Positions 1 through 64,000 of a stretch of DNA of 64,000 bases are shown piece by piece. Source of the DNA: Closterium sp. NIES-65 (Eukaryota > Streptophyta > Zygnematophyceae > Desmidiales > Closteriaceae); NCBI GenBank assembly GCA_948144175.1, contig CANXME010000212.1, positions 960,001 to 1,024,000 on the forward strand, given 5' to 3'. The position numbers were made by a program, and so were the translations under genes. The notes beneath the pieces were generated by a model. The model was not told where the DNA came from. It did not search any database and saw nothing but the letters and a program-made list of their open reading frames with translations. The stretch's first letter is position 1. Each line of letters begins with the position of its first letter.

Positions 1-284
1 CTGCCCGGGAGTGCTTCCCCAGGGAGGAGGGCGAGGAGAAGGACCCCAAGGACGGGTGACAGGGGAGGCTGGTGGTAGTACCACGTGCACCAGTGTGTTC
101 TCATCCCAGCGCCCTCCCGCCCCCATGCCTCCCTGCAGGTGCTCATCCCTGCCCAGGAGTGCTTCCCCAGGGAGGAGGACGAGCAGGAGGACCCCACGGA
201 CGACATGGTGAAGCTGGACCTCCTGCACGAGTGTATTCGCATCCCACTACCCTCCCACCCACTCCCGCGCCTCTTTGCATGCAG

Positions 285-428
285 GTGCTCATCCCCGCTA
301 GAGAATGCTTCCCAAGGGAGGAGGACGAGGAGAAGGACCCCAAGGACGACATGGTCAAGCTGGACCACCTGCACGAGCCGGGTGTGCTGCATAACCTCAA
401 GCGGAGATATGTGCGCAACGCAATCTAT
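285..428 (+). CDS. Myosin window exon 1, start of motor core
   Basis: Encodes [16 protein letters not shown] followed by [15 protein letters not shown] and ending RRYVRNAIY, the stretch leading into the motor core in plant myosins. Acceptor CAG at 282-284, donor GTAAGT at 429. Extra copies: 3-55 and 139-231 (5' part) upstream; 555-618 and 713-780 (3' part plus donor GTGAGT) downstream. Confidence 0.88.
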
Positions 429-3400
429 GTAAGTGGAAGGGTTTGTTCACAAGGTGGTGTGGTCGTGCTCTCAAACCCCCACTTGTCACTCACCTGCACG
501 AGCCTGGCATGAGGTGCCTCAATGCTGCACCACTCGCATGCCTTACAAGCTACACCACCTGCACGAGCCCGGCGTGCTGCGCAACCTCAAGCGGTGCTAC
601 GTGCGCAACGCCATCTACGTGAGTGGTAGTGCTTGATCGCTGGTAGTGCTTGATCGCTGGTAGTGCTTGATCGCAAGGTGGCCGTGCTTGCAAAGGCTGG
701 TGCGTCAATAGCTGGACCACCTGCACGAGCCATGCGTGCTGCATAATCTCAAGAGGCGCTACGTGTGCAACGGCATCTACGTGAGTGCTTGCATCCTGTT
801 AACGCCATCTGCCTGCCAGGCCTCGACCGGTATATTGACGATGGCCTTGTTACCTAGTCTCATGGCTGAAGGTACGTGAGTGAGTGCTTGCATCCTGTTA
901 ACGCCATCTGCCTGCCAGGCCTCGACCGGTATATTGACGATGGCCTTGTTACCTAGTCTCATGGCTGAAGGTACGTGAGTGAGTGCTTGCATCCTGTTAA
1001 CGTCTCATGGCCTCGAGCACCCACAGCTCAACTGCCATCTCATCCAATTCCCTTTCCGTCTCCTCTTCAATACTCTGCCTACCGTTCCCATACTCCCACC
1101 CATCCCAACCTACCCCAACCCCTGCAGACCTACACAGGCACCATTCTCATCGCAGTCAACCCCTTCATATACCTGCCAGGCCTGTACCACCCGCAGCTCA
1201 AGAGCCAGTACCGCAACGTACCACTCGGGCAGCTGAGCCCACACGTGTTTGCCATCGCTGACCATGCCTACAGGTATGTGAGCAAGTGTGTGTGCAGATG
1301 TGTGAGCATGGGTGTGTGTGTGTGAGAGAGTGGGTGTGTCCATGCACCTGGACGGACGTGATAGGTCTGATGCGTGCAGGTTGAGGTTGGGGCTGGCCTG
1401 TACCACCCACTGCTCAAGAGCCAGTACCACAACGTGCCACTGTTGCAGCTCAGCCCACACGTGTTTGCCATCGCTGCCCATGCCTACAGGTATGTGTGTC
1501 TGTATGCTTACAGGTATGCTTACAGGTATGTGTGTCTGTATGCTTACAGGTATGCTTACAGGTATGCTTACAGGTATGCTTACACATGCACACTCTCTCA
1601 CACACGCCCACACAATCCCTATCCCGCAGGTCGATGAGGGAAGCCGGGCGCAGGCAGCCGTTACTGATCAGTGGAAAGAGCCGCAATCCATCCCCTCACT
1701 CTCTCCGTCCCTTGGACCACCCACAACCTACGCTCTTTCTCACTGCCAAGCCCACTCGCCCTCCCTCCCCCGCAGGTCAATGCCCTCACTCCCCCGCAGG
1801 TCAATGCCCTCACTCCACGCTCTCACTGCCATGCCCTCACTCCACGATCTCACTGTGTCGGAAATACTCTGTATGGTCCCTTTCTCCTGACTCCCGCCGA
1901 CAATGCCTGTAGTTCCCCAGGTCTCCCTCCCCCCCTTCTCTCCTCTTGGCCTCCTCTCCTCCCACTCTCTCTTGCTATCGCTACTGGGGCACTACCAACG
2001 CCCTATCTGCTGTATACTGCGTGCCGTGTGACAGCGCTCCATCGTGATACCTCACTCAGAAAATCTCCTTCTCACTACCGGCTGACAAGCTGGTTCCCTA
2101 GCGTGCTCATGATTGCCTGCGACTGGGTTAACAGGATTACATTTGAGCAAAATGGGAAACATTCAACGAAGCAGCCAACACTAGGGTTTCAGCTCTGCTA
2201 TGTACAAGACGACCTTACTGCCCTAGCCTAGCGCTTCTAGCATGCACACATCACATGGGCGAGGCTCGGGGTGCCGAGCCATATTTACAAACCGCAGGCG
2301 CTCTGGATCTGCATGGGCTCCAGCGCAAGCCCTTCGCCAGCTGCAAGCATGGCGTGCATGTTCAACCGCAGCTTCTCACACCTGTCGGCTGTGCTGTGCT
2401 TATCCGCGTCAACAGCTCTCGCCCTGCACAGGACACAAACGAAACATACACCCACCCCAACTCATACACCCACCATTCTCATGCAAACATTCTTGAGTGT
2501 TATTTACAATTATGTACACCCACCCTTCTTCCCTCCGCCCTTTTAGACTCCGCTTCTGCTACGTCCTACCGCTCTCCCTGCTGCCAACTCTTGGCGCTGT
2601 CTCGGTTACTATGCGGCCCTCTTGGCTACATAAACCGCGACAACTGCCATGCCCTCACTCCACGCTCTCACTGCCATGCACACCCGCACACGCACATCCT
2701 CCCTCCCCCGCAGGTCAATGAGGGAGGCGGGGCGCAGCCAGTTGGTGCTGATCAGTGGGGAGAGTGGTGTCCCATCCCCTCGCTCTACACTCTCACTGCC
2801 ATGCACACTCACACACGCACATCCTCCCTCCCCCGCAGGTCAATGAGAGAGGCGGGGCGCAGCCAGTCGGTGCTGATCAGTGGGGAGAGCGGCGCCGGCA
2901 AGACAGAGACCACCAAGCTGGTCATGGAGTACCTGGCGGGGGCAGGGGTGGCGGGTCCTTGCCTCCACCCACCCTGCTGCTCTTTACTCCTCCTCCCCCT
3001 CACTTACTCCATCCCACCCTGCTGCCCTTTCGCCCCATCCCCTCCCTCTCTCCGTCCCTTTCACCCACCCACACCCCCATGCACTCACACTCCCCCCCCA
3101 ACCCCCCCCCCCTTTCCCCCCCACCCCCCTCCACCCCCCCCTCCCCCCCCCCCCACACACACACAAACACACACTTACAGGTCGATGAGGGAGGCGGGGC
3201 GCAGCCAGTCGGTGCTGATCAGTGGGGAGAGCGGCGCCGGCAAGACAGAGACCACCAAGCTGGTCATGGAGTACCTGGCGGGGGCAGGGGTGGCGGGTCC
3301 TTGCCTCCACCCACCCTGCTGCTCTTTACTCCTCCTCCCCCTCACTCACTCCATCCCACCCTGCTGCCCTTTCGCCCCATCCCCTCCCTCTCTCCGTCCC

Positions 3401-6400
3401 TTTCACCCACCCACACCCCCATGCACTCACACTCCCCCCCCAACCCCCCCCCCTTTCCCCCCCACCCCCCTCCACCCCCCCCCTCCCCCCCCCCCCACAC
3501 ACACAAACACACACTTACAGGTCGATGAGGGAGGCGGGGCGCAGCCAGTCGGTGCTGATCAGTGGGGAGAGCGGCGCCGGCAAGACAGAGACCACCAAGC
3601 TGGTCATGGAGTACCTGGCGGGGGCAGGGGTGGCGGATAAGGCTGCTGCTGCTGCTGCTGGGGCTGCAGGGGCTGTGGGCATGGGGGGCGGGAGGAGAGG
3701 GAGGCGGGGAGGGGTGGAAGCGGTTGTGTCTGCTGAATCGACCCAGTGTGTTGAGAGAGTGCTGCAGGTGAGTGGGGTGTGTCTGGAGCGGGTGTGGGGT
3801 TGAGTGTATGGCTGAGAAGGAATGGACACTCCTCCCCTCCCATTCTTTCCAGTGCAGCTCAATCTCTTTCCCCAGACTCCCCCACTCAAACACGCCCATC
3901 CCATTTCCTTCCTTCACTCCCTGCCCTCCTCATCCTCCTCTGCTGCTCGCCCCCCTCCTTCCCTCAACCCCCTCGTCCTCCCCCTTCCGCAACTTCCCTC
4001 GTCCCCCCCCCTTCTCACTTCTCCACCCCAGTCGAACCAAGTGCTCGAGACGTTTGGGATCGCCAAGGCAGTGCGCAATAACAACTCATCCCTCCTTGTC
4101 CTCTCAATCCCCCCTCCCCATCACCCTCTTCCCAACCCCTTCCCCCCTTCCTCCCTTCTCCTCCCAGTCGAATCAAGTACTGGAGACGTTTGGGAACGCC
4201 AAGACAATGCGCAACGACAACTCATCGCCCTTTCCCCTCATCCCCGATTGCCCCCTCATTCCCCCCTCTTTCCTCATCCCGCCTACCCCCTTCGTCCCCC
4301 TCCTTCCCTCCTCCACCCCAGTCGAACCAAGTCCTGGAGACGTTTGGGAACGCCAAGACAGTGCGCAATAACAACTCGAGGTAAGACCCCTCCCAGGCTC
4401 CTCAACAGGGGTTGCAGGGGTGGCAGAGCAGTCTCTTTTGTAAGTGAGGTTTTCTTTCATTGAGGTTCTCTTTGACAGTAATGGCATGGTGACACGAGTG
4501 GCAGGGGTTGCCAGGGTGACAGGGTGACAGCGATGGCAGGGTGGGAGGTGCAGGCGCTTCGCTGTCACCCACCTTCTTCGCCTTGGCAGCGATGGCCAAT
4601 TTGTACAGCCCCTTCTTCTGATGCGCTTTAACCAACCCTCGCACTCTTTCCTTTCCACGCCCTCTGCTGCCCATTATTTTCCAACCCCTCCCCCCCCTCA
4701 ACTTTTCCCCTACCTGCCTTCCTCCCCCATCCCTCTCCCTCCAGTCGTTTGCAAGTTCACTGAGATGTACATCGACAGCAAAAGCAGGGTGACAGGTGAC
4801 CCTGATACACCCGTCCCTTCCCATCCCACCCCCTCTGCTCTGCCCATTCTCCCCTTCTGCCTCTGCCCAATCGTTCCTTTTGCCCCAGTCGCTTTGGCAA
4901 GTTCATTGAGATTCACTTTGACAGCGATGGCAGGGTGACAGGAGCAGCCATTCGGTTGCCAAAGCCCCTGCTGAGCACCCTAAACTAACCTTGATACACC
5001 CTTTCTTCCCACACTCTCTGCCTTCTACCTCGCCCCCCAGTCGTTTCGGCAAGTTCATTGAGATTCACTTTGACAGTGACGGCCGAGTGACAGGGGAAGC
5101 CATTCTCCACGCCCTGTGCTCTGCCCATTCCCAACCTCGTCCCCACCCTCTCTCCCCCACCCCTCGCCCCCCAGTCGCTTTGGCAAGTTCATTGAGATTC
5201 ACTTTGACAGTGATGGCAGGGTGACAGGGGCAGCCATTCTCCATGCCCTGCGCTCTGCTCATTCTCCATCTCACCCCCCACCCACCCCTCGCCCCCCATC
5301 CTCATTCCACGACCCCTCTCCCGCCCACCCCTCCCCCACCAGTCGCTTCGGCAAGTTCATTGAGATTCACTTCGACAGCGACGGCAGGGTGACAGGGGCA
5401 GCTATTAGATCGTACCTGCTAGAGCGGTCCAGAGTGGTGCAGATCAGTAGCCCTGAGCGCTCCTACCACTGCTTCTATCAGCTGCTCTATGGGGCCACAC
5501 CCGAGGTGAGTGGGTGAGTGAGAAAGTGAGTGGAGGGAGAGAGTGAGTGAGTGAGGGTGCTGTGATGGTTTATGTGTGCGTTTAAGTCAACCTTCTTGGT
5601 ATGAAGTGGTGCAGCTTTATCACCCCAAGCGCTCCTATCACTGCTTCTATCAGCTACTCTATGGGGCTACACCCGAGGTAAGCGAGTGAGTCAGAGGATT
5701 GAGTGATTGAGGGTGTTGTGATGGTGTATGTGTGCGTTTGATTCAACCTTCCCGGTCCAGAGTGGTGCAGATCAGTAGCCCTGAGCGCTCCTACCACTGC
5801 TTCTATCAGCTACTTGGGCCACGCCCGAGGTGAGAGGACTTTTGAGTCGCCTCAGAAGTCACTTTGGTAGCCCCGAGCGTCCTATCACTGCTTCTACCAG
5901 CTGCCCTATGGGGCCACGCCCGAGGTGAGAGTGTGTGTGCGTTTGAGTCGACCTGGTTAAGAGTGGTGCAGCTTTCTAGCCCGGAGCGCTCCTATCACTG
6001 CTTCTATCAGCTTCTCTATGGGGCCACGCTCGAGGTGAGAGAGCGAGCGAGATAGTGAGTGAGCGAGTGAGTGAGTGGGTGAGGAGTTATAGAGGGAGTG
6101 AGTGAGGGAGTGAGGAGTTATTGAGGGAGTGAGGGAGTGAGGAGTGAGTGGGAGTGGGCGAGGGAGTGACGGGGAGAATACGCTTGTCAGTGCGACTTTT
6201 GAGAATACGCTTGTCAGTGCGACTTTTGAGAATTCTCAAAAGTCGCTCCAGAATACGCTTGTCGTTGGGCTGAGCTAAGCTAAGCGTTTCTGCCTCCCTT
6301 TCCTCGTTCCCTTTTTCCCTTTTCCTCCCTCCATTTTTGTCCACACGGTAAGAAGCAGAGAAGTATTTCCTCCTCACAGAGGTTGAGGCTTGAGCGTGCT

Positions 6401-9400
6401 TCAAAGCTCCTCTGGTTGACGTAGAGCAAAGCAACTGTTACGAGCTATGCACCTCCTTCTCCCTCCCCGTTGCCCCTTTCCTCCCTCCCCTATTCCCCCT
6501 GCCCTTCCTCCCCCCTCCCCCAACCCCCCTCAACCCCCCGCCTCCTCTTCCTTCCTGTCCACACGGACCACACCACACAGGAAGCAGAAAAGTATTCTTT
6601 GCCCACAGAGGGAGAGCGAGGAACAAATTTTTACTACTTGGCGCAGAGCGACTGCTACGAGCTGCCCGGAAAGAACAGCAACGCGATGGAGTATGAATCG
6701 ACACGCAACGCTATGAACGTGATGGGGTTCGACCCACGCGAGCAGGTGGGCCCAAGGTGGTGATCAATTTGAAAAGGCCCGCATGAACAGGTGAGAACTA
6801 GCTGCTGACTTTTGAGTCGACTCAAAAGTCAGGTGATGGGGTTCGACCCAAGCGAGCAGGTGGGCCCAAGCGGGTGATGAATTCAAAATGACCCTCACAC
6901 TCCCTCTCGCCCGCCCTTGCTTGCACTCGCACGCACGTCGGGGCTCTTGCATGCCCGCTGTGCCATGCCATACGACTTGCTGATGGGGTTCGACTTGCTG
7001 TGGGTGAGTGCAAGGATGGGAGTTGTGGGCAATGGGCATGGGCTGTGGGCTTCGAGTTGACTCAAACACACGCGGGAGCGGGTGAGTGCCCACAACCCTG
7101 TGCCCTGTTTCCCCATTCATTCCCCCCACCACCAGGAGGGCATACTCGCAGTGGTGGCAGCGATACTGCATCTGGGCAACGTGGAATTCATTCGACCCGA
7201 CCAGAGGGCACTGACGGGACAGCTGTTGCTCATGCTTCTCCCATTGCCGTGCCCCATTCCCTCATCACCCCATCACCCCATTCCCCACCACCAGGAGGGC
7301 ATATTCGCAGTGGTGGCAGGCATCATGCATCTGGGCAACATGGACTTAACGCAGCCGGAGAGCACGGATGGAGCAGGGCAGGGTGGGCAAACAACAGAGA
7401 GCAGAGGGCAGAGGGCAGAGGGCAGAGGGCAGAGGGCAGAGGGCAGAGGGCAGAGGGCAGAATCAGCTTGCCTTGGTCATGCGTTTGGCCCTTTCCCCCA
7501 ACCCCCTATCTCAGGAGGGCATATTCGCAGTGGTGGCGGCCATTATGCATCTGGGCAATGTGGATTTTACGCAGCTGGAGAGCACGGCTGTGCCGTGCTG
7601 TCGAACATGTTCGTGTTCGACCCGCCGCCGCCAAATGACCTTGTCGAACGACGAACGTGTTCGGGCGAACACCGAACATGTTCGCCCCGAACGATTTAGG
7701 CAAAAAATAAGCCTGTTCGGTTCGCCTCGAGCGTTCGTGAAGCTGCTCAACCCTAGGTTGGAGTCACGGGAGCGGGTGGGTGGATGCAAGGGGGTGAGTT
7801 GTGGGGATTGGGCATGGCTGGGCTGTGGCGTTCACCCAGCCGGAGAGCATGGAGGGGCGGGGCAGGGGAGACAGCAGAGAGCACAAATCAGGGAGCAGTG
7901 AGCGGAAAGTAGCACCCCTTGATCATGCTTTCGCCCCACTGACTCATTCCCTCATTCTCTCGTTTCCCCATATACTCCCCAACTTATTCCCCCACCACCA
8001 GGAGGGCATATTCGCAGTGGTGGCTGGCAGTCATAATGCATCTGGGCAATGTGGACTTCATGCAGCCAGAGAGCACGGATGGGACAGGCGAGCAGCCCTT
8101 CACTCATGCTCCTCACACCTGCTCTTCCACTCCTGCTCTTCACTCGTGCTCATTGCTGCCATCTCCCCCATCTCAGGAGGGCATATTTGCAGTGGTGGCG
8201 GCCATTATGCATCTGGGCAACGTGGACTTCATGCAGCCAGAGAGCACGGATGGCACAGGAGAGCTCCCCTCTCTGGTGGCAAAGAACGACAAGGCAGAGG
8301 CTGCAGTCAAGACTGTAGCACGCCTGCTCGAGTAGGTTTCGCCTGTGATGTGGGTGGTACCTGGGAAGGGGCCATGCGGTCAGCATGGGTGGGATGGGAT
8401 GAAAAGCCAGGAGAGCAGCCCCCTCTGGTGGTATTGAAATCACTTGTGAGAATTCTCAAAAGTGATTTCAATGAAGCCAGAAGAGCAGCCTCCTCTGGTG
8501 GCAAAGAACGACAGGGGGTGGGCTGTATGCTGCTGTCAGTGTGGGTGGCACCGTGGCATGGAATGGCGAGCAGAAGAGCAGCCTCCTCTGGTGGCAAAGA
8601 ACGACAGGGGGTGGGCTGTATGCTGCTGTCAGTGTGGGTGGCACCGTGGCATGGAATGGCGAGCAGAAGAGCAGCCTCCTCTGGTGGCAAAGAACGATAG
8701 GGGGTGGGCTGTATGCTGCTGTCAGTGTGGGTGGCATGGAATGGCGAGCAGAAGAGCAGCCTCCTCTGGTGGCAAAGAACGACAGGGGGTGGGCTGTATG
8801 CTGCTGTCAGTGTGGGTGGCATGGAATGGCGAGCAGAAGAGCAGCCTCCTCTGGTGGCAAAGAACGACAGGGGGTGGGCTGTATGCTGCTGTCAGTGTGG
8901 GTGGCACCGTGGCATGGAATGGCGAGCAGAAGAGCAGCCTCCTCTGGTGGCAAAGAACGATAGGGGGTGGGCTGTATGCTGCTGTCAGTGTGGGTGGCAT
9001 GGAATGGCGAGCAGAAGAGCAGCCTCCTCTGGTGGCAAAGAACGACAGGGGGTGGGCTGTATGCTGCTGTCAGTGTGGGTGGCATGGAATGGCGAGCAGA
9101 AGAGCAGCCTCCTCTGGTGGCAAAGAACGACAGGGGGTGGGCTGTATGCTGCTGTCAGTGTGGGTGGCATGGAATGGCGAGCAGAAGAGCAGCCTCCTCT
9201 GGTGGCAAAGAACGACAGGGGGTGGGCTGTATGCTGCTGTCAGTGTGGGTGGCATGGAATGGCGAGCAGAAGAGCAGCCTCCTCTGGTGGCAAAGAACGA
9301 CAGGGGGTGGGCTGTATGCTGCTGTCAGTGTGGGTGGCATGGAATGGCGAGCAGAAGAGCAGCCTCCTCTGGTGGCAAAGAACGACAGGGGGTGGGCTGT

Positions 9401-10768
9401 ATGCTGCTGTCAGTGTGGGTGGCATGGAATGGCGAGCAGAAGAGCAGCCTCCTCTGGTGGCAAAGAACGACAGGGGGTGGGCTGTATGCTGCTGTCAGTG
9501 TGGGTGGCATGGAATGGCGAGCAGAAGAGCAGCCTCCTCTGGTGGCAAACAATGATGGGGAAGAGCCTGCAGTCAACACAGTGGCACGCCTGCTAGAGTA
9601 GGTGGAGGGGAGGGTGCCTGTTGTTTGGGTGTTACCTGGGTAAGCGACGGGCGGTACTGTGCTTTCATCAGGCGAGCAACCTCTCCTGGTGGCCAAGAAC
9701 GACAAGGCAGAGGCCGCAGTTAAGACTGTGGCTCGCCTGCTCGAGTAGGTGGAGTGGAGGGCATGGCATGGCTATGGAGTAGATAGTACCTGGAAGGGGA
9801 TGGGCCCTCACTCGTTGTCCTCGTCGCTCCTCCGCCCACCTTCTACCCCTCATCCCCTTCCCCTCCCTCCTCAGGTGCGACGAAACCGCGCTGTGGGACT
9901 CGCTGGTCTCTCAGACGCGCAAGTTCGGGCGGGAGGTCATTAAGAGCCCGCTGGATCCCAAGAAGGCGTCAGTCAAGCGAGACACCCTCGCCAAGTTCCT
10001 TTACTCGCGCCTCTTCGACTGGTGGGTGCCTCCTCCAACCCCCGTGTCCTGTTCGAATGGTGAATGCTTGAGTCATATCCACAGCACCAAGCGAGACACC
10101 CTAAACCCTTAAACCTGGTGAGCTCGCCGTCCCAACCCCTTCTCTCGTTGAGTTTCATCCCAGTTCATGTGTTCTGTTCTTGATTGAAGAAGGGTTTTGA
10201 GACGTCTCAAAACCCTTCTTCAATCACGTGTTTATCCCAGTTCATGTGTTCTGTTCTTCCGCTGCTCCTCCCGTCCCCGCCACCAGGATTGTGTCAAAGG
10301 TCAATGAGAGCATCAGGCAGGACCCAAACCTCCTTGCTTCTCCTCACTAGCATGCCCACCTTTTACTGCTTCCACTCGCTGTCTCTCTGCCACCCTCTCT
10401 CTGCCACCCTCTCTCTGCCGCCAACAGGATCGTGTCAAAGGGTCAATGAGAGCATCCAGCAGGAAGGATCCCAACCATGCATCGGGCGGGCCCTGTCATC
10501 TCACTTCCCTTGCCACCCTGAGTTGATTCCACTCTCTGTCTGCCACTCTGCCTCCCGCCACCAAGATCGTGTCAAAGGTCAACGAGAGCATCGGCCAGTA
10601 CCCCAACCATACGCCTCCCTTTGTTGTGCCTTTGCTCTCCGTCTGTCTGCTGTTCTGTCTGCCAGGATTGTGTCAAAGGTCAACGAGAGCATCGGCCAGG
10701 ACCCCAACCACGCGTCCATCATCGGAGTCCTTGATATTTATGGCTTCGAGCACTTCAAAGTCAACAGG

Positions 10769-10802
<34 letters not shown>

Positions 10803-11060
10803 AGCGATGGGGAGGGGGGGGAGGGTGCATGCGTGTGTGTTGAGTCGACTCAATACAAACCACGCGTCCATCATTGGAGTCCTTGATATCTATGGCTTCG
10901 AGCACTTTAAAGTCAACAGGTGCGCATGCGTGTGTGTGTGTTGGGGAGGGGAGGGTGCATGCGTGTGTGTGGAGTCGACTCAAAGGAAACCACACGTCCA
11001 TCATCGGAGTCCTTGATATCTACGGCTTCGAGCACTTCAAAGTCAACAGGTGCGTGTGTG

Positions 11061-11130
<70 letters not shown>

Positions 11131-14100
11131 CGTGTGTGTGTGTGTGTTGGGGAGGGGGTGCATGCGTGTGTGCTGAGTCGACTCAATACAAACCACGCGT
11201 CCATCATTGGAGTCCTTGATATTTATGGCTTCGAGCAATTCAATATCGACAGGTGTGCGTGCGTGTGTTGGGGAGAGGGGGGTGTGGAGTCGACTCAAAG
11301 AAAACGACGCGTCTATCATTGGAGTCCTTGATGTTTACGGATTCGAGCATTTCAAAGTCAACAGGTGCGTGCACTTTTAATCGAGGGTGCGTGCACTCAT
11401 GCTTGTTGAAACCTTTGTCTGGATTGGATTGCCACTCTTGTGGACTTACTGCTCTCGTTTGCCACTCTTCTTGCCCAGTTTCCTCCTGTTTCGTTTCTCC
11501 ACCTATTTCTGCCCCCCCTCTTCACCTGTATGTTTTCTCTCTCCCCTCTCTTCCTGCTCTTCTCCCAAACGTCTTCACCCCATACTCTTCCTTCTCTCCC
11601 GTTTCTCACGCCCAGTTTTGAGCAGCTGTGTATCAATCTCACCAACGAAAAGCTGCAGCAGCATTTCAACTCGGTAGGTCACTCACCAGAACCTACCGAG
11701 CAGAATTTCAGGCACTTGGGCTGGGACAATGAAGTAAGGGGTGTTTCTGTTTCTCTGTGCTTTCCCTTTTCCTTCGTCCCCTTCTCTTCTGCTCTGTCCC
11801 GTGCTACTACTCAACGTCCTGCCATTATCCCTTCCCACCTCTGCCCTAAGTTGCAAAATACGCTCAGGACACTGTGCGTTTAGCGGATATACGCTAGCGT
11901 TTACACGCTAAACGCTAAACGCTAAACGCAAGGTAATACACTATACGCTTGCCAATTTTTTTTGGGGCAGCCCGACCGAAAAAATGTGAATATACGGAAA
12001 GATGCGGAATTGCACGACGAGCATTTTGCCACCGTCAAATTCACGTCCGCGATTTGTGCAAGAGTGAACGGCAATTTCCGCGCTGATCGGCAATTTCCCT
12101 TCCCCGCAGATCCGCGCAGATTGAAGGTTCTTCCCGCAGAGGGGATGGGGGGAAAGACTCTCCCTATATCAACGTCTTGTAGATCTGGACTGGAAGTGAC
12201 GTGACGACTGTACAAATTTCAAATATCAAATTGGTTGGATGAGATAGATGCAATGCGGTGAAGATAGGTGATGGGAGGGGGAATTGGTTTTTAAGGCAAC
12301 ATTGGCGATGGGTGTGGGGCACGAATTCCAGCATTGGCGATGGTTTCCCTGTCCAGGATCTCTCCTACGCCTCCTCCTACACTCTAGCAATCATGCCTTG
12401 TGATCGCGAGCCCGAAGCAGAGCAGATTCGCGCAACGCTATTGCAGTCTATAGCCTACGAACTCTGCATCTTAACCCGATTTTGTGCCGAGTCAAGGGTG
12501 GTTATCTTGGAATGGAGAAAAACTTACCTCTGAAACATAACCCCTTAGATCCCCCCCCCCCCTATAATAGCCCGGGCGGAATTTTTTCCCTGCCCGGGAA
12601 AGGTTTTTTCCTGCCCCAAAAAGCGTATGTCCAAATCGCTCCCTTACGCGTATAGTGTATATACGCTAGCGTGTATACGATACGCGTATATACGCTATAA
12701 GCGTATTTTGCAACTTAGCCTCTGCCTGCAAATGGCAGAGTATGAGGCAGAGGGCACAGACTGGTTTGATTCACCCGCTTTCCCCCACCGCAACCACCCA
12801 CTCCCAGGAAAAACACCTCACGCCACCCCTCAACATCCCCCACTATCCCTCAACACCTACCCCCACTCCTTCCCACCACAGCATGTGTTGAAGCAGCAGC
12901 AGGAGGAGTACGAGGCAGAGCCGCAGAGGGCATAGACCTGTGTGCGTCGCTCACTTCCCCAATCTTACCACCATACCCCCACAACCCCTTCCCTTCCCCC
13001 CCATTTCTCCACACACAGCACGTGTTGAAGCAGCAGCAGGAGGAGTACGAGGCAGAGGGCATAGATTGGTCTCGGATTGATTTCGTTGACAACCAAGACG
13101 TGCTCGAGCTGGTTGAAGGGGTGAGTGAGTAGAGAGGGCGTCTGTCTGAGAAGCCTAAAAAACCCGACTAGTACGAGGCAGAGGGCATAGAATGGTCTCG
13201 AACTGATTTTGCTGACAACCCAGGCGTGCTTGAGCAAATTGAAGGGGTGGGTGAGGGGTGGTCTCTTCTTTGTAGTGAAGGTAAGAGACGAATTTCCTGG
13301 GGCAGGGAGGAGGAGGAGGGGGGATAAATTTTCTGGAAGAAATTGAGATCATCTGTTTCTTTTAGTATATTTGATGCAATCTGCTTTGGATTCCTCTGTT
13401 TCGCTTGCAGCAACAGCTGGGGCGAGCGGGCTTTGCTTATGTGCATGTGATGCGATGCTTCTTGCTCTCTGGTGTTTGAAGAAGTGTTTTGAGACGTCTC
13501 AAAACACTTCTTCAAACTTGCAGCAACAGCTGGGGCGAGCGGGCTTTGCTTATGTGCATGTGATGCGATGCTTCTTGCTCTCTGGTGTTTGAAGAAGTGT
13601 TTTGAGACGTCTCAAAACACTTCTTCAAACTTGCAGCAACAGCTGGGGCGAGCGGGCTTTGCTTATGTGCATGTGATGCGATGCTTCTTGCTCTCTGGTG
13701 CTGGTTCGTCGAACCTTTTCATGCATGTATGTTCGCATGTGTGCATTCGTGCATGTGTGCATGTGCCCATGTGCGCATGCGTGTATGTGTCCATGCATGT
13801 GTGCATGTGTGTGTGTGTCCATGCATGTGTGCATGTGTGTGTGTGTGCCCATGTCCCTGGACTCATGTGTGCCATTCCCTGGACTCATGTGTGCTATTCC
13901 CTGGACTCATGTGTGCCATTCCCTGGACTCATGTGTGCCATTCCCTGGACTCATGTGTGCCATTCCCTGGACTCATGTGTGCCATTCCCTGGACTCATGT
14001 GTGCCATTCCCTGGACTCATGTGTGCCATTCCCTGGACTCATGTGTGCCATTCCCTGGACTCATGTGTGCCATTCCCTGGACTCATGTGTGCCATTCCCT

Positions 14101-17100
14101 GGACTCATGTGTGCCATTCCCTGGACTCATGTGTGCCATTCCCTGGACTCATGTGTACCACATCTGCAAATGCATGCGCCCATTCCCCTCTCTCCCTGCG
14201 CCTCTGTACCCCTGTCCCCCTCTGCGCACGTGATTGCAGAATCAAGGTATTCTTGCACTCCTGGACTCTGCCTGGTACGTACTATACAAGGCATTCAGTG
14301 CATATACGCAGTGATAGCTTTCGAAAACCCCCTACCTACTGGTTTCTTGTGTATGCGCTCTGAACATTCTATGAGCCTCATCAAACCCCATGATCTCGTT
14401 CACCCATCCTTCTGTGTGTTCGATCCTTTGCACGATACTTCTGTATCGTTCCTGCCATGAACGATACTTCTGTATCGTTCCTGCCATGAACGATACTTCT
14501 GTATCGTTCCTGCCATGAACGATACTTCTGTATCGTTCCTGCCATGAACGATACTTCTACCCAGCTTGTCACCCTGAGCCCTCCTGCTCTCTTGCCTCTT
14601 CTCCCAACCGCCCCTGCCTGCCGCACCCTCCCTCCTTCCCCCCCCCCCACCAGCAAGCTAGACAGCTCCACGCCTGAGACCTTCTGCCAGACGCTCTACA
14701 GCACGTTGGGCAAGCACAAGCGGTTCTCCAAATCCAAGATGTCGCGCTCTGACTTTAGTGTCAAGCACTATGCTGGCAAGGTGGGGAGGTGGTGGTGGTG
14801 GGTATGGGATGTTTTGAAGGGGTTAAGAAGACCATCTTGTGTTCGGGTGAGAAATGGGGGAGTGAGTGAGGGACGAGGCAGGTGTGTGAGATGTTTCAAG
14901 CACAAGCGCTTCTCCAAGTCTAAGATGTCACGAGCTGACTTCAGTGTGAAGCACTACGCTGGCAAGGTGCGAGGAAGGGAGGGTATGGGACGGACGTGCC
15001 CCCCTTATTAGGGGTTCATGTCATGTGCGAGGGAGGGACAGTGGAGGCGTGTGAGGCATGTGTGTGAGATGTTTCAAGCACAAGCGCTTCTCCAAGTCCA
15101 AGATGTTGCGTTCTGAGTTCAGCGTGAAGCACTACGCTGGCAAGGTGGGGGGAAGGAGTTGGGGTGCTTAGATTGTAGGGAGATTGGAGGGAATGTCGTG
15201 GGTGGGTGGGTGGGGTTGGCCGCCCACCCTGTATTAAGGGATCACATGGGAGGGAGGGGAAACGGAGGTGTATGAGATGTTCCGAGCACAGGCGCTTGTC
15301 CGGGTCAGGTGGGACAAGCAGAGGTCCAAGATGTCGCAAGCTGAGTTCAGTGTCAAGCACTACGCCGGCAAGGTGGGGGGCGAGGGGGGGTATGGGACGC
15401 CCTATATTGGCGAGGAGTCATGTGAGAGGGATGAGAGGGCTGCCTGAAGGCAACATCCCCTACCCCCACACCCCTCCCCACATCCACCTACAGGTGAAGT
15501 ACGAGGCGGAGGAGTTTCTGGTGAAGAACCTCGACGCGCTCGTGCTCCGGCTCTGAAATCTTGCACACATTGACTCGTGCCATTTCTCCCCTTCATTCTC
15601 CCCTTCATCCCACTGCAGGTGAAGTACCAGGCAGAGGAGTTTCTGGTAAAGAACCTCGATGCCCTGGTGCCAGAGCATGAGGAGCTGCTGGCACGGTCGC
15701 ACTCTGCCTTTGTGCGAACGCTCTTCCCACCGCCCGAGACTGGGAAGGCAGGGAAGGCCGTGTCCCTGGGGAAGAGGTTCAAGGTGAGGGGAGCATGGGG
15801 AGGAAGCACAACCAGGTCTAGTGGTCAACAAGGTTATCCCTCAACAAGGATACTATGCGTTTCACTTCACGTGTTAAGGATATAGGTGGGCTTTTCTGGT
15901 GGGCTTGCTGTCATCGGCTCCTCTTGCCTTTCCCATCCCTATCCCTCTCCTCGCCACATCCCATATCATCCCTCCCCCTCCCCAGGAGCAACTGGGCGAG
16001 TTGATGCGCACGCTCAACGCAACCGAGCCGCACTATGTGCGGTGTGTGAAGCCCAACAAGGACCTCAAGCCGCAGAAGTTCTCCAACACGCTTGTGGTGG
16101 AGCAGTTGCGATCAGGGGTGAGCGGGGCAGGCAGGGCCCATTGGGTCAGGTCAGGGGTGAGTACCACTCAGGGGTGAGTACCGCTCAGGGGTGAGTACCG
16201 CTCAGGGGTGAGTACCGCTCAGGGGTGAGTACCGCTCAGGGGTGAGTACCGCTCAGGGGTGAGTGCTCCACAGGCTATCCCCTTAGCAAGCACCTCTCGC
16301 TCGTCTTTGTCGTCCCTTTTTGTCCCGCTCCACCCCCCTGTCCCTAATGCCGCTCCACCCCCCTGTCCCTAATGCCGCTCCACCCCCCTGTCCCTAATGC
16401 TGCTCCCCTCGTTTCTCCCAGGGTGTGCTAGAAGCAGTGCGACTTTGCTCCACATGCTACCCGGCTCGGCGCACTTGTCCCCACTGACCCTCTGCGTCTT
16501 TTGAGACATCTCAAAAGTTGTCCCCACTGACCCTCTGCGTCTTTTGAGACGTCTCAAAAGTTGTCCCCACTGACCCTCTGTGTCTTTTGAAATGTCTCAA
16601 AAGTTGTCCCCACTGACCCTCTTCGTCCCTGACCCTTCTCCTCCTCTCCTCTCCCCCCAGGGTGTGCTAGAGGCAGTGCGACTTTGCTCCACGGGCTACC
16701 CAGCTCGGCGCACGTTTGAAGACTTTGAGGCACGGTTCAGCCCGCTGCTGCCGAGCCAAGAAAGAAAAAGGTGAAACTTGGATGTTGCAGATGAGTTTTG
16801 AGAATTCTCAAAGCGCACCTGCAAAACGAGGTGATGCTTAAGAGACATCGCAGCAAGAGGCTTTGAGGCGCGGTTCAGCCCGCTGCTGCCGAGCCAAGAC
16901 AGAAAAAGGTGGGCGGCAGGGGGGGAGGGGTGCGATGGAGGGAGAAAGGGGTGGGCAGCACCATGGCAGGAAGGAAGGGGTGCGATGGAGGGGGAAAGGG
17001 GTGGGTGGCAGGAAGAGCTCCCCTTTCCCCTTCCATGGCAGGAAGGAAGGGGTTGGCAGAAGAGGAAGGAGGAAGAGTGCTTTCTTGCTATTTCTTCATG

Positions 17101-20100
17101 CCTGCCTTGCTCCACACCACAGGGTGTATATTGTGACGAATCACTCTGTGTGTGTAACCCTTCTCATCCCACCATCCAATCATCCCAACATCTCTGCCGT
17201 TCCACCATCTCACCTTCCCGCCTCCCCACCATCCTACGTTGGAAAATACGAGTATCGAGTATTATACGCTAGCGTATTATACGCTTGGTATGTACGCGGT
17301 ACGCCATGGCTGGCGTACTGCTGATACGCAAAAATACGCTGGGCGGGCAGGTAAAACTTTTTCCCGGGCAGGTTCCGCCCTCGAAATGTAGGGAGTAAAG
17401 GTCGCCATGGCGAGGAAGTACTAAAGCTAGGAGAGTTCGAGCTTGACGAGAGTTGGATGAAATGCAAAACGAGAAATGCGGGATTGAAGGAAAGATGAGC
17501 TGTGTAGGGATTGAGGAGATGTTCGAACGAGTGAAAGGGGGGAGGTTGAGTTTAGGAGGTTGAGAGGGGTGGTGTGAGGTTGGGGATGTGGGAGGGGTTG
17601 GATTTTGAATTTCAAATTGCAGACAGGGGTTGGGTGCTGTGCGAGGTCGAGGGTTCAATTCTCGCCGTCGCAAATTCTCGCAATTTTTTTGGATTTTTTT
17701 TTTTTTTTTGTTTTTTTTTTTTACGGGCTGCTCCGGCGTATTTTAGCGATTTCTAGGCGTATTAGCGTATTGCGTACATACTCTAGCGTATATACGCAAT
17801 ACGCCCACCCCCCAAGGGCGTATTTTCCAACGTAGCCACCATCCCACCTTCCCACCTCCCCACCACCATCCCACCGTCCCACCTCCCCACCAACATCCCA
17901 CCGTCCCACCTCCCCACCTCCCCACCTCCCCACCATCAATCCTTCCCACCTCCCCACCTTCACCCTTTCCATCATCCCCCCATCTCACCATCCATCTGAC
18001 AGGCTAGCTGGGCAGCAGGAGATGATTCGTGCAGTCATGACCCACAGCTCAGGTAGGGGTATGGCGGCAGGCAGAAACACTGCTCATCCTACCCATACCA
18101 CCATGCCTTCCCTTCCCATTCTCACATGGTCATTCTCCTACTTTCCCAACATCCCATCCCACCGCCTGACAGGCTAGCTGGACAGCACCAGGAGATGATT
18201 CAAGCAGTTATGGCCCAGGCAGAGCTGGAAGACTATCAGGTGAAATCCCAGGTTGTGTCAGGTGGATTCAACATTGCCAGGTGAGCTGGTGTGACATCAG
18301 GTGACATCAACGTCAGGTGGTAAACTCCGACTTCCAAGGTGCTCACAAAGGGGGTGCAGCTGGTGACGCTCGAATTCATCCCTTCTCCTACCCCCCCACT
18401 CTCCGCTCTTTCCCTCGTTTTGTTTGTTTCCCCCTTTTTTCATGCCCCAATCCCCCTCCCTCAGGTCGGCCGCACAAAGGTGTTCATAAAGGAGGTGCAG
18501 CTGGTGACGCTTGAGTTCATCCCTTCTCCTACTCCCCCGTTTTCCGCTCTTTCCCTCCCTTGTTTGTCTCCCACCCCCTTCCTTCATGCCCCAACTCCCT
18601 CCTTGCTGACTTTTGAGTGGACTCAAAAGTCAGCCCTTCCTTCATTTGCCAACTCCCTCCTTGCTGACTTTTGAGTGGACTCAAAAGTCAGCCCTTCCTT
18701 CATTACCCAACTCCCTCCTCGCTGACTTTTGAGTGGACTCAAAAGTCAGCCCTTCCTTCATTGCCCAACTCCCTCCTCGCTGACTTTTGAGTGGACTCAA
18801 AAGTCAGCCCTTCCTTCATGCCCCGATCCCCTCCTCGGTCACACCAAGGTGTATATGAAGGGGGTGCAGCTGGTGACGCTGGTGCTGATTCCTCCTCCCC
18901 CTCATCCCTCGTTCCCTCTTATCCCTCGTCACCCCAACTCCTCCCTCAGATCGGTCACACCAAGGTGTTTATGAAAGGGGTGCAGCTGGTGACGCTGGTG
19001 CTGATTCCTCCTCCCCCTCCTCCCTTGTTCCCCTCTTATCCCTCGTCACCCCAACCCCTCCCTCAGATCGGCAAGACAAAGGTGTTTATGAAGGGCTTGC
19101 AGCTGGTGACGCTCGAGACTCTCCGTCTCGACCGTATGAACCTCGCTGCCACCAAGATCCAGAGGGCCGTTCGGCGATTCTTGTGGAAGCAGGAGCGCAA
19201 GCGGGCTGCTGTTGTCATTCAGAAGCACTGGAGAGGTGCGTTATGGTGTGGTGTGGTGTGGTGTGGTGTGGTGTGGTGTGGTCCAGTGTGGTGCAGTGCG
19301 GTGTGGTGGTGTACATCGTTCTCTCCCTGTGTTGTGGTTATTTCTCTACTGGGTGGGTCGTCTCAGCGCTTCCTCGCTGCCTCCAAGATTCAGAGGGCCG
19401 TGCGGCTCTTCCTCTGGAAGCAGGAGCGCAAGCGGGCTGCTATTGTCATTCAAAAGCACTGGAGAGGTGCGGTGCGGTGCAGTGTGGTGTGGTGTGGTGT
19501 CTTGTCTGTTCTTTGACTGCTTATTGTTCGAAATGTTCTTTCTTTGGAAGTAAGAGTGCATGTGAGCGGCCACTCACATCCATCCACAAATGCTGAAGAG
19601 GTGCGGTGAGTTGCAGTGCAGTGCGGTGAGGAGTGGTATAATGCATGCAAGGCGGTTCATTGTCTGGCATGCTTGCTATTCTGTTCAAGAGTTTTTCTTG
19701 AACAATTTGGCTTAGAAGCCTCTTGCGCTGGAGGCAGCAGCACATGCAATGCAAGCTGGTGCAGGAATTGAGGCGAGTTTTGCTGAGGTGCACGATGCAG
19801 CAGCTGTATTCCTCCAGAAGCACCTAAATTATCAAGTGGCATAGGATGCCACTTGTCAAATGCGAGTGGGTAGAACGGATCTTGCCACTTGTACACATTC
19901 CTCTTAAAAAACCTATCATGCGTTCTCAAGACCCTACCTACTTTAACAATTTATTCAAATCCTACCTACTTAGGTTCACTCTTAATCTTAGCATCATATG
20001 AACTAGACACCTGAAAACAGCCACAACAATATGGGCTATATTGTCACAAGCAGCAGCTTCAACCATGGTATCAAGTAGCAGGAGCTTCAACCATGGTATC

Positions 20101-23100
20101 AAACAGCAGCAGCTTCAATCATGGTATCAAGCAGCAGCAGCTTCAACCGTGAGATCAAGCAGCAGCAGATTTAACCATGATGTTTTAGAGTGTTGCTGCT
20201 GTTGCTTGATACCGAGGTTGAAGTTGCTGCTGCTTGATACCATGATTGAATCTGCCGCTGCTTGATACCATGGTTGTAGTTGCTGCTGCTTGATACAAAC
20301 TGCTGCTGCTTGATACCATGGTTGAAGCCGCTGCTGCTTGATTCCATGGTTGAAGCTGCTGCTACTTGATACAATGGTTGAAGCTGCTGCTTGTGACAAC
20401 ATTAGTCCATACTGTTGTGGCTGTTTCAGGCTGTCTAGTTCATTTGATGCTAAGATTAGGAGTGAACTTAAGATGGTAGAATCTGAGTAAATTGTTTAAG
20501 TATGCAGGGTCTTGAGAAGGTATAATAGGTTTTTTAAGAGGTGGTCTTACCATGCATCGCAGTTGAGTCAGGAATGTGTACAAGTGGCAAGATCACTTCC
20601 ACCCACTCGCAGTTGCCAAATGGCATCTCCTATGCCACGCGGCAGCCATTGTGATTCAGAAGCACGTGCTGCGCTTCCTGATGGAGAAGCGCTTCTGGGA
20701 GCTCAAGTGAACTTGCAGCTGTCACTCACTCTCTCACGCCGTGCTGTACTGCATGCTTCTTCTTTCACCCCACACCCTTCCCTCTCCCCTACTTGTTCCT
20801 CTTTACCCATGCCACCCGCCACTCGCAGCCTACCGAGCTAGGAAGCTATTGAGGGAGTTGAGGGAGGACGCAGCAGCCCTTGTCATTCAGAAGCACGTGC
20901 GGCGTTTCCTAATGGAGAAGCGCTTCTGGGAGCTCAAGTTTGCAGCGATCGTGATTCAGAAGAATGTGCGCATGCAGCAGGCGAGAAAACGATACATCCT
21001 GCTCAGGAGGACGCTAGCTACCATTGTCATTCAGGTGTGTGGAACGGTTGAAAGCGGTGCGGCTGTGCCAGTGTCTCGGGCCTGGTGCGACTAAGGACTT
21101 TTAGCAGCGATTGTCATTCAGAAGAACGTGCGCATGCAGCAAGCGAGGAAGCGGTACATCTTGCTCGGGGGGATGCTGGCCACCATCGTCATTCAGGTGT
21201 GTGGGACGGTTGAAAGTGGTGACAGTGTCTCGGGCCTGGTGTGACTAAGGGCTTTTAGCAGTGATTGTGATTCAAAAGAACGTGCGCATGCAGCAGGTGA
21301 GAAAACGGTGCATCCTGCTCAGGAGATCGCTGGCAACTGTCGTCATTCAGGTGTGTGGGACGGTTCAACGCGGTGACAGTGTTTTGGGACAGTTCAACGC
21401 GGTGACAGTGTTTTGGGCAGGGTGTGTCTAGGGGTTCTTAAACGCGACTTTCATGCAGCAGGAAAGGACGTGGTATACTCTCCCCCAACCCCAAACCGCC
21501 TTTCCTACCCAAACCCCTCCGCCACCTCCCATCTGCAGCGCTACTGGCTGGGGCACAGGGTGCGCAGGCCATGGGGCGCCATGAAGCGGTGCCTTCAGGT
21601 GAAGGTGAATTGATTACCTCATCCCTTTCCCCCATTCCCCTCACTCCCCACAATCCCCTCCTGAACCTCTCACCTACAGCGCTACTGGCGGGGCCATAGG
21701 GTGCGCAAGCCGTGGGGTGCCATGCGGCGGTGCCTGCAAGTGAAGGTGGCTCGGATGAGATTGAAGAAGATGAAGGAGGTGAGCGGTGGAGGGAATGAGG
21801 GGAGGTTGCTAGTGTTAGAGCCTTGGTGGGATGGGAAAAGAGGTGGTGCCTGCAAGTGAAGATGGCGCGGATGAGACTGAAGAAGATGAAGGAGGTGAGC
21901 GGTGGAGGGAATGAGGGGAGGTTGCTAGTGTTAGAGCCTTGGTGAGATGGGAAATGAGGCGGTGCCTGCAGGTGAAGGTGGTTCGTATGAGACTGAAGAC
22001 GATGAAAGAAGGAGGTGCATTTTGCAAGGAGTAAGATGCGATGAAACATTGCAATCTTACTCCATTTGGCACTGGTGTCTTCCCCTCCCCCGCCCCGCCT
22101 GCAGGCGGCACAGCGGGCAGCGCTGCTTGCTCTGTCCCTTCCTTTCCCCAACCCCTTTCCTCTCACTGCCTCCACTTTCATCCCTCCTGCTCCTCGTCCT
22201 CCTCCCTCTCCTTTTTTGTCCCTTCTGTTGTCCTAGCTCTTTTTTTGTCGCTCAAAAACCTCCGCGCTTTAGCAGGCTTGATGTGGTTTTTTGTCGCTCA
22301 AAAAAACCTCCTCCTTCTCCTCCTCCTCATTTCTTGATCTTGTCTCCTCTCCTCTGCCACACCTGCAGGCGGCACAGCGGGCGGCACTGCTTGCCCCGGC
22401 GCGCACCAAGGTGGAAGCTTCAATGGACGAGCTGCGCATCGCTATGCTGCGCGGCCTCAAGGTGGGTTGATTAGCTAGCAGGTTTGAGGCTCATGAAGAG
22501 GTGACTGGGTGGGCCGTGTGTGTTGAGACTTGCTCCGCTATGCACCAACCAAGGTGGAAGCTTCCATGGACGAGCTGCGCATCGCCATGCTGCGTGGCCT
22601 CAAGGTGGGTTGATTGCTAGCAGTGTGGAGGATTAGGCAGGGGCGTCAGGACGTTATTGGGCCGTGTGTGCTGCGATTTGCTCTGCTGCGCTCCAACCAA
22701 GGTGGAGGCTTCCATGGACTGGACGAGCTGCGCATCGCTATGCTGTGTGGCCTCAAAGTGGGTAGGTTGGTTGCGAGCAGTGTAGAGAAGCAGGGTGTGT
22801 GTTGGGTGTGTTGAATTGAGGATTGAGGCAGCCATGAATAGCGAAGGAGTTGAAGATGTTAGAAGCTGTGTCTGAGTTGACTCAAAGGCGGAGTTGAAAA
22901 AGTTGCACTAGGTCGATGTGAGTACAAAGTCATAGAGGTGGTTGGGTTTAAACCCCGTCTGAACCTAGGGTGTGTTAAGTCTAGGAGCAAACTCCAAAAT
23001 GAATCTAAACCGAACCGGAAATGAAGCGAGGTCTTAAACTGGCCGGAAAATCATTTAGGGCCAGAATAAGATACAGAGCGAAGACTAGCCTACTCCAAGA

Positions 23101-26100
23101 GGATGTGTGTTGGTGTGCTGCGCCGCACGCATCAATGTGCACTGCTCAGCTGGCTGAAATTCTAGGCTGGCAGGGCGCACCTGGCTAGGCATGCAGTCTT
23201 GCAATGTGTTTGCGTGTTGGGAGACGTGCTCTGCCAACGCACCAACCAAGTTAGAAGCTCCCTTGGCTGTGGTCTTGCTATGTGGACGAACTGCGCTTCA
23301 CTATGCTGCGCTTCACTATGCTGCGCTTCACTATGCTGTGCTTCACTATGCTGCGCTTCACTATGCTGCGCTTCACTATGCTGCGCTTCACTATGCTGCG
23401 CTTCACTATGCTGCGCTTCATTATGCTGCGCTTCACTATGCTGCGCTTCACTATGCTGCGCTTCACTATGCTGCGCTTCACTATGCTGCGCTTCATTATG
23501 CTGCGCTTCACTATGCTGCGCTTCACTATGCTGCGCTTCACTATGCTGCGCTTCACTATGCTACGCTTCACTATGCTGCGCTTCACCGTGCTGCGCTTCA
23601 TTCTGCTGTGCTTCAATATTCTGCGCTTCACTATGCTGCGCTTCACTATGCTGCGCTTCACTGTGCTGCGCTTCATTCTGCTGCGCTTCAATATTCTGCG
23701 CTTCACTATTCTGCGCTTCACTATGCTGCGCTTCACTCTGCTGCGCTTCACTCTGCTGCGCTTCACTATGCTGCGCTTCACTCTGCTGCGCTTCACTCTG
23801 CCGCGCTTCACTATGCTGCGCTTCACTATGCTGCGCTTCACTATGCTGCGCTTCACTATGCTGCGCTTCACTATGCTGCGCTTCCAATGCTGCGCTTCAC
23901 TATGCTGCGCTTCACTATGCTGCGCTTCACTATGCTGCGCTTCACTGTGCTGCGCTTCATTATGCTGCGCTTCATTATGCTGCGCTTCACTATTCTGTGC
24001 TTCAATATTGTGCGCTTCACTATGCTGCGCTTCACTATGCTGTGCTTCACTATGCTGCGCCGCATCAAGGTGCGTCTCCCGGGGGGGTCTGCACTGCCCT
24101 TCCCTTTCCTTCCCCCCTTCCTCCCCACCCTACCTCCCCAGCAACACGAGGAGAAGAAGCGGCAAGAGGCAGAGGAGTCAGTCAAGTGCCTCATCCACGA
24201 GATGGCAGCTCTCAACGAGGAAATCTCCTACCCCCTCCCATCCTGACACTTCCCCTCATGCCTCTCCCTTCCCCTTTCTCCTCTCCCCTCCCCAGCAACG
24301 CAAGGAGAAGAAGCGGCACGAGGCAGAGGAGTCAGTCCAGCGCCTCATCTCGTGCTCTCTCCCTTTCCCCCCTCCTCCCTCCCACTCAGCAACGCGAGGA
24401 GAAGAAGCGGCATGAGGCAGAGGAGTCAGTCAAGCGCCTCACCCATGAGATGGCAACCTTAAACCACGAGATCTCTCAGCTAAAAGCCGCTCTTAACAAA
24501 GAGAAGCACCGGGCAGAGAAAGCCGAGGAGCTCCTGAAACTCGTCCCCCGCAGCGTTTTACAGCAGACTGTCGCCCACCAGGGCTTCCCCCGTGTACTTT
24601 CCCGAACGGGAAGTGTTTCCTCTTATAGCAACTACCTCCGATCCAGGGGTCCCACTGCCCCGTCCAGCCCCAAGGTTGAAGGAGGGGGGTGGGGAGCAGG
24701 CGGCGGAGGGGCAGAAGGGGAAAGAGGAGGAGGCGGGGGAGTGGGAGCAGAGGCTACTGGGAGCGTTTTGTCTGCAGCAGCAGCGGCGCTTGGCGGCGGG
24801 CATAGCAGTAGCGCGGGGGGTCCAACAGAGCATCCCACAGAGCATCCTGAGTTGAGAATCCCGGCTGCTCGAAGCAAAGGCGGAGGGGGATCAGGATCAG
24901 TGCCTGCTGCCCGGTCTCTCCGACCCAGCCCGAGCGCCAAAATCTCGCCTTCTTTCTCCTCCGCATCCTCCTCCCTGTCGGGAAGTCCATCGGTGTTAGT
25001 GCCTTCTGCTCGATCTCTCCGACCCAGCCCGAGCGCCAGAATCCCACCTTCTTTCCCCCCTTCCTCCGTGTCGGGAAGTCAAGCGGTTGGGCACGGTTCA
25101 GTGGTTAAGCCGCCGCCGTCTCGAGGGCCTAGCGTGGGCGGCAGCAGTGGTGGTGGTGGTGGTCCTGGCTGTAGCGGCGATGGGATGCACAGCCCGCTAC
25201 AGCCGGGCCCAGAGCTGCTTGTTGCTGCTGGGGAGCAGACTGGGAGCCTAAGTGCAGGTGGTGATGACTCTGGTGATGATGGTGCTGCAGTTGCCACTGT
25301 AGCCGCTGCTGATGTGGCCGGTGCTGATTTGGCGAGTGCTGATGTGGCTGGTGCTGTTGAAACCGGGCTGGGAGCAGACCTGGACGGAGTGCGGCACTCG
25401 TGGAAAGTCCTCGCGACCCTCTCTGATGATGACGTGGCAGCTCCTCCTGCTGCTGCTGCGTGGCAGCAGGCTTCCCAAGGCAGTCGAAGCACCTCCCACA
25501 TGGTCCGCGGCACCACCCGCAGCAACAGCCTGCAGAAAGCATTAGCAGGGACAGGAAGCATGTCAATGAAAGAAGGCAGGTTGGGGGCTGCTGGGGGGAT
25601 CGGCAGCAGCAGCAGCAGGAACCTTGGGGGGAACAGCAGCAAGGGTTTCTCAGGGAGCGGCAGTGGCAGTGGGAGCGGAAGCAGGAGCGGGAGGGGGATT
25701 GCAGGCAGCAGGTCAATGCGATGGGGCGCACATGCGTCTCGGTTGAGCCATATGTCCACTGCAGGAGAGGTGGGAGAGGTCTCTGCTGCCATGGGGATCT
25801 TCATGGTTGCTACAACTCGGGAGGAAGGCTTGGGAGGTTTGAAAGAGGATGGAGCAGAGGGAGGAGGAGGAGGAGGAGGAGCAGGAGAAGCGGCAGCAGG
25901 AGGAGCGGAAGCAGGTGGGAAAAGCAGCAGCCCTTGGTCTCGCGTGCGTGCTCTGGCCCCCAAGATCCTGCAAGTCGCGTCTGAAACAGGCGCAGGCGGA
26001 GCAGGAGGAGGAGGAGCAGTAAGAGGAGGAGGAGGGATGGGCATGGGCATGGGAGGGGGTTCATCCTCGTCATGGAGTGGCATGTTTGCAGCTATGGCGC

Positions 26101-29100
26101 GCAGTGTGGTGCAGTTAGAGGAGCTTAGAGAAGAGGTGGTGGCGATGAGAGGCACTTTGGGGGAGACGGAGAGGAGGCTGCAGGAGGCGGAGGAGAGGGC
26201 GGAGAGGGCGGAAGGGGAGGTGCGGGAGAAGGGAGAGGAGGTGGAGGAGTTGAGAGGGCAGGTGGGCATTCTTATGGAGCGACTCAAGAGGTGAGGAAAG
26301 GGGTGAGGGGGGGGGGGAGCGGGAGGGGGAAGAGGAGGGACGGGATAGGAGGGAGAGGGAGGGGGGATGGGTGACGGTTCCGTTGGGGACTTGGCTTTTG
26401 AGAATTCTCAAAAGTCACTCGAATATGAGGGGATGGGTGACAGTTTGGTTGGGGACTAGGGTTGAGGGAGAGGAAAAGTGAGGGAGAGGAGCGAGGAGGT
26501 GGAGGAGTTGAGGGGGCGAGTGCGCGTTCTTGGGGAGCGACTCACGCGGTGAGCACCTGGGGGAGGGAAGAAGGGGAGAGGGGGGTAGATAGAGAAGGGT
26601 TGGGATGGGTGGAGATGGTTGGACGATTTGTGCCTTGACTCGACTCAAAACACGATTTGTGTCGTTTGATCTTGCTGTCTCAACCATGTAACCATGTGTG
26701 GTTATTGTTGTGGAAGCAAGAATGTCCCAGTGGGTACCTTTGGTCTTAGTGGTCGCGGGTTCAACTCTCATCGACAGCACCTTCTCTTCTCATTATGCCG
26801 AACATGACACTCCCACACTCCACCACACTCACCCACAGTGAAGTGTGGTCACAGTTGGCATTGCCATCTGTCCACCCATCCCATACTCACCTTGTTGGCT
26901 CCTATGGTGTGCCACATGCTGCCATGTAGGCTGTTGTTCCAGCCTGGCCCACATGTGCAACATGTGGCCTCAATTGCTAGCTTGGCAAGGTTGGCTAGCC
27001 CTGCCCTCAGCTTTGAGGTGCTGCAGCTAGCCTCAAGAGTTCAGCCACATAAATGTGGCTTCCCACTTCTCTAGAACTCATCCTTGGAAAGGACATTGCT
27101 CTAGCCTTTCAGGCTTGTACCATCTTCCTACTAAGGATATATTGTTCTTCTCTCATTGTGCCTCAAGTTCACCGATCCTCATTCTACAGTTATGAACCCA
27201 CACACTCGCTGTCTAAACTCCTTGGCTTCATGTTTCCCTTCTCCCCTCCTCTCCATTTGTTGACTCTTGTACGCTCCTGACTTTAGTGCTTTTGACTCTT
27301 GAGCCAGACATGTTTTTTCACTCTTGGTGCTTTTGACTCAAGCTCACCTCCCTTTTCCCAGAAAAAACAGCAACATGGGCCAACGGTCATGGGACCTCTC
27401 TCAGCTTCCATTCCAAGCGTCTCTCCTCTCCCTCCCTCCCCTCCCTTTCCCTCAATTCCCCCATCCACCCCACCAGCAAGAACAGCAACAAGGGCCAACG
27501 GTCATGGGACCTCTCTCAGCTTCCATTCCAAGCGTCTCTCCTCTCCACTCCCCACTTCCTGTTTCGCCCGTTTCAGCAAGGACAATGACATGTGCCAATG
27601 TCAGAGAGACTCCCTCTCGCAGCACTTTTGAGTCGACCCAAAAGACTCCCTCTCGCAGCACCGCTTTCACTCGAACCTCGTCAGCTCGCTTCACCTCCCT
27701 GCCCTGGCTGTCCTCCCCTCCCTGCCTTCCCCACTTCCCACGCACCCATTCATCCCACCAGCAAGGACAACGAATGACGTGCGCCAGCTGTCAGAAACCC
27801 TCTTCACAACTCTCTTTCAAATGCCTCTCCACCACACCTCCCTCCCCTCTCCCCACCCCCCACCCTCTCTTCCCCTCCCTGCCCTCTCCCTGTCCTTCCC
27901 TTTCCCCCACCCGCCCCTTCCCCCCTTCCAGCAAGGACAACGACGTGCGCCAGCTGTCAGAAACCCTCTCGCAGCACCGTGCCCAATCGGCCGCTGCTGC
28001 CACTGCTGCTGCACATTCTGCCGCACATTCTGGTGTGCAGTCAACAGGGGGACCAGCACCAGCAGCAGCGCCGGCAGCAGGAGGAGCAGGGTTCAATCCC
28101 GCTCTGGCCCGATTGGCAGCGGCCAGTCTCGGTCCTTCAAAACCCGTTGCCCCTCCTGGTGGTAAGGCGGCCCCCAGTGGCGGTGTTTCCCCCCGCCCCA
28201 TTCCCCCCATCTCCACCCACTCCTCCTACCCCCAGCCCCCCGCCTCGCCAACTCACCCCCAGCAACAAGCGGCAACAGCAGCAGGAGCAGGAGCAGCAGC
28301 AGCAGCAGGGGGAGCAGGAGCAGGGGGAGCAGGAGCAGGGGGAGCAGGAGCAGGGGGAGCAGGAGCAGGGGGAGCAGGAGCACAATCAGGGTCGGAATCG
28401 AGAGCAGCAGAGTCAGGAGCAACAAGTTCGGGAGCAACAAGTTCGGGAGCAAGAGCGGGAGAGACAGGAGAAGCAGGGTCAAAGGATTCAGGAGGAGCAG
28501 GGGATTCGGCGTCAGCACTTGCGGTGTGGAGTGTGGCTCGAGTGGCCAGTGGGGAGGCGAGTGGGGAGATGATGGAAAACGCATCAAAATCGCTGGCTGC
28601 AATTGAGTATGATGACGCTTCCATTGCTCGCATCCAGGAAAACCCCCCGGTGAGTGCTTGCTTGCTGCTGTCTATCTCATGGCTGTTTCTCTCATGTGTG
28701 GGTTTCTCTACCCAAGGGGCATCCAGCTCGCTGGCTGCTATAGAGTACGACAGTGCTGCCGTTGCTCGCATCCAGGAAAACCCCCCGGTGGGTGCTTGCG
28801 TGCTGCTTGAGTGTTTGCGTGCTGCTCTCTCTCTCTCTCCCATGCATGTTTCTCTTGTGTGTGGGTGTGTCAAGACATGCACGTTTCTCTCTTATGCAGG
28901 TGCTCAGTTTTACGATGCTGCTGCCATTGCTCTGAATGGGCTGCTTTGGCTCTGGCAAGAAGTTACTCAGGCCCTCTCTCCCTCCCTCCCCCCTCCCTCT
29001 CTTCCTCCCTTCTTCCCCTCCTCCCTCCCCCCCACCTCCCCCAGGAGTCCGTTCTCATATTCCTCACCACGCACATTCTCTTGGCCTCTCCCCCCAAGGC

Positions 29101-32100
29101 CTCCCTCTGGCAGCCCCAGCCACCTATCACTCTCTTTGAGACATCTCAAACTCAACTATCCCCTACCCCTCTCCTTCCCTCCCCCACTTCCCACAGGAGT
29201 CCGTGCTCATATTCCTCACTACGCACATCATCGGCCTCTCCCCCCAAGGCCTCCCTCTGGCCGCCCCAGCCATCTACCGCTCCCTCCTCCACTTTGGTGC
29301 CTTCCCCCCCGCCTCCTCCCCCTCCACCCCCGCCCTCCTCTCCTCCACCATTCGCCACCTGCAAGCCGCCATCCTTCCCGAAGAGGAAACCCTTGCCATT
29401 TTGGGAGAAGGGGTGGGGCCGGGTGGGGTGCCAGCTGTGAGGGTGAACGAGCAGTGCTACTGGTTGTCGAATGTCTCGTGCCTGATGTTGCTGGTCGAAG
29501 TGGTGTATAAACCTGCTGCTGCTGCTGCTGCTGCTACTGCTGCGGACAAGCCTAAGGCTGCTGCTGGGTCTAACTGGTTCACAAACATGTTTCAGGTGCG
29601 CTTAGAATGTTTCAGGTGTGGAACGGTGAAAGAGCAGTGCTACTGGCAGTCGAATGTGGCATGTCTGATGCTGCTGGTTGAGGTGGTATATGAACCTGCC
29701 GCTGCTGCAGCTGCAGAAAAGCCCAAGCCTGCTGCTGGGTCCAACTGGTTCACGAACCTGCCCGCTTCACTTCCCCTCTTTCTTCCTCTCAGGCCCCGTC
29801 ATTCAGCGATGCAACTCGTCAGCATCATCAGCAGCAGCAGCCAGCGCTGGGCTCAGTTGAATTCTTGGAGTTCAAGCAGATGCTCGCAGATCTGCTGGAT
29901 GATGCCTTTCTGGAGCTCCGTGCTTCCGTCAACCTTGAACTGCAGACTCTTGTCTCGCTCCTAGCGCAGGTAAGGAGCTCTAATCCTCTTGTTCCCTTCC
30001 CCACCTGTCCTGTTTCCCCCTCCTTTCCCCTCCCAGGCCCCGTCATTCAGCGATGCAACTCGTCAGCACCAGCAGCACCAACAGCAGCAGCAGCCAGCAC
30101 TGGGCTCGGTGGAGTTCCTCGTGTTCAAGCAGGAGCTCGCAGTGCTGCTGGACGATGCGTTTCTGGAGCTCCGTGCATCTGTCAACCTTGAATTGCAGAC
30201 TCTGGTCTCCCTCTTGGCACAGGTATTGTGTGATGTTTGTACAGTTTGTCTTGTACAACTAGCACCTTATGAGGGGAGTCACTCTACACTGGGAGATGAA
30301 CTACAGAGGAAGACACGGGTGGTAGAGTGATCGTAGCGTTCTTTGTGTTCTCTAGCACTTATGTATTCACATTGAAAGTTGGCAAGAGCTTCACTAGCAA
30401 AGGTTGAGAACAATGATATAAAGATGGTAGACAGGAATGACTTCCTCAGAGCCTAGCAACCTAGCAAACCAGCAGGTGGACCGACAGCGTAGCAAGTCGA
30501 CGGCGCGCCAACGCAGCTTGATGGCGGCTTGCCAACGCTGCAGCAAGGCGACTTGCCAGCGTTACGACCGCGTGTGACCAGAGCGCATGTGCGCACCCAC
30601 TTCGCAAGTGCGTATAGCCGGTTGAGCACATTGTGCACCGCTCCGGACATTGCGCAGGTGCCAAGTCGACCGCATGCCGACGGTTGCGCCTGTTGAGCCA
30701 CGTCAACTTCGGGATACCAGCCCGACATTCGCGCACCTCCGCAGGACTTCGTCGTCCGAGTTACTCGGTCGACCGGAAAACTCCTTAGTCGGTGTCGACC
30801 TGACCGTCGGTGGACGCCCGCTGGTCGACGAGCTCCCTCGTCGACCACCCTGGTTGGAGCCACCAGCCGACTTCCCCAAGTCGGCGTCCCCCAGGTCGAC
30901 AAACCCTTTCGTCGATTACACTAGTAGAAATCGGCCACCGTTTCCCTCACCGCCGGCATGCGGTGGTCCCGCGCAGGTCGACCAACTTCGTCGACCTGCT
31001 CGCCTAGGTCGGCGTCGCCCATTGCAGAAGGTGAATTGCACTTCCCTCGCACCCGACCACGAAGTCGGCTTCGCCCAAGTGAGAGCGGGGCCAACTCCCG
31101 TCAACACCTTATCTCCTCATGCTCAAGCAGGAGCTTTGTGGGCGCCTTTCTAGAGCTCCAGGCGTCTTTCAACCTCAAATCGCAGATCCCCATGTCTCTT
31201 ATCGCTCAGGTAGTCGTGGCTGGTGCATGTAATCATCTCCTCCCCATCCATCCCCTCCCCATCACCCCTTTCCTATCCAACTTGTTCCCATCCGCTCCCT
31301 CTCCCCTTCAGAGCCCCACCGCAAACGCACAGCACATGCGCGAGTTCTGGGCGGCAGCGCTTGTCTCGTTGCGGAGCGCGGTGGGGTGCATGCAAGCCAA
31401 CCGCGTGCCGACCGTGCTGGCCCGCCACCTCCTCTGGCAGGTGCTGCACTTCCTGGACGTGCGCCTCTTCAACGGGTGAGTCACTCCTCTCCATCTGATG
31501 GCCTTTTCTGCTAAACAGGTAAGCAGTACTGCTCCCATCCCTCCGCGTGCCGACCGCGTTGGCCCGCCACCTCCTCTGGCAGGTGCTGCACTTCCTCGAC
31601 GTGCGCCTCTTCAACGGGTGAGTGATTGGACACTCAACACGCTTGCTCAATGGGTGAGCATGCTGCTGCTCCTCCTTGCCGTTGCTCCTCCTTGCCGTGT
31701 TGAGCCGCCACCTCCTTTGGCAGGTGCTGCACTTCCTGGACGTGCGCCTCTTCAACGGGTGAGTCATTCAACAGGTAAGCTTTGGCTCACATGGCCATGC
31801 AAAAGGTTAAGCCTTGGCACCCAAACAGTGCGCACTTGGCCCGCCACCTGCTGTGGCAGGTGCTGCACTTCCTGGACGTGCGCCTCTTCAACGGGTGAGC
31901 TTTTCTTAGGGGCCAACCAAAGGCCTGCCCCTTCTGTTTGACACGGCACCTATAGGGTGCGCACCTGGCCCGCCATGTACTCCGGCAGGTGCTGCACTTC
32001 CTGCACGTGCGCCTCTTCAACGGGTGAGTCGTTTGGTAGCCGCTGCATTATCTAGCGATATTGCATTTGTATCGTTTTTTTCCTTCCTTCTCAAAGTCAC

Positions 32101-35100
32101 AAAAGGGTTTTCAAAGAGCTCCAATCTAATGAGCTCCTGAAACTACCTGAAGTACACGGGGAGGCCCGAAGCATGAGGCGGCGTTGAGTTAGAGGGTATG
32201 GGGTGGGTTGGGTAGGTGTCGTGAGGAATGAGCTGCCAAGTGTTTCGGGCTGAACCGTGTGCTGAAGGACTTTCGCGGCAACATATTACTGCGCCGTTCC
32301 GCAATACGTTCTGCAAGATCATCTCTACAAGCGCAGAAAGAGCTTCAAGCGGAAAGAACTTCTAACGGAAAAAGCTTCAAGCGGAAAAATCTTCAAGCGG
32401 AAAGAGCTTTAAGCGGAAAGAGCTTCAAGCGGAAATAGCTTCAAGCGGAAATAGCTTCAAGCGCAAAGAGCTTCAGGCTGATGGTGCGACATCCCGTCAC
32501 CGCTGGTCGTGCGACATCCCCGTCACCGCTTGTCGTGCAACATCTCGTCATCGCTGGTTGTGCAACATCCCCGTCACCGCTAGTGGTGCGACATCCTGTA
32601 ACCGCTGCCATTCAAGTGGTGATGGGGATGTCGCACGACCAGCAATGACGAGATGTCGCACGACAAGCGGTGACGGGGATGTCACGACCAGCGGTGACGG
32701 GATGTCGCACCATCAGCCTGAAGCTCTTTCCGCTTGAAGCTCTTTCCGCTTGAAGCTATTTCCGCTTGAAGCTATTTCCGCTTGAAGATTTTTCCGCTTG
32801 AAGATCTTTCCGCTTGAAGATTTTTCGCTTGAAGCTCTCTCCGCTTGAAGTTCTTTCTGCTTGAAGCTCTTTCTGCGCTTGTAGAGATGATCTTGCAGAC
32901 CGTATTGTGGAACGTCGCGGTAATATGTTGCCGCGAAAATCCGTCAGCACACGGTTCAGCCCGAAACACTTGGCAGCTCACTCCTCACGACACCTACCCA
33001 ACCCACCCCATACCCTCTAACTCGACGCCGCCTCATGCTTTGGGCCTCCCCGTGTACTTCAGGTAGTTTCAGGAGCTGATTAGATTGGAGCTCTTTGAAA
33101 ATCCTTCCGTGATTTTGAGAAGTAAGGAAAAAAACGATACAAATGCAATATCGCTAGATTATATGGTGCTCTGGCAGGTGCTGCACTTCCTGCACCGTGC
33201 TGGCCCGCCACCTGCTGTGGCAGGTGCTGCACTTCCTGGACGTGCGGCTCTCCAACGGGTGAGGCGTTTAGTAGCCTCTGCAGTTCATCGGGTATGCATG
33301 CCGAGCCGACCCATTCCCCCCGCGTGTCAAAGCACACCCGGGGTGAGTCGTTGGGTAACCCTTGGGGTTCATCAGGTAACCGTGTTGCTCTCAACCCTCC
33401 GCATGCCGGCGGTGCTGGCGGTGCCGGCGGTGCTGGCGGTGCTGGCGGTGCCGGCGGTGCTGGCCTGCTGGCCTGCTGGCCTGTCGCCTGCTCTACCTCT
33501 GAGAGTTCCTCCCGTCCGCCCCTCCTTCCTTCATGCCTCCTCCCCTCCCACCAACATCCTCATGCTGCGAAGCCACTGGTGTCCCATCACGCTCGCCAAT
33601 GGTGAAGCCACGGAGCAAGGGCTGCTGGCACTGGAAGCCACGGAGCAAGGGCTGCTGGCACTGGAAGCCACGGAGCAAGGGCTGCTGGCACTGGAAGCAT
33701 GGCTGGCAGAGCACGTGCACCCGTGGCTGGATGGAGCAGCAGCAGGCACACCACGTGCACCCGTGGCTGGATGGAGCAGCAGCGGGCACACCACGTGCAC
33801 CTGTGCTTCACTGCCTGCCTCCCCTCCTCACCTACTTCTCTCCTTCCTTCATGCTTGCCCCCTCACCCCAACAGCCTCATGCTGCGAAGCCACTGGTGTC
33901 CCATCACACTCGCCAACGGGGAGGCCATGGAGCAAGGGCTGCTGGCGCTGGAAGCATGGCTGTCAGAGCACGTGCACCCGTGGCTGGATGGAGCAGCAGC
34001 GGGCATGGGCATGAGCAGGAGCGTGGGGAGCCTCGGAGCAGGCACTGCTGCTGGAAGCGTGGGGGGAGGGTCACGGGCGATGCTGATTGACGCTCTTCAA
34101 CACACGTACCAGGCAGTGGTACTGCTGGTGAGTGGTGGGGGCATTGGATGGAGCAGCAGCGGGCATGGGCATGAGCAGGAGCGTGGGGAGCCTCGGAGCA
34201 GGCACTGCTGCTGGAAGCGTGGGGGGAGGGTCACGGGCGATGCTGATTGACGCTCTTCAACACACGTACCAGGCAGTGGTATTGCTGGTGAGTGGTGGGG
34301 GCACTGGATGGAGCAGCAGCGGGCATGGGCATGAGCAGGAGCGTGGGGAGCCTCGGAGCAGGCACTGCTGCTGGAAGCGTGGGGGGAGGGTCACGGGCGA
34401 TGCTGATAGACGCCCTACAGCATACATACCAGGAAGTGGTGCTGCTGGTGAGTTGCAGGGCACATGTGCTGCTGCTGGTGAGTAAGGGCACCTTTCTGTC
34501 ATGATATATCAATGCGGGCGTGGCTGATAGACGCCCTACAGCATACATACCAGGCAGTGGTGCTGCTGGTGAGTTGCTAGGATCAGTGTTCCCCTCGCTC
34601 AACTCCACCATCCTCAGGTCGTCCCTCCCTACCTTTCTTCTCCCTTTCCCTTGCCCCCATACTGCCAAACAACAAGCGCAGTGGAGCATGGAGGAGGTGG
34701 GATCGATGTGCCCCTCGCCCAACTTCACGCGGCTCACCATCTGCTTTTGAGTCGACTCAAAAGTCACTTCACGCGGCTCACCATCTGCTTTTGAGTCGAC
34801 TCAAAAGTCACTTCACGCGGCTCACCATCTGCTTTTGAGTCGACTCAAAAGTCACTTCACTCAGCTCACCATCCTGTGCTCGTGGTCCCTCCTTTCCCAC
34901 TCTCTTCCCCTCTTCCACTCTCCCTCTTCCTCCCTCCCCTCCCTCCCTATAGACAGCCAAACAAAGAGCACGTAGGACCATGGAGGAGGTGGTCTCCATG
35001 CGATGGTGGTGTCGATGTGCCCCGCGCTCAACTTCACCCAGCCCTCCATCCTCTGCTCGTGGTCTTCCCCCTTTCACCCGTCCCGCTTTCGCCCGTCCCT

Positions 35101-35814
35101 CCACTCCACCTATTCCTCCCACACTCCCCCCGCACAGACCTCCAAGCAGAAGGCACGGAAGACCATGGAGGAGGTGGTGTCGATGTGCCCCTCGCTCAAC
35201 TTCACTCAGCTCACCATCCTGTGCTCGTGGTTTGAGGACGAGGTGTACGGATCCCGGGGGTTCGACAGGGCCGTGCTGCAGCAGCTGAGAGGTGCAGGGG
35301 AGGACTACGAATCTGAACTGCTTGAGGCGTTTGAAGGGTGAGCTTATAACGAGGATAACAGTGGTTCTTGAAGGTTGAGCGTGGTGTGAATGGTATGGCA
35401 AGGACATCAGTGTCTTCTATCCCTCGTGCCCTCAGTCACGCATCCGCATGCACCCGGCCAATGTCTGTTACACCCCTCTTCACCCCTCTTTGCCCATCGT
35501 CACCCCTCCACACTCCCATCCCGGCCATTCACCCCCACAGCTGTGGTGGCAGCAGTGCCGCCCATCAACTCATTCCCCGTCCACTATGTCCCTTTCACGC
35601 CCATCCACACCCCGCCAATGCCTGTCACACCCCTCTTCACCACTGTTCACCCCTCTTCATCCCTCCTCACCCCCTCCCCACCCCCAGCCTACCATTCACC
35701 CCCACGGCTGTGGTAGCAGCAGTGCCGCCAATCAACCCGTTCCTCGTGCCACCGCCGCAGTTCCTCCCTCCCGCCCCTGCATTCGACTTCCTTCGCCAAC
35801 AGCAGCCGCAGTAA
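285..35814 (+). CDS. Plant-type (class XI-like) myosin heavy chain, 5' end outside window
   Basis: Actin-based motor for organelle transport and cytoplasmic streaming. I reconstruct 29 exons: 285-428, 1128-1273, 3521-3767, 4322-4380, 5343-5505, 6581-6745, 8177-8331, 9875-10021, 10666-10767, 11616-11673, 13019-13120, 14240-14274, 14654-14780, 15619-15783, 15986-16117, 16661-16770, 18173-18239, 19067-19235, 20829-21034, 21680-21778, 22369-22461, 24390-26290, 27932-28649, 29197-29595, 29793-29969, 31312-31475, 33875-34127, 35138-35337, 35688-35814. The phases join throughout and total 6,630 nt. Seen: P-loop GESGAGKT, switch I NNNSSRFG, switch II DIYGFE, actin-binding HYVRCVKPN, converter IGKTKVF, five IQ motifs, a dilute-type tail. 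The N-terminal SH3-like region and start codon are upstream of the window. The protein is longer than usual plant myosin XI (about 1,500 aa) because of Gly/Ser/Ala-rich insertions. The dilute tail argues for class XI rather than VIII. Confidence 0.93.
787..1002. repeat. 100-bp tandem repeat, about 2.2 units
   Basis: The segment starting cttgcatcctgtt recurs at 787, 887 and 987 with almost no divergence. It lies in the intron between window exons 1 and 2. Confidence 0.9.
1128..1273 (+). CDS. Myosin window exon 2
   Basis: Encodes [13 protein letters not shown] and [16 protein letters not shown], standard myosin motor sequence just before the P-loop. Acceptor CTGCAG, donor GTATGTG, phase 2. A degenerate 3' copy with its donor lies at about 1395-1489. 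Confidence 0.92.
1490..1590. repeat. 12-bp repeat seeded by a splice donor
   Basis: Repeats of tatgcttacagg follow the donor of the decoy copy of exon 2. The unit is the exon end plus the first intron bases (CTACAG|GTATG), so a splice donor itself has been amplified. Confidence 0.8.
1630..3293 (+). repeat. Decoy copies of the P-loop exon
   Basis: Four copies of the start of exon 3, each with its acceptor: 1630-1685 (degenerate, ISGKSR instead of SGESG), 2714-2769 (stops after GESG), 2839-2950 and 3181-3293 (both reach the full P-loop and [12 protein letters not shown]). The last two and the real exon at 3521 sit in near-identical units of about 340 bp sharing poly-C introns. Positions 1700-2700 also hold unassigned intronic sequence. 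Confidence 0.88.
3521..3767 (+). CDS. Myosin window exon 3: P-loop
   Basis: Starts [16 protein letters not shown] with the ATP-binding P-loop GESGAGKT, then an Ala/Gly/Arg-rich loop 1 insertion and [15 protein letters not shown]. Acceptor CTTACAG, donor GTGAGT at 3768. It is the only copy that continues past GVA to a donor in phase. Confidence 0.93.
4322..4380 (+). CDS. Myosin window exon 4: switch I first half
   Basis: Encodes [19 protein letters not shown]; the following exon completes NNNSSRFG (switch I). Acceptor CCCCAG, donor GTAAGA. Two upstream whole-length copies (4032-4088 and 4168-4225) have acceptors but lack the GAG|GTAAG donor. Confidence 0.92.
4745..5240 (+). repeat. Four acceptor-side decoys of exon 5
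   Basis: Copies at 4745, 4889, 5041 and 5175 repeat the acceptor plus [17 protein letters not shown] and then run into pyrimidine-rich intron. The 4745 copy is degenerate. Confidence 0.88.
5343..5505 (+). CDS. Myosin window exon 5: switch I second half
   Basis: Encodes [33 protein letters not shown] and [14 protein letters not shown], all canonical motor segments. Acceptor CACCAG, donor GTGAGT. It is the only copy containing both ends. Donor-side copies follow at about 5606-5675, 5757-5829, 5868-5922 and 5966-6032. Confidence 0.92.
6219..6246. repeat. 28-bp perfect palindrome, AATT centre
   Basis: gcgacTTTTGAG-AATT-CTCAAAA plus mirrored flank, between repeats of gaatacgcttgtc. Confidence 0.9.
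6581..6745 (+). CDS. Myosin window exon 6
   Basis: Encodes [14 protein letters not shown], then [15 protein letters not shown] and [11 protein letters not shown], matching the FHYLNQSNCYEL region of plant myosins. Acceptor CACACAG, donor GTGGGC. A decayed copy lies at about 6344-6450; a donor-side copy of MGFDPSEQ lies at 6833-6860. Confidence 0.9.
6805..6832. repeat. 28-bp perfect palindrome, TCGA centre
   Basis: Sits exactly between the exon 6 end and its donor-side copy; the direct repeat gtgatggggttcgaccca flanks it. Confidence 0.92.
7137..8100 (+). repeat. Four acceptor-side decoys of exon 7
   Basis: Copies of [15 protein letters not shown] with acceptors begin near 7136, 7298, 7517 and 8002. 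Each diverges after QPESTDG or earlier. The 8002 copy carries an extra base that breaks the frame. A 7-bp cagaggg repeat occupies about 7400-7462. Confidence 0.87.
8177..8331 (+). CDS. Myosin window exon 7
   Basis: Encodes [18 protein letters not shown] and [18 protein letters not shown] to RLLE. Donor is GA|GTAGGT, so the apparent TAG stop is intronic; the next exon supplies G to finish the Glu codon. Acceptor TCTCAG. Confidence 0.91.
8433..8472. repeat. 40-bp near-perfect palindrome
   Basis: attgaaatcact...agtgatttcaat around GAGAATTCTC, one mismatch. It separates two copies of agcagcc-ctctggtgg. Confidence 0.9.
8473..9598. repeat. 85/93-bp minisatellite derived from the exon 7 3' half
   Basis: Thirteen units contain ctctggtggcaaagaacgac (starts 8493, 8586, 8679, 8764, 8849, 8942, 9027, 9112, 9197, 9282, 9367, 9452, 9537). 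Units are 85 bp, or 93 bp with an 8-bp insert. The core encodes LVAKND of exon 7. The array ends with an exon-end copy and donor GTAGGT; another donor-side copy is at about 9683-9744. Neither 85 nor 93 is a compensated multiple of three as a series, so the array cannot be a translated repeat. Confidence 0.93.
9875..10021 (+). CDS. Myosin window exon 8
   Basis: Encodes [18 protein letters not shown] and [14 protein letters not shown], the segment preceding the relay region. Acceptor CCTCAG, donor GTGGGT. No full duplicates seen. Confidence 0.91.
10181..10226. repeat. 46-bp perfect palindrome, ACGT centre
   Basis: tgattgaagaaggg-TTTTGAGACGTC and its exact mirror. The direct repeat atcccagttcatgtgttc occurs on both sides, so the palindrome marks a duplication junction. 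Confidence 0.95.
10287..10620 (+). repeat. Three acceptor-side decoys of exon 9
   Basis: Copies of IVSKVNESI with acceptors begin near 10287, 10428 and 10565; the second has an extra G that breaks the frame. Confidence 0.86.
10666..10767 (+). CDS. Myosin window exon 9: switch II and relay
   Basis: Encodes [17 protein letters not shown] then [22 protein letters not shown] is switch II. Acceptor GCCAG, donor GTGTGT. Confidence 0.94.
10857..11364 (+). repeat. Four donor-side decoys of the switch II exon
   Basis: [16 protein letters not shown]-like copies with donors at about 10857-10919, 10986-11049, 11189-11251 and 11306-11364. Each is preceded by a GAGTCGACTC palindrome (centres near 10846, 10974, 11177, 11290). 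TG-rich microsatellites of up to about 70 bp separate them. Confidence 0.9.
11616..11673 (+). CDS. Myosin window exon 10
   Basis: Completes [20 protein letters not shown], invariant in myosins. Acceptor CCCAG, donor GTAGGT. Confidence 0.92.
11846..12718. mobile_element. hAT-like MITE 1
   Basis: An 873-bp element with 19-bp perfect terminal inverted repeats (ctaagttgcaaaatacgct) and an 8-bp target duplication CCTCTGCC (11838-11845 and 12719-12726). Subterminal tatacgctagcg motifs are repeated. There is no transposase frame. The 8-bp duplication is typical of hAT elements. Confidence 0.88.
13019..13120 (+). CDS. Myosin window exon 11
   Basis: Encodes [18 protein letters not shown] and [15 protein letters not shown] (plant HVFKMEQEEY...IDW). 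Acceptor CACAG, donor GTGAGT. Copies: part at about 12730, acceptor-side 12881-12935, donor-side about 13170-13247. Confidence 0.92.
13407..13700. repeat. 113-bp direct repeat, three copies, each junction a 44-bp palindrome
   Basis: ttgcagcaacagctggggcg begins three copies. Perfect 44-bp palindromes at 13474-13517 and 13587-13630 (gtttgaagaagtg TTTTGAGACGTC and mirror) separate them. No exon assigned; the intron also holds gt/gc-rich sequence to 13850. Confidence 0.9.
13850..14158. repeat. 22-bp minisatellite, about 14 units
   Basis: Unit ccctggactcatgtgtgccat plus one base, nearly invariant, in the intron before window exon 12. Confidence 0.92.
14240..14274 (+). CDS. Myosin window exon 12, 35-nt micro-exon
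   Basis: Encodes [11 protein letters not shown] plus the first two bases of Cys; corresponds to GGIIALLDEAC in plant myosins. Acceptor TTGCAG, donor GTACGT, phase 2. Confidence 0.85.
14433..14552. repeat. 29-bp repeat with internal inverted symmetry
   Basis: About four copies of acgatacttctgtatcgt plus cctgccatga; acgata and tatcgt form a small hairpin in each. Confidence 0.85.
14654..14780 (+). CDS. Myosin window exon 13
   Basis: Encodes [18 protein letters not shown] and [18 protein letters not shown] then YAGK. Acceptor CCAG, donor GTGGGG. Donor-side copies at 14898-14967, 15077-15146 and about 15285-15373. Confidence 0.92.
15494..15556 (+). repeat. Acceptor-side decoy of exon 14
   Basis: [17 protein letters not shown] with a CTACAG acceptor, running into a TGA. 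Confidence 0.87.
15619..15783 (+). CDS. Myosin window exon 14
   Basis: Encodes [35 protein letters not shown] and GKRFK. It includes the basic loop 2 region that contacts actin. Acceptor CTGCAG, donor GTGAGG. Confidence 0.92.
15986..16117 (+). CDS. Myosin window exon 15: actin-binding
   Basis: Encodes [18 protein letters not shown] then [11 protein letters not shown] and VVEQLRSG. Acceptor CCCAG, donor GTGAGC. Confidence 0.94.
16118..16263. repeat. 17-bp repeat of a splice donor
   Basis: Unit caggggtgagtaccgct, about seven copies. It is the end of exon 15 (tcaggg) plus its donor (gtgagt), repeated. Confidence 0.88.
16422..16606 (+). repeat. Acceptor-side decoy of exon 16 and 43-bp palindrome repeat
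   Basis: [18 protein letters not shown] copy starting at about 16422, then three 43-bp units each with a CTTTTGAG-N4-CTCAAAAG palindrome at 16498-16517, 16541-16560 and 16584-16603. A 25-bp cacccccctgtccctaatgc repeat lies at about 16330-16400. Confidence 0.88.
16661..16770 (+). CDS. Myosin window exon 16: SH1 helix
   Basis: Encodes [18 protein letters not shown] and [18 protein letters not shown]. Acceptor CCCAG, phase 2 donor GTGAAA. A donor-side copy lies at about 16858-16910 after a GAGAATTCTC palindrome (16797-16812). Confidence 0.92.
17234..17835. mobile_element. hAT-like MITE 2
   Basis: A 602-bp element with inverted ends ctacgttggaaaatacg and cgtattttccaacgtag, and an 8-bp duplication CCACCATC (17226-17233 and 17836-17843). 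It shares the tatacgctagcg subterminal motif with MITE 1. An internal gagggttcaattctcgcc followed by T-runs resembles a Pol III B box. Confidence 0.88.
18173..18239 (+). CDS. Myosin window exon 17
   Basis: Encodes [18 protein letters not shown] then EDYQ, joining in phase to IGKTKVF. Acceptor CTGACAG, donor GTGAAA. An acceptor-side copy lies at about 18003-18052. Confidence 0.88.
18330..19005 (+). repeat. Four acceptor-side decoys of exon 18 with palindromic 58-bp repeats
   Basis: Copies of [13 protein letters not shown] near 18338, 18466, 18836 and 18951. Between the second and third lie four 58-bp units, each with a 30-bp near-palindrome at 18605, 18663, 18721 and 18779 (gctgacTTTTGAG-TGGA-CTCAAAA; single central mismatch). 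Confidence 0.9.
19067..19235 (+). CDS. Myosin window exon 18: converter and IQ1
   Basis: Encodes [17 protein letters not shown], then [15 protein letters not shown] (IQ1) and the start of IQ2 VVIQKHWR. Acceptor CTCAG, phase 1 donor. Donor-side copies at about 19363-19475 and a decayed one at 19545-19610, with ggtgt repeats between. Confidence 0.93.
19836..20638. mobile_element. Foldback element 1 in an IQ-region intron
   Basis: An 803-bp inverted repeat. The left arm gtggcatagg... is mirrored by ...cctatgccac on the right, with long imperfect complementarity (cttgccacttgtacacattc is mirrored near 20570). The apex near 20150-20200 is a cagcagcagcttcaacc repeat. It sits between a decayed IQ exon copy and another at 20643-20708. 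No coding frame. Confidence 0.85.
20829..21034 (+). CDS. Myosin window exon 19: IQ2-IQ4
   Basis: Completes IQ2 (AYRARKLL), then [15 protein letters not shown] (IQ3) and [15 protein letters not shown] (IQ4), ending ATIVIQ. Acceptor CGCAG, donor GTGTGT. Copies: 20643-20708 upstream; 21104-21195 and 21259-21350 downstream. Confidence 0.92.
21680..21778 (+). CDS. Myosin window exon 20: IQ5
   Basis: Encodes [17 protein letters not shown] then [11 protein letters not shown]. Acceptor CTACAG, donor GTGAGC. Acceptor-side copy 21538-21599; donor-side copies about 21838-21894 and 21957-22016. Confidence 0.88.
22369..22461 (+). CDS. Myosin window exon 21
   Basis: Encodes [18 protein letters not shown] and [13 protein letters not shown], the end of the lever arm. 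Acceptor CTGCAG, donor GTGGGT. A 5' copy lies near 22105; donor-side copies at 22551-22604 and 22699-22760. The intron 22860-23190 shows nothing I recognise. Confidence 0.85.
23283..24079 (+). repeat. 15-bp minisatellite inside a decoy of exon 21
   Basis: About 52 units of atgctgcgcttcact. It starts from a copy of GACGAGCTGCGCATCGCT and ends ctgcgccgcatcaag|gtgcgt, the expected donor side of exon 21. One frame reads as repeats of MLRFT but a 14-bp unit near 23881 breaks it. The Cys-rich reading in another frame is an artefact of the same repeat. Confidence 0.93.
24142..24386 (+). repeat. Two acceptor-side decoys of exon 22
   Basis: [12 protein letters not shown]-type copies beginning near 24142 (continues to MAALNEEIS) and 24296. 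Confidence 0.87.
24390..26290 (+). CDS. Myosin window exon 22: coiled coil and long disordered linker
   Basis: A 1,901-nt exon. It opens with a heptad-like coiled coil of about 50 residues ([18 protein letters not shown] onwards), then about 500 residues rich in Gly, Ser, Ala and Pro. Near the middle of these, RSLRPSPSA-[KR]I occurs twice. It closes with a second coiled coil ([28 protein letters not shown]). Acceptor CTCAG, phase 2 donor GTGAGG. The open frame and acidic/basic heptads support coding. A donor-side copy lies at about 26487-26550. Confidence 0.85.
26395..26414. repeat. 20-bp palindrome, AATT centre
   Basis: CTTTTGAGAATTCTCAAAAG between exon 22 and its donor-side copy. Confidence 0.9.
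26560..27350. other. Long intron without recognised gene
   Basis: Contains a partial palindrome near 26640, a B-box-like gcgggttcaactctc near 26757, and unassigned sequence. No exon similarity seen. Confidence 0.5.
27362..27815 (+). repeat. Four acceptor-side decoys of exon 23
   Basis: Degenerate copies of the exon 23 start (cagcaaggacaacgacgtg) near 27362, 27476, 27573 and 27760; the last has two extra bases that break the frame. Confidence 0.85.
27932..28649 (+). CDS. Myosin window exon 23: linker to tail
   Basis: Starts [18 protein letters not shown], then an Ala/Gly-rich stretch containing a 15-bp in-frame repeat (GAGGA units, about 28290-28385), ending [16 protein letters not shown] and ENPP. 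Donor GTGAGT. A donor-side copy lies at 28717-28788. Confidence 0.82.
29197..29595 (+). CDS. Myosin window exon 24: dilute domain start
   Basis: Encodes [31 protein letters not shown] and [17 protein letters not shown], matching the start of the class V/XI globular tail. Poly-Ala insertion late in the exon. Acceptor CACAG, donor GTGCGC. Acceptor-side copy about 29045-29130; donor-side copy about 29620-29760. Confidence 0.88.
29793..29969 (+). CDS. Myosin window exon 25, copy A
   Basis: Encodes [17 protein letters not shown] then [16 protein letters not shown]; 177 nt, phase 0/0. Acceptor CTCAG, donor GTAAGG. Confidence 0.82.
30037..30222 (+). CDS. Myosin window exon 25, copy B (intact alternative)
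   Basis: A full second copy of the previous exon, 186 nt, also phase 0/0 with acceptor CCCAG and donor GTATTG. Differences: extra Gln/His residues and [14 protein letters not shown] in place of [14 protein letters not shown]. Either copy, or both, keeps frame. A third, decayed copy lies near 31121-31210. Confidence 0.75.
30240..31115. other. Insertion of unknown origin, GTCGAC-rich
   Basis: Splits copy B from the third decayed copy of exon 25. Rich in cgac/gtcg, unlike neighbouring introns. No convincing protein or terminal repeats found. Confidence 0.45.
31312..31475 (+). CDS. Myosin window exon 26: dilute domain
   Basis: Encodes [18 protein letters not shown] and [17 protein letters not shown], matching the FxVQLFNS tail motif. 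Acceptor TTCAG, phase 2 donor GTGAGT. Five donor-side copies of [15 protein letters not shown]: ending near 31619, 31760, 31896, 32025 and 33260. Confidence 0.9.
32052..33157. mobile_element. Foldback element 2
   Basis: 1,106 bp with terminal inverted repeats (ctagcgatattgcatttgta and mirror) continuing for about 300 bp per arm. Inner arms carry mirrored satellites: an 18-bp cttcaagcggaaagag type and a 26-bp gtgcgacatcccgtcaccg type. Possible 5-bp target duplication ATTAT (32047-32051 and 33158-33162). Inserted after a decoy copy of exon 26. Confidence 0.85.
33400..33474. repeat. Short ggcggtgctggc repeat
   Basis: ccggcggtgctggcggtg units repeated in the intron. Confidence 0.75.
33557..33810 (+). 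repeat. Acceptor-side decoy of exon 27 with internal repeats
   Basis: [17 protein letters not shown] copy, then a 30-bp unit encoding [10 protein letters not shown] repeated three times, then a repeat of [12 protein letters not shown]. Confidence 0.85.
33875..34127 (+). CDS. Myosin window exon 27: dilute domain
   Basis: Encodes [31 protein letters not shown] and [15 protein letters not shown] (plant LLLRRECCTFSNGEYVKAGL). Acceptor CAACAG, donor GTGAGT. Donor-side copies at about 34145-34287, 34310-34447 and 34525-34569. Confidence 0.88.
34744..34851. repeat. Three palindromes in 44-bp units
   Basis: CTTTTGAGTCGACTCAAAAG at 34744-34763, 34788-34807 and 34832-34851, separating copies of tcacgcggctcaccatctg from exon 28 decoys. 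Confidence 0.93.
35138..35337 (+). CDS. Myosin window exon 28: dilute domain
   Basis: Encodes [35 protein letters not shown] and ending [10 protein letters not shown]. Acceptor CACAG, phase 2 donor GTGAGC. Acceptor-side decoys near 34663 and 34963. Confidence 0.9.
35688..35814 (+). CDS. Myosin last exon
   Basis: Encodes [18 protein letters not shown] ending DFLRQQQPQ and TAA. LPFTP aligns with the IPFSV near the end of plant myosin XI. Acceptor CCCCAG. Acceptor-side copy near 35541; a decayed copy of the 3' end at about 36010-36100. Confidence 0.82.
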
Positions 35815-35821
35815 TGGTAGC

Positions 35822-35950
35822 TGTAGCAGGAACAGCTTCAGCAGGAACAGCTTCAGCAGGAACAGCTTCAGCAGGAACAGCTTCAGCAGGAACAGCTTCA
35901 GCAGGAACAGCTTCAGCAGGAACAGCTTCAGCAGGAACAGCTTCAGCTGA
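35822..35950. repeat. 15-bp minisatellite after the myosin stop
   Basis: About eight units of gcaggaacagcttca, then unremarkable sequence to 36390 apart from the decayed last-exon copy. Confidence 0.9.
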
Positions 35951-36394
35951 GAAGCTGTATCTGAGTCATTCTTTAGGATTCTCACAAGTACAGCAGCACC
36001 ATTAGCGTGCAGGCACCATCAGCCACAATTCCTCCCACCTGCCCCTGCATTCGACTTCCTGCATCAACAGCAGCAGCAACAGAGCAGTTCCTCGCACCCA
36101 TGCATTTGACTTGTACCAAACTCATTATAACTTACACGGTTTCCATGCGCTTGCCTGCCACCATAACTTCTATAACCTCCCATAATGCTGCACAATTTCT
36201 AGCAAAGGTTTAAATGCTTATTCAATACATACTAGCCGCTGCGTGCTAATACTGCCAGCTTCCCTTTGACAGAATGGCTTGATTGTGAACACACTGCGGC
36301 TGCGAATGCCTTACACACAAGCAACTTTACAGGTCTACAAACTGGGCTGAGTTGCTAACCTGGTCCACACATTATACTTTTTAAGAATTCCATG

Positions 36395-36720
36395 TTACCT
36401 GGTCTCACGGTACATGCGAGGAGTTGGTATGTCAAGGGCTTCGGGGTCTCCTTCAGGGGTTAGCAACACGGCACTGAGACAGGGAGATGCGGCTGCCAAG
36501 AACTCCAACTCAAACCGTCTGTCCTCTAGGGCGTCACAACCAAGGACTGACTCACCCCCGACGAAAAGAGGACGGGTAGGAAGAGTAGCCATCACAGGGG
36601 TGGTAGTCAAGGTGGCGAGTGGCAACAAAGTCAGCGACAGCGGCAGAAGAGCTGAGACAGATGGCGGAGAGACACGAGGGTCCGTAACAAGAGAGGCGAG
36701 AAGACGTGAGGGAACAAGAC
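36395..36720 (-). pseudogene. Ty1/copia polyprotein fragment
   Basis: Reverse-strand translation RLLASLVTDPRVSPPS, FVGGESVLGCDALEDRR and ALDIPTPRMY matches the region just before reverse transcriptase in the copia element at 52325-52640 of this window. No LTRs nearby. Confidence 0.82.
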
Positions 36721-36802
36721 GAGACGTGGTGTTGGTTGTAACACTGCTTGGAGTGTGTATAAACAATGTGTGGTGTTCATAAGCAGTGCATCCACCATAG
36801 GG

Positions 36803-44310
<7,508 letters not shown>

Positions 44311-44479
44311 ACCACCGACTGCCATGCTGACGCGTCACAGCTGCTTCGACGGTGTCACAGTGAATAACGCGTGTCACCGGCTTGCAGGGAGCATCGTATG
44401 AATGGAGGGAGTAAGGATCCGAGAGGAATAGCAGCAGAAGGAGCGCTGAGAAAGAAGTAGTGGATTGAATTTGTTCTAA

Positions 44480-45336
44480 GGGTGCATCAGATCCGCTACA
44501 ATGTGATTTGTCTGCAAATTTGTCGCCCTTTTGGTCGACTCCTTTTTTCACCAAAGTAGACCGAATGGTCGAATGCTAAACCGACCACCATCCAACCACA
44601 TTTACAAGGTGTTGAAATCTGACAGATTTGGTGGCCGATTTACAGGCCGGTTTGCAGAAGTGTCAGATTTGCAGGTCGCACAGTTGGCCGGATTGTGCGA
44701 CGGAGTCGCACGTATTGTTACTGAAGTGACACAACCGCTATTGTGCACACTACGATCAGGGAGTCAAGATGTGAGCTGCGGCCCCATTTACAAACCGGCT
44801 CGGCGACATCGTGTCGTCTACCCGAACTGAGTGTGACGAGAGCATACAAAAACCGGAACGTCCCTACACTCTAGCCATTATCCAACATGGCGGATCCTTT
44901 CACACCCAGATGGGCATGACGTTTAGCAATCGGACTCATGCACGTTGTGCTCGCCCCTTGGTTGCTGCAGTCGGTGTCATGGTGCCCTTGCTCCTTGACT
45001 TTGCTGACGAGAGCGATTACCAAGTGTTCTGGTCATATTCAACGGCGCTGAAAGCGCCGTGTGAGTCGTCCTTGTGACACGTTGAGTCGCTTGGGTAAGT
45101 TGGCCAAGTCGCATAGGTACTGTAGCACTGATGAGTCGACAAAGTGGTCGACTCTCGATTCGTTTGCACGTCGGAAAGTTGTCGAATGCTAAACTGGCCA
45201 TCAAACCAACCATCAAAATTTTAGCAAGTGGCCAGATTGTGCGAAATTAACGAAATGCCTTACGAATGTCGTGAATGTGTAACCTTCGCTAGATCCGGCC
45301 GGCCGGATTGATCCGGCCAACGGATCTGACGCACCC
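44480..45336. mobile_element. Harbinger-like MITE
   Basis: 857 bp with ends GGGTGCATCAGATCCG and CGGATCTGACGCACCC, flanked by TAA on both sides (44477-44479, 45337-45339). A 3-bp TWA duplication is typical of PIF/Harbinger. No transposase frame. It lies about 170 bp upstream of the ALG10 start. Confidence 0.75.
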
Positions 45337-45339
45337 TAA

Positions 45340-45895
45340 GAAAAAGCGAACTGGACTACTATTTTGACCCTGGTCGACATCACCAAAGTATGAGATTTCG
45401 CTGTAGTACGGTTTACGTTGTGTTGAAAAACGTTTTGCTATAAGATAATGAGTGGTTGGTTTGGCACTTTGAGCACATAGAACTTCACAAATCTGCTGAA
45501 ATAAGACAACACCAAGGCACTCTATCTGTTGGGATTAGTTTGGCTCTACTTCTCGTGCATTACGGTACCTCTTTGGAATGCATTCGACCGAACAAAAACA
45601 TGTGACATGACTAGAAAACGCACACACTGAACCCATAACAAGGGATTTAGTGAATTACCCGTTTTGGAATAATCGGGCTTGTGAATCAATAATATGTTTG
45701 GCGAAGCACAAGGAATCTGCCAATCACAACTAAAGCTTCTCTAGTAATTATTGCCCGTAAGCATTCCAGATTCTGGTACTAGACAACCAATGCTCTAACA
45801 TCCTATATTATATTATATTATATTATATTTATCGATATTCTCAAGGCCTAGCCTCTTTCAGCATTATTTTTCTGAAGATCTATAGCTCGTTCATA
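45340..45895. other. AT-rich intergenic stretch
   Basis: Lower GC than the rest of the window; tatta repeats near 45807. No gene seen. Confidence 0.6.
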
Positions 45896-45898
45896 GCC

Positions 45899-47002
45899 TT
45901 AATGGTGTACGCGGAATGACTTGAAAGACAACTCTTTAAGATCGTCCACCTCATTCTTAAAAGCGCATCGCTCGATGCGGGAATAAGGAGAGCCAGTGGT
46001 GCATAGCCACACCTTCCTGCAGCCCAATGCAGCAATGTCCAGATGCGAAGCAGACAGATGAAGGGAGGAGAAGGGAGGGGTGTTGAGGGGGAGGGGGGTG
46101 TGGAGGCGGAGAATGTGGGAGGGAGGGAGAAAGGAGGGAGAATGTGTTGAGTAATGGCCAGAGACGAGTGAGAAGGCACGCACCACAATGAACAACCATA
46201 ATGGCACCTATGTTGGTGTTGCTTTTCACATTTCCCAAAAGCAGCACCAAATGTGTTGAGAAACGGCCAGAAGCGAGAGAGAAGAGAAGGCAAGCACCAC
46301 AATGAACGACCTCAGCTAACTGCACTCCAGCTGTGGCTTCACTTTAATGGCATCGCTGCTTTACCACTCATATACTCAACTTCGATATACTCACACCTAC
46401 TGCACGTTCTCTGTGCGCCCCTAAATCTCCCCCTCCACTGTCCCCATGTCTGTGTTACTTAACCAGCCCCCCGTGTGGTACTTGAACGACACTCCTTGCA
46501 CCACTTCATCATACATCTCCTGCACGCACCAACTCGTTATACTCACATCTCCTGCACGTTCTCCTTGCGCCCCTGAATCTCCCCCTCCACTGTCCCCATG
46601 TCTGTGTTTCGGCACCACCCCACCAGCCCCAGGGAAGTCGCTTTATGGCTCGTGTAATACCGGAACGACACGCCTTGCACCTGACAGAAAGTGATAAAAT
46701 GAAGATTATTGATGATGGACCGAACCCACGATAGGGATACCCTACACCTGACAGAAGCTGATAGAAAGGAAGCAACTTTTACGGACGGCCTGATGCATCG
46801 CTGTGAGTGTTCTATATTGCCAAGGCATGACTAGAAACGGATTAAAACGGACAAAACGGAATCAGGAAATCGCCCGCGGTGACTTCACGGCGTTCGCTAC
46901 AGAACAAAAAGAAGGAATCTCACTGGCCCTGATCGGCGTACTCATCCGCATCCCCGTTACTACCTTGCCGAAGACCTCGAAGGCAAATCCGGCAAGCGCC
47001 AT
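45899..47002 (-). CDS. Acylphosphatase
   Basis: Small enzyme hydrolysing the carboxyl-phosphate bond of acylphosphates. Three exons: 46964-47002 (MALAGFAFEVFGK), 46547-46680 (VQGVSFRYYTSHKATSLG, GWCRNTDMGTVEGEIQG), 45899-46016 (KVWLCTTGSPYSRIER to FRVHH-stop). 291 nt, 96 aa, the usual family length. The catalytic Arg (GVSFR) and Asn (GWCRN) are both present. Phases 0 and 2 fit; donors GTAGTA and GTGAGT. An in-frame ATG at 47077 would add 25 residues (MLSSPCALPTPFLRNL) and might be a targeting peptide. A decayed exon 2 copy with stops lies downstream at about 46395-46510. Confidence 0.92.
46395..46510 (-). pseudogene. Decoy copy of acylphosphatase exon 2
   Basis: Reads VQGVSFKYHTGGWLSNTD then MGTVEGEI-stop. 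Lost part of the middle, has stop codons, but keeps a donor-like GTGAGT. Confidence 0.85.
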
Positions 47003-47282
47003 CTCGCCGCGCTCACGTGATGGAGAGCGGAGATTACGGAGAAATGGGGTGGGGAGGGCGCAGGGAGAGGAGAGCAACGAGAGAAGGTAGAAGGGAGGGG
47101 GAATGGGAACGAAGAATGCAGGTGACGGACGACGGGAGACGCGACAAGAGCGATGGCGTTAGCGATGGGAAGAGAAATGGCGAGACACGGGACGGGATGC
47201 AAGGGAATGGTAGGAGAGTGTTCGCTGGGAAGTGGAAGATGTCGCGTTTAGGCTTTATGCAGTTACGAGCGCGACATTCCGA

Positions 47283-47659
47283 AGTTCCCAGAACACCATA
47301 ATAGAATACCCCATATTAGCAGGATCAGTCTAGCAAAAACTGTCAGAATGCACTCTGACGTTTGCCTAGTATATTTTCATTAAGATTAAGGAAATATACG
47401 TGCAGATATATTTTCTATCATTTAAATTTCCAGTTTTATTTTTGTGTCCATGGAATCCAAAATATGATACGCATTATATTCTAGCATAATAATTTCATAA
47501 GAGATTCCTTGTATGACAAATCTATACGGAAATACTTTGCATACAAGGAAGCATCAATCTTCGTGCAATAATTGAAGCCTCCCGCTTGAATTACACTGAG
47601 CACTGCATTATTTGTGCTATATTCATTTGCCTCTCGCAAAGCTGTGAGTTGCGGACAAT
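47283..47659. other. Intergenic, AT-rich
   Basis: No gene or clear repeat seen between acylphosphatase and the copia element. Confidence 0.6.
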
Positions 47660-47664
47660 CGTCG

Positions 47665-47798
47665 TGTCAAACATATGCATATATTATATTTGTGGGTAGG
47701 CTGTAGTGAGGTAGATACTGTGGGGTATAACTCCTTAGGGTTTTGTCCTTGTACCAATTCTCTCGATAGTCAGCTTCACTCATGCCTAGCTTCTAAGA
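47665..47798 (+). repeat. Copia 5' LTR
   Basis: TGTCAAACATATGCATA to AGCTTCTAAGA; pairs with 54423-54556. Confidence 0.9.
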
Positions 47799-48487
47799 TG
47801 GTATCTAGAGCAGTAGGTCTTTAGGACCTAAGTTTAGGGCCCACCAGTTACCACGTTACCTCACCTACGGCCTGGCCTGCCTCCCTGCCTTGCGTGCTGC
47901 CCGCGCGCGTATTGGCTACACGCGCGCGACCCCTTTTTTTTCCCGCGCGTGCCTCTTGAGCAGCCCGCGCGCAGCCCATTTTCGGCCCCGCGCGCCACGT
48001 CAGCCGCCCGCGCAGCCTGCCGCCGGCCCGCGCACCGCGTAAGCCGCCCACGCGCAGCCCGCTTAGGCCCTGCGCGCCGCATCTGCTGCCCGCGTAGCCC
48101 GCTTTCGGCCCCGCGCGCCGCGTCAGCTGCCCGCGCAGCCTGCCGCCGGCCCGCGCGCCGCGTCAACCGCCAGTGCAGCCCGCTGCTGCCCCGCGCGTCG
48201 CCTTCTCCGGTCGCGCAGCCCGCACCTGCTCTGCGCGCCGCCTTAGGAGCCAGCGCGCGGCTTACTGATTCACCGTGCGCCACTTTAGGAGCCCGCGTGC
48301 GGCCCGCAGCTGCACCGCGCACCGTTTTAGAGGCCCACGTGCAGCCCACTGCTGCCCTCCGTGCTGCCTTAGGAGTATGTGCACCGCCACTGCAGTCCGT
48401 GCGCCGCCACTGCAACCTTGCACGCAGTCTCTCCTTCCTTGCCTTTTGCCTTGCCGCCTGCACACTAGCCTTGCCTACGCTGCACGC
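47799..48487 (+). other. Copia leader, extremely GC-rich
   Basis: Primer-binding site then repeated cgcgcagcccgc/cgcgccgcgtcagc modules up to the gag ATG. Long overlapping frames here are compositional. Confidence 0.75.
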
Positions 48488-49498
48488 ATGGCGACTCTCA
48501 ACTTGCTCACGTTCGATCCTGGCGGTCGCCAAGTAGAGTTTACCATCTGGCTTGACGACCTGCAACTGTTCCTTTTGATTGATGCCAAGGACGGTGTTTC
48601 GCTGTTCGATTACGTGTCTAGCACTGCCGTTGCTCCTGCTGACACTGAGCCTGCTCTAGACCGCTCCCAGTGGCCGACCCGCGATGCTGCTGCGCGCCTC
48701 GCTATTCGCAACCATCTTCCGATCACAGAGCGCGCACATTTTAGCCACCACAAGACTGCCAAGGCGCTGTACGACGCTGTAGTTGCCCGCTACTCTTTCC
48801 CGGCCACTGCAGCGTTCGGTCGACTTATGCTACCCTACCTGTTCCCCGACCTGTCCTCGTTTACCACCGCTGAGGACCTCATCTCTCACCTACGCGCTAG
48901 TGACACTCTCCTTTGTGCCGCCCTTCCAGCCGAGTTCCTCGCAGAGAACCACCCCCCGATGTACTTCACTTTCTACTTCCTCATCACCCGCCTCCCTGAC
49001 ACTCTTCCCTCAGTCAGGGACCACTTCCTCGCCCTTGAACCCCATTACCTCACTATCAACGACCTCGAGAAGCACCTCCTAGCAGCCGAGAAGAACATTC
49101 TAGCTGCTCGGGGTACTCCCCGCACTCCCCTCTTTGAGGGGTGCTCCCCCTCCCCTCTCACCCCCTCCTACGCCTCCGCAGCTGCTGCTGTCGATCTCTT
49201 TGGTGCTGAGATGGTCGCAGCTGCTTCCGCTCCGAGTGGGAAGCGCAGCGGCTTCAAGGGAGGCAAGGGTGGCAGAGGTGGCAGACGTGGCGGTGGAGGG
49301 GGCGGTGGTGGAGGCGGCGGGGGCGATGGAGGTGGTGGCGGTGGTCGTGGGGGTGGAGGTAGTGGTGGGGGCGGTGGTGGTGCCGGGAGCGGTGGCGGTG
49401 GCAGCGGCGGTGGTGGCGGAGGGGGGAGTGGTGGTGGCGGCGGTGGTGGGGGCTTGGGTGAGGCCGGTGGTGGCCAGGGACAGCGGCAGCAGCAGTAG
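48488..49498 (+). CDS. Copia gag
   Basis: Starts MATLNLLTFDPGGRQVEF; contains DDLQLFL, RAHFSHHKTAKALYDAVV and FPDLSSFTTAEDLISHLR of the copia gag family, then FEGCSPSPLTPS and a Gly-rich tail of about 80 residues. No CCHC zinc knuckle seen. TAG at 49496; the same frame continues afterwards. Confidence 0.88.
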   Translation: MATLNLLTFDPGGRQVEFTIWLDDLQLFLLIDAKDGVSLFDYVSSTAVAPADTEPALDRSQWPTRDAAARLAIRNHLPITERAHFSHHKTAKALYDAVVARYSFPATAAFGRLMLPYLFPDLSSFTTAEDLISHLRASDTLLCAALPAEFLAENHPPMYFTFYFLITRLPDTLPSVRDHFLALEPHYLTINDLEKHLLAAEKNILAARGTPRTPLFEGCSPSPLTPSYASAAAAVDLFGAEMVAAASAPSGKRSGFKGGKGGRGGRRGGGGGGGGGGGGDGGGGGGRGGGGSGGGGGGAGSGGGGSGGGGGGGSGGGGGGGGLGEAGGGQGQRQQQ

Positions 49499-50331
49499 CA
49501 GCCGCAGCAGCGTCAGCGCCAAACCCCCACTTCCCAGCAGCTTCATGACTGGTATGCCGGGCGTGGGGCGTCTGGGGGTCCTGCCAGCTGCCCCTATATC
49601 ATTCGCGCAGGTCCCCGCGCTGGTTGCCAGTGCACCGGCTTTCACACTGAGTACCGCTCTTTCACTTGGCTTAGCGACGCCTGGCGCGTCAAGTTTCCTG
49701 ATGCTATTGAGTTCCCCAACTGGGCAGACCTGCTCAGGCGTGATGCACCTATCTTTGATCTTGACTATGATGCTATCCTTGCTGTCATGCTATCCGTCCT
49801 TCACGATCATTGGGTTGACACCTTTACTCCTGGAGAACAGCGTGTGGCGATCTGCACGTGCTCCCGGACCGGCCGTCACCTGGCCACGTTCACGTGTGCG
49901 CCTGGGTCCAGTCTGTACACCCTCACCATTGCGTCATGCTACACCCCTTTGTCTCCCCAGCTCTACACGTCTACTCAGGTAGCTACCCAGTGTGAGTGTC
50001 GCCGCCGTTGCACGACACTCTCAAGTGGCACCACCGCCTTGGTCACCCCTCCCTGCCTCGCCTTCGTAGCATGCACTCTCGCTTCCTGGTCTCTAGTCTT
50101 CCCAGGTCTCTGCCTGCCCTCCCTCCCTCGCCTGCGTCGCCCTGCGTTCCCTGCGTCGAGGGGCGGCAGCGCGCCGCCCCTCACTCCTCATTCCCTCCCA
50201 CAGAGGCTCCACTACAGACTCTCCACCTGGACGTGTGGGGCCCAGCCCGCGTTCGTGGACAGGGCCACGAGCGGTACTTCATGCTGGTCGTCGACGACTA
50301 CACGCGTTACACCACGGTCTTCCCCTTGTAG
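49499..50331 (+). pseudogene. Copia pol: pre-integrase and integrase start
   Basis: Readthrough frame gives LHDWYAGRG and DLDYDAIL, then FTPGEQRV-type pre-integrase. The frame changes near 49995-50030; HHRLGHPSLPRL and LDVWGPARVRGQGHERYF follow with LVVDDYTRY. No D-S/T-G-A protease motif found between gag and integrase. Confidence 0.82.
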
Positions 50332-50840
50332 CGCAAGGGGGGGGTCCCTGATGTTTTGATCCCCTCAATCCTCGCTGTTCGTCTCCAGCTCCGCGAGCAG
50401 TTCCAGTCGGACTTTCCTGTCCTACATCTGTACTCTGACAGGGGTGGTGAGTTCTCTTATACCTCTTGGCAGCCTTATGTGTGGAGCACGGCATCCGCCA
50501 GACGTTCACGCTTCCGACCTCTCCACAGCAGAATGGGGTTGCTGAGCGCCGCATTGGCTTAGTCATGGAGGTCGCCCGTACTTCCATGATCCATGCAGGT
50601 GCCCCCCATTTTCTGTGGCTGTTTGCGGTCCGGTACGGCGCGCATCAGCTCAACCTCTGGCCCCGTGTCTCCCTGCAGGAGACCTCGCCCACACTGTTGT
50701 GGACGGGTAAGGTTGGCAATGCGTCGCGTTTCCGGGTCTGGAGTGCTCGTGCCTATGTCCACAATACCACTGCGGACAAGCTCTCCGCCCGCGCCATTCC
50801 ATGCATCTTCCTTGGCTTTGTCCCTGACGCGCCTGGCTAG
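50332..50840 (+). pseudogene. Copia integrase core remnants
   Basis: LYSDRGGEF in one frame, then TFTLPTSPQQNGVAERRI in another (50466-50840) up to CIFLGFVPDAPG-stop. The D..E catalytic pattern is recognisable but frames are broken. Confidence 0.85.
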
Positions 50841-52669
50841 CAGTTTTACGACCCTGCCTCGCGCCGTGTCTTTCCGTCTTAAGATGTCACCTTTGACGAG
50901 TCCGTCCCCTTTTACCGTCTCTTTCCCTACCGCACTGCCCTGCGCCCCCCCCCCGCCGCTCTTTCTCGCCCCAGGTCCTCCCCAGGTAGACCCCCTCCCC
51001 GCGCCAGGTCCTGCTCCTTCAGGTGTTTCTCAGGTAGACCCTCCCGTGCCTGCGCCTGTTGAGGTCAATAGTGACTCAGGTCCTGCTGGGGGTGGTGCTG
51101 TCTTTGGGGGTGCTGGGCCTGGGGGTGAGGAGCTTAGGGGTGCTGAGCTTGGGGGTGGGGAGCTTGGGGGTGCTGAGCCTGGGGGTGCGGAGCCTGCGCG
51201 TGAGGACCCACGAGGTACTGAGCCGGGGGGTGCGGAGTCTGGGGGCGCTGAGCCTGAGCGTGAGGAGCCTGGAGGTGCTGAGCTTGCACGTGAGGAGCCA
51301 GGAGGTCCTGAGCCTGGGGGTGCTGTGTTTGGAGGTGCTGAGTCTGGGCGTGAGGAGCGTGGGGGTACTGAGTCTGGGGGTGCGACGCCTGAGGGTTCTG
51401 AGTCTGCTGCTGCGCGGTCTCCTTGGAGGAGCCGCCTTCATCCGCGTGTGCCTCTCACCTCACATCAGCTGCACGACTAGTACGGTCGCCGTCAGGGTCG
51501 CGCTTCTGGAGCTCGGGGCTCTGCTGTTGGAGGTACTTCTGCTGACATCACTGGAGATGGGAGTGGTGCTGGTCCTTTGTCTACAGGAGGGGCTAGAGTT
51601 GCTGGTCCCCGAGGTGTTCGTACTGGAGGTACTGGAGCTGCTGGGGCTGGAGGTACTGTATCTGAGGGTGCTACTGCTGGAGTCCCTAGGTCTGGGGGTG
51701 CTGCTGCTAGAGGAACTGAGGCTGGAGACCCTAGGCCTAGAGAAGCCGGTTCTGGGGGTGCTGCAGGTGGTGGAGCTGGTCCTGGAGAAGCTGGCGTCGA
51801 GGGTTTAGGAGCTGCTGGAGGTGCTGGAGCTGCTGAGGGATATGGAGCTGCTGGAGGTGCTGGAGCTGTTGAGGGTACTGGAGCTGCTGGAGGTGCTGGA
51901 GCTGCTGGTGATGGTGGCACTGCACAACCGCGCCTGTTCTTTGCTCCGCCGTCTCCGTCGTCTCTGCCACCGCGTGACTTTGCGCTTCGCCAGGTTCTCA
52001 GTCTCCCTTCGTCTACTGGTCTTCTGTTACAGCCTAGCTCGCCGCTACCTGCTCCTTCTCCTTACACTGAGCAGACAAGGGGCCTTGCTCAGCATCGTGA
52101 GCCTGCATCGCGTCCTGTCTCGTCTGTCCGTTCTCGTCGTTCCGGTCGTTCCGGTCGTCATGTTGCTTGTCATGCGTCAGCCGGCTGTCCCCGGCACCCA
52201 CCTTGTAGTCCGTCATCCTTCCTCTCCTCCTCAGCGTGTTCCTCTGCCTTCTCCCCCTGCATCCTCTCCACCTGATGTTGCGGACCCTGAGTCTGACTAG
52301 TTTCGAACTGAGCACCCTACTGTCATGCGTCTGTTAGCCACTGTAGTCACTGACCCGTCATTTGAGTCCACTGTTACGTCTGCCCTAGTCGCTGAGCTTG
52401 TCGACTTTGCTGCTGCGTGTTGTTTAGACTACGGTGCTAGTCTTGTTGCTGAGTCTGAGTCTATCTCTCTGCAGTCAGTCGGGGGTGAGTGTGCTCTTAG
52501 CACGGACGTCCTTGAGGACAGGCTCGAGCACCTTGAGTGTCTTGCGGCCGCTGCGCCTCATCTCGCGGCCATGCTGCTTGCCCCTGAGAGGGACGCGGAT
52601 GCACCAGACATCCCGACCCCACGCTCTTACGCTGAGGCGATCGCGGGCGAGTACTCTTCTCAGTGGTAG
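50841..52669 (+). pseudogene. Copia hinge: Gly/Glu/Ala repeat region
   Basis: Repeats of GGAELGGAEPGGAE type (50881-51480) and GAAGGAGA type (51577-51950), then SPYTEQ and LLATVVTDPSFESTVTSA to DIPTPRSYAEAI. Stops at several points. Confidence 0.8.
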
Positions 52670-52675
52670 ACAGCC

Positions 52676-53728
52676 ATGGACGCAGAGATGGCATCCTGGA
52701 AGTCCACAGGCAGCTACGTCGATGAGGTTCCCCCTCCCGGGGCGAACATCGTCGACGGCATGTGGATTTTCAAGGTGCAGCGTCCGCCAGGTTCTCCGCC
52801 AGTCTTCAAGGCTTGTTACGTTGCTCGAGGATTCAGTCAGCAAGAGGGAGTTGACTTCTTCCAGACCTTCTCCCCCACCCCGAAGATGACCACTCTTTGG
52901 GTGCTGCTGCACATAGCCGCTCAGCGTGACTACGAGCTTCACTCTCTTGACTGCAACACAACTTTCTTTCAGGGCAGCCTGCACGATGAGATCTGGCTGC
53001 GCCGCCCGCCTAGCTTCACTGGGTCGTTCCCTCCTGGTACCCAGTGGAGCCTTCAGCAACCGGTCTACGGTCTCCGCCAGGCGCCATGTGAGTGGCACGA
53101 CACAGTGAGGACGACACTTGCGGCTCTTGGGTTTGCTCCCTCGACTGCTGACCCGTCGCTGTTTCTGCACTCCGACACTTCGTTGCCGCCGTTCTACATC
53201 CTTGTGTACGTCGACGACTTGGTCTTTGCCACTGCTGACATTGAGGCTCTCGCCCTGGTGAAGTCGGAGTTGCAGAAGAGACACACGTGCACAGACCTGG
53301 GTGAGCTGCGCAGTTACCTTGGCTTGCAGATCACCCGGGACAGAGCACGCCGCACCATCACACTGACTCCATCACACATGGTGCAGCAGGTCCTTCAGCG
53401 CTTCGGCTGCACCTGGTCCTCAGCACAGGCCACTCCTCTGGCTACAGGTCACTCGTTCTCAGCTCCACCTTCGGACGAGTCCGTAGAGCCGAGTGGTCCT
53501 TCCCTAGAGCTAGTTGGCTGCCTCATGTACGTGATGACATGTACTCATCGTGACCTTGCGTACCCTCTTAGGCTTCTGGCTCGCTACGTGGCTCATGGTT
53601 GGCACCGAAAGGTGCACATGGATGCTGCTAAGAGGGTACTACGCTACTTGTGTAGTACATCAGGCATGGGGCTCGTGCTTGGAGGACGGGGCGACGTTGT
53701 CTTCACTAGGCACTTGGACGCTTCTTAG
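52676..53728 (+). pseudogene. Copia reverse transcriptase
   Basis: Long frame with FKACYVARGFSQQEGVDF, TFSPTPKMTTLWVLL, LVYVDDLVFA (catalytic YVDD) and LGLQITRDR. Ends at a TAG just after VVFTRHLDAS. Upstream pol is out of frame. Confidence 0.92.
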
Positions 53729-54172
53729 GTTGACGACCAGTCTACGTAGCGGTCGTCACAGGGTTAGACCTTCAGTCTTGGCTCTGGCTCTATTTCTTGG
53801 CGGTCTACTCACTCGTCTTCTGTTCTCGGCTCTAGTTGTGAGGCTGAGATCTACGCCACAGCCATGGCTGCACAGGAGTTACGCTGGCACACCTACCTGC
53901 TGACCGACTTGGGAGAGAGGCCTCGTTCTCCTCCAGTTCTGTACGTCGACAGCAAGGCAGCCATTGCCTTGTGTGAGGAGCAAAGAACGAAGCACATCGC
54001 TCTGCGTTACTTCCTGGCTCGAGAGTTGCAGCAGTGGGGTCAGCTTTGTCTCGCTCACGTGGCCAGTCGGGCCAACAGTGCTGATATATTCACCAAGGCA
54101 CTTCCGTCTGGTGATCATCAGCGCTTTTGTACTTTGTTGGGCCTTGTGCCTACGTTTCCACACTTGCTGTAG
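53729..54172 (+). pseudogene. Copia RNase H
   Basis: ISWRSTHSSSVL-like residues with stops, SCEAEIYATAMAAQELRW, then LYVDSKAAIALCEE and RANSADIFTKALPSGDHQ ending at 54172. Confidence 0.88.
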
Positions 54173-54422
54173 ACACTGTTTGTACTGTGATATATATATA
54201 TATACATATATATATTTATTTATATACCTGCATGCTTGCTCTTGCTAGGTAGAGATCACTGTACTGTTCTTGCTGCATATATATCTTTGCATGTGAACTG
54301 GCCTTATTGTCTTTCGCTTGTGCTCAGTGTGTGTGGTGACTTTGTGCTCCACCCTGAGCTTGCTTTGCTTTCTTAACTGGTCTTGTGACCTCTTGCTCTC
54401 CCCCACTTTGCCTATGGGGGTG

Positions 54423-54556
54423 TGTCAAACATATGCATATGTTATATTTGTGGGTAGGCTGTAGTGGGGTAGATACTTTCGGGTATACCTCCTTAGAGTT
54501 TTGTCCTTGTACCAATTCTCTCGATAGTCAACTTCACTCATGCCCAGCTTTTAAGA
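54423..54556 (+). repeat. Copia 3' LTR
   Basis: 134 bp, same length as the 5' LTR with about a dozen differences, so the insertion is not recent. Confidence 0.9.
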
Positions 54557-54561
54557 CGTCG

Positions 54562-54832
54562 ACATCTGTCTCAAATGTATAATCCACTTATCGTACCGCA
54601 CAAATAATCCACCCCTCACTCACCTGGTTCCGTGCGTGAGGTGTGCATAATTTGAGCCCTTTATTCACGATGAATATGCTGGAACGAACAGCTGAATTCG
54701 TGCTATTTCCTCTCAATACTTCTTGATTCCCTAGCTCTTGCGCTCGTGGAATAACCTCCTGCTGCTCGATTCATCTGGAGGGATCAAATCAGGGCGTGCG
54801 ACTGGGAGAGCTGAGGCGAGCCTTCACGAGAA
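54562..54832. promoter_or_regulatory. Presumed upstream region of the pectinesterase
   Basis: About 270 bp between the copia 3' flank and the first Met. No specific promoter element identified. Confidence 0.35.
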
Positions 54833-55189
54833 ATGAGAATTCCCTTCATGAATTTGTTGATGTACAGTTTTGTCCTTCTCATAGTAGCATTCGCAATTGC
54901 TCTCCTCGGTCAAGCTACTGTCTGTATTCTCAACGAGGATCTTTTGCTGCCCAACGCATGCGCTCTCCTGCCAAAGCACTCGGCCCTGTGCTCCGTGGAA
55001 GTCCTCTCCGCGAGGCGTTCTCTGCGTGCGGATTCCGCTCCACCAACTCCTCGCAGCATCAGCAGGGCGCTCATTCGGCGCGCAATGGAGCGCGCGCAGG
55101 CGACGATGTAACACGTGGCGCAGCTAAAGGCGGAAAACACGGATGAAAGTTTGCTGACGCACGCGACAGCGTTTGACTGCGTTCACAAG
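54833..55189 (+). CDS. PME: PME first exon (with in-frame TAA)
   Basis: Signal-anchor MRIPFMNLLMYSFVLLIV; ALCSVEVLSARR and LKAENTDESLLTH then FDCVHK. TAA at 55109-55111 interrupts the frame. Donor GTAAAC. Confidence 0.72.
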
Positions 55190-55365
55190 GTAAACGAAAC
55201 TTTCATCTTGCGGTTAAAGGATTCTAGCTTATCTGCTCGATGTGAACAAGATTCCAAGCATATGCTCCTCTCGTTCAACGATATGTCAAACTGCTTGATT
55301 TATGAATCCCTCCCTCCCTGGATCCCTCCACCACCCCTCCCTCCCTGCCTTGCTCACCCGGGTAG

Positions 55366-56194
55366 ATATCCATGGCACTCGATAATCTTGAAAACTCGCT
55401 GAACGCCGTTACCGCCTCAATCAACGGCTCACAAGCCACTCGGGAAAGTCGGCATTCTGACGGCCGTCCGATATTTCCGGCCGATCGGACGGCTTCGGTT
55501 GACCACCTGCCATACCTCTTGATGTCAGCTCGGGCGAACATCGATAGCTGTGTCGAGGGGCTGCAAGAATTTGCGCCGGATGCGCTGGAAACGGCGCCGG
55601 GGATTCGTCTTCGGTCGAAAGTTACGCTCATTACAGTCACGGTTACCGCAGCCCACGCGTGCGTCCTGTGCGCAATCGCCGATAAGATCTCCACCTGAGC
55701 AGGCGGAATTTCTTCCGCCGATGATGATTCCGCTGACGCTTACGAGTACAACTACGATTCCCCCCCTTGCCGCCGGAGAGTAGCAAAAACACACCAATGG
55801 AACGACAGCGGCGTGCCTGGGTGGGTAACTCCGGGGATATTCGAGCACCTGAAGTGCATCCAGGCAGCGCACATGCGCGGAGGGGACGCGGGGGACGTGC
55901 CGGGCGCACGGAGACTCCTTGGCTTGGATGGCGCAGAGACAGGCAACGACGCGGGGGGAGCAAAGGCAGCAGGCACAGCGGCGCAGAGTGACTCTATCCG
56001 ACGCCGCTTAACGGACAAGGGCGCTCATTTTGCTTATAGCGGGGACGCGGGTGATTCGCACGAATCTGGCAACACACTTTGGAGGGGGCTTCAAAGTAGC
56101 AGCAACGAAAAGCTGAGCAAAATCGGCGACGTAAAAGTGGGAGGGATTTTGGATACGAGCAGCTTCAACGGCGTATACAACAGCCTGTTGCCGC
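55366..56194 (+). CDS. PME: PME pro-domain and linker exon, broken by insertion
   Basis: MALDNLENSLNAVTASI, MSARANIDSCVEGLQEF, then TGA at 55696 and readthrough to AYEYNYDSPP, PGWVTPGIFEHLKCI and GGILDTSSFNGVYNSLLP, where the LTR element begins. After the element the frame resumes at 57602 and ends at 57657 with GC donor AAG|GCAAGA. Confidence 0.75.
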
Positions 56195-57596
56195 TGTCAG
56201 AATGTTATGTTATCTAGCCTGCAGTGGGGTGCTCTATAGCGAGCACAACCCAGTTAGGGTTTGCTATATGTATCCCAACTGCTGCTAGTGAAACCCCTCC
56301 TTTCTTCATTCTTACTTTCTACTGTTAGTTCTGACATGCTATCAGAGCAGGTCGATCCCTTTGGGTCGATCCTGTGGGTGGGCCCACCACCTAAAGCTTC
56401 TGCTGCTCTACTGGTGTGGCGCGCCCCGAGCGTGCTACCCTTTCTTTCTGCCGCGCGTCTGCTGCGCGCGGCGGTTTTCCTCTGAGGCGCGCGCCCGGGG
56501 GGGCGCGTGGCCCTTTCTTCTTCCTGGCGCCCCCTGGCGAGCCGCGCGCTGCCCCCGCCCGTCCGTCGCGGGGCCCTGAGGAGTTGCGCGCGGCCCCCCG
56601 CCCGTCCGTCGCGGCACCGTGGGGAGCCGCGCGCTGCCCCCGCCCGTCCGGCGCGACGCCCTGGGGAGTCACGCACGACCCCCCGCTGCCCCGTCGCGCC
56701 GCCATGGGGAGCCGCACGCGGCCCCGTGCTGCCCCGTGGTGGCGCCCTGGGGGCTGCGCGCCGTCCCCTCCGCTGTCCCCCCGCGCTCCTGCCCCTTGCA
56801 ACCTGTTTTAGGGTTTTGGGCTGAGGAGTGTGGGGGTGGCGGTTGTGGGGGTGCCCGTTGTGTGCGCCGTCCCCTACTCCTCCTCCTCCTCCGTCTCCCG
56901 CTGCTGCAGCTGCCGCTCAGGGGGGTGTGTGTGTGGGAGCCGTGAGGAGTGGAACTATGGGGGTGATGTGGGAGTGGAGCTAGGGGTAAAACTAGGGGTG
57001 TGTGTAGGGGGGTGTGGGACTGCTTGGGAAGGTTGAGTGGAGGCTGCTGTCTTGTCGTCCGCAGCACCTGTAGTCCAGGGCGCACTGTCCTGGTAGCCCA
57101 GAGTGTCTACTACGCCTGTCGTCCGTGGGTCCGTTGCTCCTGTAGCTCCTCGTAGCACGTGAGCCAGTTACTCCAGTAGTCCGGGGCGCTGTCTCGGTAG
57201 CCACTGTGCCAACAGCTCCTATTGCCTGTGTGTCTACAACTTCAGCCGTTGTCTCCCATCTCCTCTCCTCTCACAGTCCCTCCTCCTCCTCACTTGCCCG
57301 TTGTGACTACCACTAGCTTTGCTCATAATTGTGAGCTTTAAACTATTGCTTCTTGTAATTGTGCTCAGAATGTGTGGTGACATTGTGATCCACCCTGAGC
57401 TTGTTCTGCTTTGCTTACTGTGCTGATTACACCCCACTTTGGCTATGGGGGTGTGTCAAAATGTTATGTTATCTAGCGTGCAGTGGGGTGCTCTATAGCA
57501 AGCACAACCCAGTTAGGGTTTGCTATATGTATCCCAACTGCTGCTAGTGAAACCCCTCCTTTCTTCATTCTTACTTTCTACTTCTTGTTCGTAACA
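56195..57596 (+). mobile_element. Non-autonomous LTR element in a PME exon
   Basis: 1,402 bp with LTRs 56195-56336 and 57454-57596 (142/143 bp) and target duplication GCCGC (56190-56194, 57597-57601). Primer-binding-like tgctatcagagc follows the first LTR. The interior is a GC-rich copia-type leader plus a 3' tail resembling that of the 47-kb copia element (ccaccctgagcttg, ccccacttt-g-ctatggggg), with no gag or pol. It looks like an internally deleted copia derivative. Confidence 0.92.
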
Positions 57597-57833
57597 GCCG
57601 CCCCGGATAAATGCGATCGTTGCAAAGGACGGTTCAGGCACGCACAAGACGCTCAAGGCAAGAGCCTCTGAGAGGATGGACACAGTGGGTTGCGAGGGAT
57701 GAAAGGGAAAGATTGCACAGGAGGCTAATATTATCGTTTTTGGATTCCCCGATTGCCTGCTCGGAAAAATCTTAGACATCAGCTTTTTGTGACTTGAGAC
57801 AGTTGCATTTTTCTTCCTCGTTGTTTGAGCGCA

Positions 57834-57900
57834 GCCTGCGATTGCTTTCGCACCCATGGAGGGCACTTTCGTTATATTTATCAAGAAAGGAGCGACGACT
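57834..57900 (+). repeat. Acceptor-side decoy of PME exon 3
   Basis: Copy of GTFVIFIKKGA with a CGCAG acceptor. Confidence 0.82.
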
Positions 57901-57974
57901 AAATACTTTACCCATCTCCTGCGTCTCATGAGTATTCATCTCTTCTCCCTTTCTACTCTCCCTTCTTTTCGGAG

Positions 57975-58534
57975 GCGGTAATTGCTTCCGCACCTATGAA
58001 AGGCACGTTCGTTATATTCGTCAAGAAAGGAGTGTACGTGGAGCAGATTCTATTTGACAAACTAGGGATTGTTCCGGTGGGAGAGGGAATGGGCAGGACT
58101 ATCATCACTAACAACAAAAATGTGGTTGGCGGATCCACCACCTTCAACTCTTCTACCATTGAGCACTCCCCTTCCATCTCTCTTCCTCTCTCCCAATCTG
58201 GTGGGATTGTTTTGGTGGGAGAGGAACGGGCAGGACTATCATCACTAACAAAAAGAATGTGGTCGGCGGATCCACCACCTTCAACTCTGCTACCATTGGT
58301 CTCTCCCTCTCTCAGCTTCTCTCCCTCTCTTAGCTCCTCTCCTTCTCTCAGCTTCTCTCCCTCTCTCAGCTTCTCTCCCTCTCTTAGCTTCTCTACCTCT
58401 CTCAACTTCTCTCCCTCTCTCATCTTCTTTCCCTCTCTCAGCTTCTCTCCCTTTCTCCTTCTCTTCTCCTGTCATCACTGGCAAGAAGAGTATGGTTGGA
58501 AAATCCACCACCTTCAACTCCGCTATCATTGGCA
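57975..58534 (+). CDS. PME: PME exon 3 and two donor-side copies
   Basis: AVIASAPMKGTFVIFVKK, GVYVEQILF, VGEGMGRTIITNNKNVVG and STTFNSSTI to about 58160. Its own donor is lost; copies at about 58203-58293 (donor G|GTCTCT) and 58465-58533 (G|GCAAGC) retain one. A ctctctcagctt repeat lies at 58310-58450. Confidence 0.75.
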
Positions 58535-58774
58535 AGCAATCTCCCTCTCCACTCCTCTCCTTTTCCTCTCTCCCTCCTTTCCCTCTCTCGCAACCTCTTC
58601 TCCTACTTCGCGCTCTATCCCTCCTCTCTCCCCTTACAGCTCATTCGTCAATTTCAAATCCTGCCTCCTTCTCTTTCCATCGCTATGGCTACCTGACTCC
58701 CCTTCTCTCTACTCTCTCCTCCCCTATCCCTCTCCCGCCATCTCCCTCCTTTCTTGCTTGTGTATCTACCCCAG

Positions 58775-59040
58775 GTACCAACAACAACATGCTTACCACC
58801 CTGGGCATCACAGTCCGCCACACTGCCGGGACAGCGGGCCCGCAGGCAGTAACTCTGCGCTCCCTCCTCTCTCCCCCCTCCCAGGTGCCAACAAGGGCAT
58901 CTTTACGGCCCTCGGAATCACCGTGTGCAACACGGCCGGGACAGTGGGCCAGCAAGCAGTGGCGCTGCACTCCAAAGACCTCTCAGCCTTCTTCAAGTGC
59001 GAGTTTGACGGCAACCAGGACACGTTGTACCCTCACAGCA
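58775..59040 (+). CDS. PME: PME exon 4, two copies
   Basis: A copy near 58775-58860, then 58885 onward: ANKGIFTALGITVCNTAG, GQQAVALHSKDLSAFFK and FDGNQDTLYPHS. The second copy lacks a GT donor at its end. Confidence 0.78.
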
Positions 59041-59094
59041 TAGTACCCCCTCTCACCCTCACCCCGCCACCTTCCCTCCTCCCCATCTCCCTCT

Positions 59095-59096
59095 CC

Positions 59097-59167
<71 letters not shown>
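59095..59167. repeat. CT microsatellite
   Basis: Uninterrupted (ct)n of about 70 bp in the intron. Confidence 0.95.
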
Positions 59168-59173
<6 letters not shown>

Positions 59174-59189
59174 GTTCCCCCACCACCAG

Positions 59190-59616
59190 GCGCCAACAAA
59201 GGCATGTTTACGGCCCTCGGACAGTGCGCAACACGGCCAGGACAGCGGGCCAGCAAGCAATGGCTCTATGCTCCGAAGACCTTTCCGCGTGTTTCGAGTG
59301 CGAGTTTGACAGCAACCAGGACACGCTCTACCCTCATAGCGGGCGGCAATATTTGCGTGACTGCAAAGTGGGCGGCACTGTGGATTTCATCTTCGGGAAA
59401 GGAGCGGCCGTGTTTGACTGCCCGCAAATCAGGCTTCATAAGGACGATCCGGTGATCATCACGGCGCCTTAGAACGACCCCACATACCCGGAACCCAAGG
59501 GGATCATTATCAGGAATGCAATGATCAGTGCCGATGCGGGGGTGGGGAAGGCTTACCTGGGTTGGCCGTGGACCAACACTAGCAAGGCCGTTTTCATCAA
59601 CTGCTTCCTTCCCAAG
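59190..59616 (+). CDS. PME: PME catalytic exon
   Basis: QDTLYPHSGRQYLRDC, GTVDFIFGKGAAVFDC, stop TAG at 59470, then GIIIRNAMISAD, YLGWPWTNTSKAVF and FLPK with donor GTGAAG. Acceptor CCAG; a 4-base deletion near 59220 shifts the start relative to the 58885 copy. Confidence 0.82.
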
Positions 59617-60024
59617 GTGAAGCACGCTTGGGCCGCGGTCGAGGGATACAAGTTTTGTCTGAGCCATTTCCTTTACCACCACCTCCACCTCATGGTTCCC
59701 CACTCCCACACTTTCCTCTCCCTCCTTCCCTTCCCCCTTGCCAGGAAATCTAACTGAAAGCTACACGCTGTACACCTGAAGCTTCAATCCCTCATGCTCC
59801 CCCCCCCCCCAAACCGTTCCCCCCTGCTCCCCTCCCCCCCCCTCCGTTCCCTCCCCTTGCTCTTCCCCCCTGCTCTCCCTCCTTCCCTCCCTGTCAGGAA
59901 ATCTAACCGAATGGGTGGATGACGATCATGAAGCTTCTTACTCCAACTCATTAGCTCTTTCCACCACTCTCCCACCTCATCTCCCCATCCCCTCTCTTCC
60001 CTCCCCCCCTTTCCCCCCTCCCAG

Positions 60025-60243
60025 GAGATCCAGCCGGACGGGTGGATGACGTGGGACACGGACACCATGAGGCTCGCCCGGAAGAGCGGCGTCTATTTCG
60101 CCGAGTTCCAGAGCACGGGGCCCGGAGCGCGCATGCCGCGCGCCAGCTGGGTGTCGCCGCAGAGGATTGTTAACCCGAGGCGATTCACGGCCGAGGCTTT
60201 CCTGGGATGGACGCGCAAAGGCTGGGCGGGGATGGGGGCTTGA
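60025..60243 (+). CDS. PME: PME last exon
   Basis: EIQPDGWMTWDTDTMRLA, VYFAEFQSTGPGARMPR and FTAEAFLGWTRKGWAG to TGA, matching the C-terminus of pectinesterases. Partial start copies at about 59743 and 59895. Confidence 0.85.
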   Translation, partial: EIQPDGWMTWDTDTMRLARKSGVYFAEFQSTGPGARMPRASWVSPQRIVNPRRFTAEAFLGWTRKGWAGMGA

Positions 60244-60269
60244 CCTAGTACTTGTCTCTTCACTCACTG

Positions 60270-61541
60270 TCGCGTGCCAGCTGGGTGTCGCCGCAGAGGA
60301 TTGTTAACCCCGGGAGGTTCACAGCAGAGAAATTCCTGGGATGGACAAGCAAAGGCTGGGCGGGCATGGGGGCCTAGCTTAACGTGTTGGTTGGTGTTGC
60401 TTTTGAGGTGCGCATGCTGCGCGCCAGCTGGGTATCGCCGCAGAGAATTGTTAACCCCGGGCGATTCACGGCCGAGGCTTTCCTAGGATGGATGCGGAAA
60501 GGCTTGGCAGGGATGGGGGCCTGACCTAGTACTTGTCTCTTCACTCACTGCCGCGTGCCAGCTGGGTGTCACCGTAGAGGATTGTTAACCCCAGGAGGTT
60601 CACGGTAGAGAAATTCCTGGGATGGACGAGCAAAGGCTGGGCGGGCATGGGGGCCTAGCTTAACGTGTTGGTTGGTGTTGCATTTGAGGCGCGCATGCCG
60701 CGTGCCAGCTGGGTGTCGCCGCAGAGGATTGTTAACCTCGGACGATTCATGGCCGAGGCTTTCCTCGGCTGGACGCGCAAAGGCTGGGCGGGGATGGGGG
60801 TCTGATGTTGGCAACAGCGGAAAGTGGTGGGCTGGGGGGGGGTGAGGGGGGAACAGGGACCTGACGTTGTACTTGTCTCTTCACTGCTGCGTGCCAGCTG
60901 GGTGTGTTTTGATTTGACTCAAAAGTCACCGCGTGCCAGCTGGGTGTCGCCGCAGAGGATTGTTAACCCCGGGCGATTCACGGCCGAGGCTTTCCTCGGA
61001 TGGACGAACAAAGGCTGGGCGGGCATGGGGGCTTAACTTTGTTTCTTCGCTGCTACGTGCCAGTTGGGTGTCGCCGCAAAGGATTGTTGACCCCGGGCTT
61101 TTCACGGATGAGGCTTTCCTCAGATGGACGAGCAAAGGCTGGGCGGGCATGGGGGCTTAACGTTGTTTCTTCGTTGCTACGTGCCTGATGGGTGTCGCCG
61201 CAAAGGATTCTTAACCTCGGGCTTTTCACGGCCGAGGCTTTCCTCGGATGGACGCGCAAAGGCTGGGCGGGAATGGGGGCCTGACCTAGTATTTGTCTCT
61301 TCGCTCACTGCCGCGTGCCAGCTGGGTGTCAGTGGTGGACTGGGGGGGGGAGGGGTGGGGGGGGGGGGGGGGGGGGGGGGGGCAGGGGGGTGGGGGGTGT
61401 TTGAGGGCCTGACGTTGTACTCGGTTCTCCGCTGCCACGTGCCAGCTGGGTGTCGCCGCAGACGATTGTTAACCCCGGGCAATTCACGGCAGAGGCTTTC
61501 CTCGGCTCGATGCGCAAAGGCTGGGCGGGGATGGGGAAGTG
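60270..61541 (+). repeat. Array of PME 3'-end copies
   Basis: About eight further copies of ASWVSPQRIVNPGRFTAE to GWAGMGA-stop, spaced roughly 100-240 bp, at about 60276, 60421, 60558, 60703, 60937, 61059, 61180 and 61438. Each keeps its stop. A palindrome remnant gatttgactcaaaagtc lies at about 60910 and a poly-G run at 61355-61382. Confidence 0.9.
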
Positions 61542-61544
61542 ATG

Positions 61545-62098
61545 ATTACAGCCGGAGGGCTATAATGTTAGGGCGGTAGCAGAAATGGGACAGCGTGATC
61601 TGATTCCCCAACACGCCGGCGACGACAGATGAGCTCCTGAATAAAGTCGGGCAGAAACCGAAACTAAACAAGAAATGGTACAGCGTTGGGAATGGCATAT
61701 GGAGTTCCGGCAACCACAGTTGGACCGCACACAGCGCTTCATCGTATGCTGCTTTTGTCAGAATCTGTAGAATGTTATCTCGACACGTGTTGTTGAATAA
61801 TCCTGTATCATTATTATACCGTAATACCCCAGATAAATCAGTGTTTTTTAAGGGGGCGCGCTTATAAATGAGCCAAAATTATAAGCGCATGCGCTTATAT
61901 AATAACAAACACAGAAATATGTTATAAACGCACCAAAGTGTGCATTAGAGTCTCGCAATTTCATTCAAATCTAAATGTGTGGAGCGTTCAGAATAAGAAT
62001 CGCGCGAGGGCGATTCTCTGCCGGCGCACAAGAGCAAGGACACGTCACTTTCGCATAGGAATGTGTCATGCTCGCCCCAGCAGAGTGTACGAACCAAT
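61545..62098. other. Intergenic, AT-rich
   Basis: Contains the palindrome tataagcgcatgcgcttata near 61890. No gene recognised. Confidence 0.55.
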
Positions 62099-62225
62099 TG
62101 TCAGATTTATATGACATAGTTGCTGTAGGCTATAGTGGGGTAGCACATATGGGGTACAGGTTTCTAGGGTTGTATTTGTACCCCAATCTTTCCTTAGTCA
62201 TTCATTCCTGTTCATTACTTTCACA
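62099..62225 (+). repeat. Second copia 5' LTR
   Basis: 127 bp; related to the 47-kb LTR (taggctatagtggggtag versus taggctgtagtgaggtag). Confidence 0.82.
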
Positions 62226-63247
62226 TGGCATCAGAGCGGGTTCCCTATGGGAACTTCGCCTAGGGCCCACCGAAGCGCGCCCCGAGGCGCGCGATCTCCT
62301 TTTTTTTAGCGACCCCCCGAGTCGCCCTTTCCCTCGCGGCCCCGCTGCCCTTCTCGCGGCCCCACCGCCCTTCAGACCCGGCCCCGCCGCCCTTCCTAGC
62401 GGCCCCGCCCACCCTTTGAGCGGCCCCGCCTCTCCTTCGCGGCCCCGCCGTCCAGTCGCGGCCCCGCCATCCAGTCGCGGCCCCGCCACTACGTCGCGGC
62501 TCCGCCGCCCCGTCGCGGCCCCGCCACCCAGTTGTGGCCCCGCCGCCTCTTCCTCGCGGACCCGCCACTCCGTCGCGGCCCCGCCTCTCCGTCGCGGCCC
62601 CGCCGCCCCTTCACGGCCCCGCGGCCTCTTCTCTCGCGGCCCCGCCGCCCCTACTTCAGCGGCCCCGCCGCCCTGATCTCGCGGCACTCGGCGCCCCTTC
62701 TCTCGCGGCCCTCGCCGCCCCAGATCTCGCGGCCCTCGCCGCCCCTGATCTCGCGGCCCCGCCGCCCCAGCACTCACGGCCCCGCTGCCCCTGATCTCGC
62801 GGCCCCGCCGCCCCAGCGCTCTCGGCCCCGCCGCCCCTGATCTCGTGGCCCCGCCGCCCCAGCGCTTACGGCCCCGCCACCCCTACTACCGCGACACCGC
62901 CGCCCCTACTCACGGCCCCATCGCCCCTGCACTCACGGCCCCGCCACCCGGTACCGGAGCAGCCGAGCCGCCCCGCCCGAGCCGCCCTGCACCCGAGCCG
63001 CCCGGGAGCCGAGCCGCCCAGCAGCAGCCGAGCCGCCCAGCAGCAGCCGAGCCGCCCAGCAGCAGCCGAGCCGCCCAGCAGCAGCCGAGCCGCCCAGGAG
63101 CCGCCGAGCCGCCCAGTCGCAGCCGAGCCGCCCCGCAGCGGCCGTGCCGTCCTGCAGCCGTCGAGTCGCCCGACCTGCCCTGCCTGGTGAGCACAGCACT
63201 GCTACCGCTTGCCCTTTCCCCACTGCTTGCACTGCTAGTCTGTCGTC

Positions 63248-64000
63248 ATGGCTACCCCCAGTGTCCTAGCTTTTGACGCTGAGGGCAGAGCCATCGACTT
63301 TGAGGTCTGGGTCGACGACCTGCAGATGTTTTTGCAGTGCGATAGGGCAGACGGTCTTTCTCTTTTTGACCTCACCTCTGGCGCCTCTCCTGCTCCTGCT
63401 GCTGATGCTGACCCCACTGTTCGCTCTCAGTGGGCCACCCGCGATGCTACTGCACGTCTTGCTGTACGTCGCCACTTGCCCACCACTGAGCGCGCGCACT
63501 TTAGTCAGTACAAGAGTGCTCAGACCCTGTACGACGCTGTAGTTGCACGCTACTCTTCCCCTGCCACTGCTGCACTGAGCCGTCTCATGCTACCGTACCT
63601 CTTTCCTGACCTCACTGCCTTTCCCACTGTCGCTGACCTCATTACGCACCTCCGCACTAGTGACACTCGCTACCGCGCCACCCTTCCTGCTGAGTTCTGC
63701 GCCAAGAACCCCCCCCCCATGTACATCACTCTCTACTACGTAGTAACACGCCTCCCTGACTCCCTTCGCGTAGTCAGGGACCACTTTCTCTCAGTCTGTC
63801 CCACCACCCTCACTGTCGACCTCCTCGAGAAGGCCCTCCTAGCGGCGGAGAAGAGCATCGTCGCTGTAGGCGCTTCTCGTGGTGACCCTGGCACCCCCAT
63901 CTTTGAGGGGTGCTCTCCTTCCCCCCTGCTGCCCTCTATTGCCTCTGCTGCTGCTGCCGACCTGCTTGGTCTTGAGTCGGTCGGCGCGGCGTCTGCCCCT
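63248..64000 (+). CDS. Second copia gag, 3' truncated by window
   Basis: MATPSVLAFDAEGRAIDF, VDDLQMFLQCDRADGL, RAHFSQYKSAQTLYDAVV and FPDLTAFPTVADLITHLR; open for 251 codons to the window end with no stop. It is collinear with and similar to the gag at 48488, and is better preserved. Confidence 0.9.
   Translation, partial: MATPSVLAFDAEGRAIDFEVWVDDLQMFLQCDRADGLSLFDLTSGASPAPAADADPTVRSQWATRDATARLAVRRHLPTTERAHFSQYKSAQTLYDAVVARYSSPATAALSRLMLPYLFPDLTAFPTVADLITHLRTSDTRYRATLPAEFCAKNPPPMYITLYYVVTRLPDSLRVVRDHFLSVCPTTLTVDLLEKALLAAEKSIVAVGASRGDPGTPIFEGCSPSPLLPSIASAAAADLLGLESVGAASAP

Follow-up and report, generated by a model that had tools for sequence, protein, structure and literature searches.

The window, a 64-kb stretch of Closterium DNA, contains a myosin XI gene on the plus strand, ALG10 and acylphosphatase genes on the minus strand, and a PME gene. 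Within 285-22461 (+) we curated 20 myosin XI exons, using open frame, GT-AG and phase to set their limits. This set leaves out the tail exons beyond 22461 and a short exon that should lie between exons 11 and 12. The reading frame is intact in all 20 exons, which measure 58-247 bp, and 18 of the 19 introns exceed 250 bp. Rfam and ARAGORN scans gave no matches.

Partial exon copies in the window

Each myosin exon with 40 bp on either side was used as a query (E ≤ 1e-5), and a match was counted only if it spanned a splice border. This census identified 53 partial copies at 26 of 40 borders (13 of 20 acceptors, 13 of 20 donors). Twenty-seven consist of an acceptor plus exon start, all of them upstream of their own exon, and 26 of an exon end plus donor, all of them downstream. 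The copies end abruptly, and the adjoining sequence is different and mostly intron-like, in the fashion of a tandem array. With exon-only queries at the same cut-off, 66 of 68 matches were local and on the plus strand, none were on the minus strand, and the two distant matches both came from a low-complexity part of exon 3. At E ≤ 1e-3 there were 75 local plus-strand, 46 minus-strand (two local) and seven distant plus-strand matches, and all 53 of the minus-strand and distant matches derive from exon 3. The copies claimed in the original prediction are thus real, dense, local and direct.

Exon 1 (285-428) has an acceptor copy at 112-231 and donor copies at 546-648 and 710-787, and exon 2 (1128-1273) a donor copy at 1395-1518. 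Exon 3 (3521-3767), which encodes the P-loop GESGAGKT, is preceded by acceptor copies at 1609-1684, 2674-2767, 2799-2954 and 3139-3296, which from near to far are 0, 2, 6 and 16% divergent; the nearest is identical over its 116 exon bases. The acceptor copies of exon 4 (4322-4380), at 3996-4087 and 4131-4223, each hold 56 of the 59 exon bases and end just before the donor. Exon 5 (5343-5505) lies between acceptor copies at 4705-4796, 4885-4952, 5028-5104 and 5146-5238 and donor copies at 5605-5705, 5753-5837, 5867-5939 and 5955-6073. A perfect 28-bp palindrome (6805-6832) is directly 5' of the donor copy (6833-6897) of exon 6 (6581-6745). Exon 7 (8177-8331) has acceptor copies at 7118-7222, 7283-7377, 7503-7590 and 7988-8099 and donor copies at 9507-9640 and 9669-9750, as well as an 85-bp array (8478-9549) built in part from it. 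Exon 9 (10666-10767) has acceptor copies at 10283-10330, 10385-10483 and 10535-10618, the last with AA for AG, and donor copies at 10858-10941, 10988-11088, 11191-11286 and 11303-11372, each of the four preceded by the palindrome GAGTCGACTC.

Further along the gene, exon 11 (13019-13120) has one acceptor copy (12860-12920) and one donor copy (13170-13255), exon 12 (14654-14780) has donor copies at 14897-14990, 15075-15162 and 15325-15397, and exon 13 (15619-15783) has an acceptor copy at 15474-15545. Both borders of exon 15 (16661-16770) are copied (acceptor 16386-16474, donor 16858-16911), and exon 16 (18173-18239) has an acceptor copy at 17975-18044. The acceptor copies of exon 17 (19067-19235) are at 18445-18515, 18812-18880 (its AG inside an alignment gap) and 18914-18996, and its donor copies at 19372-19505 and 19540-19637, the latter with three stop codons. 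Exon 18 (20829-21034) is followed by donor copies at 21101-21221 and 21255-21375. Exon 19 (21680-21778) has an acceptor copy at 21510-21607 and a donor copy at 21842-21934; a further copy of its end (21954-22009), with GT five bases further on, is not among the 53. Exon 20 (22369-22461) has an acceptor copy at 22076-22130 and donor copies at 22529-22643 and 22696-22787. For exons 8 (9875-10021), 10 (11616-11673) and 14 (15986-16117), the search with exons ± 40 bp at E ≤ 1e-5 found no copies; the intron before exon 14, at 202 bp, is the shortest of the 19.

Interior fragments touching no border, 12 of which are units of the 85-bp array, are also outside the 53, as are three weak border matches: an acceptor-type match upstream of exon 6 with AA for AG (E = 1e-4), a donor-type match downstream of exon 20 (E = 3e-5), and an acceptor-type match of exon 12 that lies downstream and is therefore out of order (E = 2e-3). 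When the queries carried 300-bp flanks, some alignments crossed whole exons via slippage between units; none did so with ± 40 bp. In five of the eight arrays with at least three copies, divergence from the exon holds level or rises as the copies lie farther away, the exceptions being the exon 5 acceptor, exon 5 donor and exon 9 acceptor arrays.

In ALG10 and acylphosphatase, five exons tested on the minus strand gave 11 copies, all 11 in the same order. ALG10 exon e (about 42319-41983, its start placed by eye) has a donor copy at 41929-41810, and exon f (40790-40260) an acceptor copy at 41753-41645 and a donor copy at 40188-40089. Upstream of exon h (38173-38025), the segment 38839-38154 holds five copies of its start, and one of these aligns as far as the exon end through a tandem shift; the two downstream copies of its end (37428-37370 and 37257-37188) have both lost the donor GT. 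No copy was found for ALG10 exon b, and the acylphosphatase exon tested (46680-46547) has a donor copy at 46472-46377. The original prediction had included PME as a fourth gene; its copy layout appears comparable by eye, and we left it uncounted because the fullest of its copies carries a frameshift and a stop.

Copy order as duplication geometry

The order of the copies follows from geometry and from keeping the open reading frame intact; it is neither a splicing rule nor evidence for decoy function. A tandem duplication that crosses an acceptor can leave a partial copy upstream only, and one that crosses a donor downstream only, so the order is fixed. In neutral simulations with whole-exon copies forbidden, 0.2-1.3% of copies were in the wrong order and 41 of 48 runs had none; with whole-exon copies allowed, the figures were 6.0-7.5% and five of 48. 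Because geometry suffices, we rejected the order as a functional rule. The simulations thereby bear out the proposal that tandem duplications spanning a boundary produce this order once exon-breaking copies are lost. Wrong-order copies, which had been named as refuting evidence, are a test of duplication and not of decoying.

We think it fairly probable that the half-exon copies result from tandem duplications in introns, combined with loss of units that break or double an exon, greater visibility of copies with exon sequence, and tolerance through pairing of splice sites across exons. Introns would acquire small tandem duplications at a high rate, in units mostly of about 100-240 bp. A unit crossing an acceptor would leave an acceptor and exon start upstream, and a unit crossing a donor an exon end and donor downstream, while units breaking an exon, or doubling it whole with both splice sites, would be removed by a presumed selection. 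The copies are direct and nearby, span the borders and stand in the geometric order in 53 of 53 cases. No myosin copy contains a whole exon (0/53), contrary to the suggestion that short exons can be copied whole, and this count also speaks against whole-exon tandem duplication or mutually exclusive exons. About four whole copies would be expected if the 26 arrays were independent (ratio 590/3799; Poisson P about 0.02), suggesting that whole-exon duplications are lost by selection. Introner-like or transposon insertion does not fit either: each copy sits near the exon it derives from, unlike one element scattered over many sites. A palindrome of the form TTTTGAG-CTCAAAA has 35 matches in the window with at most three mismatches (0.46 expected) and lies near 11 of 26 donor copies and one of 27 acceptor copies (5.6% expected). 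As it lies near only 12 of the 53 copies, we rejected it as the cause of duplication.

The enrichment of copies at exons is probably for the most part a visibility effect. Copies with exon sequence stay recognizable because the real exon is conserved, whereas old intron-only duplications would have faded, and duplications therefore seem tied to exons. With exon and decoy-exon bases masked and minisatellite arrays excluded, intron-only duplications make up 8-16% of intron sequence at all distances from exons. A first, naive simulation gave 37-72% coverage and seemed to require enrichment at exons. That need is weakened because a laxer search beside borders known to be duplicated recovers just 19% (acceptor) or 31% (donor) of bases, and recovery must thus be low in introns everywhere. 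Our simulations recover 57-65% of intron halves and 59-66% of intron-only duplication, find 13-18% intron-only duplication beside unduplicated borders against 0% of 840 bp in the window, and reach only 15-21 of the 40 borders against the 26 observed. The visibility argument therefore rests on the border calibration and not on a fitted model. Some true exon enrichment may exist as well, by our guess up to about two-fold.

Among the open-access matches listed, tandem half-exon duplications appear as single cases only. In a potato RdRp gene, an intron was gained through tandem duplication of a segment joining the 3' side of one intron to the 5' side of the exon after it, and another, 83-bp tandem duplication lies within the first intron (PMC4974935). 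That duplicate has the layout of the acceptor copies described here, but it arose recently in a single event, its copies show ten differences, and 106 RNA-seq reads support splicing of the new intron, whereas the one myosin XI gene holds tens of copies, most of them older, which flank exons on both sides and are known from DNA sequence. The Rogers model, as outlined in the same source, likewise invokes tandem duplication that alters exon-intron structure, but it depends on a segment of exon with AGGT and creates an intron, whereas existing introns are lengthened here (PMC4974935).

Decoy splice sites and proposed pairing across exons

The copied sites score about like the real ones: donors score 8.2 in decoys and 8.4 in real exons, and acceptors 10.6 and 8.8. 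Among the border-spanning myosin copies GT is retained in 26 of 26 donor copies and AG in 25 of 27 acceptor copies. The array of competing splice sites first proposed is hence supported as to sequence only; under exon definition, the layout predicts that decoys mostly lose. Only four of 53 decoys are in frame and open, and the others would shift the frame or reach a stop if used. We therefore rejected decoys as read-through exons.

Pairing of splice sites across exons may be what makes the decoy sites tolerable. In a row of acceptors, the real exon and a row of donors, the real exon would always be the shortest acceptor-donor combination, and decoy donors with decoy acceptors after them would yield no extra exon. 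From this layout we infer that under exon definition the innermost pair, always the real exon, would win, and that decoy sites would mostly lose. The layout fits exon definition: the exons are short, and all but one of the introns are longer than about 250 nt. A rule of this kind has been derived from splice sites and minigenes that are reportedly human. When flanking introns are long, splicing favours the sites nearest to each other across the exon, and the preference switches at about 250 nt (PMC9225289). The rule would make the innermost pair win between long introns, as proposed here, but it rests on an alternative splice site database and minigenes, and its application to an alga is by analogy (PMC9225289). 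For Volvox, with its many short introns, intron definition is regarded as the probable mode (PMC4378016). The mean intron in Closterium is about 485-554 bp (PMC10407611).

Divergence of the copies and rival origins

Amino-acid-changing differences are too few for neutral decoys, which counts against our main explanation. The ratio of 0-fold to 4-fold differences is 0.23 (bootstrap 0.18-0.28), or 0.26 (0.22-0.30) in a 60-copy set, and differences at codon positions 1 and 2 over position 3 give 0.28, compared with 0.68-0.76 in neutral simulations. CpG mutation was rejected as the source of the deficit, which persists outside CpG (0.045 vs. 0.189). Gene conversion between copy and exon should, by reasoning, reduce silent and missense differences alike, leaving the ratio unexplained. 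Stop codons are absent from the 60-copy set, and the three in the 53-copy set are all in one poor copy. Indels occur at 0.005 per base in exon parts and 0.025 in adjoining intron (flanks aligned without anchoring), a five-fold deficit, against roughly two-fold expected of neutral copies. In favour of neutral decoys, 19 of 22 indels break the frame, and missense chemistry is not clearly non-random (BLOSUM62 mean -0.11, n = 94, against -0.29 expected; P = 0.13). A strict count of singletons in inner copies also looks neutral, at 8:9:12 by codon position (12 of 29 at the third, a small sample), whereas looser copy-only differences (47:32:76; 76 of 155) and the closest copy pairs (4:5:15; 15 of 24, also few) show a third-position excess. 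The loose and closest-pair counts thus disagree with the strict test, whose numbers are small.

It may be that the copies are fragments of other, functional versions of the gene (diverged alleles or gene copies), imported repeatedly by recombination that would start in exons only because introns no longer match between versions; the pieces would have been functional for about half the time since their split from the present exon and decaying since. We consider this unlikely, although it would account for the deficit of missense differences and stops at near-normal silent divergence, a deficit not due to CpG sites. Intron halves are also barely more alike than unrelated intron ends: 0.74-0.75 against 0.60 at 7-30 bp and 0.63 against 0.63 at 31-45 bp on the acceptor side, and 0.67-0.69 against 0.61-0.62 at 7-45 bp on the donor side. 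Rampant copy-number variation is on record in Closterium, affecting about 30% of genes even between mating strains (PMC10407611). That too is extensive duplication in a zygnematophyte alga, but of whole genes and not of parts of exons, and the passages of that study consulted make no mention of sub-exon tandem copies (PMC10407611). Against diverged versions, the youngest exon 3 copy is near-identical in exon (116/116) and intron (297/300), so at least some copies are plain tandem duplications, and in divergence-binned copies 4-fold differences begin low (0.06) and climb with 0-fold differences, without the offset that a diverged origin of every copy should leave. If contigs of diverged alleles or gene copies had been joined unmerged in assembly, false tandem half-exons would carry the same marks of functional versions, in units of 100-240 bp that are close to short-read length. 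We strongly doubt such an artefact: no exon of 20 has a broken frame and no copy of 53 is whole, an order that errors need not obey, arrays reach four units with graded divergence in most, the exon 9 junctions share palindromes, and the window contains no N.

Functional decoys, whether alternative or brake splice sites or regulatory U1/U2 binding sites, would explain site scores equal to those of real sites, and we rate them as improbable. Retention of splice dinucleotides (51 of 53) first looked significant, against 85% in an internal control (P = 0.03) and 81-82% in neutral simulations (P about 0.002), in a search that favours border-reaching copies. Adding four exon-start fragments without an acceptor gives 25 of 31 for AG and 51 of 57 overall (P = 0.08). 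These fragments and the two ALG10 copies without GT weakened the case for selection on AG and GT, and the scarcity of open, in-frame decoys and the random-looking missense chemistry also argue against function.

Were diverged versions the source, exon borders would be genuine duplication hot spots, each array would be a fossil record of past alleles, and splicing would tolerate dozens of full-strength spare sites per gene. If the density seen in the window holds genome-wide, gene prediction in such genomes would choose false exon ends. Small tandem duplications could then rebuild introns continually, and exons would be the sole legible record. The organism would also be a natural experiment in splice-site choice, with dozens of near-equal competing sites in each gene, at positions for which exon definition and intron definition make opposite predictions.

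Partial exon copies and the genes that carry them

Dense partial exon copies in a regular order, as claimed in the original prediction, were recovered in the plus-strand myosin gene, of which 20 exons were delimited (285-22461). These 20 exons were accompanied by 53 border-spanning copies (E ≤ 1e-5), and 0/53 were misordered: copies with an acceptor and an exon start lay upstream of the intact exon (27/27), and copies with an exon end and a donor lay downstream (26/26). They occurred, singly or in arrays of up to four, at 26 of the 40 splice borders, while exons 8, 10 and 14 had none that spanned a border at this threshold. Spacing between copies, read from the alignments, was mostly ~100-240 bp, and junctions were abrupt, with the exon part ending and other, mostly intron-like sequence following. 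Exon-only queries at E ≤ 1e-5 matched locally and in direct orientation 66 times; two matches were distant, both of them low-complexity matches of exon 3, and none was inverted. Loosening to E ≤ 1e-3 added 53 matches, 46 inverted, every one from exon 3. On the minus strand, 11 copies at ALG10 and acylphosphatase exons kept the order, two of them without the donor GT. The arrangement is real and striking. At 8478-9549, an array of ~12 85-bp units (97% alike), partly derived from the middle of exon 7, is a duplication turned minisatellite.

The window (57% G+C) is eukaryotic sequence. The protein joined from the plus-strand exons had its best matches among plant and charophyte myosins XI, and matched 7dhw (myosin motor domain, E 9e-209) and 7kch (unconventional myosin heavy chain, E 2e-194), whose sources we take to be Arabidopsis and Chara. 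All 20 delimited exons had AG and GT borders, the end of exon 3 being placed at 3767, and introns ranged from 202 to 2247 bp (>250 bp in 18/19). By eye, introns of 1-22900 tend on the coding strand to be G-rich at the start (GTGAGTGGG...) and C-rich at the end (CCCTCCCCCAG), and the two ends of one intron could therefore pair as RNA. ALG10, acylphosphatase and a PME-like gene (57969-60240) were also located; taken with the myosin, they make a streptophyte alga the likely source, perhaps Closterium. The PME-like gene appears broken: near its start, the fullest copy of one exon (from ~59190) is out of frame with the partial copy upstream of it, and there is a stop at ~59470.

A short palindrome, TTTTGAG-NN/NN-CTCAAAA, occurred 35 times in the window when 3 mismatches at most were allowed, against an expectation of 0.46; examples lie at 6805-6832, 10179-10228, 13474-13517, 18605-18808, 34744-34851 and 43433-43456. 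Its centres (TCGA, ACGT, AATT, GCGC) and outer arms vary by site, yet are largely self-complementary, and it often sits between tandem copies, most notably where exons 5, 6 and 9 have donor copies. Gag-pol type reading frames at 47664-54556 lie between 135-bp direct repeats (47664-47798 and 54422-54556, 93% identical); from its motifs this retrotransposon is presumably Copia-like. At 56195-57590, directly before the PME-like gene, ~1.1 kb is enclosed by a direct repeat (137 bp, 95.6% identity), perhaps a small non-autonomous LTR element. The stretch at 62059-64000 holds long open frames that are GC-rich and repetitive, as well as another gag-like frame (63239-64000), which to the eye is similar to that at 48.3-49.5 kb.

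Origin of the order and the question of border preference

If a gene is written A B C (intron end, exon start, exon remainder), duplicating A B yields A B A B C, in which C is joined to the second B alone. The partial acceptor copy must therefore sit upstream; the donor case is the mirror image. We simulated uniform tandem duplication, discarding events that broke or doubled an exon. Wrong-order copies made up 0.2-1.3% (zero in 41/48 runs), compared with 6.0-7.5% (zero in 5/48 runs) in a variant that retained whole-exon copies. The order as a rule of splicing was rejected, as duplication geometry and the simulations reproduce it. No whole-exon copy was found among the 53 myosin copies, against ~4 expected from unit and exon lengths with the 26 arrays treated as independent. 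Given this and the lack of wrong-order copies, partial copies are tolerated and whole-exon copies probably are not, as one would predict if splicing included any exon duplicated together with its two sites. The order follows from tandem duplication together with survival of the gene, and the arrangement is not a decoy system by design.

After masking exon bases, both real and decoy, and excluding listed minisatellite regions, we scanned for intron-internal duplications. They covered 12% of intron bases at 1-50 bp from an exon, 10% at 51-100, 16% at 101-200, 15% at 201-300, 15% at 301-500, 8% at 501-800 and 11% beyond 800 bp. A laxer search beside duplicated borders recovered only 19% of bases on the acceptor side (760 bp) and 31% on the donor side (769 bp), so recovery of intron duplications was low; beside unduplicated borders it recovered 0% (420 bp for each side type). 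Here, with minisatellites included, coverage was 35% at 151-600 bp from real or decoy sites and 21% at distances up to 60 bp. These data are compatible with duplications about equally dense within introns and at borders. However, simulations at similar exon identity recovered 57-65% of intron halves, better than in the window, reached 15-21 of 40 borders versus 26, and found 13-18% beside unduplicated borders versus 0%. Given these mismatches, a true excess at borders may exist.

Decoy sites and the deficit of missense changes

Scored with a weight matrix built from the 20 real sites, the sites carried by copies (decoys) averaged 8.2 versus 8.4 for real donors and 10.6 versus 8.8 for real acceptors; few GT or AG dinucleotides in introns (2-3%) scored as high as the median real site. 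In pairwise comparison with the exon that each copy came from, decoy donors were slightly weaker (stronger in 3/26, P=0.015), and the acceptors of decoys were slightly stronger (18/27, P=0.026). Border-spanning copies retained GT in 26/26 and AG in 25/27, compared with 85% for an internal AG/GT control (P=0.03) and 81-82% in neutral simulations (P ~0.002). Exon-start fragments lacking an acceptor were present for exons 5 (two), 7 and 17, and with these four added retention was 51/57 (P 0.08). The high retention is partly a selection effect of the search. We saw no sign of selection destroying decoy sites and no firm sign of selection keeping them.

Decoys differed from their real exons by 0.055 at 0-fold and 0.238 at 4-fold sites, a ratio of 0.23 (bootstrap 0.18-0.28). 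Adding interior copies gave 0.26 (0.22-0.30) and no stop codons across 60 copies; neutral decoys should give ~0.5 or above. By codon position the ratio was 0.28 versus 0.68-0.76 in simulations. CpG sites were rejected as the cause (outside CpG, the values were 0.045 versus 0.189). Indels were rarer in exon parts than in intron (0.005 versus 0.025 per base).

The copies may have been functional for about half the time since they and the present exon diverged, as though they came from other alleles or gene copies, and decayed thereafter. This would fit the deficit as well as the neutral-looking features, namely missense chemistry that looks random, 19/22 frame-breaking indels and inner-copy singletons at 8:9:12 by codon position (n=29); looser counts had a third-position excess (47:32:76 and 4:5:15). 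Misassembly of diverged gene versions would yield a similar deficit, but no broken or doubled exons occur, which argues against it.

Implications for splicing

According to PMC9225289, which draws on an alternative-site database and minigenes, sites nearest across the exon are favoured where flanking introns are long and sites nearest across the intron where they are short, with a switch near 250 nt. With acceptors and donors arranged as A A A [exon] D D D, it is always the real exon that forms the innermost acceptor-donor pair, so exon definition would ignore the decoys and intron definition would pick them. We infer that this organism splices by exon definition. For Volvox, with many short introns, PMC4378016 suggests intron definition.

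A text search of the open-access literature, mostly at listing level, found no description of such copy density. PMC4974935 describes, in a potato RdRp gene, a tandem duplication across an acceptor border, where a new intron arose; the window is like that case in its acceptor-border duplications and unusual beside it in the number and age of its copies. The locus is worth following for its missense deficit, for the density of its copies and for the test of splicing that it offers.
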